A stretch of DNA of 64,000 nt, from contig CM046303.1 in NCBI GenBank assembly GCA_025267735.1, positions 32,030,380 through 32,094,379 of the forward strand. Reading direction: 5' to 3'. The notes beneath the pieces were generated by a model. That model was not told the origin of the DNA, ran no database searches, and worked only from the letters and a program-made list of their open reading frames with translations. Positions 1 to 64,000 of the stretch are shown here, in pieces; the first letter of the stretch is position 1; each line of letters starts with the position of its first letter. Origin of the DNA: Mactra quadrangularis. Taxonomy: Eukaryota > Mollusca > Bivalvia > Venerida > Mactridae. Position numbers and translations under genes: made by a program.

Positions 1-237
1 GATGTCCAGTGTAATTAACAATTAAGTTAAAGTTTTCAATTTAGCATATATCTCTGCCATTTATTTCAGATCTTTATGAAACTTAACACTATAACATACC
101 ATGGGATCAACAGAATAAGACAGTAACCACAACTCTACCTAGCTTTATTATGGATTATTGCCCTTCGTAATTTTTGCGATAAAGTTTTTAAATACGGCTT
201 TAATGTGGATTCAACATTACATTTCTTGTTAAATTTT
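1..237 (+). repeat. Dispersed repeat R1, copy 1 (cut by the window edge)
   Basis: Matches 45,928-46,157 in the same orientation over about 230 bp. Shared runs include GACAGTAACCACAACTCTAC and CATTACATTTCTTGTTAAA. No ORF of note. Confidence 0.8.
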
Positions 238-3235
238 AAATGCCATCTCGCAGGTGCCGGTTACAATTTTCCTACTAATTGTGCATCTAGTGAGTCTCTT
301 TATATACAATAAGAAGGAAAATTGTGTCTGGCACCTGTGTGCCAACCATATCAAATATCATTTTATTGTAAAAATACTTGTACATGTATTTCAGTTACAA
401 AGTGTAGGAGGTAGTCAAGTGATTTTCACTAATGATCCAAAATTGACAGCTGTATATATACTAAGATTGAAAAGACTAGACATTCACTATATGTCAGTAA
501 TCTAGATGGAGTAGTAAGTATATTACTTTTCTTATCTTCTGATTACTTGGGTTACAAGTTTATTTTTCAAGATGGGTCATGAAATCAGGATTTTGGGGAC
601 TGAATATGTATGGGTCCTTTTTCTTATGTAAATGTTTCTGACATAAAATTCTTGAGTTTTAGTTGTTTTTTAGATGGTCCATGTGTTTAAGGCAAATATA
701 TTGTAAAATTGTAGTCTATGATTAGTGGGTGTCTGGTTGCTGGGACAACCAAAACTTTCTCTTGGGCAATCAAAAATCAACAAACGAGATATATAGCTCT
801 CTACTAAAACAATATGTTTGGACAACCATTTTCATATCCTAATAATGTAGACTGTAATTGAAAAGTCATTGGGTTTTGATTTCAGCTGTTATGTCAGGCA
901 AATGACCCAATGGATAAGACTAGTTTAAGTGAGAGCAAGGCTTAGTTTTATCTCTAAAGTGCATGAATGTCAGAAATTGTTCTATTATGCAAAAATTGTT
1001 TAGGTTCAAATTTGCACCTTATATATTTTACTTATGGTATTTAAGCTAAAGTTGAAAAATATACAAATGGGACAACTATTGCACTGGTTCAGTTAGTCAC
1101 CGTCTGCAAAACATGACCGATGGACAAATCTTGTAAAAGATTAAAAGGTCCATGTAGATCTTCAGATTAACAGGACCCATTTTCCAGGGGATAATTGACC
1201 TCATCTGCATAGCTTTAATGCATCAAAACATTTAAAATGTTTCCAGTCCTGTAAGACTTGGTTAATTCCTTGTAAAATTTTGATCTTCACAGGACCTTAC
1301 TGTACAGTAATTAACTGTTGAGTTTTGCAGTGACTGGGTTCAGTTAAAAAAAACCTTTATATCTTATTGATGAAAAATATGCTGTTCTCTTCAGGCTCTG
1401 TTGACACAATGTGTACTGGCAGGAAACTTATTCTGGAACAACTAAAGCAAGATCTATAAGTCATTGTTAGATGGTTTTGTCATTTGGTTAAGAACCTATG
1501 ATCATCAGTTATTATCATCAACTGAATGCCTATCAGTTTAGGACTCCTCTTTGACATAGAAAATGAGCTGCTGTGACTGAGGGTATGTTGCACTGGGTAA
1601 GTCATCTCTTGTCAACAAGCTCTACTATGATTAGAATTATTCCAAGGTTTGACTCTATAAATGTTTTTATCAGAAATCCCAAAGGAACCCCAATTCAGTA
1701 ATTCAGGGATTCCTCCTTAATGTTTAGGATTCCTCTAATAAAAAAACCCAAATTTTGGTACAGATTTGCAGTCACTAATTGCAGTAACCAATTCATGGCT
1801 ATTTTCAGGGATCTTGATAGAATCCCAAGGTAAGGATTACTAGGACTCCCCAAGTTTTTGGGATCCTTTAAATCCCGGGACACTGTTAGAGTCAAACACT
1901 GGAATCTTTTTGAAATATCATTATCATCATGGTTTTTTAACTTTTTTTTTTTAGAAGTGAACCATATCTTGTCTTATATAGTTTACAAATATGTTATAGG
2001 CAGCAATAAACACTGAAGGAATAAAACGTTCATGAAACAATGTTCAATATGGGTGTAATAAACACAAAGTTCTGACACAGAATAACATTGTCACATGGGT
2101 GATGTATAGGTAGTTAGTGTTAAACTGGGACACTTGAAACATAAAATATCTCAATGACTATCAGATGGAATTAACTGATATTTATATGTGATCATAACTA
2201 GCGTTTTCCTTCTCGAATCCAAAATACCAGAATTTTGTTTAAGGGGTATGTGCCATAATCAGAACAGCCATATAACAAGAGATGTTAAGTTATAGCTAAA
2301 TATGAGGTCCCGACACTAAATTGATTGACATCCAATTAATTTAAACTGTACATTAATTTAAAATTTAATGCATGTTTTATTACAAGTATAATAAAAAAGA
2401 CAGCCCTAGGCTTAAGCAGACTGTCAACTGTTTATTTTGGCATCAAATCCACTGTGAGTTTTAAAAGAGCTTTTGTATAAAAACAATGAAGGTATGACAA
2501 TGTTAATAATCTGAACAGTTGTTTATCCTCTCTGAATTTTTGATAAAAATGCAAATATTTTGCATTTCACCATATGGATTTTTTTTTTATTTATTTGTTA
2601 AATTTTCAAAAAAATCTTAATTCAAGAAGGAAAGTTGGAAAAAGACTGTGTGCAAAATCTTAGCTAAATATATGTTGTAGTCATATAGATCATTACATGT
2701 TTTGGGAGTTCCAGGATAAATGCAAACTATCTATATCCTTTTTTATGGGCCAAATAGACAATAGTTATTGTACTATCTTATGGCACACACTATGAATGAA
2801 ATAAGTTTAATATTTATCTCATATTGTAGGTTACTGGAGAGCAGATAATGACATTTATTGGATGAAGTAGTTAGATTAAGTTTGTCATAATGAGTGGTGA
2901 AGATGTAGCTGGTTATAAATATGCTTACATTCAGTCATAGAGTTTTCAGATCTAAGATCTATTGCTACAACTCCAACTTATAATGGTGTCATGTTTCAAG
3001 GGCCACAATTGAGGTAACTGTTGTTAAACTTTTCTGTGTATCCGAAAGATACAGAATTGGATAAAATGCGGTAAAGTTATTGGCAACATTTCATTAGCTA
3101 AAAAAATATACTGCATCCTTGTGGCCTGCAAAAATGTATTTTATGCTTATCCCATGATAACATTTCAAAAAAAATTTGGTAGTTTTTTCGAATAGTGGGC
3201 TATCCTACTCAGGTGGGCGGAGGCGTCGGCTTCAG
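238..3235. other. No gene recognised
   Basis: AT-rich DNA with frequent stops in all frames. No splice-consistent exon, RNA gene or clear repeat was found. The ORFs present are short and without family resemblance. Confidence 0.5.
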
Positions 3236-3725
3236 CTTAACACTTCTTGGTTAAGTTTTTAGGTGCAACATTTTTGTTTCTTTTATATCTTTGCAAGTAC
3301 TGGAGGGATTCACTTAAAACTTTATTTGTGTTCACGGGGTTATCCTGTAAGTTCAAATACCAAGTTACCTAACTCTTGGATGAATTTGGACTGAATTATG
3401 GCCTTATATACTTAGAAATTTCTTGGTTAAGTTTTTAGGTGTAACATTTTATCTTTGCAACTACTGAAGGGATTCACTTTAAACTTCACACATGTCTACG
3501 TGGTACCATTGATGTTCAGATACCAAGTTACATAACTCTAGGATGAATTTGGACTGAATCATGGCCCTTTTATACTTATAAATTTGTTGGTGCAACATTT
3601 TATCTTTGAAACTATTGAAGGTCAACTACCAAGCTGCATAACTCTTGATTTACTCTTGACTGGATTATGGCCCTTTTATACTTATAAAATTTCTTGGTTA
3701 AGTTTTTTTGTGCAACATTTTATCT
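3236..3725 (+). repeat. Degenerate tandem repeat, ~175 bp unit
   Basis: Units begin near 3,244 and 3,419, with decayed ones after. Each carries a TTCTTGGTTAAGTTTTTAGG-type start, ATCTTTGCAA, GGGATTCACTT, CCAAGTTACATAACTC and TGGACTGAATTATGGCC. About 2.7 units. Confidence 0.8.
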
Positions 3726-3734
3726 AACCCTTGG

Positions 3735-3785
3735 GCAGGGTTAATGTATTCACCACTCACAGTTGAATAAAATTTAACTAAAGTG
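3735..3785 (+). mobile_element. Solo end of short hairpin MITE family (see 52,454-52,597)
   Basis: Single copy of the end sequence GTTAATGTATTCACCACTCA...CAGTTGAATAAAATTTAAC, without its inverted partner nearby. Confidence 0.55.
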
Positions 3786-4932
3786 TCCATGTTTAAAAAA
3801 GAAAGTGAATCACTGAGTTCTTTACCTTTTTGTTTGTCTTTTTTTTACAGAATCACCCTGGAAGGTCCACTGCATATAGTGTATCACTGAGCTTAGACTA
3901 TAGTGAAACTGTAAACAAAAACATCCAGGATCATGCATGTGTCATGTGACAAAATAGAAAGACACGTAAAGGTATATTTTGGTTATTATACATGTAGTTG
4001 TTTTAACTGATAGATCATGAAATGTTAGATTTCTCTGCTGTTCTGGTTTGAGTCAATTCATGGACAACTCAACCCAAACTAGATACTGCTGAATGTGTAA
4101 GTAGGGACAATTCTTCATGTGAACAACTCAACCCTTAGTATACAGGGTCTGTAGTCATGCAATCTACAGCAATAACTAGGGGAATTTGAAGATAAATCCC
4201 ATATGCTTAATTGAATAGCGTGTTAACTTGTCATTTAAGTAGCTGGCACGAAATTGATAATTTACGGTCTTGTTGTGTTTGTTATTTATTTGTTCTCATG
4301 TTTTTTGTGTAAACTGAGACAAATAATTGTTCTGTCATAAAAATGTTCTGTTTTGTTATGTAACCGACCTATGCCGACAATATATGTGCTTGTTGCTTGT
4401 TCGACATTGTTTATTTTTAAAATGCTTACGAATACAACTGTACGAAAACAGAGTATTTTTTATTTTAGAATCAGACAATAAAGGACGTTTCTCATAACCA
4501 TTGTTACAATTGATTTTAAACATGATACACATAAAATATATTAGTAATTTCTCATTCGAACTAGAAAAAGATATAGATGTAAACTCATAAAAAATCATGT
4601 TTTTCACCGATTTCTCCTTCTAGACAATATTTCCTCCGAATTCCCCAGTTAATCTCATAGATATTGATACTAGCCAGTTAAAAATCGTTAGTACGACATC
4701 GAACAGACAATAAACTATGTTATTTGCAAAATTCAAAACTTATGCAACCAACTTGAAGTTAATAATTACTATTCACAGGCCAACATTAGCATTTTTGGAC
4801 ATAAAAATGTAATTCATTTTATGTGCTATTTGAACTTCTCTATTGTTGGGCTGCTGTTAGAATTCAATGAAAAATGAGTTCTAATTAACATTGAAAAGAT
4901 CACTGTTATGTTTTATTAGAAATTTTTTAAAC
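3786..4932. other. No gene recognised
   Basis: Holds an isolated cluster of ACAACTCAACCC motifs (4,058-4,135) of the kind that flanks the 7.3-7.9 kb element. Otherwise featureless. Confidence 0.5.
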
Positions 4933-5135
4933 CCCGGTCTATAGTGCAGTTGAAAGCGCATTGGGATTCGGAATCTCGTGTCCCGAAAGGGGGGGGGTAT
5001 ACCCTTCCATGAAAATTAGACTATAATGTCAATTTTCCTCCATTGATAAGATAATATGGAGAAGTTTCTGGCCTTGTGGAAGGGTAGGTAAGTTCTGGTT
5101 ATAGACAAGGGTCCAGGAAAGCTAGGTTAGGTGCA
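4933..5135 (+). mobile_element. tRNA-derived SINE family A, copy 1 (3' truncated)
   Basis: Degenerate tRNA-like head (TATAGTGCAGTTGAAAGCGC, A-box-like) followed by the family body ACCCTTCCATGAAAATTAGAC and GGTCCAGGAAAGCTAGGTTA. It stops at GTTAGGTGC, where copy 2 starts directly. Confidence 0.8.
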
Positions 5136-5428
5136 AACCCGGGTCAATAGCGCAGTTGGTAGCTTGCCGGGATATGGAATCTCGTGTCCTGAAGGGGGTA
5201 CGGGTTCGAATCCTACTGCGGGAGGTTATACCCTTCCATGAAAATTAGACAATAATGTCAATTTTCCTCCATTGATCAGATAATATTGAGAAGTTTACAG
5301 CTTTGTGAAAGGGTAGGTGAGTACCGGTTATAGACAATGGTCCAGGAAAGTTAGGTTAGGTGCGCTGGACTCTGTAAAATGACCTGAAATGTGTTGAAAC
5401 AGCGTTAAATCTAATTAAAAAAAAATAG
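5136..5428 (+). mobile_element. tRNA-derived SINE family A, copy 2
   Basis: A-box-like ATAGCGCAGTTGGTAG and a good B box GGTTCGAATCC in the head. Then the shared body and a tail ending GCGTTAAATCTAATTAAAAA. Head-to-tail with copy 1. The head is not a functional tRNA gene because the body follows without a 3' end. Confidence 0.9.
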
Positions 5429-5539
5429 TTATTTTTTAGTTTAAAAAACCACCTTTTAGCTCTCATTTGATTTTAAAAGTGTAAGCTTTATCATGTTGTG
5501 AAAGTATTAATGAAATGAAAACAATGAATATTAATTTAA

Positions 5540-5660
5540 TGATAATAATAATAAAGACTTTATTTATAGAGGCAACACTGCTAGGCAAAGCCCAATCTTC
5601 CCTGTGAGCCTCACAAAATATTTATATACTAGATATAGCAAGCATGATAAACATTAAAAT
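5540..5660 (-). mobile_element. LINE 3'-end fragment (CR1/L2-like)
   Basis: On the - strand it reads GGGCTTTGCCTAGCAGTGTT, then TAAATAAAGTCTTTATTATT and a (TTA)n end. That is the layout of CR1/L2-type LINE 3' ends with a microsatellite tail. Confidence 0.6.
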
Positions 5661-6369
5661 AAAACATTTGTAAAACATATAGGGACACATCTAGTTTAGC
5701 GGATCCCGGAAGTAAATATAAACATGCGTGCGCAGCGTTCTGTTTGGTCATTTGAAAACATAATTATCCAATACCTAATTCATTACATATCATATGGCAC
5801 GGCCATGATCATGGTTTGCCTGACATACTTTTACCTGTCAAAGTACGTCTGGAAACTAGACAAGCAAATAGTATGCAATTTCTACTACTTAGTCTTGCAT
5901 AGGTATCATTGAAATTTGACTAAATTAGAATATTAACAGCTCTTTAAATCGAGGCAAATTCTTTACTTTTTCTTGTCGAAACTGTAGTATTTGGAATTTT
6001 AAAATAACACAATTTTCATATCAAAGGGAGATAATTTTTCACTTGGATTAAAGTTTTTATCAATAACATTTCTACAGAATTTTGTTTGATGAATCTAATT
6101 CATGCTTTTTTATTATCATGATGTAATGAATGAAAAATATTATGTTTTGTAATAATTTATCATGATTTTGAAAAAATATTCATAACTGTAAAATAGCATT
6201 ATGGGTTATTCAAAACATCAATAATTTTATGGTGACTTCATGTATGTTAAATTATTGTCATCTCCTTACATTTGTGATTTATCAATGGTGTGTTTCATAT
6301 TGTGATTGAAATTTTTGTGTTGTAGAATAAGCTTTTTGCTATGATATTTCAGTTAGGCCATGGGCAAAT
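5661..6369. other. No gene recognised
   Basis: A 62-codon ORF (5,724-5,912) shows no family resemblance. The AAAGGGAGATAA motif at about 6,024 is a short sequence common in mollusc genomes. Confidence 0.45.
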
Positions 6370-6659
6370 AAACCCAGGTTGATAGCGCAGTTGGTAGTGC
6401 ACCAGGATTTGGAATCTCGTGCCCAAGGGGGTGCGGGTTCGAATCCCACCCATGGAGGTTATACCCTTCCATGAAAATTTGACAATAATGTCGATTTTTC
6501 TCCATTGATTAGAAATATTGAGAAGTTTCCGGCCTTGTGGAAAGGTATGTGAGTACTGGTTATAGACAATGGCCCAGGAAAGCTAGGTTAGGTGCGCTGG
6601 ACGCCGTAAAATAACCTAAATTGTGTTGACACGGCGTTAAATCCAATAAATAAATAAAC
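6370..6659 (+). mobile_element. tRNA-derived SINE family A, copy 3 (best preserved)
   Basis: Head with GATAGCGCAGTTGGTAGTGC (A box) and GGGTTCGAATCCC (B box), the family body, and tail GGCGTTAAATCCAATAAATA. Confidence 0.92.
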
Positions 6660-6939
6660 AAGAGCAAATATATAAAATTATCCGATTTAGTCATTGTGAA
6701 ATTATTCATGCTTCGACAGATTTCGGATCAAACTGTAAAAACATAGAATTAGAAACTCTTGTTCAATTTTATTCAGTTTTTAGTGGCCGTAAATTAGCCC
6801 CTTTGATTTGAATATTCACTAAAGTACTACAGTACTCTTGATTGATAGATTTAAATAAGGGAAGTTAATGTATGCGCTACCGACAAATTGAGCATTACAT
6901 GTACTTTGAAAAATGCCCACTTTTGTTTTTCATTACATT

Positions 6940-7160
6940 GATAGTTACCTCCCTTTCTTATTTCAGATCTAGACAGTATTTAGTGAAGTTATAAATGGTT
7001 ATCTCCCTTTGTTATTTCAGTACTAGAATGTATTTAGTGAAGTTATTAATGGTTATCTCCCTTTGTTATTTCAGAACTAGAATGTAATTAGTGATGCTAT
7101 AAATGGTTATCTCCCTTTGTTATTTCAGAACTAGAATGTTTTTTGTGAGGTTATAAATGG
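6940..7160 (+). repeat. Minisatellite, exact 54-bp period, four units with splice-acceptor-like core
   Basis: Units contain TCTCCCTTTGTTATTTCAG followed by a CTAGAATGT-type sequence. The AG of each TTTCAG lies at 6,966, 7,020, 7,074 and 7,128, spaced 54 bp exactly. Confidence 0.9.
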
Positions 7161-7254
7161 ATATGGTAACAATAAAACCATGAATCTCTACTCTTCAGAC
7201 CCCCATTACCAGAACTAAGCAGGTACTTTTATTCCTTTATCTATATCATATAGA

Positions 7255-7946
7255 ATGAGATATGTCAGGGTCAGTTACAACTCCAAGGATGATCAGCTCA
7301 ACCCTAAGTAGGGACAACTTAACCCCTAGGATGAGACAACTCAACCTGTGGACAACTCATCCTGTATCATACATATAAATATAAAATTAATTTTAATTTA
7401 AAATCATTGTTTTATCATTATTTTCCATTAAATAGATGATTGTTAAAGTGAACTAACCCTCATTTTGGAAAAAAACCAAGTTATCTGTCCCATAAAGATC
7501 TCCAAACTCTCAGCATCAATTCTGTCTAGTTGAGGCGTGTATAGCATGCCTACAACCTAAGTTATTGTTATTATGTACTAATCCACATTTTTCCCTTAAT
7601 AAGTTATCCCACAAAACGTTTGTTTTTAAAAAGCAGTAGATAGTATAAGTTAAAACCAAACTGTTTATTAATGCTTTAAACTGTTTGAATTTAAAACTCA
7701 GATAACATGTAGTGAAAAATAAATCATTTTTGGGGGCACGTAGAAAAGACTAAAATGTGATTTTCTCTTAACAAGGTTTTTGAGGGTTAGTTCCCTTTCA
7801 CATATCGCCATCCAGATAATATGCCTAACGGAAGTTGTTTAGGGTCTGAGTTGTCTACGTGTTGAGTGGTCCCTACCCACAGCATAAGCTGTCTTGAGTT
7901 GAGTTGTTTTCAAACTGAGTTGTCCTGATCCACTTTTGTCCAATTG
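7255..7946. mobile_element. Possible foldback-type element with CAACTCAACC subterminal repeats
   Basis: GACAACTCAACC-type motifs cluster at 7,267-7,370 and, inverted (GAGTTGAGTTGT), at 7,842-7,940. They flank about 470 bp without an ORF. The ends are not sharply defined. Confidence 0.45.
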
Positions 7947-8620
7947 TGACATGATTGATATGCAGTGAAAACAGTGAATTCTCAGTGGCAACCAAATGTT
8001 TTGTGACAATTTAACTTTGTAGGTCTTCTAAATAGCTTTCATTGAACTTTTGAAAATCATTATTGTTACTTGTAGTTGTAGTTATAGATAAGTCAACAAA
8101 AGCATTACATTGATCATGGTTTTGAGGCTTTTTCTATGTCAGATGCTGATTCTTATAAAAGTGATGCATTTATTAAGTTTTTATTTATCACCAACCATGC
8201 AAAATGTACTTAAAATAATGTTTCTACAAAACAATTATTGAAGTTAAAGAATTTAGCTGTTTATTTTCTTGTCTCTTAAATTTTGATTGGTCCTGTACAC
8301 AAAAAGTATATTAATCAATTGAAGGTTGTTTTATACCCAAATGCAATTAGTGGCTAGTTTCTTTAGTATAAATAAATATACCCGTGTTACTAAGTTAAAT
8401 ATTGGAAGATTTGAATGTGCCAAGTCAGCAATACAGCAGTACAACTGTAACTTTACTGCTAGAAAGTTTAGTAGCTCAGCAGTAAACTTATGAAGATGGT
8501 GGTTGTATTATTCCAACTTTCAGTAAAAATGAAAATAGTTATGATAGGGATATAGATAGTCAAGTTGAACTATTAAATATGTTATTATATGACAATCTGT
8601 CATGACAATGTCAGATTTGA
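7947..8620. other. No gene recognised
   Basis: AT-rich. A short stretch near 8,425-8,475 (ACAGCAGTACAACTGTAACTT...) resembles the CAGTA minisatellite of the 21-kb region but is not repeated. Confidence 0.45.
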
Positions 8621-8815
8621 TTCCTAGGTGGGGCATACTTTCATGGAGCTTGGTACAGCCATTCTCCCTCCTACCAATGATTCTTAATTATGTAGGGCAG
8701 ATGTCAGTCTTTGATAAAAGTATGTGATTAGTAGTTTGTTAACAGCTAAATCCGTCGATATAACCTTTCCAGGAACAGTGAGTAGGTTGACTGGCCGCCA
8801 TTATATGACCATTAC
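8621..8815 (+). mobile_element. SINE-like family D, head-truncated copy
   Basis: Shares CATTCTCCCTCCTACCAATG, ATTCTTAATTATGTAGGG, GTTTGTTAACAGCTAAATCC and CCTTTCCAGGAACAG with the copies at 9,592-9,833 (inverted) and 34,082-34,226. Confidence 0.75.
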
Positions 8816-9099
8816 AATATGTTGCTATGGCTGAGAATTTTATCAAGATAAGTTAGCATTTCTAATAGTATTTATAAAACATGAAATTATTCAAATTTTA
8901 AAGATTAAACCTAGTTACTCAAGCATAGGGGCATAAAGATTATGACTTTGTCATTTGAATTTGCAAAAGTTGTCTAAATTGGTGAATAAAGTCATTGTCC
9001 TAGTTTGAATTCCACTATCCATGCTGAATTTATTATTCCTTAGAAAAGTACATTTGTAGTTGAATGTTCACTGAGGATTTGTGATGCCGATTTAAAATA

Positions 9100-9338
9100 C
9101 AGCGCCCTCCAAAAATTCTTGAACAAAATCTTGGATTTAAGATAAACTGATTATTCTTTATTCATGAATATAAGGAAGAAAGAGTCATCTGAGCAAATTC
9201 TTAAGTCAGCATTGATTACTTTATGAACATATGATTAAAACAATATTACATCAATAAAGCCTAATGATAGTTAATTTGTGTTATGCATGATCATTTTTTC
9301 TCAAAATTTTATTTGTCCAAAACTTTTGGAGGGCGGTG
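9100..9338. mobile_element. Mariner-like MITE, 239 bp, TA-flanked
   Basis: Ends are CAGCGCCCTCCAAAAATTCT on the left and, inverted, CACCGCCCTCCAAAAGTTTT on the right. Both sides are flanked by TA, the Tc1/mariner target duplication. No coding capacity. Confidence 0.85.
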
Positions 9339-9591
9339 TAATATTACAAATGAAAACAATAAATCAAAACATGATAATCTAAAGTAAAATGTTGTTGCTT
9401 GTTACCATACTCAACAGTGTTTGAAGGATGGTTTTACATTGCGCTTTGAATAAACTTGCTATAATTAATTTACAAGGGGTAGTTAGTTGAAACAATTCTT
9501 TGGTTAATTTATTGAATATGAGTGCTTTTATTGTATTCTCAATTTATTTTATTTTTATGTTAAGTTTAACACCATAGTAACATAGTATAGG

Positions 9592-9833
9592 TCATATTTA
9601 GGTGGTCAGTCCTCCTAGACTCGCTGTTCCTGGAAAGGCTAAACCAACCACTAGTCGAACACTTTTGTTAGTGACTGATAACTTCCCTACATCATTAAGA
9701 ATCATTGGTAGGAGGGAGAATGGCAGTAGGAAAGTTTCATGACTAAGCTCCACGAAAGTATGCGCTTTCCAGGAATAAAGTCCACAACCCCTCAATCAGT
9801 AAACTTGCATGCTACCAACTGTGCTAGACAGGC
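9592..9833 (-). mobile_element. SINE-like family D, longest copy
   Basis: On the - strand a tRNA-like head (TAGCACAGTTGGTAGCATGC) is followed by the family D body found at 8,621 and 34,082. The B box is degenerate. Confidence 0.75.
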
Positions 9834-9843
9834 GGCTACTTAA

Positions 9844-10201
9844 TTAGGGACTTTAGTCAGTTATCTTGATAAAATCTAAAGCTATCCAATTGGTAAGTAG
9901 GTCCTTACAGTTGGAATCCTCGGATTTTATCATTGAAGTTTTATGTAAGGATAACAAAATATTTCATCTAATATATTTCTTGTTAATTGAGATATTATCA
10001 GAAGTGATGAACTTTAGATAGTTCTTTACCCAACAAATACTTAGCTTAAATATCAAACAAAATAAACAGTTTACAAAAAAGTTATAATAATTTTGGCAAA
10101 TTGACATTAAAGAGTAAGGGTAAAATTCAAGTATTCCAACTAATAGGACCTACTTATTTTAAGTGTATACACATGTGGGGAAATAATGACTTAAGTCCCT
10201 T
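9844..10201. mobile_element. MITE family AGGGACTTWAGTCA, copy 1
   Basis: Terminal inverted repeats AGGGACTTTAGTCAGTTAT and, on the other strand from the right end, AAGGGACTTAAGTCATTAT. The interior includes GTAAGGATAACAAAATATTT and AAATTGACATTAAAGAGTAA, shared with copies at 42,174-42,474 and 54,499-54,826. Confidence 0.88.
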
Positions 10202-10751
10202 ATTTATTTGAAATTTTGGAACTAGCCCTGAGCTGTCTACTTTGTAAATTTTCATAATTACGAGTTTTTAATTGGACTGAACAAATCAATGATGATTGAG
10301 CAGTAAATGTGTTTAATGTTTTGTTAGACACTGTAGGTCTACTTTAGTCGGTCAAATATTGCACTTTATTTAAAATAAAGTAACTTGTTTGTTTTATTTC
10401 AGATCGTAATGAGCAGAAGTACTGATGTAGCACATCTAACTGGTGAATGTGAAACAAGTAACCGCTGCTGTAGAAGAATCAACCCAATGAATTTCATGTA
10501 CAATTGGTCCTTCTTTTCCAACAAGTCATCTCGGACGTTTTGTCCTTGAGATGTTTGTTGCCCAATGTCCTGTACTTGATTTAATTTGGCCTGCTGATAT
10601 TTAACAAGTGAACTCGGACTCTTTGTCCTTGAGATCCTTGTTGTCCAAGTAAATTGATTAACTTGTGTTGTTTTATCATTTATAATGGTTTAATAGTTGG
10701 TTACACTATTCGGGATGGATGGTCCCTTGATACCTTCATACCTAATAGTAA
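10202..10751. other. No gene recognised; one small ORF after an acceptor-like site
   Basis: TTTTATTTCAG at 10,392-10,402 is followed by a 46-codon ORF (10,409-10,549) without family resemblance. A partial ~90-bp duplication (ACAAGT...TCGGAC...TTTGTCCTTGAGAT) spans 10,530-10,660. Confidence 0.4.
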
Positions 10752-10878
10752 GTATTGTTCGTTTTTTCTGAACTGTCAAAACATGAATAATTTTACGGAG
10801 TTCGTGCTTTTTGATAGTGTGTAATCATTCTCCGTGAAATTATTCAAACTTTGACAGATTAGAAAAAACGAACAATAC
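10752..10878. mobile_element. MITE family TTGTTCGTTTTTT, copy 1 (127 bp)
   Basis: GTATTGTTCGTTTTTTCTGA at the left end and its inverse TTAGAAAAAACGAACAATAC at the right. Inner arms CTGTCAAAACATGAATAATTT and AAATTATTCAAACTTTGACAG extend the hairpin. TA lies just outside TTGTTCG on both sides. Confidence 0.88.
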
Positions 10879-11201
10879 AAAATTGTAGACGAATCCAAAT
10901 CGTCGGCTCTAACAATGTTCTATCTCCATTCATGAAAAACAAATGAGATACATCCAAAGCTACTAGTATGACATTGTTCTAAAAAGATTTTCTTGCCTCT
11001 GCATTGTTAATGTGCCTGCCAAGTCTAAATGTCTATACATAATGAAACAATTAAGATATGAACTTTTGAACTCGATTTCCTGGAAATAAAAATATGGTAG
11101 TTCGAGCATTGTTAGAGTGAGGCGACAAAATGTTGATTATTCGTCTAATGAGGTTTTCGTCCCTAAAATAGTTTACTAAAATTTCTCAGGGAACGAATAC
11201 G

Positions 11202-11573
11202 AATGTTAACATTCGGAACTAGCTCGGCGATCAACTACAAAGACGCACCTCGGATATTAATCGTAGTAGAAATACAACTAAGTTGTGAGGTCAGGCGATT
11301 AAGTGCCGATGTAAACAATCGACATGGCAGATCATTTTGCAGAAAGTATCGAGTACACAAAATGTTCGAGGATCAACTTTGATTTGAGTGAATATCAGTT
11401 ACAGGCATTGAAGAGCTGTAACTGCCCATAATCGTCCGTCACTTTTGGTGTGTGCCAGCGTTCCAAACGTCGGGAACGAGGCTAGATTCCATGATGAAAC
11501 TTTCGCTCCTCGTGATATCCGAGGTTTATTTGCGTGAAAAATCGCCGAGGTAGTTCCGAATGGAATGTTAACT
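11202..11573. mobile_element. Inverted-repeat element carrying a small ATG ORF
   Basis: AATGTTAACATTCGGAACTA...CTCGGCGAT on the left is mirrored by ATCGCCGAGG...TAGTTCCGAATG...GTTAAC on the right. Inside, 11,324-11,431 is a 35-codon ORF (MADHFAESIEYTKCSRINF...EYQLQAL...) with a protein-like look, possibly a remnant exon. No family is assigned. Confidence 0.55.
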
Positions 11574-11589
11574 TACGTTCGTCCCCAAA

Positions 11590-12850
11590 TATTTTCGAAC
11601 ATAAAGATTAGTATGAAGTTTCCTTGGACGAATCCAAATTTAAACTATCTCGTTCCCTAATATTTTCGTACCTAGAAATGTGTACTGAAATTCCTGGAAA
11701 CTAATCCAAATGTAAGCATACATCCCTCAATATTTTCGGTCCATGACAAGTGAGTACGAAAGTTAAAAGGGGGCGAATCTTGATAATGTAAACTTAAGAT
11801 TCGCCCTCGGAACTTTCGTACATGACTTTCTGGTACGATAAGTTGACTGACGAATCGAAATGGTTACAAAAAAGTCCCCAGAACTTTATTTACCTATTCT
11901 CTGGTTTTGAAATCTGTGGACCGGAATGTAAATAGGTCGTATATATTGTTACGAAGTTTTTGGCGAACAAGTCTCCAAGCTTTTCATTGTACGAAAAGTT
12001 AGGGGACAAATCGAAATTAAAATTTCAAGGTTCGTCCTCAGAACTTTCGTACCAGAACTTTTCTGGTTACGAAAAGTTAAGGGACAAATTAAAATGGTTA
12101 GACTTAAGTGCCCAAGAAATTGTCTACTGTTTTTGGCGTGATATAACCTTAGGGTTAATACGCCGTAAAACACAATTTATTCGTTTCCAGAAATTTCGTA
12201 TTCAACTTTTTGTTTCAAAGTTTGGGGGCGAATTGAAATGTATGCAAGGTTCGTACCCAGAACTTTCATTCCCAACTTTTAATTGTTTCGAAAAATTGGG
12301 GATGAATCGAAATATAAGATTTGTCCCATGGACTTTCGTACTTTACCTTTTCAAAGTTTCGAAAAAATGGGGACGAATCGAAATGTAAACAGATTTGTCC
12401 CGAAATTGACTTTCTCAACTTTTTGTTATAAAAAAGTATTGGGACGAAACAAAATGTTAAAATTTGTCCTCTAACTCTTCATCTTTCAAAAAGTTTGGAA
12501 ACGTCGAAATTCGTCCTTAGAAATTTCGTACCTATCTTATTTCTGGTTAGGATAAGTTAATGGACGAGTCGAATTAAAATCGGATTAGTTTCTAGAAATT
12601 TCATAACCAACTTTTCTTGTTATGAAAAATTTGGGGATGAACCGATTTATAAATCAATTCATCTCCAGACATTTCGTACCCAACATGTACTGGTAACAAA
12701 AAGTTGAGCACGAATCAATAGTATGCAAGATTCGTCCCCAGAAATTTCGTCTTCAACTTCCTGGTTACGAAAAGTTAAAGGACGAATCGTTATGTATTCA
12801 AAGATTCGTTCCAAGAACTTTCATCCCGAACTTTTTATGGTTACGAACAG
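11590..12850 (+). repeat. Degenerate ~60-65 bp tandem array (TTCGTCCCCAGAACTTTCGT)
   Basis: Repeated motif TTCGTCCCCAGAACTTTCGTA..CAACTTTT then TGGTTACGAAAAGTTAAGGG and ACGAATCGAAATGT. Each unit is partly self-complementary (GGACGAAT versus ATTCGTCC; AACTTTT versus AAAAGTT). ORFs here, up to 142 codons, follow from the repeat. Confidence 0.85.
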
Positions 12851-12904
12851 CAAACAACAAAATGCCTATTAAACGTCAGGTAATAGAAATGTTTGAAGTA
12901 CATG

Positions 12905-13060
12905 GCATTCCATATGGTGTAGACCGACAATACTAACCTGAGCTTGACCTTAATGCAAGAATTTATTAAACTCGGTACTGGGTCTATTTTTGTCTTCATT
13001 AGTAAATCGGAAGCGTTCGGCAAAATACAGGTGTTTTACGATTAATTTTGATTTCATAAA
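12905..13060 (+). mobile_element. Fragment of the CCTGAGCTTGACC element family
   Basis: TAACCTGAGCTTGACCTTAA, TGCAAGAATTTATTAAACT, CTATTTTTGTCTTCATTAG and TTCGGCAAAATACA recur inverted at 52,900-53,063. Confidence 0.7.
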
Positions 13061-13094
13061 TAAACAAATGCTTTGGAACAGTGTCACAATATAA

Positions 13095-13120
13095 CCCCCC
13101 CCCCCCCCCCCAAAAAAAAA
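13095..13120 (+). repeat. Homopolymer C run followed by A run
   Basis: About 17 C followed by 9 A. It is a likely length-variable and sequencing-error-prone site. Confidence 0.9.
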
Positions 13121-13313
13121 GACTAATGTGTCCAAGATTTAAGTACAGCAGCGTGCCACTTTTACAAATTGATTCATAGTCGTATAAGTTATGAACGCGT
13201 GCATAACTGTATATGTATGTAATAAGGTAGTTTAAGCTCAGTTTAATATTGTCGCACAATGATTATTCAGTATTTTTTCACTTTTTTATTACTTCTTTTT
13301 ATTGCTTCTTCAT

Positions 13314-13561
13314 TATTGTTCGTTTTTTTTCAACTGTCAAAACATGAATAATTTCACGGTGAATGCGTTTGTAAAAATTATTGTTGTAATACACCCGTGA
13401 GTTTCCGAAAGTGTGTATTATTATTGAGTAAAGCTTCTTATTCCGTATGAAATGTTTTAGTCAGTATATTTTTAATAACAATTAGGCCGCCAGTACAAAA
13501 ACAATTCATTCAGTCACAGTGAAATAATTCAAGCTTTGACAGTTGAGAAAAAACGGACAAT
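13314..13561. mobile_element. MITE family TTGTTCGTTTTTT, copy 2 (248 bp)
   Basis: TATTGTTCGTTTTTTTTCAA at the left and GAGAAAAAACGGACAATG at the right, with inner arms CTGTCAAAACATGAATAATTT and AATAATTCAAGCTTTGACAG. Longer interior than copy 1. It ends 32 bp before the giant inverted structure. Confidence 0.85.
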
Positions 13562-13593
13562 GACACTCGATTCCTAAATCACCACGCATAAAG

Positions 13594-13672
13594 ACGTCGC
13601 TGAAGTTAGCAAAATTTTTTTGGTAGCAAAAGTGGCCACAAGTTGCTATTTTTGCTAGCAAAATTTTTTTTA
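13594..13672 (+). repeat. Left terminal cap of the giant structure
   Basis: GAAGTTAGCAAAATTTTTTT...GTGGCCACAAGTTGCTATTT, then GCTAGCAAAA. It matches the right cap (37,985-38,057) in inverse orientation and is itself partly palindromic around GGCCAC. Confidence 0.88.
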
Positions 13673-13799
13673 TGTGAATAGTGAAATATTAATTTAGTGC
13701 TAAAACCAGGTACCATAACCAGTTATAAAACATGGCAAGTCCGTTTGTCGGCCCTGATGCCTCTAACTAGTTACTGAACAACTCCTATGGGTTATGTTA

Positions 13800-16700
13800 C
13801 CATTTTTATAGACATGGGTAGTGCTACCCACTGATTTCGCCGGGTACTTGCGTATACAAGGCATGAGGTCCGACCTTGGGCTATCACGTGGGCACAGTGG
13901 CCAGCCTGGGAAAATTCCGTGGGCTCGGGCCAAAGACCACAAAGTGTCGGTACTTAACGTTTTGTGTATAAAATCAGCACTCAGATGGGCCATATTTCAG
14001 GGCTCGAACGTCGAGTTAAAGCGATTTCGCCCGGTACTGGCGTATACCAGGCAAGAGGTCCGACCAAGTGCTTTCACGTGGGCACAGTGGCCACCCTGGG
14101 AAAATTCCGTGGGCTCGGGCCAGAGACCACTTAGTGTCGGTACTTTACGTTTTGTGTATAAAATCAGCACTCAGATGGGCCATGTTTCAGGACTCGAACG
14201 TCGAGTTAAAGCAATTTGGCCCGGTAATGGCTCAACCAGGCGAGAGGTCCGACCTAGGGCTATCATGTGGGCACAGTGGCCACCCTGGGAAAATTACGTG
14301 GGCTCGGGCTAGAGACCACTGAGTGTCGGTACTTTTCGTTTTGTGTATAAAATCAGCACTCAGATGGGCCATGTTTCAGGGCTCGAACGTCGGTTTAAAG
14401 CGATTTTGTCCGATACTGGCGCATACCAGGCGAGAGGTCTGACCTAGGGCTATCCTGTTGGCCTAGTGGCCAGCCTGGGAAAATTCTGTGGGCTCGGGCC
14501 AGAGACCACTAAATGTCGGTACTTTACGTTTTGTGTAAAAAATCAGCACTCAGATTGGCCATGTTTCAGGGCTCGAACGTCGAGTTAAAGCAATTTTGCC
14601 CGGTACTGGCGTATACCAGGCGATAGACCCGACCTAGGGCTATCACGTGGGCATAGTGGCCACCCTGGGAAAATTCCGTGGGCTCTGGCAAGAGACCACT
14701 AATTGTCAGTACTTTACATTTTGTGTATAAAATCAGAACTCAGATGGGCTATGTTTCAGGGCTCGAACGTCGAGTTAAGTGATTTCGCCCGGTACTGGCG
14801 TATACCAGGCGATAGGTCCAAGGTAGGGCTATCACGTGGGCACAGAGGCCAGCCTGGGAAAATTCCGTGGGCTCGGGCCAGCGACCACTTAATGTCGGTA
14901 CTTTACGTTTAGTGTATAAAATAAGCACTCAGATGGGCCATGTTTCAGGGCTCGAACGTCGAGTTAAAGCAATTTCGCCCGGTACTGGCGTATACCAGGC
15001 GATAGGTCCGACTTAGGGCTATCACGTGGGCACAATGGCCACCCTGGAAAAATTCCGTGGGCTCGGGCAAGAGACCACTAAGTGTCAGTACTTTACATTT
15101 TGTGTATAAAATCAGAACTCAGATGGGCTATGTTTCACGGCTCGAACGTCGAGTTAAAGCGATTTCGCCCGGTACTGGCGTATACCAGGCGATAGGTCCG
15201 ACCTAGGGCTATCACGTGGGCACAGTGGCCACCCTCGGAAAATTCCGTTGGCTCGGGCCAAAGACCACTAAATGTCGGTACTTTACGTTTAGTGTATAAA
15301 ATAAGCACTCAGATGGGCCATGTTTCAGGGCTCGAACGTCGAGTTTAAGCGATTTCGCCCGGTACTGGCGTATACCAGGCCATAAGTCCGACCTAGGGCT
15401 ATCATGTGGGCACAATGGCCAGTCTGGGAAAATTTCGTAGGCTCGGGCTAGAGACCACTAAGTGTCGGTACTTTACGTTTTGTGTATAAAATAAGCACTC
15501 AGATTGGCCATGTTTCAGGGCTCGAACTTCGAGTTTAAGCGATTTCGCCAAGTACTGGCGTATACCAGGCGAGAGGTCCAAGCTAGGGCTATCACGTGGG
15601 CACAGTGTCCAGCCTGGGAAAATTTCGTAGGCTCGGGCTAGAGACCACTAAGTGTCGGTACTTTTCGTTTTGTGTATAAAATCAGCACTCAGATGGGCCA
15701 TGTTTCAGGGCTCGAACGTCGTGTTAAAGAGATTTAGCCCGATACTGGTGCATACCAGGCGAGAGGTCTGACCTAGGGCTATCCTGTTGGCCTAGTGGCC
15801 AGCCTGGGAAATTTCTGTGGGCTCGGGGCAGAGACCACTAACTGTCGGTACTTTACGTTTTGTGTAAAAAATCAGCACTCAGATTGGCCATGTTTCAGGG
15901 CTCGAACGTCGAGTTAAAGCAATTTCGCCCGGTACTGGCGATAAATCCGACCTAGGGCTATCACGTGGGCACTGTGGCCACCCTGGAAAAATTCCGTGGG
16001 CTCGGGCCAGAGACCACTAATTGTCGGTACTTTACGTTTTGTGTATAAAATCAGCACTCAGACGGGCCATGTTTCAGGGCTGGAACGTCGAGTTAAAGAG
16101 ATTTCCCCCGGTACTGGCGTATACCAGGCGATAGGACCAAGCTAGGGCTATCACGTGGGCACAGTGGCCAGCCTGGGAAAATTCCGTGGGCTCGGGCCAG
16201 AGACCACTTAATGTCGGTACTTTACGTTTAGTGTACAAAATAAGCACTCAGAAGGGCCATGTTTCAGGGCTCGAACGTCGAGTTTAAGCGATTTCGCCCG
16301 GTACTGGCGTATACCAGGCGAGAGGTCCGACCTTGGGCTATCACGTGGGCACAGTAGCCACCCTGGGAAAATTCCGTGGGCTCGGGCCAGAGACCACTAA
16401 TTGTCGGTACTTAACGTTTTGTGTATAAAATAAGCACTCAGATGGGCCATGTTTCGGGGCTCGAACCTCGAGTTTCAGCGATTTCGCCAAGTACTGGCGT
16501 ATACCAGGCGAGAGGTCCATGCTAGGGCTATCACGTGGGCACAATGGCCAGCCTGGGAAAATTTCGTAGGCTCGGGCTAGAGACCACTAAGTGTCGGTAC
16601 TTTACGTTTTGTGTTTAAAATCAGCACTTAGATGGGCCATGTTTCAGGGCTCGAACGTCGAGTTAAAGCAATTTCGCCCTTTACTGGCGTATACCAGGCG

Positions 16701-17775
16701 ACAGGTCCGTCCTAGGGCTATCACGTGGGCACAGAGGCCACCCTGGGAAAATTCTGTGGGCTCGGGCCAGAGACCACTAAATGTCGGTACTTTTCTTTTT
16801 GTGTATAAAATCAGACTCAGAAGGGCCATGTTTCAGGACTCGAACGTCGAGCTAAAGCGATTTCGCCCGGTACTGGGGTATACTAGGCGAGGGGTTCGAC
16901 CTAGGGCTATCACGTGGGCACAGTGGCCACCTTGGGAAATTTCCGTGGGCTCGGGCAAGAGACCACTAAGTGTCGGTACTTTACATTTTGTGTATAAAAT
17001 CAAGACTCAGATCGCCCATGTGTCAGGGCTCGAACGTCGAGTTAAAGCGATTTCGCCCGGTCCTGGCGTATACCAGGCAAGAGGTCCAAGCTAGGGCTAT
17101 CACGTGGGCACAGTGGCCACCCTGGGCAAAATTCCGTGGGCTCGGGCCACAGACCAAGCTAGGGCTATCACGTGGTCACAGTGGCCTCCCGGAGAAAATT
17201 CCGTAGACTTAGGAAAGAGGCCACTTAGTGTCGGTACTTTACGTTTTGTGAATAAAATAAGCACCCAGATGGGCTGTATTGCAGGGCTCTAACGTGGAGT
17301 TAAATCGATTTCGCTGGGTACTGGCGTACACCAGGTGAGAGGTCCGACCTAGGGCTATCACTTGGGCACAGTGGCCACCCTGAAAAAATTCCTTGGGCTC
17401 GGGCCAGAGACCACTAAGTGTCGGTACTTTACGTTTTGTGTATAAAATCAGCACTCAGACGGGCCATGATCAGGGCTCGAACGTCGAGTTAAAGCGATTT
17501 CGCCCGGTACTGGCGTATACTAGGCGAGAGGTTCGACCTAGGGCTATCACGTGGGCACAGTAGCTACCCTGGGAAAATTCCGTGGGCATGAGCCAGAGAC
17601 CACTGATTGTCGGTACTTTACGTTTTGTGTATATAATCAGCACTCAGATAAGTTTCATGGCTCGAACGTTGCTGTAAAGTGATTTGGCCTTGTTATGGCG
17701 TATTCCATGCCAGAGATCAGACCTAGGCCTGTCACCTGGGAGAATTGGCTATCCTGATAAAATTCCACTTGACCC
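13800..17775 (+). repeat. Left arm: ~190-bp tandem array, about 21 units
   Basis: Consensus landmarks in each unit, in order: CCACTAAGTGTCGGTACTTT, ACGTTTTGTGTATAAAATCA, GATGGGCCATGTTTCAGGGC, TCGAACGTCGAGTTAAAGCG, GGTACTGGCGTATACCAGGC, GGTCCGACCTAGGGCTATCA and CCCTGGGAAAATTCCGTGGG. Units are diverged, with point changes and small indels. 190 is not a multiple of three, so frames break each unit and the ORFs (up to 167 codons) are not credible genes. Confidence 0.95.
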
Positions 17776-18647
17776 TCGTTCTATCGGGTTTTTTTAAGAT
17801 TCCTTTAGGTAAGACTTAGTTTCAAGAGAAAATTGGCGTAACCAAGTAGTATGAACTCCGTCGATAATTCACCATTACAAAACATTACACAGATTGTTGT
17901 CATAATGGCTTTATGGCTTTTAATTTGCATTTTTTTTAGCTCGGCAAACCGCTAAATTCGCTTCTGACAGGTGCTTTTGTGTATTTGTGTCAATATTTTG
18001 AAAACCAATTTCAATGAAAAACCAAAATGCACTACTTGCCGTTGATACTTTAAATATAGCAATCAAAAACATTTTAAACTACAAAAATGCACTTGAAATG
18101 CAAAAAAATCTTGAATTTTAATTTTGACCCTGGTTAATTCGACGCGGCGGCTAAAAAATCAAGTAACTGCATTTAAGCTGTTTTTGTTTAAATTACTGCA
18201 AAAAGCAATTGTGGTGAAATTATCAAATTTGTCCCCTTTTAGAGGTAATGATAATGAAACAATTGACAAGTTGGGAATACATAGATCTAGTCGGGTATGG
18301 TAGGCAGCGAAGACTGCCATATTATAAATATATTATTCTAATTTCACCATAGACCATAATCAACAGATTTCGATGTAAATCTTAGGAGTCTGAAACTCTT
18401 AAACATAGATTAGTATTTTAATTAATTCTTAAACAGTTTTTTTTCTTGGAATAACTTAATAAGGTCTTTTATGATAATGGTTATTGTTTTTTAATCTGGA
18501 TAAAGATTTTCAGAGCCCAACACTCATTTCTTAATTCATGCTGTGGTTAAAGTTCGTTTGAACTGGCAAATGAACTACAGTTAATTTAAGCCGTAGTAAG
18601 CCGTAGCTGGAAGATTTGTGCGGTTTCAATACATATATTGCTACGAG
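17776..18647. other. Non-repeated spacer, no gene recognised
   Basis: AT-rich, no mirrored counterpart on the right side of the giant structure. No coding or RNA feature seen. Confidence 0.5.
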
Positions 18648-18948
18648 ATTGTCACAGTGGGAGCAGTAATCTATTGCTTAAGGATCGATCGGCCCTTGTT
18701 TCGAATCCCACAATGGGCATTGCTAGTTTCCATGAGCAAGAAATTAACCAGCGATTGTTTCCACCCACGTGTAAATGGGTACCTGGGTATAATTTGCACC
18801 AATTTGTCAGCTGCACTAATAAGCGGCGTAATAGGGAGACTGATAGAAATATACCAGTAGCCCGACGAGCAGGAATAATAGCTGTAAAGTCGGTAAAAGT
18901 GCGTAACATAAAAACTCCGACTATAAAATGCCATTGCATTTTTTATTA
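18648..18948 (+). mobile_element. tRNA-derived SINE family B, copy 1
   Basis: Head with CACAGTGGGAGCAG (A-box-like) and TTTCGAATCCC (B box). The body CATGAGCAAGAAATTAACCA, GTGTAAATGGGTACCTGG, ATTTGTCAGCTGCACTAATA and tail ACTATAAAATGCCATTGCAT are shared with 57,565-57,877. Confidence 0.88.
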
Positions 18949-19589
18949 AGCTCTACAGCCTTTGTAACCATGCATGAGTCTGTACACATCTGCAAAGTCC
19001 TATTATCATATCTATTTGACTATAAAATAACTTCTGATTCTTAAATCATAAAATATAGCAATTAAATTGAAGTATCAGTATGAGGGTGGGATATATTTAC
19101 ATGTCTGTGCTTAATATTTATAACTCTGGATTATTACTATCAATGTACAATTGGGTCCACACGTTTCTTTACAATTGTTATAATTAGATATTCTTCAAAT
19201 GTTACTAGAACGTAAAGCAGAGTATCGATAAAATATGGTGTCGATCTCAAAATAATAATTTTCATGATAAGAAAATAAACAATATTCTGTGTAAGATTTT
19301 TTGCCGTCTTTTATTGGTACGTTTTTGAACTGTAACATGAATACTAGCACAATATTTCAGTCATAAGTCAGTAAAATGAAGTAGCACGTTTAATTTGATA
19401 CGTTCTTTAAAAAGGATAGTATTTATGGATCATCCTTAATTGTCAAGCGTCTGCGATGTCTACTCTTTTTACTTCAAAGGTCATACAGCTTTCATCCGAC
19501 CCAACCCAAACCCAGTTATTTTTTAAAACGTTTGTTTTTAATTTTTTTATTTGAATTTTATCAACACGTTTTATTTGATTATTTACTGA
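18949..19589. other. No gene recognised
   Basis: AT-rich spacer between SINE B and the transposase remnant. Confidence 0.45.
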
Positions 19590-19650
19590 GGCCAGCTCAC
19601 CTAACCAACTTTCCTGGACATGTTTAACTTTACCAGTACTCGCTTACCTC
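19590..19650 (-). mobile_element. SINE family A tail fragment
   Basis: GCTCACCTAACCAACTTTCC...GGACA...CCAGTACTCGCTTACC is the inverse of the SINE A 3' body (GGTGAGTACCGGTTATAGAC...GGAAAGTTAGGTTAGGTG). Confidence 0.6.
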
Positions 19651-19654
19651 TTCA

Positions 19655-20115
19655 TCTCCCTTTATAAATTATTCCTAAATGTTTTCTTCGCACTTCCTTG
19701 GCAGCACATATCCAGACAACTACAGATAACAATTCTCTGGGATGTCGTCATACGGAACATATGCATTTGTAGATTTTACTATTAGCTGTGTGCTGAACGA
19801 AAATTCTGTACCATGAATGATAACGATTGAAAATGTTTAGACGTTTTCGTCGCTCGTGACCTTGTTTAGTACGAAGCTGACGCGTATTGTTAGGTGTTGC
19901 GAGTGGATGACCATTTGGGTATATTTTGTCGGCTTTAAAAGAACGCAGTTTTCAGGAAATGGCAGTGCTGCTGAACCGATTTGATTCATAAGCATATATA
20001 GGTGCGCGTCATTTTGATGGCCAAAAAAATCCTGATTCCACATATCTCATCAGGCCTGCATTGTCTATAACTATCTTATTGTTTTATACTGTATCTAAAC
20101 TTTACTATACACGTA
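19655..20115 (-). pseudogene. PIF/Harbinger-type DDE transposase remnant, frameshifted
   Basis: Read on the - strand, pieces in two frames resemble the Harbinger nuclease domain in the expected order. First is VIDNAGLMRYVESGF, then, after a one-base shift in a run of seven T, FFGHQNDAHLYMLMNQIG and LPFPENCVLL. After another shift come RYHSWYRIFVQHTANSKIYK and RHPRELL. Family members show the same G-x-x-N-D-A-x-x-x, L-P-F-P-x-x-C-x-L-L and V-E-H-x-x-A...K-x-Y-K...R-H-P-R series. At least one in-frame stop and two shifts show it is dead. It lies in the left spacer of the giant structure. It may be an unrelated old insertion, or a trace of an enzyme once carried there. No terminal repeats of its own were identified. 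Function is inferred from motif order only. Confidence 0.72.
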
Positions 20116-20321
20116 TCATGATCATTTCAGTGGTAAGTCATATGGAAATGCAAAAACACTTAGAAAATCAAGTTCATTTATTTTGCTTGGCCTAACAATT
20201 TGATTGAAAATTGCTTTGAGAAAATCCCTTCGATTTGTACGTATTCAGTCATCCGCTCTCCGTCTAAGCTGTCCGCGTATACATCTCTAATAAGCCATGC
20301 ATACATGATCAAACGCTTTAA

Positions 20322-20512
20322 TTTATTTATTGGAGTTAACGCCGTATCAACACAATTTAGGTCATTTCACGGCATCCAGCGCTCCTAACCTAGCTTTCAT
20401 GGACCATTGTCTATAACTATTACTCACCCATCCTTCCACTAGGCCGGAAACTTTTCCATATTATCTAATCAATGGGGAAAATCGACATTATTGTCAAATT
20501 TTCATGGGATCA
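20322..20512 (-). mobile_element. tRNA-derived SINE family A, head-truncated copy
   Basis: Inverse of the family tail and body: TATTGGAGTTAACGCCGTAT, CAGCGCTCCTAACCTAGCTT, GGACCATTGTCTATAACTAT and ATTATTGTCAAATTTTCATG. The tRNA-like head is missing. Confidence 0.88.
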
Positions 20513-20933
20513 TACGCTTTAAAATCAGTGTAATACTTTTATGATGATATTCAAATCAATCGCGATCGAATGCATGGCGGTCATCTCGTCTAATTACCTC
20601 CGATAATTTCAATCTTAATAAAGTTTGACTCTTTCCGGTTACTTCGTTCATCTCCGTGGATTGAGTGACGTCATAGAAAAATAGTTCGATATCCTTGCGG
20701 GTATTCATATCAAGGGGCATGTTTAACAACTTCATGTCTGTCGCTAGCTAGCGCTTTTTTGAAGGCTAGCTAGCCAGCCAATTTTGAGTAGCATATTAGC
20801 ACTCGCCTTGTGAAACGTGCCCAGTATAAAACGAAAAGTTTGGAACAGTTTGTTTTAAATGATTTCATGTTCAACAAGCGCTTAACTTAAAAATGATTAT
20901 AGAAAAAACATTCTCTAATTAACTCATATTAAA
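20513..20933. other. No gene; contains a CTAGCTAG-rich stretch
   Basis: TCGCTAGCTAGCGC and GGCTAGCTAGCCAGCC (20,738-20,780) are short self-complementary runs just outside the inner palindrome. A TGACGTCA-like site (GTGACGTCAT) occurs near 20,665. Confidence 0.5.
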
Positions 20934-20944
20934 CATGTATGTGA

Positions 20945-21398
20945 AGACAGCAGTAACAGCAGTACAGCAGTACAGCAGTACAGCCCTACTGCCAGAATTT
21001 TCGGCAGTACAGCAGTACAGCCCTACTGCCAGCAGTACAGCCCTACTGCCAGAATTTTCGGCAGTACAGCAGTACAGCTCTACTGCCAGAATTTTCGGCA
21101 GTACAGCAGTACAGCCCTACTGCCAGAATATTTGGCAGTACAGCAGTAGAGCCTTACTGCCAGAATTTTAGGCAGTACAGCAGTACAGCCATACTGCCAG
21201 AATTTTCGGCAGTACAGCCTTACTGCTAGAATTTTTCGGCAGTACAGCAGTAAAGCCTTACTGCTTGAGTTTTCGACAGTACAGCAGTAAAGCCTTACTG
21301 TTAGAATTTTCGGCAGTACAGCATTACTGTTAGAATTTTCGGCAGTAAAACCTTACTGTTAGAATTTTCGGCAGTAGGGCAGTACTGTTGCAGACTGC
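20945..21398 (+). repeat. CAGTA-rich minisatellite, left copy
   Basis: Repeats of GGCAGTACAGCAGTACAGCC followed by CTACTGCCAGAATTTTC, with variable numbers of AGTACAGC. CAGTA and TACTG alternate, so each unit can pair with itself. Confidence 0.95.
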
Positions 21399-21568
21399 TG
21401 TATCATTCTAGCAAATCATTCTTTATTTTGCCTCTCAGAATTCTCAGATCATAAAAGTTATATGTTTGAATTCTCTATAAGGTCCAAAATTAAAAAAAGA
21501 ACATATAGAGCCATTCTAGGATGTGGGATATGTTAAAATCAATACTATAAAATATGAAAATAAAAAAA

Positions 21569-21772
21569 GTTTGTTTGTTTTAATTGGGTTTAACGTCGCA
21601 TTCAACTCACATTTAGGTTATACAATGTATATACGACATCCAGCTCTTCCTACTATAATACCCTACCACGAGACTGACAACTCATGTATAGGGTATGACA
21701 TCGTACCGCGACCGGACTCGAACCCGTGATCTCCGGATTCGAAGTCAGACATGCTACGCCACTGCTGCAGCT
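21569..21772 (-). mobile_element. tRNA-derived SINE family C, left-arm copy
   Basis: On the - strand: head with GACTTCGAATCCGGAGATCA and GGGTTCGAGTCCGG (B box), body ATACCCTATACATGAGTTGT, tail GCGACGTTAAACCCAATTAA then AACAAACAAAC. It sits at the position mirrored by 30,520-30,733. Confidence 0.9.
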
Positions 21773-21794
21773 AAATAAAGAAGTAGAATGAAGG

Positions 21795-24700
21795 AACACA
21801 TTTAGTGATCCGAGGACTTGGATAATTATATACATGTTTTTTCTTGTTAGGTTTATATCTATGTTTTATTTACAAAAAAAATGTTCTACACGATCACAAG
21901 TTACTGCTGGTTCTTGTGACACTATGACCATGAAATATTCCATTTACTTCCCATTTTCGGAAAGCTGAATGAACAAGCTTTCTTTTGGTATATAATACTG
22001 CTACAAGTTCGAGTAAGTATTTAACTCTGGATGAGTTATATAACGAACAGTTTTTCAAATTTTTTTAATTCTCTACACAGAGAACTGCTTCAAACGTACA
22101 GAAGGACCTATCTCTGATGGCAATATTTGCAACGTAGTTGTAACAATATCAACGACAAAAGCATGTTTATGCAATGTTTACAAATAACCATAAAGAATAA
22201 AAAATACGGCTTTATTAAGTGATGGAAGTGCTTCAAGAAATATACTAAATATTTTTTGTTTGGTAGGTACCTTTTTTACAAAAAAAATGTCCTGCACTAC
22301 CGCAAGTTACTGCTGGTTCTTGCGACATTATGACCAAAACATATGCCATAAAATACACGTGTTCTGAAAGCTGAATAAACAAGCTTTCATTTGGTATATA
22401 ATACTGCTATAAGTTCGTGTAAGTATTTAACTCTGGACGAGTTATATAACGAACAATTTTCAATTTTTATTTCATTTCTCTACACAGAGAACTGATTTAA
22501 ACGTACAGAAGGATCTATCTCTGATGGCAATATTTGTAACGTATTTGTAACAATATCAACGGCATTACATGCATATGCAGTGTATAAAATAACCATAAAT
22601 AATGAAAAATACGGCTACATTGAGCGATCAAAGTGCTTCAAGAAATATATTCAATATTCTAGTTTGGTAGGTACTTTTTTCAAAAAAAAATGTCCTGCAC
22701 TACCGCAAGTTACTGCTGGTTCTTGCGACATTATGACCAAAACATATGTCATAAAATTCACATTTTCTGAAAGCTGAATGAACGAGCTTTCATTTGGTAT
22801 ATAATACTGCTACAAGCTCGTGTAAGTATTTAACCCTGGATGAGTTATATAACGAACAGTTTTTTAATTTCTATTTGAATTCTCTACACAGAAAACTGAT
22901 TCAATCGTACAGAAGGACCTATCTCTGATGGTAATATTTGCAACGTAGATGTAACAATATCAACGGCAATAACATGTTTATGCAATGTTTAAAACTAACC
23001 ATAAAGAATAAAAATTACGGCTTTATTAAGTGATCAAAGTGCTTCAAGAAATGTACTAAATATTTTTGTTTGGTTGGTACCTTTTTTTAAAACAAAATGT
23101 CTTGCACTACCGCAAGTTACTGCTGGTTCTTGCGACATTATGACCACAACATATGCCATAAAATACACATTTTCTGAAAGCTGAATAAACAAGCTTTCAT
23201 TTGGTATATAATACTGCTACAAGTTCGTTTAAGTATTTAACTCTGGACGAGTTATATAACGAACAATTTTCAATTTTTATTTCATTTCTCTACACAGAGA
23301 ACTGATTTAAACGTACAGAAGGACCTATCTCTGATGGCAGTATTTGTAACGTATTTGTAACAATATCAACGGCATTACATGCATATGCAGTGTATAAAAT
23401 AACCATAAATAATGAAAAATACGGCTACATTGAGCGATCGAAGTGCTTCAAGAAATATATTCAATATTCTTGTTTGGTAGGTACTTTTTTACAAAAAAAA
23501 TGTCCTGCGCTACCGCAAGTTACTGCTGGTTCTTGCGACATTATGACCAAAACATATGTCATAAAATTCACATTTTCTGAAAGCTAATTGAACGAGCTTT
23601 CATTTGGTATATAATACTGCTACAAGCTCGTGTAAGTATTTAACCCTGGATGAGTTATATAACGAACAGTTTTTTAATTTCTATTTGAATTCTCTACACA
23701 GAAAACTGATTCAATCGTACAGAAGGACCTATCTCTGATGGCAATATTTGCAACGTAGATGTAACAATATCAACGGCAATAACATGTTTATGCGATGTTT
23801 AAAACTAACCATAAAGAATATAAAATACGGCTTTATTAAGTGACCGAAGTGCTTCAAGAAATGTACTAAATATTTTTGTTTGGTTGGTACCTTTTTTTAA
23901 AACAAAATGTATTGCACTACCGCAAGTTACTGCTGGTTCTTGCGACATTATGACCACAACATATGCCATAAAATACACATTTTCTGAAAGCTGAATGAAC
24001 AAGCTTTCATTTGGTATATAATACTGCTACAAGTTCGTGTAAGTATTTAACTCTGGACGAGTTATATAACGAACAATTTTTAATTTTTATTTCATTTCTC
24101 TACACAAAAAACTGATTTAAACGTACAGAAGGACCTTTCTCTGATGGCAATATTTGTAACGTATTTGTAACAATATCAACGGCACTACATGCATTTGCAG
24201 TGTATAAAATAACCATAAAGAATGAAAATACGGTATATTAAGTGATCGAAGTGCTTCAAGAAATATACTAAATATTCTTGTTTGGTAGGTATCTTTTTTA
24301 CAAAAAAATGTCCTGCGCTACCGCAAGTTACTGCTGGTTCTTGCGACATTATGACCAAAACATATGTCATAAAATACACACTTTCTGAAAGCTGAATGAA
24401 CGAGCTTCCATTTGGTATATAATACTGCCACAAGTTCGTGTAAGTATTTAACTCTGGATGAGTTACATAACGAACAGTTTTCATTTTTTTTTAATTGTCT
24501 ACACAGAGAACTGATTCAAACATACTGAAGGACCTATCTCTGATGGCAATATTTGCAACGTAGTTGTAACAATATCAACAGCAATAACATGTTTATGCAG
24601 TGTTTAAAAATAACCATAAAAAATGAAAAATACGGCTTCATTAAGTGATCGAAGTGCTTCAAGAAATATACTAAATATTCTTGTTTGGTAGGTACCTTTT

Positions 24701-26260
24701 TAAAAAAAAATGTCCTGCACTACCGCAAGTTACTGCTGGTTCTTGCGACATTATGACCAAAACATATGCCATAAATTACACATTTTCTGAAAGCTGAATG
24801 AACAAGCTTTCATTTGGTATATAATACTGCTACAAGTTTGTGTAAGTATTTAACTCTGGACGAGTTATATAACGAACAATTTTCAATTTTTATTTGAATT
24901 CTCTACACAGAGAACTGATTCAAACGTACAGAACGACCTATCTCTGATGGCAATATTTGTATCGTATTTGTAACAATATCAACGGCATAACATGCATATG
25001 CAATTTATGAAAATGACCATAAAGAATGAAAAATACGGCTACATTTATTGATCGAAGTGCTTCAAGAAATATATTCAATATTCTTGTTTGGTTTGTACTT
25101 TTTACCAAAACAATGTCCTACGATACCGCAAGTTACTGCTGGCTCTTTCGACAATATGACCAATACATATGCCATAAAATTCCCCCTATTTTAAAAGCTA
25201 AATGAACAAGCTTTAATTTGGTATAAAACACTACTACTACTTCTCGTTTGTTTTTTACACCATATTAGTTTTATAAACAACATTTTTGTTCATTCGAATT
25301 TCTACGCGAATCCAAGGTTTTTTTTTTTCAGAAAATTATTCAACGTGATTACAAGTTACTGCTGGTTCTTGTGACGCTAAAAACGAAAACTATGCCATTT
25401 AATACCTATTGTCGTAAAGATGAATGAACAAGCTTTCAATTGGTATATAATACTACTACCAGTTCGAGTGAGTATTGCACACTGAACTAGTTTTATTGCG
25501 AACATTTGTTCAATTTTCATTAGAATTCTCTACTTTGGTTTGGATTAATGTGTAGGTAGGACTTTTTTTTCTATGTCAATATTTGTTGCAAATATGGATA
25601 AAAACCAATGAAAATTTATATCAAAATAACGGGGAAAAATACGATTTCATTATCATAAGAAAGTTTTTTTCTATAATGGTTGAAATAAGTGCTCTAATGG
25701 GTTGGTTATGTTCAGATACTTCGCTAAAAATTTCACTTCGCTCAAAATTTTACTTTGCTATAGTAAGTTACTGCTGTTATTTTTTATCCGAAGACCGGGT
25801 CTGTGTTCCATTTAATATACATATTCACAAAGCTGAATGAACAAGCTTTCATTTGGTATATAATACTGCTTTATGTTCAAGATAGTTTTCCACTTCGGAT
25901 ATGTTTTATTAATGACATTTTTCGATTTCCATTCGAATTATTCATCTGGAGTTGGAAATAAATGTGCGTATATAAGGCCCATCTTCAATGTCAACATTTG
26001 TTACAGATCTGCATCAAAAGACAAGAATTATTTATATCGAACTAAAGATAAAACATGCACGATTATATCAACATGAATTACATAATACTGGTAGAAGTAA
26101 GAGCTTAAGCGTTGATTATGTTCACGTATTTCGTACAAAATTTAACATCGCTTTATATTGCGAGTTACTGCTGTTTTAGTGTTATTATGGTCAATAAATA
26201 TACTATTTAACATACATTTTCAAAAAGCCGAATGAACAAGCTTTAGTATGGTATATTATT
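21795..26260 (+). repeat. ~405-bp tandem array, left arm (about 9 good units, then decayed ones)
   Basis: AAGTTACTGCTGGTTCTTGY recurs near 21,899, 22,304, 22,706, 23,114, 23,516, 23,924, 24,326, 24,727 and 25,128, with degraded units after. Other landmarks are GAACAAGCTTTCATTTGGTA, TATAATACTGCTACAAGTTC, GTACAGAAGGACCTATCTCT and GTGCTTCAAGAAATATA. ORFs of 65 codons recur every 810 bp, reflecting the repeat rather than genes. Confidence 0.94.
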
Positions 26261-26576
26261 CATCTCAACTGTCATGTTAGATTTTATACACTGAATAAGT
26301 TTTTCTTATGACAATTTTTTCAATAATTTCATCGTGGTTATCATTCTTGATATTTTCTCCGCCGAATGAAATATTTAGCCGCAGATTAAACTTGCGTACC
26401 GAATATCTGTTAGATGTTAAATGTTTGATTTTGAACAAAATCATTCCCTTTCGTAAATCTTATCTTGCACGTATGATAAGTCATGTTATATTTGATAAGT
26501 AAAGTGTAAGAAAATAATGCAAATAAAAACAGAATAATCATGGTTCATGTTTTAAAATTAACTTGTATTTTAGATC

Positions 26577-26828
26577 AACTTCCGGGTATAGAAAGACAGC
26601 GGAACCAAATTGTTTTCGCGAAAACATTTTTTTTTACGCAAACAACAAATTATTATGTGAAGGACTTTTGTAACAAAACTAGCTCATTTAACGTGTTTTA
26701 TAATATGCTTTCATAAATATCAAGTTTGTTTGAATAAAAACCATATCGTATTTATGTAACAGGTGGTAACGAATATGTAAAAATGAAAAATCAAGTTGTT
26801 TCCGCTATCTATCTTTACCCGGAAGTTG
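26577..26828. repeat. Centre of the inner palindrome
   Basis: ACTTCCGGGTATAGAAAGAC...AGCGGAA (26,579-26,603) is mirrored by TTCCGCTATCTATCTTTACC...CGGAAGT (26,804-26,826), leaving a ~200-bp AT-rich loop. Confidence 0.82.
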
Positions 26829-26959
26829 GTCTTAAATGCGGAGAAAATATCAAGATTAATTACCACGCTGACAGAAATGTCATAAGATAAACTTATACAG
26901 TTTATAAAAACCAACATAACAATGTATCATATATAAAATTAAAGCTTGTCCATTCGACT

Positions 26960-29900
26960 TTTTGAAAATGTATATTAAATGGTATATTTACCAGTCACAA
27001 CAACACCAAAAACAGCAGTAACTTACAATATACATGTAAAATGGTATTAAAATTTGCACGAAGTACGTAAACTTTACCAACGCTTACGCTCTTTTTTTCA
27101 ACCACTAATAAAACAATTCGTGCTGATGTAATCGTCCATGTTTTCTCTTTATTTTGATATAAATTATCATTGATTTTTATGCAGATCTGTAACAAATATT
27201 GAGAGAAGTCTTTAAATCTGCACATTTAATTTGAATCCCGAGTAAACATTCTAAACTTGAAAGATATGTATTAAATTAAATATATCCGATGTTGAAAACT
27301 ATCGACAACATAAAGCAGTACTATATACCAAATTAAAGCTTGATCCTTTAGCTTTGTGAATATGTGTATTGAATAGTATGTTTACCCAGTCATTGGATCA
27401 CAAAAAACAGCAGTAACTTACAATAGCGAAGTTAAAGTTTGAACGAAGTACGTGAACATAACCAACCCTCAGAGCTCTTATTTCTGCCAGTATTAAAGCA
27501 ATGAATGTTAATGTAATTGTCAATGTTTAATATGAATTACCATTGTTCTATATCCATATTTGCAGCAAATTTGAAATTTAAGATAAGTCCTATCTGTACA
27601 TTTAATCCAACGCCGAGTAGGGTTCGGATAAAAATTGAAGAGCATATTCCTAATAAAACTCGTTCAGTGTGAAATTTTGCCACGATCTGGTAGAAGTATT
27701 ATATACCAAATGAAAACTTGCTCATTCAGCTTCACGAAAACGGGTGATAAAAAGCATAGTTTTAGCGTCACAAGAACTAGCAGTAACTTGTAAAACTTTT
27801 TGGAAAAAACACAGGGATACTAAATCTACAAGATTCTTTTAAAGTTTTATTATAGATTATTATCTTTAGCCGTAGTCTTATACGCCTATTTAATACATAC
27901 ATGTAAAACCCTAGATTTTTTAAACATATTCGATGCAAATATTGACATCATAAACAGGCGCTATCTGTACGTTTAACTACGTACTCTGTGTTGAGAGTTC
28001 AAACGAAAATTGAAAAACTGTTCGTAATAAAACTCATCCAGCGTAAAATACTTAAATGAGCCTGTAGCAGAATTATATACCTAATGAAAGCTTGTTTATT
28101 CATCTTTACAAAAATGGGCACTACAAAGCATACTTTTCATTCATAACGTCACAAGTATCAGCAGTAACCTCTGATTGCAAGGGACGTTTTTTAAAAAATC
28201 ACTTTAATTTTAGCATCCCAAAACGAATGTATAATATGTATATATATTTTTAAACAGTCAAGTACTTACAATGTTGTTTGTAGCTGAGTTCTTTCATTCT
28301 TCATTCTTATTTAGATAAATGTTACGTCATAGCTTTTTTAAACACTGTTGGAAAACATTGGCATCAAAAATAGGCCCTATATGTATGTACAATATGGACA
28401 TTCGCGTAGAAATTCAAATGAAAAAAAAATGTTGTTTATAAAACTAATATAGTGTCAGAAAAAACAAGAAGAACTAGTAGCAGTATTATATACCAAATGA
28501 AAGCTTGTTCATTCAGCTTTCAGAAAATGGGTATTTTATGGCGTATGTTTTGATCATATTGTCGCAAGAATCAGCAGTAACTTGCGGTAGCGTAGGGCAT
28601 TTTTTGTAAAAAAGTACATACCAAACAAGAATATTGAATATATTTCTTAAAGCACTTCGATCACTCAATGTAGCCACATTTTTCATTCTTTATGGTTATT
28701 TTTATACATTGCATATACATGTAATACCGTTGATATTATTACAAATACGTTGCAAATATTGTCATCAAAAGTAGGTCCTTCTGTACGTTTGTATCAGTTC
28801 CCTGTGCAGAGAATTCAAATAAAAATTGAAAAACTACTTGTAATATAACTCATCCAGTGTAATCTACTTACACAAACTTGTAGCAGTATTATATACCAAA
28901 TGAAAGCTTGTTCACTTAGCTTTACGAAAATGAGTAGCAAATGACACAGTTTTCGATCATAGCGACACAAGAACCAGCAGTAACTTCTGATTACGAGGGT
29001 TATTTTTTGTAAAAATATGTTTATTTTACTAACCCAATAGAACTCATCCAGTGTAAATAACTTACACGAACTTGTAGCAGTATTATATACCAAATGAAAG
29101 CTTGTTAATGCAGCTTTCAGAAAATATGTAATTTATGGCCAATGTTTTGGTCATATTGTCGCAAGAACCAGCAGTAACAAGAGGTAGCGTAGGACATTTT
29201 TTTTGTTAAAAGGTATCTACCAAACAAAAATATTGAATATATTTCTTGAAGCTCTTCGATCACTTAATATAGCCGTATTTTTCATACTTCATGGTAATTT
29301 TTATACATTGCATAAACATGTTATTGCCGTTGATATTGTTACAACTACGTTGCAAATATTGCCATCAGAGATAGGTTCTTCTGAACGTATAAATCAGTTC
29401 TCGGTGTAGAGAATTCAAATAAAAATTGAAAAACTGTTCGTTATATAACTCACCCATAGTTAAATACTAACACGAACTTGTAGCAGTATTATATACCAAA
29501 TGAAAGCATGTTAATTTTACTTTACGAATATGTGTAATTTATGGCATATGTTTCGGTCATATTGTCGCAAGAACCAGCAGTAACTTGCGGTTACGTAGGA
29601 CATTTTTTGTAAAAAAGTACCTACCAAACAAGAATATTGAATATATTTCTTGAAGCACTTCGAACACTTAATGTAGCCGTATTTTTCATCTTTTTTGGTT
29701 ATTTTCATACACTGCATATACTCTTTATGCCGTTGATATTGTTACAAATACTTTGCAAATATTACCATCAGAGATAGGTCCGTCTGTACATTTGAAACAG
29801 TTCTCTGTGTAGAGAAATCAAATAAAGATTGAAAAACTGTTCGTTATATAACTCATTCAGAGAAAATTACTAACACGAACTTGTTGCAGTATTTTATACC

Positions 29901-30480
29901 AAATGAAAGCTTGTTCATTAAGCTTTCAGAAAATGGGTATTTTATGGCATATGTTTTGGTCATATTGTCGCAAGAACCAGCAGTAACTTGCGGTAGCGTA
30001 AAACATTTTTTTGTCAAAAATGTACATACCAAACAAGAATATTGAATATATTTCTTGAAGCACTTCGATCACTCAATGTAGCCGTATGTTTTCATTCTTC
30101 ATGGTTTTTTTATGCATTGCATATCCATGTTATGCCGTTGATATTATTACAAATACGTTGCAAATATTGACATCAGAGATAGGTCGTTCAGTACGTTTGA
30201 ATCAGTTCTTTGTGTAGAGAATTAAAAAAAATGAAAAACTGTTCGTTATATAACTCATCCAGAGTTAAATACTTACACAAACTTGTAGCAGTATTATATA
30301 CCAAAAGAAAGCTTGTTCATTCAGCTTTCCGAAAATGGGAAGTAAATGGCATATTTCATGGTCATAGTGTCCAAAGAACCAGCAGTAACTTGTGATCGTG
30401 TAGAACATTTTTTGTAAATAAAACATGGATATAAACCTAACAAGAAAAAACATGTATATAATTATCCAAGTCTTCGGATC
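26960..30480 (-). repeat. ~405-bp tandem array, right arm (inverted)
   Basis: Reverse-complement landmarks ACCAGCAGTAACTTGCGGTA and TACCAAATGAAAGCTTGTTC recur at roughly 400-bp spacing. Units near the centre are decayed; those from about 28,450 to 30,400 are well preserved, as in the left arm. Confidence 0.93.
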
Positions 30481-30519
30481 ACTAAATGTGTTCCTTCATT
30501 CTACTTCTTTATTTAGCTG

Positions 30520-30733
30520 TGCACAGCAGTGGCGTATTGGTTAGCATGTCTGACTTCGAATCCGGAGATCACGGGTTCGAGTCCGGTCGCGGTACGATGT
30601 CATACCCTATACATGAGTTGTCAGTCTCGTGGTAGGGTATTATAGTAGGAAGAGCTGGATGTCGTATATACATTGTATAACCAACCTAAATGTGTATTGA
30701 ATGCGACGCTAAACCCAATTAAAACAAACAAAC
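30520..30733 (+). mobile_element. tRNA-derived SINE family C, right-arm copy
   Basis: GTTAGCATGTCTGACTTCGA, GGGTTCGAGTCCGG, ATACCCTATACATGAGTTGT and tail GCGACGCTAAACCCAATTAA. It has the same flanks as the left-arm copy, so it was present before the arms were duplicated. The tRNA-like head is part of a longer element. Confidence 0.92.
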
Positions 30734-30904
30734 TTTTTTTATTTTCATATTTCATAGTATTGATTTTAACATATCCCACATCCTAGATTGGCTCTATATG
30801 TTCTTTTTTTTATTTTGGACCTGATAGAGAATTCAAACATATAACTTTTATGATCTGAGAATTCTGAGAGGCAAAATAAAGAATAATTTGCTAGAATGAT
30901 ACAG

Positions 30905-31183
30905 CAGTCTGCAACAGTACTGTCCTACTGCCGAAAATTCTAACAGTAAGGTTTTACTGCCGAAAATTCTAACAGTAATGCTGTACTGCCGAAAACTCAA
31001 GCAGAAAGGCTTTACTGCTGTACTGCCGAAAAATTCTAGCAGTAAGGCTGTACTGCTGTACTGCCAAAAAGTCTTGCAGTAGGGCTGTACTGCTGGCAGT
31101 AGGGCTGTACTGCTGTACTGCCGAAAATTCTGGCAGTAGGGCTGTACTGCTGTACTGCTGTACTGCTGTTACTGCTGTCTTCA
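30905..31183 (-). repeat. CAGTA-rich minisatellite, right copy (inverted)
   Basis: GCCGAAAATTCTGGCAGTAG and GGCTGTACTGCTGTACTGCC repeated. Shorter than the left copy (about 280 versus 450 bp). Confidence 0.94.
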
Positions 31184-31191
31184 CATACATA

Positions 31192-32146
31192 TATTAAACT
31201 TACTGTATGCTTTTAAACAACCGTTTCAAGTCACATTCATGAAATCAATTATTATGTTACTATAATTGCTAATATGATTTTGACTAAATATTAAACGAAT
31301 AATAATAATAATTATATTTCTTTTTTAACCTGATGGTAATTGAATTAATAAATGTTATACTACAAAGTCTTCTGACTTGATGTGCTATACATATGAATAC
31401 TAAAGCAAAATAAACAATACGTGTTTATTTAGATACTAGGCTTATCAGATTGAAATGACAGATTAATGGTTCATCCGCTGTTAAATTGACTGAAGTGGCC
31501 AGATAATGTTTTCATAGTGGTTCTGGACATAACGGTATCAGTCCTACGTCTTACACCAGTTGAGAGCATCCAATGGATGATGGGGCTTATCAGGGAAACT
31601 ATAATCGTTTTATTGACCACAAGCAATTAGCACAGTCATAAATCTACATTAATTTGGCACTTACTGTGCTGGCTTGTTTGATTGTGATTGATCATGAACA
31701 TGTGTACTATTTACATTGAATGAGAAATAGAAACATAACACCAGTGTTGTTGTATTTGTGAGCACGTATTATACTGTTTTAAATTTTAAATCATATTTCA
31801 AAAGATCTTATTTTGTAAGAAGAGTGAACCGTTTTACTACATCATTACTGCACCTAATAATACACATGTAATGACTTATGTTTTTATAAAATGCGTCTTA
31901 TGACTATAATTTTAGGAACACAATCCATTTTATACCCTATGACTTTTTAAAACATGAATTTGATTGGTAAGGACATCAGATTACAGACACCTTATCACTC
32001 ATTCTGAAAAGTAGATGTTGCTACATGTATGAATAATAATGTGACATTGAAGTATTTTCACTAGAATAATTTAGATACTGTGATTTGTCTATTATGCTAA
32101 TATACTTGTTAATATTGTAACGAGTTCACCCGGACGACTGTGGACG
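31192..32146. other. No gene recognised
   Basis: AT-rich spacer inside the giant structure, without a counterpart on the left side. Confidence 0.45.
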
Positions 32147-32188
32147 CGTGTATAGATCTACGTACGATGTATCGTTTAGATCTATACA
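32147..32188. repeat. Imperfect palindrome around AGATCTATAC
   Basis: GTATAGATCTACG...CGTTTAGATCTATAC surrounds TACGATGTAT. A local hairpin in a more GC-rich stretch beginning TGTAACGAGTTCACCCGGAC. Confidence 0.75.
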
Positions 32189-32589
32189 GCCGGAGTCGAT
32201 CTACGTCAATGGGGGTTTCTCCGAGGTGAACTGGTTGATATCGGGTTTGAGAGGCCTGTCGAGTGGTTCTCTTACATCAGTGGTTCAATTGGTAGCGTGA
32301 ACGATTGAAGTTCACTCGATGCTCTCATCCAAACTGTCCGCGTACCAGGTACACAAAGGTGAACACAAACACAACTCGTTGGTAAAGTTTCAACTCGAAC
32401 GTTTTATTTTACGTTAAAATAATTCTATACATATGCACAATTTATCAATACTACATGTATACTATGAAGGTGAAATTTATAAGAACGCTTGAAGCTCAGA
32501 AAAGCATCTTACAAATAAAAATCGTTGACTTCAACAATAACCTGACCCTCTGGTAACCGTGATCAAAATGAGCTTAACGAACAATTTTC

Positions 32590-32775
32590 CGCCCGGGGGT
32601 TTTTATAGTAAATTTCCGCCCATCAACCAAAAGTGGGTGCTTTTTGGTTGATTCCGCCCAAAATTGGGTGCTTTTTGGTTGTTTCCACCCATTGGCTAAC
32701 TCGACCAAAAAACACCCAATAAATGGGTGCTTTTTGGTCGATTCTGCCCAAAAAGCACCCCATTTTTTGGGCGGC
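32590..32775. repeat. Interleaved inverted repeats of GGGTGCTTTTTGGTYGA
   Basis: GGGTGCTTTTTGGTTGATTC, GGGTGCTTTTTGGTTGTTTC and GGGTGCTTTTTGGTCGATTC alternate with the inverse ACCAAAAAACACCCA and AAAAAGCACCCC. Both strands therefore read similar peptide strings (for example STKKHP), an effect of the inverted repeats. Confidence 0.85.
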
Positions 32776-32784
32776 TTATCCAAC

Positions 32785-32858
32785 CGTGAAATTTCTAAGC
32801 AGACAACGATTTGTATATACTGGTATATACAAATCGTTGTCTGCTTAGAAATTTCACG
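32785..32858. repeat. Perfect palindrome, 36-bp arms, 2-bp centre
   Basis: Left arm begins CGTGAAATTTCTAAGCAGAC and ends TTTGTATATAC (32,785-32,820). The centre is TG, and the right arm (32,823-32,858) is its exact complement. No mismatches seen. Confidence 0.97.
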
Positions 32859-32918
32859 ATAGTAATTCTAAGTTATTTTAGTCATTGGTCAATGACTAAA
32901 ATAACTTAGAATTACTAT
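32859..32918. repeat. Second perfect palindrome, 29-bp arms, 2-bp centre
   Basis: Starts at the base after the previous palindrome. Arm ATAGTAATTCTAAGTTATTT...TAGTCATTG (32,859-32,887), centre GT, exact complement at 32,890-32,918. Confidence 0.97.
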
Positions 32919-33689
32919 TAAACAACAAAAATACAGATAAATCTATGACTATAATACCTTGATTTGGCCCCTAAACAATCTTTTAGACGAAAACATAGTT
33001 CCTTAAGACTGTACAGCGTAGGAATAAATTCCCAGAGTTCGATGTAAACATGACAGGAACGCTGACATAAGACAAAATGTGCTCATAACAAAATGGATCA
33101 AAACTCGCCTTATAACTGGATTTAAACATTAACATTCAGCAAAAGTGTAAGGAAATAACTAATTCACATCTAGGATTAGGATTTAACATCGAAGGATACA
33201 AATTAACTGGAATATAGAGGATCCAAATATGCGAACGTCGCGAAAACTGGTTACGAAACATAATGGATAAACAAACATTGATTTGAGCTCAGAATCCTAG
33301 TTCATAACCTACATATATGCGCTAATGTGTTCTGTGTGTTGCCCAGAACACTAGTCATTATGTGCTTTATGGCTAGAGACATGCATCATGCTCTCAAAAC
33401 AGGAAACACGGAACGGAGCAAATTTAAACATGTATTACAAGGTAACTTTTGGTTTCAAACTGTTATTATGTGTATTAAACCCCGGCCCGTTTCAATATGT
33501 TGTGTGAAGCGTCACAATTGGTAAGTCCGTTTTTCTCCTACCTTAGATTTATCATCATCATCGTCGTCATCCTAATCAACATCCGGTTTTAAGTTTAGTA
33601 CAAGCCGTTGATTATTCTTTCGGCAAGGGTGAGGTTTGTCTTTCTTGTGTAGAAGTGTTCCTCTTCATATCTGGTGGTCCTGATGGTTG
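32919..33689. other. No gene recognised
   Basis: No repeat or coding feature of note in this spacer. Confidence 0.4.
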
Positions 33690-33835
33690 GTGTCATACAT
33701 TTTAAGTTACAATCGATCACGCTCTTCCAGGTCTTCCCAGGTTAAATCTGATCAACCTTGGCCATGGTGTGCTGTGATCTTCAAATTTCTCACTTGGGAG
33801 GTCCAGCTTGTGACCAAGCCATCTCAGCATCTTGG
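33690..33835 (-). pseudogene. Decayed non-LTR retrotransposon (LINE) C-terminal fragment
   Basis: On the - strand KMLRWLGHKLDLPSEKF is followed, after a frame change, by GKTWKSVIDCNLK. R-W-L-G-H and the G-R-P-x-K-T-W-x-x-V-x-x-x-D-L-K type end are typical of the C-terminal region of LINE ORF2 proteins. Short, shifted and non-functional; the clade is not determined. Confidence 0.5.
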
Positions 33836-34081
33836 TTGTACAAAACTATTATATACTATTATTAAGCTTAAGTGTAAAATTCAAGTTGTATATTGGAGTT
33901 TTTTTGACACGCAGACTAATTAAACAATATGAGAGTCATATTGTCACAGTACATAACATTGACTAATTACAACAGTAATCATAGTAATAAGTAAATTCAA
34001 TCGGTCTTTATTGTTAAATGACCCAGGCAGATTTTTTATTGTGAAGAGAGAATGACAAAACATGTAATCGACACATTTGAT

Positions 34082-34226
34082 AACTCCGGCCATTCTTCCT
34101 CCTGCCACTGATTCTCAATCATGTAGGGCAGTAGTCAGTGACTGACAACGTATGCACCAAGTAGTTTGTTAACAGCTAAATCCAGAGGTTACGTGAGTAG
34201 GGGGACTGACCGCTGTGATATGACCT
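34082..34226 (+). mobile_element. SINE-like family D, fragment
   Basis: CATTCTTCCTCCTGCCACTG, ATCATGTAGGGCAG and GTTTGTTAACAGCTAAATCC match the copies at 8.6 and 9.6 kb. Confidence 0.75.
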
Positions 34227-34439
34227 GTACGGAAATGAATTACGTCAAGGCAAGACATAAGCCCTAAAATTGGAACCATCTAAGTGCTGATTTAAGAAGT
34301 ATACGCAAGGTACAAGCAATTAAAGGTTTAAGACCCATGTCTTCACATCTTTTCGAGATAGACACTGTGGTAACGCGATGGCCGTGGGTCAGAACTTATG
34401 CCTGAAATAGGCCTGTACTCGGTCTGTAATCGCCTTCAA

Positions 34440-37400
34440 ACAGCCCATCGAAATGTTGATTTAATACACCCTATATTTTATACCCTAACCACATTAAGTG
34501 GTCTCGCGCCAATGCCCACGAAAATTCCCCAGGGTAGTCACTGTGCCAACGTGATAGCCCTAGGCCGGACCTCTCGCCTGGTATACGCCAATATCCGGCA
34601 AAATCGCTTTAACACGAGATTTGTGCCCTGAAACAGGGCCCGTCTGAGTGCTGATTTTATACACAAAACGTTAAGTACCGACACTTAGTGGTCTCTGGCC
34701 CCAGCCTACGGAATTTACCCAGGGTGGCCACTGTGCCTACGTGATAGCCCTAGGTCGGACCTCTCGCTTGGTATACGCCAGTACCGGGCAAAATTGCTTT
34801 TACTCGACGTTCGAGCTCTGAAACATGGCCCATCCGAGTGATGATTTTTTACACAAAACGTAAAGTACCGACAATTAGTGGTCTCTGGCCCGAGCCCACG
34901 GAATTTTCCTAGAATGGCCACTGTGCCTACGTGATAGCCCTAGGTCTGACCTCTCGCCTGGTATACGCTAGTACCGGGCGAAATCGCTTTAACTCGACCT
35001 TAGAGCCCTGAAACATGGCCCGAGTGCTGATTTTACACACAAAACGTAAAGTACCGACATTTAGTGGTCTCTGGCCCGAGCCCATGGAATTTTCCCAGGG
35101 TGGCCACTGTGCCAACTTGATAGCCCTAGGTCGGACCTTTCGCCAGGTATACACCAGTACCGGGCGAAATCACTTTAACTCGACGTTCGAGCCCTGAAAC
35201 ATGGCCCATCTGAATGCTGATTTTATACACAAAACGTAAAGTACCGACATTTAGTGGTCTCTGGCCCGTGCCAACGGAATTTTCCGAGGGTGGCCACTGT
35301 GCCCACGTGATAGCCCTAGGTCGGACCTCTCGCCTGGTATACGCCAGTACCGGGCGAAATCGCTTAAACTCGACGTTCGAGCCCTGAAACATGTCCCATC
35401 CGAGTGCTGATTTTTTACACAAAACGTAAAGTACCGACACTTAGTGGTCTCTGGCCCGAGCCCACGGAATTTTCCCAGGGTAGCCACTGTGCCCTTGTGA
35501 TAGCCCTTGGTCGGACCTCACGCCTGGTATACGCCAGTACCGGGTGAAATCGCTTAAACTCGACGTTCGAGCCCTGAAACATGGCCCATCCGAGTGCTGA
35601 TTTTATACACAAAACGTAAAGTACCGACACTTAGTGGTCTCTGGCCCGAGCCCACGGAATTTTCCCAGGGTGGCCATTGTGCCCACGTGATAGCCCTAGG
35701 TCGGACCTCTCGCCTGGTATACGCCAGTACCGGGCGAAACCGCTTAAACTCGACGTTCGAGCCCTGAAACATGGCCCATCCGAGTGCTGATTTTATACAC
35801 AAAACGTAAAGTACCGACACTTAGTGGTCTCTGGCCCGAGCCAACGGAATTTTCCCAGGGTGGCCACTGTGCCCACGTGATAGCCCTAGGTCGAACCTCT
35901 CGCCTGGTATACGCCAGTACCCGGCGAAATCGCTTAAACTCGACGTTCAAGCCCTGAAACATGGCCCATCCGAGTGCTGATTTTATACACAAAACGTAAA
36001 GTACCGACACTTAGTGGTCTCTGGCCCGAGCCCACGGAATTTTCCGAGGGTGGCCACTGTGCCCACGTGATAGCCCTAGGTCGGACCTCCCGCCTGGTAT
36101 ACGCCAGTACCGGGCGAAATCGCTTAAACTTGACGTTCGAGCCCTGAAACATGGCCCATCCGAGTGCTGATTTTATACACATAAAGTAAAGTACCGACAT
36201 TTAGTGCTCTCTGGCCCGAGCCCACGGAATTTTTCCAGGGTGGCCATTGTGCCCACGTGATAGCCCTAGGTCGGACCTCTCGCCTGGTATACGCCAGTAC
36301 CGGGCGAAATCGCTTAAACTCGACGTTCGAGCCCTCAAACATGGCCCATCCGAGTGCTGATTTTATACACAAAACGTAAAGTACCGACATTTAGTGGTCT
36401 CTGGCCCGTGCCAACGGAATCCGAGGGTGGCCACTGTGCCCACGTGATAGCCCTAGGTCGGACCTCTCGCCTGGTATACGCCAGTACCGGGCGAAATCGC
36501 TTAAACTCGACGTTCGAGCCCTGAAACATGTCCCATCCGAGTGCTGATTTTTTACACAAAACGTAAAGTACCAACACTTAATGGTCTCTGGCCCGAGTCC
36601 ACGGAATTTTCCCAGGGTGGCCACTGTGCCCACGTGATAGCCCTAGGTCGGACCTCTCGCCTGGTATACGCCAGTACCGGGCGAAATCGCTTAAACTCGA
36701 CGTTCGAGCCCTCAACCATGGCCCATCCATGTGCTGATTTTATACACAAAACGTAAAGTACCGACACTTAGTGGTCTCTGGCCCGAGCCCACGGAATTTT
36801 CCCAGGGTGGCCACTGTGCCCTTGTGATAGCCCTTGGTCGGACCTCACGCCTGGTATACGCCAGTACCGGGTGAAATCGCTTAAACTCGACGTTCGAGCC
36901 CTGAAACATGGCCCATCCGAGTGCTGATTTTATACACAAAACGTAAAGTACCGACACTTAGTGGTCTCTGGCCCGAGCCCACGGAATTTTCCCAGGGTGG
37001 CCACTGTGCCCACGTGATAGCCCTAGGTCGGACCTCTCGCCTGGTATACGCCAGTACCGGACGAAATCGCTTAAACTCGACGTTCGAGCCCTGAAACATG
37101 GCCCATCCGAGTGCTGATTTTATACACAAAACGTAAAGTACCGACACTTAGTGGTCTCTTGCCCGAGTTCACGGAATTTTCCCAGACTGGCCTTTGTGCC
37201 CACGTGATAGCTCTTGGTCTGTCCTCATTCCTTGTATACGCCAGTACCCGGCGAAATCGCTTTAACATGAGATTCGAGCCCTGAAACATTGCCCGTTTGA
37301 GTGCTGATTTTATCCACATAACGTAAGTACCGACTTTTAGTGGTCTCTTGCCTGAGTCGACGGAATTTTCTAAGGGTGGCCACTATGCCCACGTGATAGC

Positions 37401-37985
37401 CCTAGGTATAACCTCTCGCCTTGTATACGCCAGTACCCGGCTTAATCACTTTAACTCTGGATTCGAGCCATGAAACATGGCCCATCTGTAATCTGTTTTA
37501 TCCACAAAACGTAAAGTACCGACTTTTAGTGGTCTCTGGCCCAAGCCCAAGGAATTTTCACAGGATGGCCACTGTGCCCACGTGATAGCCTTAGGTCGGA
37601 CCTCTTGCCTGGAATGCGCCAGTACCCGGCAAAATCGCTTTAACTCGACGTTCGAGCCCTGAAACATTGCCATTCTAAGTGCTGACTTTAAGTGGTCTTT
37701 GGTTCAAGCCCATGGAATTTTCCCAGAGTAGCCACTATGTCCAAGTGATAGCCCTAGATCAGACCTCACGCGTGGTATCCGCCGTATCCGGCCAAATCGC
37801 TTTAACATGAGATTCGAGCCCTGAAACATGGCCCATCTGAGTGCTGATTTTATACACAAAACGTAAAGTACCGACATTTTGTTATTTCTGGTTCAATCCA
37901 CGGAATTCTCTAAGGGTAGCCACTATGCCAACGAGATAACCCTGAGTCAGACCTCTAACATGGTATACACCATTATCCCAGTAAA
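34440..37985 (-). repeat. Right arm: ~190-bp tandem array, about 18-19 units, inverted
   Basis: Same unit as 13,800-17,775 in reverse complement. Units from about 35,250 to 37,150 are nearly uniform, with overlapping ORFs starting exactly 190 bp apart, while both edges are diverged. A block is duplicated within the array: CTGGCCCGTGCCAACGGAAT occurs at 35,261 and 36,401, exactly six units apart. Confidence 0.95.
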
Positions 37986-38057
37986 AAAATTGCTAGCAAA
38001 AATAGCACTTTGTGGCCAATTTTGCTAGCAAAAAAAATTTGCTAACTTCAGCGACGT
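37985..38057 (-). repeat. Right terminal cap of the giant structure
   Basis: TTGCTAGCAAAAATAGCACT, GTGGCCAATTTTGCTAGCAA and GCTAACTTCAGCGACGT mirror the left cap. Confidence 0.88.
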
Positions 38058-38227
38058 TCTATACTTGATTTGTATAGTCTCAAAATTATTGAACTGCGTC
38101 AATGAATATTTACATGCTTAATACATATACTGCATACTATATGTCTGACAATATTCAAACTTTTCCTTATTTTCGCATGGGTTTATAGATCGCGCCATCA
38201 GCATATAGATGAAAAAAGATGAAATTG

Positions 38228-38507
38228 CATAGGCGGATCCAGCGGGGGATCATGGGGGTCCGGACCCCCCTAGAATTTGGCAAATGTACCTGTCCATTAG
38301 TGTATTTCTTGACTCTTAGTCATTTTTAAGTAGCATGAAGCAATTTTTTCTCGGTGATTAACATATATTTAATGGTTATGTAGTTTTTATTATTAATATG
38401 TTGCATTTTTTCTGCAAAATGTGTATAATGTGGTTGTGGTTCGAAAGTTCGGACCCCCCCCCTAGAAAAACACGCCCCCCTAGAAAAAAATCCTGGATCC
38501 GCCCCTG
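38228..38507. mobile_element. GGCGGATCCAG inverted-repeat element, 280 bp, 5-bp target duplication
   Basis: Begins CATAGGCGGATCCAG and ends CTGGATCCGCCCCTG, with C-rich subterminal runs (GGACCCCCCTAG). Flanked by AATTG on both sides (38,223-38,227 and 38,508-38,512). Confidence 0.85.
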
Positions 38508-38534
38508 AATTGTCTGCATTAATTGAACCACTGA

Positions 38535-38990
38535 GACTTTACAATTATATCCCCGCCACCAATAGTGGTGGGGCTGTATAGGAGTCACTTTGTTCGCGTG
38601 TCTGTCCGTCCGTCCTTCCTTCCTTCCGTCCCGAATATTGTCCGGACAATAACGACTCCGTTGGTCGATGGATTTTATAATTACTTGGCACAAATGTTAA
38701 CCATGACTAGACGATGTGTAGCGTGCAAAAACCGTATCAAAACCTCAAAGGGCGTGGCCAATAAATGAGGTCAAAGGTCAAACATTGTCGAAAATTAGTT
38801 TGTCCAGGCGATAAATCTACTATTGACCATTTGAGTTTAAAATTACTTGGCACCTATGTTAACCGTTAAGAGACAGTGTGTCGCTTGCATTAACCGTTTC
38901 GATACTTCAATAGGCGTAGCCAATCTATAGGGGGCAAACTTTAATGTCCTTCCTCTTCTACATTGTGCCAGGTATTATCACTTCTGTTAT
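38535..38990 (+). repeat. Dispersed repeat with (GTCC)n and an internal duplication
   Basis: CCACCAATAGTGGTGGGG hairpin, GTGTCTGTCCGTCCGTCCTT, then two diverged copies of a block with AATTACTTGGCACMWATGTT and GACGATGTGTAGCGTGCAAA-like sequence (38,680 and 38,850). Confidence 0.65.
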
Positions 38991-39042
38991 AGCTCTAGTT
39001 TAAGAACTTGCGAAGATTTCTTGCTGTGTGGATGTGAAACAT

Positions 39043-39660
39043 TATAATGCGTACAAAAAAACAAAACGTGTTTTGGTAAACATTAGAAATGAGACAATCC
39101 ATTTCTGGGGTAGGCAGTGATGAAAATGAAATGTGTGTAATTCATTGTAACAAAATAAGCATGATGGATACCACCAATTGTTGGTAAATCGTGCTTGTGT
39201 TGGTAAAAATCTTTTCCATTACACTAACAACTATAGTGCGTACAAAAAAACAAAACACTGTTTATAATAACAATACAATGAACTAACCCTTGACGAGGGA
39301 TGCCAAGGATGACTTAAAAATAAACAACTGTGATATGTTTTATTTGTGTCTTAGTTGTTGGTGTAATGGAAAGCGTTCTACCATAACAATCATGATTTAC
39401 AGTGATGGTGGTTTATCAACCATGCTAATTTTGTTAAAATGAATTACACACATTTTATTTTCAATACTGCCTACCCCTGAAATGAATTGTCTCAATTTTA
39501 ATGTTTACCAAAACACGTTTTGTTTTTTTGTGCGCACTATAAGACAATCGTAAAACATATCACATGTTTATGTTATTGTCATCCTGAGCGTCCCTCGTAG
39601 TGGATTAGTTTATTCTATTGTTATTATAAACAGTGTTTTGTTTTTTTTGTTCGAACTATA
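39043..39660. mobile_element. Interlocked inverted repeats in A-B-A'-B' order
   Basis: A (39,043-39,231) is the inverse of A' (39,351-39,541), and B (39,232-39,350) is the inverse of B' (39,542-39,660). All four ends carry a variant of TATAGTGCGTACAAAAAAAC. No ORF. Confidence 0.85.
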
Positions 39661-39916
39661 ATAAACGAAATCTACGTGTAATGATTACATCGCGTAAAGC
39701 ATCAAGTCCATGCATGAGGGTGCTTATCAACTATAATCATTTAATATATATACCACACTCAATACTAGTTCAACCCAGTCTATATTTCCATATTAGGGCA
39801 ATTTGGACATATGACTTAAACAACTTACAGAACGTGTTCAGTAGGTTCGTGATAGGTGATATAGATGTACATCTACATGTATATGCTGTTGATAGATTCG
39901 TGAGCTGATGACACTT

Positions 39917-40705
39917 GTAGCGTGTTCAATTACCCTAAACGTTACAAAACGTTTCGTAACGATACATTTGGAACCATAGGCGGATCCAGGGGGGGGGGGA
40001 CCCGGCGTACGCCCCCCCCCCCATAAAATTGCCCAAGCAAAGTTTTTTTTTTCTATCATGAAGTATGATATTTATAAGAAATATATATATACATGTCAAA
40101 AAATTTTCGCACGCTACGCGTGCAACATAGCATACATTATAAAACAATTCATTCTCATTATTGTAAGATTTTAACATGATTCAGCGGCTTTTAGATGATT
40201 AAATGATATAATTATCTAGATGCTTTATATTTTATACTCTGGAAAAGGATAGTTGAGGCTCTGAAAATGTGCCTATATCCCTTAGAAATAACCAAAACTA
40301 AGAAATTTCCTGGGCCGCCGGTCACCTGGTCCTCTGGTAAGGGTTTTGCCCTGGACCATTCGAGGCCCTTACGGCCCCTTGGAACGCCATTCGCTTATTC
40401 ATTTTACGCCCCCTCTAACCAGAAATCCTGGATCCGCCTATGGGAACTACTCGGCCATTCGCTGCTAATAATCTCGAACATATTTAGACGCTATTTTGAA
40501 ACTACCGGTGTTGAAGTAAACAAATATATGGTCGTTTAGGCATTGAGTGATGTTTCGTTTTTAGTCCGTTTGAAACACCACTGCGCTGCCTTAACGATCG
40601 CATATTTGTGTATTAGATTAGATTATTCGCAGCGAATGGCCGAGGAGTTCCGAATGTATCGTTATGTAACGTTCTGTAACGTTTAGTGTAATTGAACACG
40701 CTACA
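39917..40705. mobile_element. MITE with ~85-bp TIRs, split by a nested element
   Basis: The right TIR (40,621-40,705) is continuous. The left TIR is in two pieces (39,917-39,974 and 40,443-40,473) separated by the nested element. Ends read TGTAGCGTGTTCAATTACCC and, inverted, TGTAGCGTGTTCAATTACAC. Confidence 0.87.
39975..40442. mobile_element. GGCGGATCCAG inverted-repeat element, 468 bp, nested insertion
   Basis: Starts CATAGGCGGATCCAGG and ends CCTGGATCCGCCTATG. Flanked by GGAAC (39,970-39,974 and 40,443-40,447), a 5-bp duplication of the host TIR. Confidence 0.9.
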
Positions 40706-40849
40706 GTTGTTCACTTCTATATTTTTCTAACCACGTTGCTCTGATGTGAAAAATGTGTTTACTCAATACAAGTACAATCGAAGGACTCACTTAAACTTCT
40801 TCATTTGATTAAACGCCTATTTCTACATTACATATTCAATGGCGTTGTA

Positions 40850-41549
40850 CAAAAAAGATTAATGATAACAATGATAAATAAGTAAAAACCCTCCACCATA
40901 AATATATACAATTACACAAAACAAAATAATATTTATCACACATTATGTTATACGACTTAGATAACACTTCTTTGTGCATTTTTCATACATAAAATTTATA
41001 GGATCTTACATTAATCACAGTTCATAATTCGACTTTGTTTTTACATTAGTTTCAATTTATTTGTTGTTGAAAGTTGTGGTCCTAAACAGTATTACATGAT
41101 GCTACTGTTAACCGGACTTGTCCTGAACAGTGTAACTTAACGCCACTGTTAACCAGACATTTCCCTAAAGGTGTCGAAACATCACCTTTAAAGGGCCCTT
41201 AATACATCCCCAAAGGTGTCGAAACATCACCTTTGAAGGAACACCTTATTTTAAGCAGTAATGCATTTATATAAAACAAGGTATGTTTTGGTAGAGAAAG
41301 GGGCAGTCTTCTCATCCAACGTCATAATGAATTCACTTAATCACTTAATATGTTTACCATTGTATATTAAAGATGTAACTAGCCGCACCAATTTTAGAAT
41401 AGATCATAACAAGTAGAGAAATAGTGAGTTTTCAATCGTTTTTTGAACACATCCAAAATAGGAGATAACTTGACATCATCTGGTAGCTTATTCCATAGCA
41501 TGGGGCCTACTGTACAATTCAGGTCTTTGGATTTTGCAGATCTCACGTA
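40850..41549 (-). pseudogene. CR1/L2-like LINE: C-terminal coding end plus 3' region
   Basis: 41,394-41,549 reads on the - strand as 51 codons and a stop, containing RSAKSKDLNCTVGPMLWNKL and PDDVKLSPILDVFKKRLKTH. The pattern G-P-x-L-W-N-x-L-P-D-x-V ... F-K-x-x-L-K-T-H is the usual end of CR1/L2-type ORF2 proteins. An in-frame TAG lies just upstream, so it is dead or truncated. The 3' region toward 40,850 ends in a TTATCATTGTTATCATT-type tail and contains several small hairpins (41,105-41,245). Confidence 0.75.
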
Positions 41550-42029
41550 CTAAGTACAGAATATCATGGTAATGTTGGCTATTAAATCACTAAATGGACA
41601 TGCATCATAATGACTGAGGTATCATTCTTTGGTATCATTTAAGAGTGGGCTCACATATTGTTCTTTCTGAAAAGGTACATCTCAATGCAGACCATAATGT
41701 AGTTCTAATTGAAAGATCTGTGTTATTATAGTGGGGCTTCTTACCCTTGTGCCGCCACATGTGGACCTATGTGTAAGCCTTCCGTCAGGCTTACTTGGTC
41801 CATTCTAGATGCCATCACCGGGTGAAAAATAAATGGGTAAATATCAATTTACATGTACTTTTTTACAGCAATATTCGGGTCTGAAGCTTTGTTGCCAAGT
41901 ATAGGCATTCTTACGACAGTTTGCAACTGTTTCCTCTATTGTATCGCTTCCATGTAAGCATACTCTTATTCAGCATTTGAGAATGTCTCTATTAGACACT
42001 ATTTTTACACAGACATAAGCTCCATGACT
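41550..42029. other. No gene recognised; possibly more decayed LINE
   Basis: Adjacent to the LINE C-terminus on its upstream side; no reading frame could be followed. Confidence 0.4.
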
Positions 42030-42830
42030 CAGGGGCCGGATCCAGAAGGGTCGTAAGTGGGGGGGGGCACAAGGGGTGGGTTCAGGAGGGGTTTTTGACG
42101 GTATGGGAAATTTTGAATTTTCACATGTCAAAGGTGCAAATCTGAACACTTTAAAATGCTCTTTTAAACAAATAAGGGACTTAAGTCAGTTATTCCCCTT
42201 GTATACTCTTCAAATAAATAGGTCCAGTTAGTTGGATTACTCGGATTTTACCCTTACTTTTCAATGTCATTTGCCAAAATTAATCTTCAATAACTTTTTT
42301 TTGTAAATCATTTAATTAATATCTTCATTTACAAGAAAGATATTAGATGAAATATTTTGTTATCCTTGAATAGAACTTCAATGATAAAATTCGAGGATTC
42401 AAACTGTAAGGACCTACTTACCAATTGGATTGCTTCAGATTTTATCTGGGAAAGATAACGGACTAAAGTCCCTAATTGAATGGAGCTAAAACTAGGTTAA
42501 TCATCATTTTCTTCTGAAAAAAGTGATGCAATCCATAGCAATTCAGATTCATGTCATTGATTAACTTTTCATGAATATTCATAAATAAAGAAAATGCATG
42601 AATGTGCGTTACATCACAGGGCCTGATACAGAGGGGTCGTTAGTGGAGAGCACGGTTGGGGTGGGTTAGGGAGGGGTATCCTCTGCTGAAGATATGGGAA
42701 AAATGATTTTTTGTATGTCAAAGGTGCAAATCTGAGCACTTTGAAACACGCTTTAAAAGAATAAAATGAAGCTCTTTAAAAGAATAAAATGAAGCTAAAA
42801 ATTGGAAAATTATCAGTACACTTTAACAAA
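42030..42830 (+). repeat. Two copies of a repeat with CATGTCAAAGGTGCAAATCT, the first interrupted
   Basis: 42,034-42,170 and 42,619-42,830 share GGGTCGTWAGTGG, GTCAAAGGTGCAAATCTGA and a CTTTAAAA..AATAAAATGAAGCTAAAA end. Copy 1 is split by the MITE at 42,174-42,474. Confidence 0.8.
42174..42474. mobile_element. MITE family AGGGACTTWAGTCA, copy 2 (inverted)
   Basis: AAGGGACTTAAGTCAGTTAT at one end, ATAACGGACTAAAGTCCCT at the other. The interior is the inverse of the 9,844 copy. Confidence 0.9.
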
Positions 42831-44901
42831 AAAAGTCAATGCCTGCCCGTATAAAACTATGATGTTAATCCGAGTTTTGGGCTAAACCCAGAGTTAAATT
42901 AAAAACACTTTAGTCCATTTAATGTATACCGCTTCCCTCAAGCATTCTAGTGGGAACGACTGAGTCGTTGAATTGGGTGGTTCGGGAGGAGTATCCCTCC
43001 TGGCGAAAACAATGATGTCAACGAAGCAAATTTTAGCACTTTTGGGCACTACTAAGGAAAATATGAGCGCTATGATTGAGGTACCATTCCTCCATGTGCC
43101 CGTTTTTGTTGGCTTGATAAATCCCATTCTCGTACCCCGATGTTTTCAAGGAACGAGAACGGATAAAATCAGCAATTTCATCATATTAAATGCCAAGCAT
43201 TTTATAAAAAATGTACACTTGGTAACTTGTATAAAATCACCGAATGCAATGAGAAAATTCGCCAATTAAAAATCCAAAAATCGCCTGTTTAAGGTACGTT
43301 TTTTTTACAAAGCGGCTAAGTTTATTGTGTTAAAAATCAGCGATATTGTGAGTTTTTAGGACGTTTTCAGCGGATTTACAAGAATGGCTGCTAGAACGAT
43401 TCAGAACGTGGAAATCCGCCGAAGAATCACATTTTTGGATTCTTTTGGAAAAACATAAGGAATACAAATATTTAAAACACGAATTGATATAAAATAAAAG
43501 CAACGATTTAAAAATCAACGAAACACAAGCCTATGAATTTATCATTTGATGAAAAAAAAAGTTTAACCATTGATATATTTTAGTCTTGTTTTTCGTAGGA
43601 AAACTTGTTGTAGGGTAGGTCACTCTTGAAAAGTTACTTGAAATTTGAATTCATTTACCTTCATTTTCTAAAAAGAAAAAAAAACAACATCAAACACTCG
43701 CTTTTTCCAATATTAACAAAATTCGTACATCATTTTAATGACGAAAAAAATTATTCGGTTGTACTCGGCTTTTCTCAGTCTAGATTGCTATGAAAAAAAG
43801 CCGATGTCCTCCATAAATAATTATTGTATGTTTAGGCTCGGTCACTCTTTAAAAGTTATTTGGAATTTTAAAACCATAATAAAACATCAGACAATCGTGC
43901 ATGTTTTCGAAATTAACTCAAGTGCGAGTGTCATAATAGTGACGTAAAAATGCACTCGACTAGTGAAGCTGTCCTCGTCTTTTCGTCGTCTAACTTGCTA
44001 TGAAAACGCCGATGACTTCCACTAGTAAACAAAATAACACAGCGCACAATAACCAAATTAAGGCCTCGTAGGCTAGTTACCATGGTAATTTCATTAGTGG
44101 CGGTCTGAAATATACTGTTGAGGTATGTGAAATATAAACAAAATACATAGCTATTGGTATCTATGTGTCTGTAAAGAAGGACCATTTATACTTGCTTGCA
44201 CGATCAATGACTTGAACGCTTGATAAGGTCCGATATGGGAAACTGAGATGCTTGAATGTATCAATTAAGATCATTATCTATTTTAAATAATCGGATGAAT
44301 GACTTTATCGTAAAATTAATCTTATTTTTTATGCATTATGTAAAATGCCTAGGAATTTTAGCCATTTTACAAAATGCCTAAACTTACAAATTGCCTGTAA
44401 CACATATTCAGTTCATAATAATTCTGATTTTGGGGAAATTTAATTAGATCTCTATTTGAAAGTCAGTTATTTAATTTGTTCTTCAATGCGGAGTATTCAG
44501 GGGTGCGTTTTATCAATATTGCTGGTCGTAAGGCCGGTCGTACCTTAATGCCGGCAAGGAAATGAATGTCATAAATGTGTCCCGGTCGCGCAGCAATAGT
44601 CAATCGGCAAATTTGCGCTAACATAGTCAATCAAAATAATATTTTAATTATTTGTAATTCCTTCAAATATACGAATTTTTATCTTCGAAATCTTCAAATA
44701 TGTAAAAACTTATTATTTGTTTGAATTATTTTTAAAATTTAGAATGAAAACAAACATTGCTTTTGTCATCCATTTGTGTCCTAAAATTTGATTGGCCGAG
44801 AGAATTCGAATATCGTTTTCAAAACGAACAACGCTTACAAATTTTGACAGTTCAACAATTAATGAAAAAATTGACGGGACTTGTCACCTTTGTACATAAT
44901 C
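42831..44901. other. UBE2S upstream region, no gene recognised
   Basis: Contains a diverged direct duplication (GGTCACTCTTGAAAAGTTAC at 43,618 and GGTCACTCTTTAAAAGTTAT at 43,840). No clear core promoter was identified for UBE2S. Any untranslated first exon would lie here. Confidence 0.4.
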
Positions 44902-44910
44902 ATGTCTATG
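44902..44910 (+). CDS. UBE2S: UBE2S coding exon 1 (candidate micro-coding start, M-S-M)
   Basis: Exon 2 opens in frame with C-S-N-V-E-N, so the initiator must lie upstream. ATG TCT ATG at 44902-44910 is followed at once by a consensus donor GTAAGT (44911). Splicing it to 46369 gives M-S-M-C-S-N-V-E-N, which lines up with human M-N-S-N-V-E-N. Either ATG (44902 or 44908) could be the start. The 1,458-bp intron 1 contains a SINE and another repeat. Transcript evidence is lacking, so this is the best candidate rather than proven. Confidence 0.6.
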
Positions 44911-47900
44911 GTAAGTATTGTACATTGAATTTAACTTGTATATTTTCAAAATCTCAGTCGAGGATGGCATAAAATGGCTATTTAGGAGTAAATACAAGTC
45001 GCCAACAAAGGGTTTCTTACCAGACCATTGGCATTGATTGCTGACACAAACAAGAAATTCTTTCAGTTGTCAAACGAAATTTTGCTACAAGGCCTCGCCA
45101 TTCTGCAGTTTTATAATTGCAAAATATGTATTTAACCTACAAGTATCATGATTATTGTCTGAATAATTGGGAGACTCTCTAAAATGAACGCTTGGGGAAT
45201 TATTCTGTACCCCACCCACTTTGTGTATGTTGATTGATTAGTAAGTTGGGGAATCTGCACAAAAAGACAGCACGTTCTCATTATATTTCCTACTGTGTTG
45301 TATTTATGTGGTTGAAATAGTAATTTAAACCGCCTTATAAGATAGAAAATTCCCACAAAATCAATATGATTTTGAACTTGGACAGAGTAACATTGCCCAT
45401 ATTTGGTCAATGTTCAGGAATTTGATAACCCTCTTTAAAACATGATTGGCTCCTGAGTTTTATATGAAAATATGGCAGACACATTTTCTGATTTCATGTT
45501 AGCATTGCTTTTTCTACAATCTGTGATGAAAATAAAAACAGGAATTTTAGGAGTTTAGTTTTGTAGTGTCACATTTAAATAAGGCTTTGTAATTCCACAT
45601 CCCTGGGTTCTTTCTTTTAACATCATATTTAACACATATTTAGGTCATATATACGACAGCCAGCTCTTCCCACTAGGTTTCCTATACTAACTTACCCTAC
45701 CACGAGGCCGACAACTCATGTATAGGGTATGACCTACCGTAACCGGGCTCGAACCCGCAATCTCCAGATTCGAAGTCAGACATGCTAACCACTACTAAGC
45801 AATCTGCACTTGAGTTAAAAAATTCTGCTTTTTATAATATCTTGATCTTTTTTTATTAGCCGGATTTTTCCACGAAAAAATTTTGCTTATAGTTTGGCGA
45901 AACCCCGGTGGGCGGTTGGTCCTATGATGTCATTAACATTTGTGTTAAAGTTTTTCTTTATCATATATTTCTGCCATTTATTGTCCGATCTTTATGAAAC
46001 TTCATACAATGATATTACACACCATGCCATGAACAGAATTAGACAGTAACCACAACTCTACATGCCTTTATTATGGATTTTTTCCTTTGTAATTTTTTCG
46101 TTAAAGTTTTTAAATCCGGCTTTACTGGGTTTCCACATTACATTTCTTGTTAAAAACCTTTTTTAGGGTATTGTAATCTTACAAAAGCAATGCATCTGGC
46201 ACATCCTTTCATATTTCACTTGTACTGTTGTAGAAGAAATTACTGAACACATCCTAAAGAATAAGGGGAAAAGGCTACTTATGCCTTGGTTCTAGATGAC
46301 ATTGTTATAAAAAATATAGTTTATGTTAACAGATAAAGATAATTATCTTGAATTATTTCTGATTTCAGTGTTCCAATGTAGAAAATTTATCTCCTCAAAT
46401 TATACGCCATATTGCAAAAGAAGTAGCAGATTTAACGAAGGATCCACCTGAAGGGATCAAAGTATTTCCAAATGAAGAAGATATTACTGACATACAAGCT
46501 GCTATCGAAGGACCTGGTATTATCATAATACATTATGTTTAAAATTAATTTGTTTTTATTTATTATGTTACTTTTTATGGAATGACAGAACTATTTAACA
46601 AGTATTTTCAGTATTTGAGGAGAGGACCTTACTTAAGTTTAATAGTACCAAAGGGAAATATTGATAATTGGAAAGATATATCTTTACCATATGGTAACTA
46701 GATATATCTTTACCATATGGTAAATAGAGATTTTGAAAAAGTTACATCAATTTCAGATATCCTTATCAGAGAAAGAGGCCTTTAAATGGCCTTTTATTTA
46801 TAATAAAATAAGCCATGACTAACCAAAGATATTTGGTCATATCAAATCTGTTGCAATTTTATGGAAATATTTTGTTCTTGGCAGGCTTGGATAAATAAAG
46901 AGCATTGTCTGTAAAATTGTACAGGTATTTTTCTGCATATCACTGGTTTAGTGCAAAATGGTCGTAACTCACTCTTTTCTTTTATTGAGTTACAACTGTT
47001 TTGTGCTAAACACCCAATATGTAGTCTCTGCTTGACTTATATTAAAACTGTAAAATCAATGTATTTTTTCAAACCCCATTTGATTGATACTTAATAGAAA
47101 ACATGAAACTATATCATTGTTCTTTTACCATTTCAGCTGGAACACCATATGCAGGAGGATTATTCAAAATGAAATTAGTGTTAAGTAAAAACTTTCCATC
47201 AGAACCTCCAAAAGGTTTCTTTTTGACAAAAATATTCCACCCAAATGTGGCCAGTAATGGCGAAATTTGTGTTAATACTTTGAAAAAGGATTGGACTGCA
47301 GATCTCGGAATAAAACATGTTTTATTGGTTTGTATTTTAAAGCTTATTTAGTTTTCAGAAATCAGATTAAAACCCAATCTAAAATTATCTGTTCAAGCTC
47401 TCACTTATGTTAGATCTGGCTTTTTTATAATTCTTATCGTATGACTTGTTCATGACTTGTTCATTTTGACCTTTGTTTGTAAAATATTCATGTTAAAATC
47501 ATTTTGTACAGTAACTTGTTTACATTGTCTACTTTACGCAATTTTAAAAGAGCCCTCCAATCACTGCCTGTGAATAACACAGTCACTACCGTCAAATTTG
47601 CTCGTAAACCTCCATCTAAAAAAGAAATTAAAAAATCAAGATGCTGTTGATAGTGTTTTTGTCTAGATGAAAACCGAACATAGATTGGTTGACGAAGGTC
47701 ATCTTGACGTGACCCTCTGGTCGATGACTTAAGAAGTTAAGATTCCACATGACTGCATTCTATAGGATATCATTTTATGGAGATTGAGTTTTCTGTTTTC
47801 ATTCAGTGCTTCTTTATAAGTTTTTTAGTTCTAATGGTAGGTGATGTCACTAAACTTAATAATAATTCAATGTAGCATATGTAATATTTGAGTTATTGTA

Positions 47901-49505
47901 GTTAGCTGTGTGTTCTGTCTCGGTGGTTAAATTTTTACATGTATGCTTGTATCTCCATAACTACTTGAGGGAATGGATTGAAATGCTACACACTTTCAAG
48001 AGTCCATTAACTTTGGTTTGATTTTGTAGAGTTATAACTTATACCCCCTTTTCTACTTTGAAATGCTTTCAGGGTTAAGTTTTTACTTGTAAGCTACACA
48101 CTTTCAAGAGTCCATTAACTTTGGTTTGATTTTGTAGAGTTATAACTTATACCCCCTTTTCTACTTTGAAATGCTTTCAGGGTTAAGTTTTAACTTGTAA
48201 CCTCCAATCTCCATAACATTTATTTTTATAACAACTAAAGAAAATGGTTGGTAACTTCACACGCTTGTTTTCTGTGGTTATCTTTGTGGTGGACTTAAGT
48301 CCAATAACTTTGATTTGATTGTTTGCAATAATCTTTTTGTTTCCATGGCCAATTCTTATTGAATTCTTTCTAGCATTCAACATAATGAATGCAAATTGCT
48401 TTTATACAGGTGGAAATGCTGATGGTGTTAAAATCAGAATGATTTCTCCATTATTATTCTATATATTTTGTGTATATTTCAGACTGTGAAATGTTTATTA
48501 ATTGTACCTAACCCTGAATCAGCATTGAATGAAGAAGCTGGTAAATTATTATTAGAACAATATGATGACTACACAAAACGAGCAAAAATATATACAGAAA
48601 TCCATGCTAAACCACCAAAGTAAGTATACATTGTATCAATCTGATTAAAACCCGATCTAAAATTTTCCGCTCGCCAAAATTTAGATCTGGCCTTTTTCAC
48701 GTTCAGGTGACCTTTTCTCATCATAGTATTAATAGCGAAATTGTTATGATACGTAACATGTTTACATCGTCTTCGTCACGCAATTTGAAATGAGCCGTCC
48801 AATGGCAGAAGGCGAATAGTACCGCTGTTAAATTAGCTTGCAAACCTTGGTCTAAAAATAGAAATTACTTAATCAAAATGTTATTAATAGTGTTTCGTCT
48901 AGTTGAAAGCTACGCATTGATTAGTCGACATAAAGGTCATCTCGACGTGACCCTGCAATGAAAAAGTAGAGATCCTGTACGACAATGCTCTACAGGAAAT
49001 CTGTTTACGGAGATTGACATTGTATAAGAATGAGATATTGTGACCTAAACAAATTAATGATTTTTAGCGTATGACTTTTTATAGATTGAGAATATCATGA
49101 ATATGAGTTACCTTTGTGCTCGCTTAGCTTTGTGTACATATACTTTATTAATGGAGGAAAATCATCATTATTGTCAAAATTTCATGTTTACAACTTGGGT
49201 ATAACCAGCTAAAGTGAGGCTCAAACCATCTACCCCTTGACACTGGATTCAAATCCTGTAGGTCACCTACTGCTCTACAGACCTAGGTCACTAGTAAAGG
49301 AACATTTAGGTAGTTACTTTTTTTTAATAGATTATTTGATGTAAAATGTTTCACTAATTATATCATAATCTTTCATTGTAGGTTTTCAGAGGCCATATCT
49401 CAAGATTCAAGCAATGACGGTCCATTGGCAAAAAAACATGCCGGTGACAAAAAATTATTAAATAAGAAGAAAAATGATAAAAAGAAAGTTTTAAAAAGAC
49501 TTTGA
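44902..49505 (+). CDS. UBE2S: Ubiquitin-conjugating enzyme E2 S, complete gene in five coding exons
   Basis: Spliced coding sequence joins 44902-44910, 46369-46516, 47137-47327, 48483-48619 and 49382-49505 (609 nt, 202 aa plus stop). Every intron is GT-AG and phases match. The product is an E2 enzyme. In animals UBE2S extends K11-linked ubiquitin chains on substrates of the anaphase-promoting complex (APC/C). The UBC fold covers about residues 13-158. Visible landmarks are [21 protein letters not shown], the HPN motif at 87-89 and the catalytic cysteine C97 in NGEICVN (human C95). The Lys-rich tail (about 162-202) ends in LKRL, matching the human LRRL ending that docks on APC/C. The human protein is 222 aa; the tail here is shorter by about 20 residues. 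Nearest neighbour is the convergent TMC gene 9 kb downstream. Family assignment is near certain; the start exon is inferred. Confidence 0.95.
45626..45805 (-). mobile_element. tRNA-derived SINE family C, truncated copy in UBE2S intron 1
   Basis: GTATAGGGTATGACCTACCG, GGGCTCGAACCCGCAATCTC and GATTCGAAGTCAGACATGCT match the heads at 21.7 and 30.5 kb. The 3' tail is missing. Confidence 0.88.
45928..46157 (+). repeat. Dispersed repeat R1, copy 2 (UBE2S intron 1)
   Basis: Same orientation and content as 1-237: GACAGTAACCACAACTCTAC and CATTACATTTCTTGTTAAA. Confidence 0.8.
46369..46516 (+). CDS. UBE2S: UBE2S coding exon 2
   Basis: Acceptor TTTCAG ends at 46368 and donor GTATTA starts at 46517. It encodes 49 residues from C-S-N-V-E-N-L to A-I-E-G-P and ends one base into the next codon. 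It carries the N-terminal helix and first strands of the UBC fold. Confidence 0.95.
47137..47327 (+). CDS. UBE2S: UBE2S coding exon 3 (catalytic cysteine exon)
   Basis: Acceptor CATTTCAG ends at 47136 and the donor begins GTTTGT at 47328. The shared codon with exon 2 reads G|CT (Ala). The exon holds [23 protein letters not shown] and NGEICVN with the active-site cysteine, and closes with GIKHVLL. Frame continues through the next splice with T-V-K-C. Confidence 0.96.
47361..47776 (+). repeat. Intronic repeat R2, copy 1 (UBE2S intron 3)
   Basis: Begins ATCAGATTAAAACCCAATCT 34 bp after the exon 3 donor. Shares TTGTTTACATTGTC, GTCATCTTGACGTGACCCT and TATGGAGATTGA with copy 2. Confidence 0.82.
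47986..48201 (+). repeat. Recent 108-bp tandem duplication in UBE2S intron 3
   Basis: CTACACACTTTCAAGAGTCC ... TTTCAGGGTTAAGTTTT occurs at 47,986 and 48,094, nearly identical. Confidence 0.92.
48483..48619 (+). CDS. UBE2S: UBE2S coding exon 4
   Basis: Acceptor TATTTCAG ends at 48482 and donor GTAAGT starts at 48620. It encodes T-V-K-C-L-L-I followed by the E2 signature [11 protein letters not shown] and the C-terminal UBC helices (residues about 117-161). The exon ends two bases into the Lys codon completed in exon 5. Confidence 0.95.
48640..49017 (+). repeat. Intronic repeat R2, copy 2 (UBE2S intron 4)
   Basis: Begins ATCTGATTAAAACCCGATCT 20 bp after the exon 4 donor; same orientation as copy 1 in the previous intron. 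Confidence 0.82.
49155..49195 (-). mobile_element. SINE family A-like fragment (UBE2S intron 4)
   Basis: AATGGAGGAAAATCATCATTATTGTCA... resembles the inverse of the SINE A body (TGACAATAATGTCRATTTTC CTCCATT). Only about 40 bp. Confidence 0.45.
49382..49505 (+). CDS. UBE2S: UBE2S coding exon 5 (APC/C-docking tail) and stop
   Basis: Acceptor TTGTAG ends at 49381. The exon encodes a short acidic/polar linker, then [11 protein letters not shown] and a Lys-rich stretch ending V-L-K-R-L before TGA (49503-49505). MAKKHAG and the terminal L-R-R-L are conserved in the human protein. The leucine-basic-leucine ending is the part that contacts APC/C in the known family. Confidence 0.94.
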
Positions 49506-52069
49506 TATAATTCATCATTTATAAATCACTATTCATACATTTTATATCACAGATATTATATACATGTGCTTCATATCATTTGTAATTATGTAAAATGGGT
49601 TCAAAATCTACAACATTTATTTTTAGTAAAAAACTGAATTTTCTATGAGACAAGAGTATTTAATATTAATTTTTTTTTTTATTTTATATGCCATGCTTTT
49701 ATATTATTTTTTGTCAGTCATTCTTTAGTCTGTAAAGTCAAGTAGATTTTTGAAGTATGCATGGTTTTCAATAGCTTATTTTTTATATATATGTCTGTTG
49801 TGACTGAATCTATTACACAATTATAATCATTCAAGGTTTATCTTGCTGATTTACATGCTTAAAATGATCAATATTGTATGTATGTATATGATTTTATTGG
49901 TTGTGTTCTCTTTTCTTATGAAGCAAATATGTTCTGACCAAAACTTCCTAATGGCCATAAATTGATGATATAAAACATGTTGTGATAAAATTGTAAGATG
50001 TTTTTCACTATGTCATGACATGAAGCACTTGACCATATTTTCATATCCTCAGGTCTTTTATTTGTACCATTGTATCATTTTCATTGTACCTGTATATTGA
50101 TAACATGATCTTATTTTTGTATCTATTGCTTGCTTCTTAATAATGCGCACCCGCCGCACTATGTACTAACTGTTACCTACTGGATTCAGTTACACAAGTT
50201 TTATTTGACAAAAAATACTGTGGCTTAAGTGGAAGGTATGTGTGATGGATAATTGGTTTTTATGTATATCTCTCTAAAAACTTTTTGTACTGAGTATTTC
50301 ATAGCCCCAAAATGTTTTTTAATGATGAATTTTATTCTTTGAATGATTTTGTTGGTGTTAGTAGCACCTATAGGCAAATATTTAGTTTGGCAACTCTTAT
50401 GCAGCAGGTCTGAAACCTTCTGGGTCATTTTCCATCTATGTTTATGATAAACTTACTGAAGACTTCTTTGTCTGAGCCTGTTGATAAGTCAGTCAGTGTA
50501 AATAAAACTATGTAGCCCCTGTTTGAGATCATAATTATTTTGAAAATTCATCAATAGGTTGGCATGAAACCAGTCTACATTCTTCTGTATTTACTTGCTG
50601 TCAGACTAGTTTTTTGCACTGATACATTCACATGTATATAACATAAACACATGGGTGAAAGTTTTCGGCACTTGTCCTTTATTGCTGAAGGTATCTATAA
50701 AGGGTTTCTTTTTTATGCAAAAATCAAGAAATTTAGGGTCTATGATTTGAAAATTAATTTTCTCCCACTTAAACATGTTGAGTACACTGTCAAATCTATT
50801 GGGTGGATGGTAGTGAGTGTTTTTATATGTATGAGAGTATTTATGTACCCTGATACAGCTCACTGTATAAAATTAAAATATGTGTGGATGTTGTATTTGT
50901 ACATATGTAATTTTTAGCTGATTTAATTCTCAGGTACTTGGGTATAGAAAATAACATTTTATTCAATTGAGTTTATTTTTCAGCTTATTTTGCACCTTAA
51001 CTCTCTAATACCCCTGAGTAGTGAAATGTTTTGGATGACAATTTTCACTTGCTATGTATAAAAATGTGTAAATACAGTTTAGTATGGAGTTAGTGCAAGT
51101 TTTGATAATTTTGACGAGATTTGATGGAGTTTGCTATAAGATAATAGAAAGTGGCTTGAGATAGATATGTGTGATTGTATTTTATTTTATATTTTATCCA
51201 TAGACTAATCATTAGATGTTTGACATCAATGTGTTGATTGAAATTGTATAAAATGGTTGTATAACAATGTTATAGATAGTCACATTTTAGAAAATAAGTT
51301 TTCTGTGTACTAACTTGTCACCATAATTATTATCAGACTTGATTCTGTTATTTATTCAGTAGACTACATGTATTTTACTAGTAAAAAGTCAATATCATTG
51401 TATGAAACAATTTTATTGGGTTGAAAATTCCATTACTAACTGCTTATATGAGTGATAATGTTCTGGCAAGCTAAAGAATTTTAGGGAACTGAGAAAGGGT
51501 CTTTTCCTATGTAAGTTGCTGAAAAACCTGAAATACAGATATTTTAGAATTTGGAAAAAATCCCATATGTAATTAGCAACCTTATTTGTTATGTCACAAG
51601 TTTGAACACAGCAAACTTATTTGGAGTTTTTGTGAGAAAATCATGTGCAGCTATGTAACAGCTAGTGAGTTTTGTACAGATCTATACAATTGTATATTAT
51701 AAATTATAAATGAAACCAGTGTAAAATAATGTATTTATTTGTTTTGTTTATTTGTAAAAGACAGAAAAATAACATGAGGTTGGAAGATAATTATTTATTT
51801 TGTACAGAATTTAGTTTCATTCGCAGTATTTAATTGTTTATACATATGATTTACTTTTATTTATTTGTAATAATTGAAAATACTAGTTTTACTTAAGTAG
51901 AATTGATTTTATATATCAAACTGTAGTTCATATGTTATATTTCTGAATGCCTAGCATAGTTTATTTTCTGTATGAGGTGTAATAGTAACTTTGCAGTTTG
52001 TTAGAAAGCAATGTAAAAATGTTGGTTATAAGTTATAATTGGAGTTTTAAGTTGAATTGCTGCTGTCAC
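49506..52069. other. UBE2S 3' UTR and intergenic DNA, no further gene recognised
   Basis: Very AT-rich; only short ORFs without resemblance. The 3' UTR probably covers at least the first kilobase (AATAAA at 50,501). Confidence 0.5.
50501..50506 (+). other. Candidate poly(A) signal for UBE2S
   Basis: First AATAAA downstream of the UBE2S stop, about 1 kb into the 3' region, followed by a T/G-containing stretch. Later AATAAA copies exist (for example near 54,060), so a longer 3' UTR is possible. Confidence 0.4.
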
Positions 52070-52404
52070 TTTGTTGATTTTGATGTCATGATTATTATAG
52101 ATGTATGATTTTTAAATGAATCTTACTTAGATGGTGATAAAATGAAAACAAATTTTATGAATGCAACACATCTATAAGATTCAGCATCTGCAATCCTTAA
52201 GTCTCCAAAACCATGTTAATTGTATTTATTTTCCATAACATAGCTTTTACACTATTTTTGTGGTCTCAGTTATAAGTATAATGATAACCAAAACATAAAG
52301 CAAAACTACTGATCATTTAAAAATAAACAATGATTACAGTTTAGATAAAAGCTATTCAATAGGCCTACATAGTGAAAATGTCTCCAAACTTTTAGTGGAT
52401 ACTG
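52070..52404. mobile_element. Mariner-like MITE family CAGTACCCACC, copy 1 (one end decayed)
   Basis: Interior GATAAAATGAAAACAAA, ATGAATGCAACACAT and CCATAACATAGCTTTT..CTATTTTTG, and right end AATGTCTCCAAACTTTTAGT, match 56,638-57,012. The left end is unrecognisable. TA follows the right end. Confidence 0.85.
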
Positions 52405-52453
52405 TATCTTTTCTAAATCTATTAGACTAGTTTACTTGTCAACTTTTAATGAT

Positions 52454-52597
52454 TGTTAAATTTTATTCAACTGTCAGTGGTACATACATTAACCTTGTTA
52501 ATTTAAATCGATAGTGACTAGTACATAAGAACTGTAGTAAATATTTAAATCAGTGGAGTTAATGTATGCACCACTGACAGTTGAATAAAATTTAACA
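52454..52597. mobile_element. Short hairpin MITE, 144 bp with ~40-bp arms
   Basis: TGTTAAATTTTATTCAACTG...TCAGTGG at the left mirrors CCACTGA...CAGTTGAATAAAATTTAACA at the right, leaving about 60 bp of loop. Confidence 0.88.
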
Positions 52598-52665
52598 ATA
52601 CAGCACAAAAATGTTTGTAAATGTTAACAAGTATTGTTTTTTGTGATATTTTTATAGAATTATAG

Positions 52666-53063
52666 TCCAACAAAATTAACCTGAGCTTGAACTACCTTAT
52701 TAGAATAATTACAGGATTCTCTAACATTAAATCGTGAGTTTCTGTTTACGTGTATGTGATTATACACGCAATGATAACAATCTGTGACTGTAAATCAATT
52801 TTGTAAACATTGCATGTTATTGTACTTTTAATTTTGAAGTAATTCTTTATGGAGGAAAAACGAAAGTCAGGAATATTGTGAAACTGTTCTAAAGTATCTA
52901 TTCTTATGAAAACAAACTTGTTTGTTTAGTACGTGTATTTTGCCGAAAGCTTTGGATAAAGTGCGATTTACAAATGAAGACAAAAATAGACAGTAAATAC
53001 TAAGTTTGATGTATTCTTGCATAAATGTCAAGCTCAGGTAAATATTATCGGACCATACTTTGA
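52666..53063. mobile_element. CCTGAGCTTGA inverted-repeat element
   Basis: Left end AATTAACCTGAGCTTGA; right end, inverted, TATTTACCTGAGCTTGACA followed by TTATGCAAGAATACATCAAA. Related to 12,905-13,060 and to the 60-kb element. Confidence 0.65.
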
Positions 53064-53246
53064 TAGAAGTAACTATAAACTGGTATATAATGTTATAGTC
53101 CATTTTTTCTCTATTGTCAAAGTCTTTATAATTTCAGTGCTTGAATACACACTATCACAATATCACATGACATTGTGATAGACAAAGAACACAAAGTTGC
53201 CATTAAATTATTTATGTTTTGACAGTTGTGAAAAAGTGAACTATAT

Positions 53247-53672
53247 CAGGGCTCGAATTTAAGCTCGCATACTCGCAAAATGCAAGTGGATTTTGATAAT
53301 TGCGAGTAACTTTTATTTCAACTCACAAATTTTTGCGAGTTGAAATCACCGCAAAAATATTACTCTCTTACCCAATGAGGCTGTTATCAGCATTGAAACA
53401 GCCAGATAGATCGATGGTATAAAACAATTTAAGATTCAACGTAAAACGATATTTGATATTCTTTGCTTATTCCACAGTAACGCACTTATACTATCTGTAG
53501 TTATTTATGTAAAGTACTAAGTTGCTTTCATATTACATACATACGAACAGTTATTATGGATGCTTTTAAAATTTGGAGAAAAAATGCGAGTGATTTTTTT
53601 CATTTTGCGAGTTGAAGTAAAATGAACTCGCAAACTTTTGCGAGTCCAATTTTTCGTTAAATTTGAGCCCTG
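53247..53672. mobile_element. hAT-like MITE, 426 bp
   Basis: Terminal CAGGGCTCGAATTTAA and TTAAATTTGAGCCCTG, with subterminal CTCGCAAAA/TTTTGCGAG repeats. The ends are typical of hAT transposons. An 8-bp duplication could not be read cleanly. Confidence 0.82.
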
Positions 53673-54498
53673 TATATATTCTGGTCAAATATGTATAATG
53701 ATTGTAGTATTTATTTTATATCATTTCAATTTGTTTGATGTATTTGTCTGTCCTTATATTAAAAATGATTTCTTTCTAGTAAAAGAAACAATTATTGACT
53801 ATATCTAAAGCAAGTATGGAGCATGTATATGTGTAATTACCTCCCTTTGTTGCACAAGCCTTACTGGTTACCTCCCTTCTTTCTGAATATTTCTTGTTCT
53901 CTTCTTGTATTTTACTGTGTATTTAAACAAAGTCTAAACTTCCTATCATTTTCTGTTCTATTCAGTGTCCATATCTTATACTTTGTTATATACATGTGCA
54001 ATCATTTGTACATTATTTCTTATTCATACCATTTTATCATTTTAAAATCAAAGTATCTCAAATAAAACATAAAATAACAATATACAATTTGGCTTGAGAG
54101 TTTTATTTACAAATAAACAACATAAGAATATCACAGACTGATAGAGCTTTATGATGAGCCTTAATGTGAGTTACAATTTTACTGTTCAATGAAGGGATGA
54201 ACGTTTGTAGGACTGGTCCAGAGCATTAGGATTTCTGGGTCCTAAGAAGTGAATGTTTTCCTATAATTTGTTCCCTAAATGCAAAAATGTACCTTTATAT
54301 ATAAGATTTAAGAACACTATGGTACATTTTTGCATTAAGGGGCGAATTATAAAATCTGATGAAGGCATGAAATTCATGATGTTAAACATTTTGACTCACC
54401 CATCGGTGAATGTTAGTTTTATTGAATTACTCATGTATATAGCCAGTGAAAATTGACCTGAGACAAAAATACAACTTCTGTATCATTTGTGTACAATA
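53673..54498. other. No gene recognised
   Basis: AT-rich intergenic DNA. ACCTCCCTT motifs (the mollusc-type AAGGGAGGT in inverse) occur at 53,840 and 53,871. Confidence 0.45.
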
Positions 54499-54826
54499 AA
54501 TGAGAGACTTTTGTCAGTTATCTTTCCTTGAAAAAATTTGAAGCATTCCAATTGGTAAGGAGGTCCTATCAGTTGGAATCGTTGGATTTTATCATCAATT
54601 GAAGTCCTATGTAAGGATAATAAAATATTTCATCTAATATCTTTCTTGTTAATTAAGATATTAACAGGGGTGAGAAAATTTAGACAGTTCTTTACTCTAA
54701 CAATACTTAGCTTGATTTTCTAACAAATTAAAATGATTTACAAAAGAAGTTATTTAAGATTAATTGTAGCAAATTGACATTGAAAAGTAAGGGTTAAATC
54801 CGAGTAATCCAACTGATTGGACCTAC
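54499..54826. mobile_element. MITE family AGGGACTTWAGTCA, copy 3 (one end lost)
   Basis: GAGACTTTTGTCAGTTATCT, CCAATTGGTAAGGAGGTCC, AATATTTCATCTAATATCTT and AAATTGACATTGAAAAGTAA match the 9,844 copy. The far TIR is missing. Confidence 0.85.
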
Positions 54827-56637
54827 CAATGCCAACTTGATTGTTCATTTTGTGGACATTTTAAATGATTTGGATGTCTCTCGTTTGGGTTTTGGCTGAT
54901 AAAAAAATCATTACAGTATGTGATTATGAATGCATGAACTATAAGATAATCTAGAGATGGGAATTTTATCTACAAGAATTCACTATATTTATAATATATG
55001 CATTAATTTCTAGATTGTTCCACTGACTTAAAAAGTACATGTGTGATGAGTTGTGTTTCTAGAAGGAATATTTCAATGAATTGAATTAGGGATAATATAC
55101 ACTATTCAATTAACAGAGACAAATTGTTTACCAAATAAATGTTATGAATTCAAACAAGATTAGTTTTTCAATGCTCTGTTAAACTCACTGTCAATGTTGA
55201 TAGGCAGCCTACACAGCCTTATACCAACTGACAATATTTCATTACAATGCCAGCCCTAATTGGTCATGTTTACTATAAGGGTTAAGATAAAGGAACATGT
55301 TTGTTAAAATATGAAACAAATGAAGTACATTGTATAGGTTAAAATGTATTGTGTAAATAATGAACGAAAATGAAATGACATAAACTTAACAAATAAAAAC
55401 AACTACTATAAGTGTGGAAGCATGTTTCTGCCATCTGGTAACCATATAACTAACTAGTTTATTAAGTGGTTATCTAGTTACATACATCTAACATTACAAT
55501 GAGTTTAAACTAATTTTATGTATAACATGAATTTCAAACGGACAATGTTTAAAATTTACTTTTTCATCAGGATTCTTCAACAAGTTAAAACTCTGTAAAA
55601 TTCCTTTTTTGTGTTTGGACGTTCGGAACCTGAAATGAAAATTTTGCCAGATATTACTTTAATAAACCAACATTAAATATCATGTCATGGTTTTCAACAA
55701 AGCTAAGTTTAACCATTATTGCCCATATTTACATACAAAAAAAATAAAACAAATGTAATTATAATTAATATAGATGAAAACATGGCAGTAGGGTTGAACC
55801 ACATGTTCAGTAACTTAAGTTACAGCTCTCCCATTCAATAATGCTTGTTTTAAAAGATTCACTTGGATCGTTTTTGTTGTAACTGATTTACTATTTGTTC
55901 TCAACTGCATAGTATGATAGATTTAGAAAATGATTATAATCAAATCAAAACCAGTTTAATGTGTACATTTTATCTTCAAATGTAAGAACACCCTAATATG
56001 GTTTCTAAGCTCTAATTTGCTCTTTTCAGTATGTCAATAGAACAGAACATACACTTTATTTGCTCACACCAAGATACATGATACAATAAAACATAATTAT
56101 GTTTGTTTATCCAAATTGATAGTGTTAGTTGATCATTATAAAACTAGTACTTAATGCATATTGGGAAGTTTATGTAGATCTAAATTAGGAGCTAATGGAA
56201 CTAATGAAGTGATGCAACCTTTGTGAACAATAACCTTGGGCCTGTTCTGCAAGGTGAGTGCTTTGTATCGCTACCTAGCAATTTCCTATGGAACTGTCTG
56301 CAACAAACTAGCAAATTGAAATGCTAGCTAGCGATACTGAGCAAGTTTTTTTGCTAGCCATATCATTTGGAACACTTCTGCCCTGGTCATTTCGCAAAAG
56401 TGAAGGCTTTAAGCTTTATATATACATGTATATATAAACTTATTACAATTTCAAATGGAAATTAATTAATTGCCAGTTCAATATTTATCAACAATAGATG
56501 TATAAGTCTCAAACTTTAAATATTTCATTTTACTTACTTGTAAAGTTAGACTATACTATGTTACCAATCCTCATCATCATATGCTACAGTGCTGACAACC
56601 TGTGATGTTAGAGATAAAACAATAATGTGCTCTTATA
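54827..56637. other. Intergenic, no gene recognised
   Basis: No exon or repeat family followed. A CTAGCTAGCGAT-rich stretch lies at 56,310-56,350. The TMC 3' UTR may extend into this region. Confidence 0.4.
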
Positions 56638-57012
56638 CAGTACCCACCAAAAGTTTGGAGACAAAAGAAATCCTCTACAATTCTTGAATTTTGATGATTA
56701 TTTTTGTAGAATAATTACTTTTAATATATTCAAGTATGGTTTGTGATAAAATGAAAACAAAGTTCATGAATGCAACACATAAGAAAATTCTGCATCTGAC
56801 ATCCTAAAGCCACCAAAATCGTGCTCAGAGTATTTTTTTTCCATAACATAGCTTTTGTGCTATTTTTGTAGTCTCAGTTATAATTATAATGATAACAAAA
56901 AATTAAAGCAAAACTAAAAAGCATTTCAAAATAAACAGTTATTAAATTTTAGATGAACTCTATTCAGTTGGCCTGAAAAGTGAAAATGTCTCCAAACTTT
57001 TGGTGGGTACTG
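56638..57012. mobile_element. Mariner-like MITE family CAGTACCCACC, full copy (375 bp)
   Basis: Ends CAGTACCCACCAAAAGTTTG and, inverted, the same 20 bases from the right end (CAAACTTTTGGTGGGTACTG on the + strand). The match continues into GAGACA. Flanked by TA on both sides. Confidence 0.93.
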
Positions 57013-57014
57013 TA

Positions 57015-57564
57015 TATACAATGTATGATGCATAGGTGAAAGTTTTCAGTATTAATACTGATTTTAGTATTTTGAGAATAAACTACCATATGTAACTTAC
57101 ATGCAATCTGCCTATTTCAGTGTTTTTGAAAGCATAAGTTTTAAGTATTTTTAAAACTTTCAACTTCCACCCATGATGATGTGATTTATTAAAAATGTAC
57201 ACCACAAAACTATATTATGTGCTTTAAATGTTCATGATGCCATAGTTTATGCAAATTACCCTGAGACAGATAATTACATTATATGGTTTGGTAATTACTC
57301 TGCCGCCAACAGGCATGGTTCCAAGACAAAAAACACTGCATAAAAATTATTTAGTTTTTTTCTTTGAACCGAGTCGGCCACTAATTTCTTGCCCCATGAT
57401 AATTTTCTAGCCATTGTGCACACTAAATTAAAATATAAACAAATTCTGAAAGTTGAATTAATTTAAATAAAGATAAAATTTCTAAATTATTACTTAAATA
57501 AATAAGCTGTGAATTAGTTGATGCAAAATTAAAATGAACAGTTTTTCCAGATTTTTTTTTAAAT
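57015..57564. other. No gene recognised
   Basis: Intergenic or TMC 3' UTR; TTTATT at 57,185 could be an inverted poly(A) signal for TMC, one of several. Confidence 0.35.
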
Positions 57565-57877
57565 TGTGATCCAGTGGTAGGACGCGCGCTTAGGGATCGA
57601 GAGGTCTCGGGTTCGAATCCCACCAGGGGCACTGCTAATTTCCTTGAGCAAGAAATTTACCTGCGATTGCTTCACTCCACCCAGGTGTAAATGGGTACCT
57701 GCGAGGGTGGTATAATTCCGCTGCGCCAATTTGTCGGCTGCACTAATAAGGGAAGTAAAAAGACTCCCCAGGGAGATTGATAGATAGATACCTGTAGCCC
57801 AGTGACCAGGGGTAATTGCTGTAAAGTTAGTGAACGTACGTAAGCATGAAACTCAGACTATAAAATGTAATTACATT
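57565..57877 (+). mobile_element. tRNA-derived SINE family B, copy 2 (well preserved)
   Basis: Head GATCCAGTGGTAGGACGCGC (A box) and CTCGGGTTCGAATCCC (B box). Central TTTCCTTGAGCAAGAAATTT and CCAGGTGTAAATGGGTACCT; tail CTATAAAATGTAATTACATT. The TTGAGCAAG core recalls the conserved central domains of animal SINE superfamilies. Confidence 0.92.
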
Positions 57878-58184
57878 ACTTTCTTGTTGATGTAAATAAA
57901 GAGTGAAGTTATTGTTAAAAAATGTTATTGAAACATCATGCAGCTCAAGTGAATTGTTATCACATCATTAATATCTGTATTAATTTGATACGTCATATTA
58001 AGCTTAATGCAACACTGCTCTAAATCCATGTATCATACTTTCATGAGATCAACTAACTTAACTATGTTGCATTAAAACAAAACCTTTTTTCCAGGTGAAG
58101 CAAATTGTCATAAATTCTCGTAATATTATTTTGGCCCCGAAAATTTCAAACCTGGTCAAACCTTTTTATCTTTGAAGGTTTATA

Positions 58185-58351
58185 CAGTAAAGTTTCGCTA
58201 TTAAGACCAGCAAAATTGATGGTCTTAATAGCCAAACGGTCTTATTATAGAGACCATTTTGTTCACAAATTTAACATTTGGGTCTTAATAATTGTCAAAA
58301 ATTGCATGATTTTGAAATATCTAAAGTGGTCTTAATTGCGGAACTTTACTG
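58185..58351. mobile_element. Pogo/Tc1-like MITE, 167 bp, TA-flanked
   Basis: CAGTAAAGTTTCGCTATTAA and, inverted, CAGTAAAGTTCCGCAATTAA, each followed by GACCA. TA on both sides. Lies 150 bp beyond the TMC stop. A decayed relative lies at 63,205-63,290 (GGTGGTCATTGTAGCGGAAG). Confidence 0.9.
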
Positions 58352-58498
58352 TAATGGAATATTTTTAAAAACAAATTATAGCAAGTTTTAAGAAATGTGA
58401 GTTCATAAATTTTAAATCTGGTCATACCTGTTAATTATAGACATATGTTAGTCATTGACTAACTTAGAGCAGTGTTGCATTATTATGACAATCTGTTG

Positions 58499-58861
58499 TT
58501 AGTCTTTTCTTACCCTGTCTTGTCTGGTTTCAGAAACATGAGTGACTGTATTGACATTAGAAGGTTCAGTAGAAGAGTATGCTGGTAATGTTGCTTGACT
58601 GTTGCTGATACCAGAGTATGTCTGTTGGTTAGAGTTATAACCAGTCTGGGCTACTGGTTGATTGTTGAAGCCAGACTGGTTTGTTTTCTGTTGATTGTTG
58701 AAACCAGACTGGTTTGTCCTGAGTTGATTAGACTGTGTCACCTTATTTTGTTGACTAGATTGCCTATATGAAGGTGGTTCAGAGAGGTTGTTACTGTCAT
58801 TACTATCTTCACCAGTATACTTACTTAACTGTACCAGTAAATATTGTTTATCTTTTTCATC
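58499..58861 (-). CDS. TMC last recognised exon: cytosolic helix and N/Q-rich tail
   Basis: Opens [12 protein letters not shown], the usual post-membrane helix of TMCs. About 95 low-complexity residues follow, rich in N, Q, S and T, with repeats of the type TNQSGFNNQ and QTGYNSNQ. The stop is TAA at 58499-58501. A good donor (AGG|GTAAGA, GT at 58513-58512) lies just before the stop, so some transcripts may splice onward and end differently. Confidence 0.82.
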   Translation of the reverse strand, partial: DEKDKQYLLVQLSKYTGEDSNDSNNLSEPPSYRQSSQQNKVTQSNQLRTNQSGFNNQQKTNQSGFNNQPVAQTGYNSNQQTYSGISNSQATLPAYSSTEPSNVNTVTHVSETRQDRVRKD

Positions 58862-61800
58862 CTGAAAGTATTGCCATCAGATATATGGTACAAAAATGTA
58901 CAATCAAATATCTTAATATAAAATGTAAATCTATCATGATTGTTCAACACAATTTTCATTTCATGAATGTACAACATTTTCAGTTGCAAGAAAATAGTAG
59001 CAATGAGTTTTGATGCTACATGTTTAGGTGAAAGTTTTCAGTATTATAACTGATTTCAGTATTTTGAGAATAAATTAATCTATGTTATATATGTGAAATT
59101 TATTAATATTAGTATTTTTAAAGTAGATTTTAATACAGTATCTGGACATTTGCCCCCTCGGACATTTGCCCCCTTTTTTGATATGGCCCAAGTTTCAGCC
59201 ATCATAAAAACTTAGGGGGGCAAATGTCTTCTCTGTCAAAACACATGAGGGGGCAAATGTCCGCCCTTCAAACAACTGAGGGGGGGGGGGGCAAATGTCT
59301 GTCCAGTCAAAAAAAGGGGGCAAATGTCCGGGAGAAATGCCTGGGGGGGGCAAATGTCCTAGAATCTTTTCAAACATGTAACTATAAATCTTTTAACTTC
59401 AACCCAGCTACATGTAGTATATTGCCCTACATCACTATGCTCTCTGTATGCTTTGATTTGACTGGACTGCAGCTGAAGTCAATCTTCCAATCCAACCATT
59501 TAAGGTTGAAAGTTGCTAAATGATCTTCTGTTGCAGTCAATGTTACTTATTACAACCATGTGTACACTCATTTATAGTTTCAGACAAGACTGAAAGTGCT
59601 GCTGTTATAAACAATAAAAATAGGAATATAATTGAAGCATAAACTGACAAAAATGCTGTATTCACCTGCATTATTTGGCCTTTAAGCATAGCTATTGTAC
59701 TGTTATTTGCAGACTTTAATGCTGAACAGTAGTATAATGCTAACCTGAAAAATGAAGGAAAAAGATAGATAAATTTATTGGAAAAAATGATCCAGTGGTG
59801 CATACATTAACCCTGCTGATGTAAGTACTTGATATTTGTCGGATCATATAGTGGTACAGTACTTCTGTACTCTCACTATCAATAATGTAGATATTTGTAT
59901 CTACGGTGGGGATTATCAAACAAATATAGACATTTAAACCAGTGGGGTTAATGCATGCGCTACTGAAAGTTGATAAAAAATTACCACAGACATAGTATAG
60001 TGCGTACACATTGACCCCGACCTGACCTTTATGCAAGAATATTCATTACATTGAATACGAATGTAGTATTAATGCTCGATAACAATCGGATTTTATCGAC
60101 AAGGCTCGAATGTAATTATAACACAGGGATTAATTTTAAAGTACATTTAAAGCGTACAATTAGTGTCTATTACACATGGACCGGACTAGAGGATTGTACG
60201 ATTAAGCTAGCTACCAATTCAAAGGTTGTTGGTTTTAGCCCCACAATCACCATCCTCACACCCATTTTATTATTAATTGTTATCAAAAATGTAAGAACAC
60301 GAGTTTCCCGTTTGAATGCATTTGAATCGTGAGTTTGTTATACATGCGGGCTGTGTATACTCTATACATGTCTAATTTTATTTTAAATACGAAACGAGTC
60401 GAAGTGTACAGTAGGCGTGGTATTGATTTTCACCGGGATATGTGTAGGTGATAATTAGATGCAAATGTGAAAGGTGAGGTCGGGGTCAAATTGTACGCAC
60501 TATGCATACATTTTATATGAAAAATAAAACAAATCATAGTAACTTGTTGCAGAAAAATAGTAAGAGTTTAGGTTAGTTAAAAAATACTTGTTCAGACAAA
60601 TCAGGGCTATTAAAAGTAGTATAATATAAGAAACTTACGCTAGTATTAAAATGATAGCACTTATAAAAGCTGTAGATGTTACAATTGTCCATGTAGTTTG
60701 AAACCATGAAGCTGATAGATTTATTTGTATATCTATAATATCTGTAGGTTTATCATATATCCTGAATGGTCCACACATAGGAGATGGTTCTAATCTGTAA
60801 TATACAATATAATTTATTACATGTTTTCCAGTGGAATACAGGAATTTAACGGTGAAATAAAAAATCAATATTCCATTGTTTTGAAACAATGAAAATAAAT
60901 TTTGTTATTTTTCACTGTTTGGATGTGTCGTTCTGATGACTTATCATACTTAAACTTAAAAAACCCAGTTCGAAGCATATAATAAACAGAAAATTTGTTT
61001 ATTTCATTGTAAAATCTATTTATTTCACTTGTGAGCTAATGATATTATATTTTCACTCGTGGCTACACCACTCATCAAATATTGCATTCTTAGCTCACTC
61101 ATAAAATAAAATATGATCTTACACCAAAATAAACAAATATCCTCTATGTATTTAAGGCATACTAATCTATTTTAGCTTGATTGTGAAGCAAGTTCTTACA
61201 ACTTAAATTTAACACTTCCGAGTCCCCTTCCTGGTCCCCCAGACTGAGCTAGAAGAATTAAGTTTCTTGCTCAAGGAAACAACAGGGTATGGTTTTGGAT
61301 GGGGTTTGAACCAATGTGAAGCTGGCTATCCAATGATTACCAGTCCAACATCGTAGCCTCTCAGCCACACCCGCTCCTTTGTTAGTACATTGTATTTTGA
61401 CCAAACTCCACAAAGGTATGTACCCTGCTCAGTACTCTGAATTTGAACTACCTACTAACCAGTGGCCATTTTCACAAAAAATCTTACGAAAAAATATTAC
61501 TGTAAGTCAATTTCAAAAAATTAAAGTTCAAAGTCTAAAAGATATGATATCATATAATGATATGAATTTCAGAAAGTATTCATTATTCTACAGATACAAA
61601 TTGATTGGACAAAGTATGAAGGTATTATGAATGTTTCCTGCTTTTAACTTACGATGATTTTTATCGTTTGATTTTTGTGTGAAAAATGTCTTTTAGATAA
61701 TAGATGTAAAATGTAGTTAGAACTTAAAAGAAACAGAGTTGACAGTAAAGAAATCTATGTATTATACTTACTCAACAAGAACATAACCCATAGGTATACT

Positions 61801-63875
61801 GACCAAGAAGAATGTAATTAATAATGTAATCATAAAGAAGGCATTAGATCTAGTAGCTTGATATGGCTTCTCTGGTGGTACTGTGTTGTATAAGGCTGAC
61901 AACTGAAATACACAACAATTAATATATTCACTGGAATGGGTTCTTTTTGCCATTGCCCACTGTTGTATACAATTTCAAATCCCTTTTAGTTTATTCCTAC
62001 TTTTTGTATACCCATCACATATTCTGTATCTTTGGTCATTCAAAAACATGCACAACTAGTACTATCTGCTTTCCAGTGAAATACCGGGATTTATCAGAGA
62101 AATAAAAATCGATATTCAGCTGTTCAGAAACAATACAAATTTAATTGTTATTAATTCCACTGTTAAGATGCGCTGTTCAGAAGGCATGTCAGAATTAAAC
62201 AATAAATAACACCAGTTTGAAGCATATAATAAACAGAAAATTTGTTTATTTGAGTGCAAGATCTATAATTTTCACTCGTGAGCTAAGGATATTGTATTTC
62301 ACTCATGGCTACGACACTCGTGAAAATTTTGCATCCTTAGCTCACTCTCGCAGTGTGTAAAATCACCATTTTCAAAATCATATTCTGTTAATTAAAATTT
62401 ATGTTTTGCATATACCTTTATAATCAAAATGTTTGATGTTGTATGTCAAAAACTTTAATTTGAAATGTATTCAAAAACAAACGAGCCATAAAAACTGTAT
62501 TTATATGCAATTAAATAACCTACCTTTTTAAGATAGAATAATACAATTAATCTTATAACTGTAAGAGCTGGTAATAGAGGGACAAAAAAGAACCCTAACC
62601 AACACAATGCTTGCCCATATACTAGATCAAGAACATTAATAGCTATATCAAACTCTGCTGGTCCAATCTTTTTAGCTAAACCACAGTCTAGTTTGGTTGT
62701 CAGTAATCTGGAATAAGATGTTGTATTATGTAATGATAAAATTTGGAACTACGAACTATTTTATTTTAATACATATATTGAGTTTAGGCTTTTTTATCAG
62801 CATTTGAGAATTTAGGGTGACATGCTAACTTAACTGGCTTTCCTGGATACTTCGTTGACCAGTACTCGCTAATCTTTCTACAAAGAGCCGACAACGTCTA
62901 CTAATATAAATGTTGTTTGTGATACACGTATTATGCTTTAAAAACCTGTAACAGTATATAGTGCCTGTAATTGTGTTACACAAATAATTCTTAATATTTT
63001 TAGACAAACTGACCTATAGATTGCAAGAAATATACCGTGACATACTGGTTAGATTTTTTTAATACTTGAAACACCATCATTGGCAGTAGTATGTCAATTT
63101 GCACTAAAATTGTGATTATCGAAACTAATTTTTTGCATCAAAAATGTTTCAATACAATTTAGATAGTTTTAGAAAAAGTTGATTTTTAGTTGAAATCTGT
63201 GAATGAGTTCCTTTAAAAATTGTCATAAAATCGCATGATTTTTTGTAATGACCAAGCTAGGTGGTCATTGTAGCGGAAGTACACTGTATATGTCGTAAGT
63301 CGCAGGGATACATTTAATAACAAAATACTCACTTTCTTGGTAACTCATACAACAGTGTAAGAGCAACATCGACAAAGAATTCTGTAACAAAGAATTTGTA
63401 GATTTGTTGACCAAAGTAAGTCTCCCAACACTGAAATAGAGGAAAATAAACTGATAAAGGAACTGGAATGCCGGTAACTGTAGAATAGAAAACCAAAACT
63501 TGATAAGCACTTCTTATCTTATTATACGGAACCACTGAACTTCTGAAGTAGCATTTGTAATTTTGTAAAAACTAAAATTTTATTCCGATTTAAAAACGAA
63601 AACGTAGGAACCTACATGTCCATGTGTTCGAAACTTCGGAACTCAATAATAAAAGTTAGCAAAATTCTAGAGAAATGATATTCTTAGATGTGAAAATTTT
63701 ACTAAAGCTATTCAAGCTAAGCTATTGGTTAAAAACCCAAAGACTACTATGTATTACCTGTATTTTAGCACATCTCCCTGTCCCAACATTACATTGGTCA
63801 TGTGGTGAACATGTGACGTCTGTATAGATTGTTAGAGATATAACAACAAGTGCTGCTAGACGTACAAAGACAATC
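58499..63875 (-). CDS. Transmembrane channel-like (TMC) protein, C-terminal part; gene runs off the right edge
   Basis: Seven exons read right to left: 63758-63875, 63333-63430, 62524-62707, 61772-61902, 60639-60794, 59666-59744 and 58499-58861 (stop TAA at 58499-58501). They join in frame into 375 residues. The first exon starts in mid-codon, so the N-terminal half lies beyond 64,000. The family hallmark [13 protein letters not shown] spans exons 1-2 and is followed by LPRK, as in TMC proteins. Hydrophobic segments expected of the C-terminal membrane region occur in exons 1-6. TMCs are multi-pass membrane proteins; TMC1/2 form mechanotransduction channels, but this subtype cannot be told from sequence alone. 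The tail after the last membrane segment is N/Q/S-rich. It is convergent with UBE2S. Confidence 0.93.
59148..59358. repeat. GGGGGCAAATGTCC motif cluster in a TMC intron
   Basis: Two GGACATTTGCCCCC copies at the left, then five (G)nGCAAATGTCC/T copies in the opposite orientation at 59,215-59,358, including a 12-G run. A foldback-like layout with divergent spacers. Confidence 0.85.
59666..59744 (-). CDS. TMC exon
   Basis: A 79-bp exon between TTTTCAG and GTGAAT. It completes the last membrane helix ([10 protein letters not shown]) and begins the cytosolic helix (LKGQIMQ) continued in the final exon. Confidence 0.88.
59790..59985. mobile_element. Longer relative of the 144-bp hairpin MITE
   Basis: CCAGTGGTGCATACATTAAC at 59,793 is mirrored by GTTAATGCATGCGCTACTG at 59,945. 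It lies in a TMC intron. Confidence 0.75.
59996..60504. mobile_element. TATAGTGCGTAC inverted-repeat element, ~509 bp
   Basis: TATAGTGCGTACACATTGAC...CCCGACCTGACCTTT is mirrored by AAAGGTGAGGTCGGGG...TCAAATTGTACGCACTAT. The terminal motif is shared with 39,043-39,660. It lies in the TMC intron between 59,744 and 60,639. Confidence 0.9.
60639..60794 (-). CDS. TMC exon
   Basis: Between ATTACAG and GTAAGT. It encodes [11 protein letters not shown], where the C-G-P-F motif is common to TMC proteins, and the start of the last membrane helix ([14 protein letters not shown]). Confidence 0.9.
60828..61135 (+). repeat. TMC intronic repeat R3, copy 1
   Basis: GAAGCATATAATAAACAGAA, AATTTGTTTATTT and TTAGCTCACTC shared with 62,072-62,345 in the same orientation. 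Confidence 0.8.
61205..61378 (-). mobile_element. tRNA-derived SINE with Ser/Leu-like head
   Basis: On the - strand GAGCGGGTGTGGCTGAGAGG and TTGGTTCAAACCCCATCC form a tRNA-like head with room for a long variable arm. TTTCCTTGAGCAAGAAACTT follows, the same core as SINE B. Confidence 0.75.
61772..61902 (-). CDS. TMC exon
   Basis: Between TTTCAG and GTAAGT. It encodes a hydrophilic linker with [15 protein letters not shown], resembling the R-P-F-R-A-S-x-S-x-x-F-F linker of TMCs, and a hydrophobic stretch ([20 protein letters not shown]). Confidence 0.9.
62072..62345 (+). repeat. TMC intronic repeat R3, copy 2
   Basis: Second member of the pair in the neighbouring TMC intron, same orientation as copy 1. 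Confidence 0.8.
62524..62707 (-). CDS. TMC exon with two membrane segments
   Basis: Between TTCCAG and GTAGGT. It encodes [14 protein letters not shown], a TMC-family motif, then [13 protein letters not shown] and [12 protein letters not shown], matching the family pattern of paired helices after the conserved V-Y-G-Q. Confidence 0.93.
62827..62870 (-). mobile_element. SINE family A tail fragment
   Basis: GGCTTTCCTGGATACTTCGT...CCAGTACTCGCT resembles the inverse of the SINE A 3' body. Confidence 0.45.
63333..63430 (-). CDS. TMC exon with the CWET signature
   Basis: Begins [13 protein letters not shown] directly after acceptor TTTCAG and ends in LPR plus two bases before donor GTGAGT. The C-W-E-T ... 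G-Q ... Y-K pattern is the defining motif of the TMC domain. The segment [13 protein letters not shown] looks membrane-embedded. Confidence 0.95.
63758..63875 (-). CDS. TMC exon (first visible)
   Basis: Acceptor TTTCAG precedes 63875 and donor GTAATA follows 63758. It encodes I-V-F-V-R-L-A, a membrane segment ([12 protein letters not shown]), then a short Cys-containing loop ending A-K-I-Q. It opens one base into a codon, so an upstream exon beyond the window must end in phase 2. Confidence 0.9.
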
Positions 63876-64000
63876 CTGAAACAGTAAGACAATCAAACAT
63901 CAGGAAAGATTAACTACGACTCGTAGGCCTATATGTGACCATCGTCGGAGCATCCGCGATGCTGCGTTATGTATGGAGCGTAAAGGAAGAAAGTACTGTG

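Follow-up and report, generated by a model that had tools for sequence, protein, structure and literature searches.

The window, meaning the whole stretch of 64,000 nucleotides that was analysed, is AT-rich and holds, between 13594 and 38057, a palindrome that lies within another palindrome. This nested layout had been proposed in a first-pass annotation and is borne out: the terminal caps pair in inverted orientation, the tandem arrays lie on opposite strands and the spacers do not pair. As had also been described there, the outer arms are 190-bp arrays with paired terminal caps. The left cap (13594–13670, + strand), which begins with ACGTCGCTGAAGTTAGCAAA, is the inverted match of 38057–37983, that is, of the right cap (37983–38057, − strand), at 90.9% identity over 77 columns. 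From the left cap to its array runs a left-end sequence (13671–13781, +) that has no counterpart in the right end. It is followed by the left arm (13782–17721, +), whose final units are decayed, and the right arm occupies 34224–37943 (−). TRF places the arrays at 13833–17648 and 34514–37852, and a consensus HMM of the unit finds 42 matches in the window, a few of them partial or decayed, with 22 on the + strand in the left arm and 20 on the − strand in the right arm. The 190-bp units are almost as similar between arms as within them (88.4, 87.5 and 87.4%), and the best match of a unit lies in its own arm in 28 of 39 cases. A higher-order period of seven units, hinted at by single pairs, was rejected as hardly supported: in the left array, identity at lag 7 is 91.3%, against 89.1–90.7% at other lags, and mean identity per lag reveals no such period in the right array.

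The spacers that separate the outer arms from the inner palindrome are a left core (17722–20925) and a right core (31200–34223). They are unmirrored, as had been stated, since BLAST gives no match between the two in either orientation. No open reading frame between stops exceeds 167 aa in the window. Pfam was searched in six frames of 17649–20925, 25238–28841, 31200–34513 and 1–10000. In these stretches it yields nothing but two sub-threshold matches in the right core, to DUF5623 (E 0.076) and DUF4328 (E 0.38), both under the curated cut-offs; the left core has no match at E ≤ 1. Neither a transposase, MuDR-type included, nor a capsid-type domain appears in the stretches scanned. The lack of longer reading frames and of Pfam matches above threshold in these stretches led to the rejection of a coding core. 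The reading frame at 58499–58876 has no homologue at E ≤ 0.01, and Rfam returns no family at threshold. Some other repeats are also present. For instance, 47985–48200 is a 108-bp tandem duplication with two copies that match at 99% (TRF), and 59144–59284 contains short repeats in which GGACATTTGCCCCC occurs together with a nearly inverted version of itself (TRF; inverted self-match). A dispersed repeat in the left spacer (18676–18940) is 75.6% alike to 57588–57877, at the far right of the window. Another dispersed repeat, of about 190 bp, has copies within the left spacer as well as within the left-hand DNA (20318–20507, 6469–6658, 5236–5422, 5007–5134, and 9470–9660 of locus L065), and is by position unrelated to the 190-bp arrays.

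The inner palindrome spans 20935–31190. Both of its ends start with ATGTATGTGAAGACAGCAG, and a perfect 9-bp duplication, ATATTAAAC, flanks it at the exact termini, with identical copies at 20926–20934 and 31191–31199 (both +). Because the termini match and the duplication is perfect, the inner palindrome is read as an inserted element. Its outermost bases, ATGTATGTGAAG, adjoin the duplication; they were absent from the first-pass annotation, and the layout is corrected here to include them. The left arm (20935–26294, +; TRF, BLAST, HMM and arm alignment) is composed of the terminus, a CAGTA minisatellite, a single-copy stretch, a SINE-like stretch (21572–21775, +) and a 403-bp array that decays inward. 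The right arm (26923–31190, −; BLAST, HMM and arm alignment) is its mirror, with a SINE-like stretch at 30515–30730 (−; arm alignment). The minisatellite, the SINE-like stretch and the array that had been assigned to this palindrome are all found in each arm. The description of the array also needs a correction, as a decayed form of it persists almost to the axis near 26.6 kb: TRF places the arrays at 21869–25237 and 28842–30418, and a consensus model of the 403-bp unit finds 22 matches (12 on + and 10 on −) that fade toward the axis. At the centre (26295–26922), arm-to-arm identity is 69.0%, which is close to that of shuffled sequence (mean 63.7%, maximum 67.6%). Long inverted repeats that contain tandem repeats, as expected of foldback-type elements, are present both in the inner copy of the window and in the outer family.

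The two inner arms are not equally alike along their length. In the SINE-like stretch, 198 of 201 aligned bases match between the mirrored copies, and in the single-copy stretch that includes it 469 of 479 are identical (18 gap columns). The outermost 403-bp units of the two arms (L1 and R1) have 92.0% identity, and no other unit is as similar to either of them. Nearer the axis, the decayed block has 73.5% identity in mirror register over 1027 columns, and the decayed parts of the arms reach 77.8% by global alignment, against a shuffled mean of 64.9%. The palindrome is older than the SINE, yet the SINE is in both arms, which suggests that the outer part of one arm has been overwritten with the sequence of the other; the difference between 469 of 479 identical bases there and 73.5% near the axis favors the same reading. 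In effect, nested palindromes may be used to date copying between arms, as the outer part with the SINE is 98% alike and the parts near the axis are old. A third, more distant SINE-like copy lies at 45615–45795, where 157 of 187 aligned bases agree with those of the inner arms.

The inner element is not confined to this locus. A 182-bp piece of the arm outside the SINE is found at 98–100% identity in all 40 scored places (window included; 295 candidates), and all six neighbor pairs closer than 40 kb among them face inward, 6.8–10.4 kb apart. These matches and inward pairs therefore define a dispersed family that shares the foldback form. As the other copies hold the stretch that flanks the SINE at 98–100%, copying between the arms may date back to an ancestor from which today's copies descend.

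The outer caps are also dispersed. A search for further loci with the same cap, which had been suggested as a check, recovers 250 sites of the exact 20-base sequence in the 979-Mb genome (129 and 121 by strand) and none for the reversed-pattern control. Among 100 sites listed, 26 neighbor pairs lie within 60 kb, of which 23 face inward, two outward and one in the same direction; the inward pairs span from 386 bp to 44.5 kb. With 23 of 26 pairs inward, and with neither a cap nor common sequence at the inner sides of the arms, it was rejected that the outer arms are two independent one-armed insertions. A 16.3-kb copy on C1 has a perfect 9-bp duplication, GCTTAATTG, at both flanks, and so does a 386-bp miniature on C6 (GACATTTTG), which consists of a cap, the left-end stretch, a single unit of the 190-bp type and the other cap, and whose left 296 bp, including the stretch of 13671–13781, align at 80% with the window. 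A copy of 1.5 kb on C5 is flanked by ATTTATTC and GTTTATTC, an imperfect 8-bp duplication with one mismatch, and a cap pair at C11:35.19–35.22 Mb has unlike flanks, with no duplication. Hence, among the four cap-to-cap copies outside the giant class described below for which both flanks were read, two have a perfect 9-bp duplication, one an imperfect duplication and one none.

The copies predicted by the first-pass annotation were thus found at many loci, for the caps, for their left-hand flank and for the inner arms, and this recurrence makes misassembly unlikely. In particular, that inverted arrays have been collapsed or misjoined is hardly credible here: such arrays are hard to assemble when they are long, and one copy (L063) has 100 N in its left-hand DNA, but the inner duplication is perfect and the same caps, flank and arms occur at many loci that have unlike neighbors. 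It had also been proposed that the locus is a functional source of double-stranded RNA or small RNAs, or a satellite organizing center. This putative role, which we consider improbable, fits the long mirrored arms and the presence of satellite-type arrays inside a dispersed element, as in Tetris, according to the part of its description available (PMC4079207).

The outer copy of the window lacks a 9-bp target-site duplication, as CGCATAAAG stands on its left and TCTATACTT on its right. This absence goes against a simple single insertion at 13594–38057, which was rejected because, in addition, the left flank is common to other copies. Indeed, 34 of 40 scored matches to the left cap (window included; 517 candidates) also match the 34 bases outside it, 13560–13593, and the remaining six begin at the cap itself (query position 34–36). 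In the 30 left-cap loci that were fetched, the flank always ends in CACGCATAAAG, or in one case in CACGCATAAAA. The right side behaves differently: in the other 19 right-cap loci, resemblance to the window stops at 38057–38076, and just outside the cap the bases are different in 20 of 20 loci, the window being one of them. Position 38057 is consequently the exact right end of both the outer element and the giant unit, whereas 13594, which had been taken as the left end, is passed by a repeated unit that continues leftward. All of 1–13593 belongs to this unit as left-hand DNA that travels with the outer element; it has no long open reading frame, and the unit extends beyond the window. Within it, to the left of the left cap, a decayed array of 71–74-bp units (11579–12833) is unmirrored on the right.

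Other copies help to delimit this giant unit. On C17, a copy is 99.4% identical to the window, which lies on C11, over 14.9 kb, from −2818 to 12052 (negative positions lie left of the window), and its similarity extends to at least −14470, through unmirrored 77- and 460-bp arrays. At L065 648–2284 and 3181–6245 (about −9.35 to −3.75 kb), the copy numbers of these 77-bp and 460-bp unit arrays differ between C11 and C17. The right flank of the C17 copy is ATTTTCAAC, and that of the window copy is TCTATACTT. Cap to cap, the C17 outer copy occupies about C17:22775097–22798116 and holds an inner-element arm at C17:22793375–22793553, which is oriented as a right arm and is the only arm there among the 40 scored places. 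The locus L079 (C17:22718500–22723499) has open reading frames of 511 and 354 aa, which we take to resemble the reverse transcriptase/RNase H and the tyrosine recombinase of DIRS-type retroelements. On C16, a copy has 99.1% identity over 1847–12042, with an insertion near 3185. The left edges of two further copies are untrustworthy, since on C14 there are 100 N immediately left of the point where similarity stops, at 7565, and on C9 it stops at 5169.

A probe from −17.9 to −17.3 kb matches 40 scored places (of 375 candidates) at 94–100% identity. In 26 of these, the window included, a known right cap follows 40.7–74.9 kb on in the correct orientation, and the other 14 have no right cap among the caps listed. 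A probe at −100 kb is single-copy except for a repeat of about 206 bp. If this copy is typical, the left end of the giant unit would consequently lie between −17.9 and −100 kb. In the window copy the unit covers at least C11:32012479–32068436, or 55,958 bp, with at least 31 kb left of the left cap. No second cap (up to two mismatches) and no exact second TCTATACTT occurs from −10 kb to the end of the window. The copies are very similar to one another: among 30 of them, mean pairwise identity is 98.5% (minimum 86.4) over the 700 bp left of the cap and 99.2% over the first 239 bp from it.

The shared left-hand DNA may suggest that a larger transposon, of a different kind, contains the caps and arrays in its interior and has its true left end and its enzyme further left. 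This is unlikely: the common DNA does precede the left cap for at least 31 kb, but cap-to-cap copies exist that lack it, two of them with perfect duplications, and the stretches scanned show no transposase or capsid-type domain. Given those cap-to-cap copies, the caps by themselves are true ends. Two loci outside the giant class, L067 (C11:35222350–35223349) and L070 (C1:24522500–24523499), share another identical 40-bp left flank, so foldbacks may have captured flanks more than once.

The main rival, which still appears rather unlikely, is that the giant unit was spread by non-allelic recombination or by replication-based segmental duplication, with breakpoints at the foldback cap. The absence of a duplication around the window's outer element would agree with this, as would the resemblance of its left-hand 10 kb and of the scanned cores to ordinary non-coding DNA; moreover, Galileo offers known examples of foldback-type copies that have mismatched flanks and are recombinant chimeras, as described in the available part of that report (PMC3573991). 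Nevertheless, in 20 of 20 loci, spread over many contigs, the break falls at the same base, 38057, and the flanks are different; the cut of a transposase accounts for this better than recombination breakpoints do.

The locus is probably made of two nested, non-autonomous foldback DNA transposons, with the outer one at the right end of a giant unit that measures at least 56 kb. The nested-foldback part of this reading is favored by the inner duplication, the matching termini, the dispersal of the inner arms, the cap counts, the inward pairs and the duplications GCTTAATTG and GACATTTTG; the giant unit is favored by the left flank common to 34 of 40 matches, the near identity of C11 and C17, the probe at −17.9 kb and the right flanks that all differ. 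It is weakened by the outer copy without a duplication, by the two cap-to-cap copies whose duplication is imperfect or missing, by the 14 probe places without a listed right cap, by the absence of a second cap or second TCTATACTT from −10 kb to the end of the window and by the lack of a transposase in what was scanned. Of the "giant non-autonomous foldback element" that had been put forward, the kind therefore stands, and its extent does not, as there are two elements and the outer one lies within a unit that extends leftward by at least another 31 kb.

In terms of mechanism, the ends of the outer element are the ACGTCGCTGAAG caps backed by inverted 190-bp arrays, and the 10.3-kb inner element inserted into its core with a 9-bp target duplication. 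Both would be mobilized in trans by a transposase encoded elsewhere, presumably of the Mutator/foldback type, and the repeated arms are plausible carriers of repeated, putative binding sites for it. Arms would evolve through the gain and loss of units and through copying from one arm to the other. Perhaps the two elements use a common transposase, as their termini share 13 of 21 bases, a level matched by 22 of 20,000 random pairs; the combined-terminus pattern, with up to three mismatches allowed, occurs at five places in the window (the four termini, which are exact, and one other with two mismatches), against 1.29 expected by chance. This resemblance is taken as a hint and not as proof. At some point, the outer element would have gained its left-hand DNA, and both would have dispersed together in a giant unit bounded on the right by the outer right cap. 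The favored reading is that this unit would have been transposed by means of the right cap and of a left end located farther away, in a manner like that of Ising. A more specific version, in which a foldback element now serves as the right end of a giant composite transposon, at least 56 kb long, that consists largely of arrays and of non-coding DNA captured from the host, has spread to tens of sites with about 98–99% identity and has a second foldback family in its core, is tentative and falls somewhat short of being probable.

Foldback elements are already known as movers of large segments in Drosophila. If the above is true, tens of recent copies of one foldback-ended unit would be available, from whose sequence one could read directly where the left end lies, which target duplications were made and how large a moved segment can be. 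The locus also illustrates how satellite-type arrays may be ferried around a genome by an element. Helitrons, which have unlike ends, are not known to make target-site duplications. A Helitron or Helentron carrier was rejected, since the ends here are inverted and 9-bp duplications are present.

The known systems are compared here on the basis of parts of their published descriptions. Oyster Helentron/Helitron carriers similarly have dispersed satellite-type arrays within a mobile element (PMC7492417). At this locus, by contrast, the ends are inverted and 9-bp duplications occur. Galileo shares long inverted repeats with internal tandem repeats, and copies with non-matching flanks; by contrast, it has 7-bp duplications and a P-superfamily transposase, whereas none was found here in the stretches scanned (PMC3573991), and the duplications are of 9 bp in three copies instead of the 7–8 bp of the Galileo/P superfamily. 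Tetris, of Drosophila virilis, also has tandem repeats in inverted arms (of about 220 bp), a flanking outer domain, no coding region and 8–10-bp duplications (PMC4079207). Its arms, however, reach at most 1.7 kb, compared with about 4 kb here, and the part of its description consulted reports no giant travelling flank (PMC4079207). As in Tm1, a Mutator/Foldback element of root-knot nematodes, and in FB elements, the inverted termini consist of tandem repeats, the arms are unequal, the duplications are of 9 bp, and non-autonomous and miniature forms exist (PMC3169594). Nesting is also shared, as one Tm1 copy holds an unrelated element; in contrast to Tm1, with units of about 14 bp, this locus has arms that extend over kilobases in units of 190 and 403 bp, two nested foldback families and no transposase in the stretches scanned (PMC3169594). 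The presumed Mutator/foldback type agrees with the 9-bp size of the duplication, which fits both Tm1 and Tetris, as far as these partial accounts go (PMC3169594, PMC4079207). The titles and starts of abstracts that were found describe no foldback-ended giant unit in many copies, which is not proof of absence. In Ising, of Drosophila melanogaster, very large DNA segments likewise travel with foldback elements (PMC6431247). The segment there lies between foldback elements (PMC6431247), whereas the unit described here, present at many places, shows such an end on its right side alone, and its left end lies beyond −17.9 kb.
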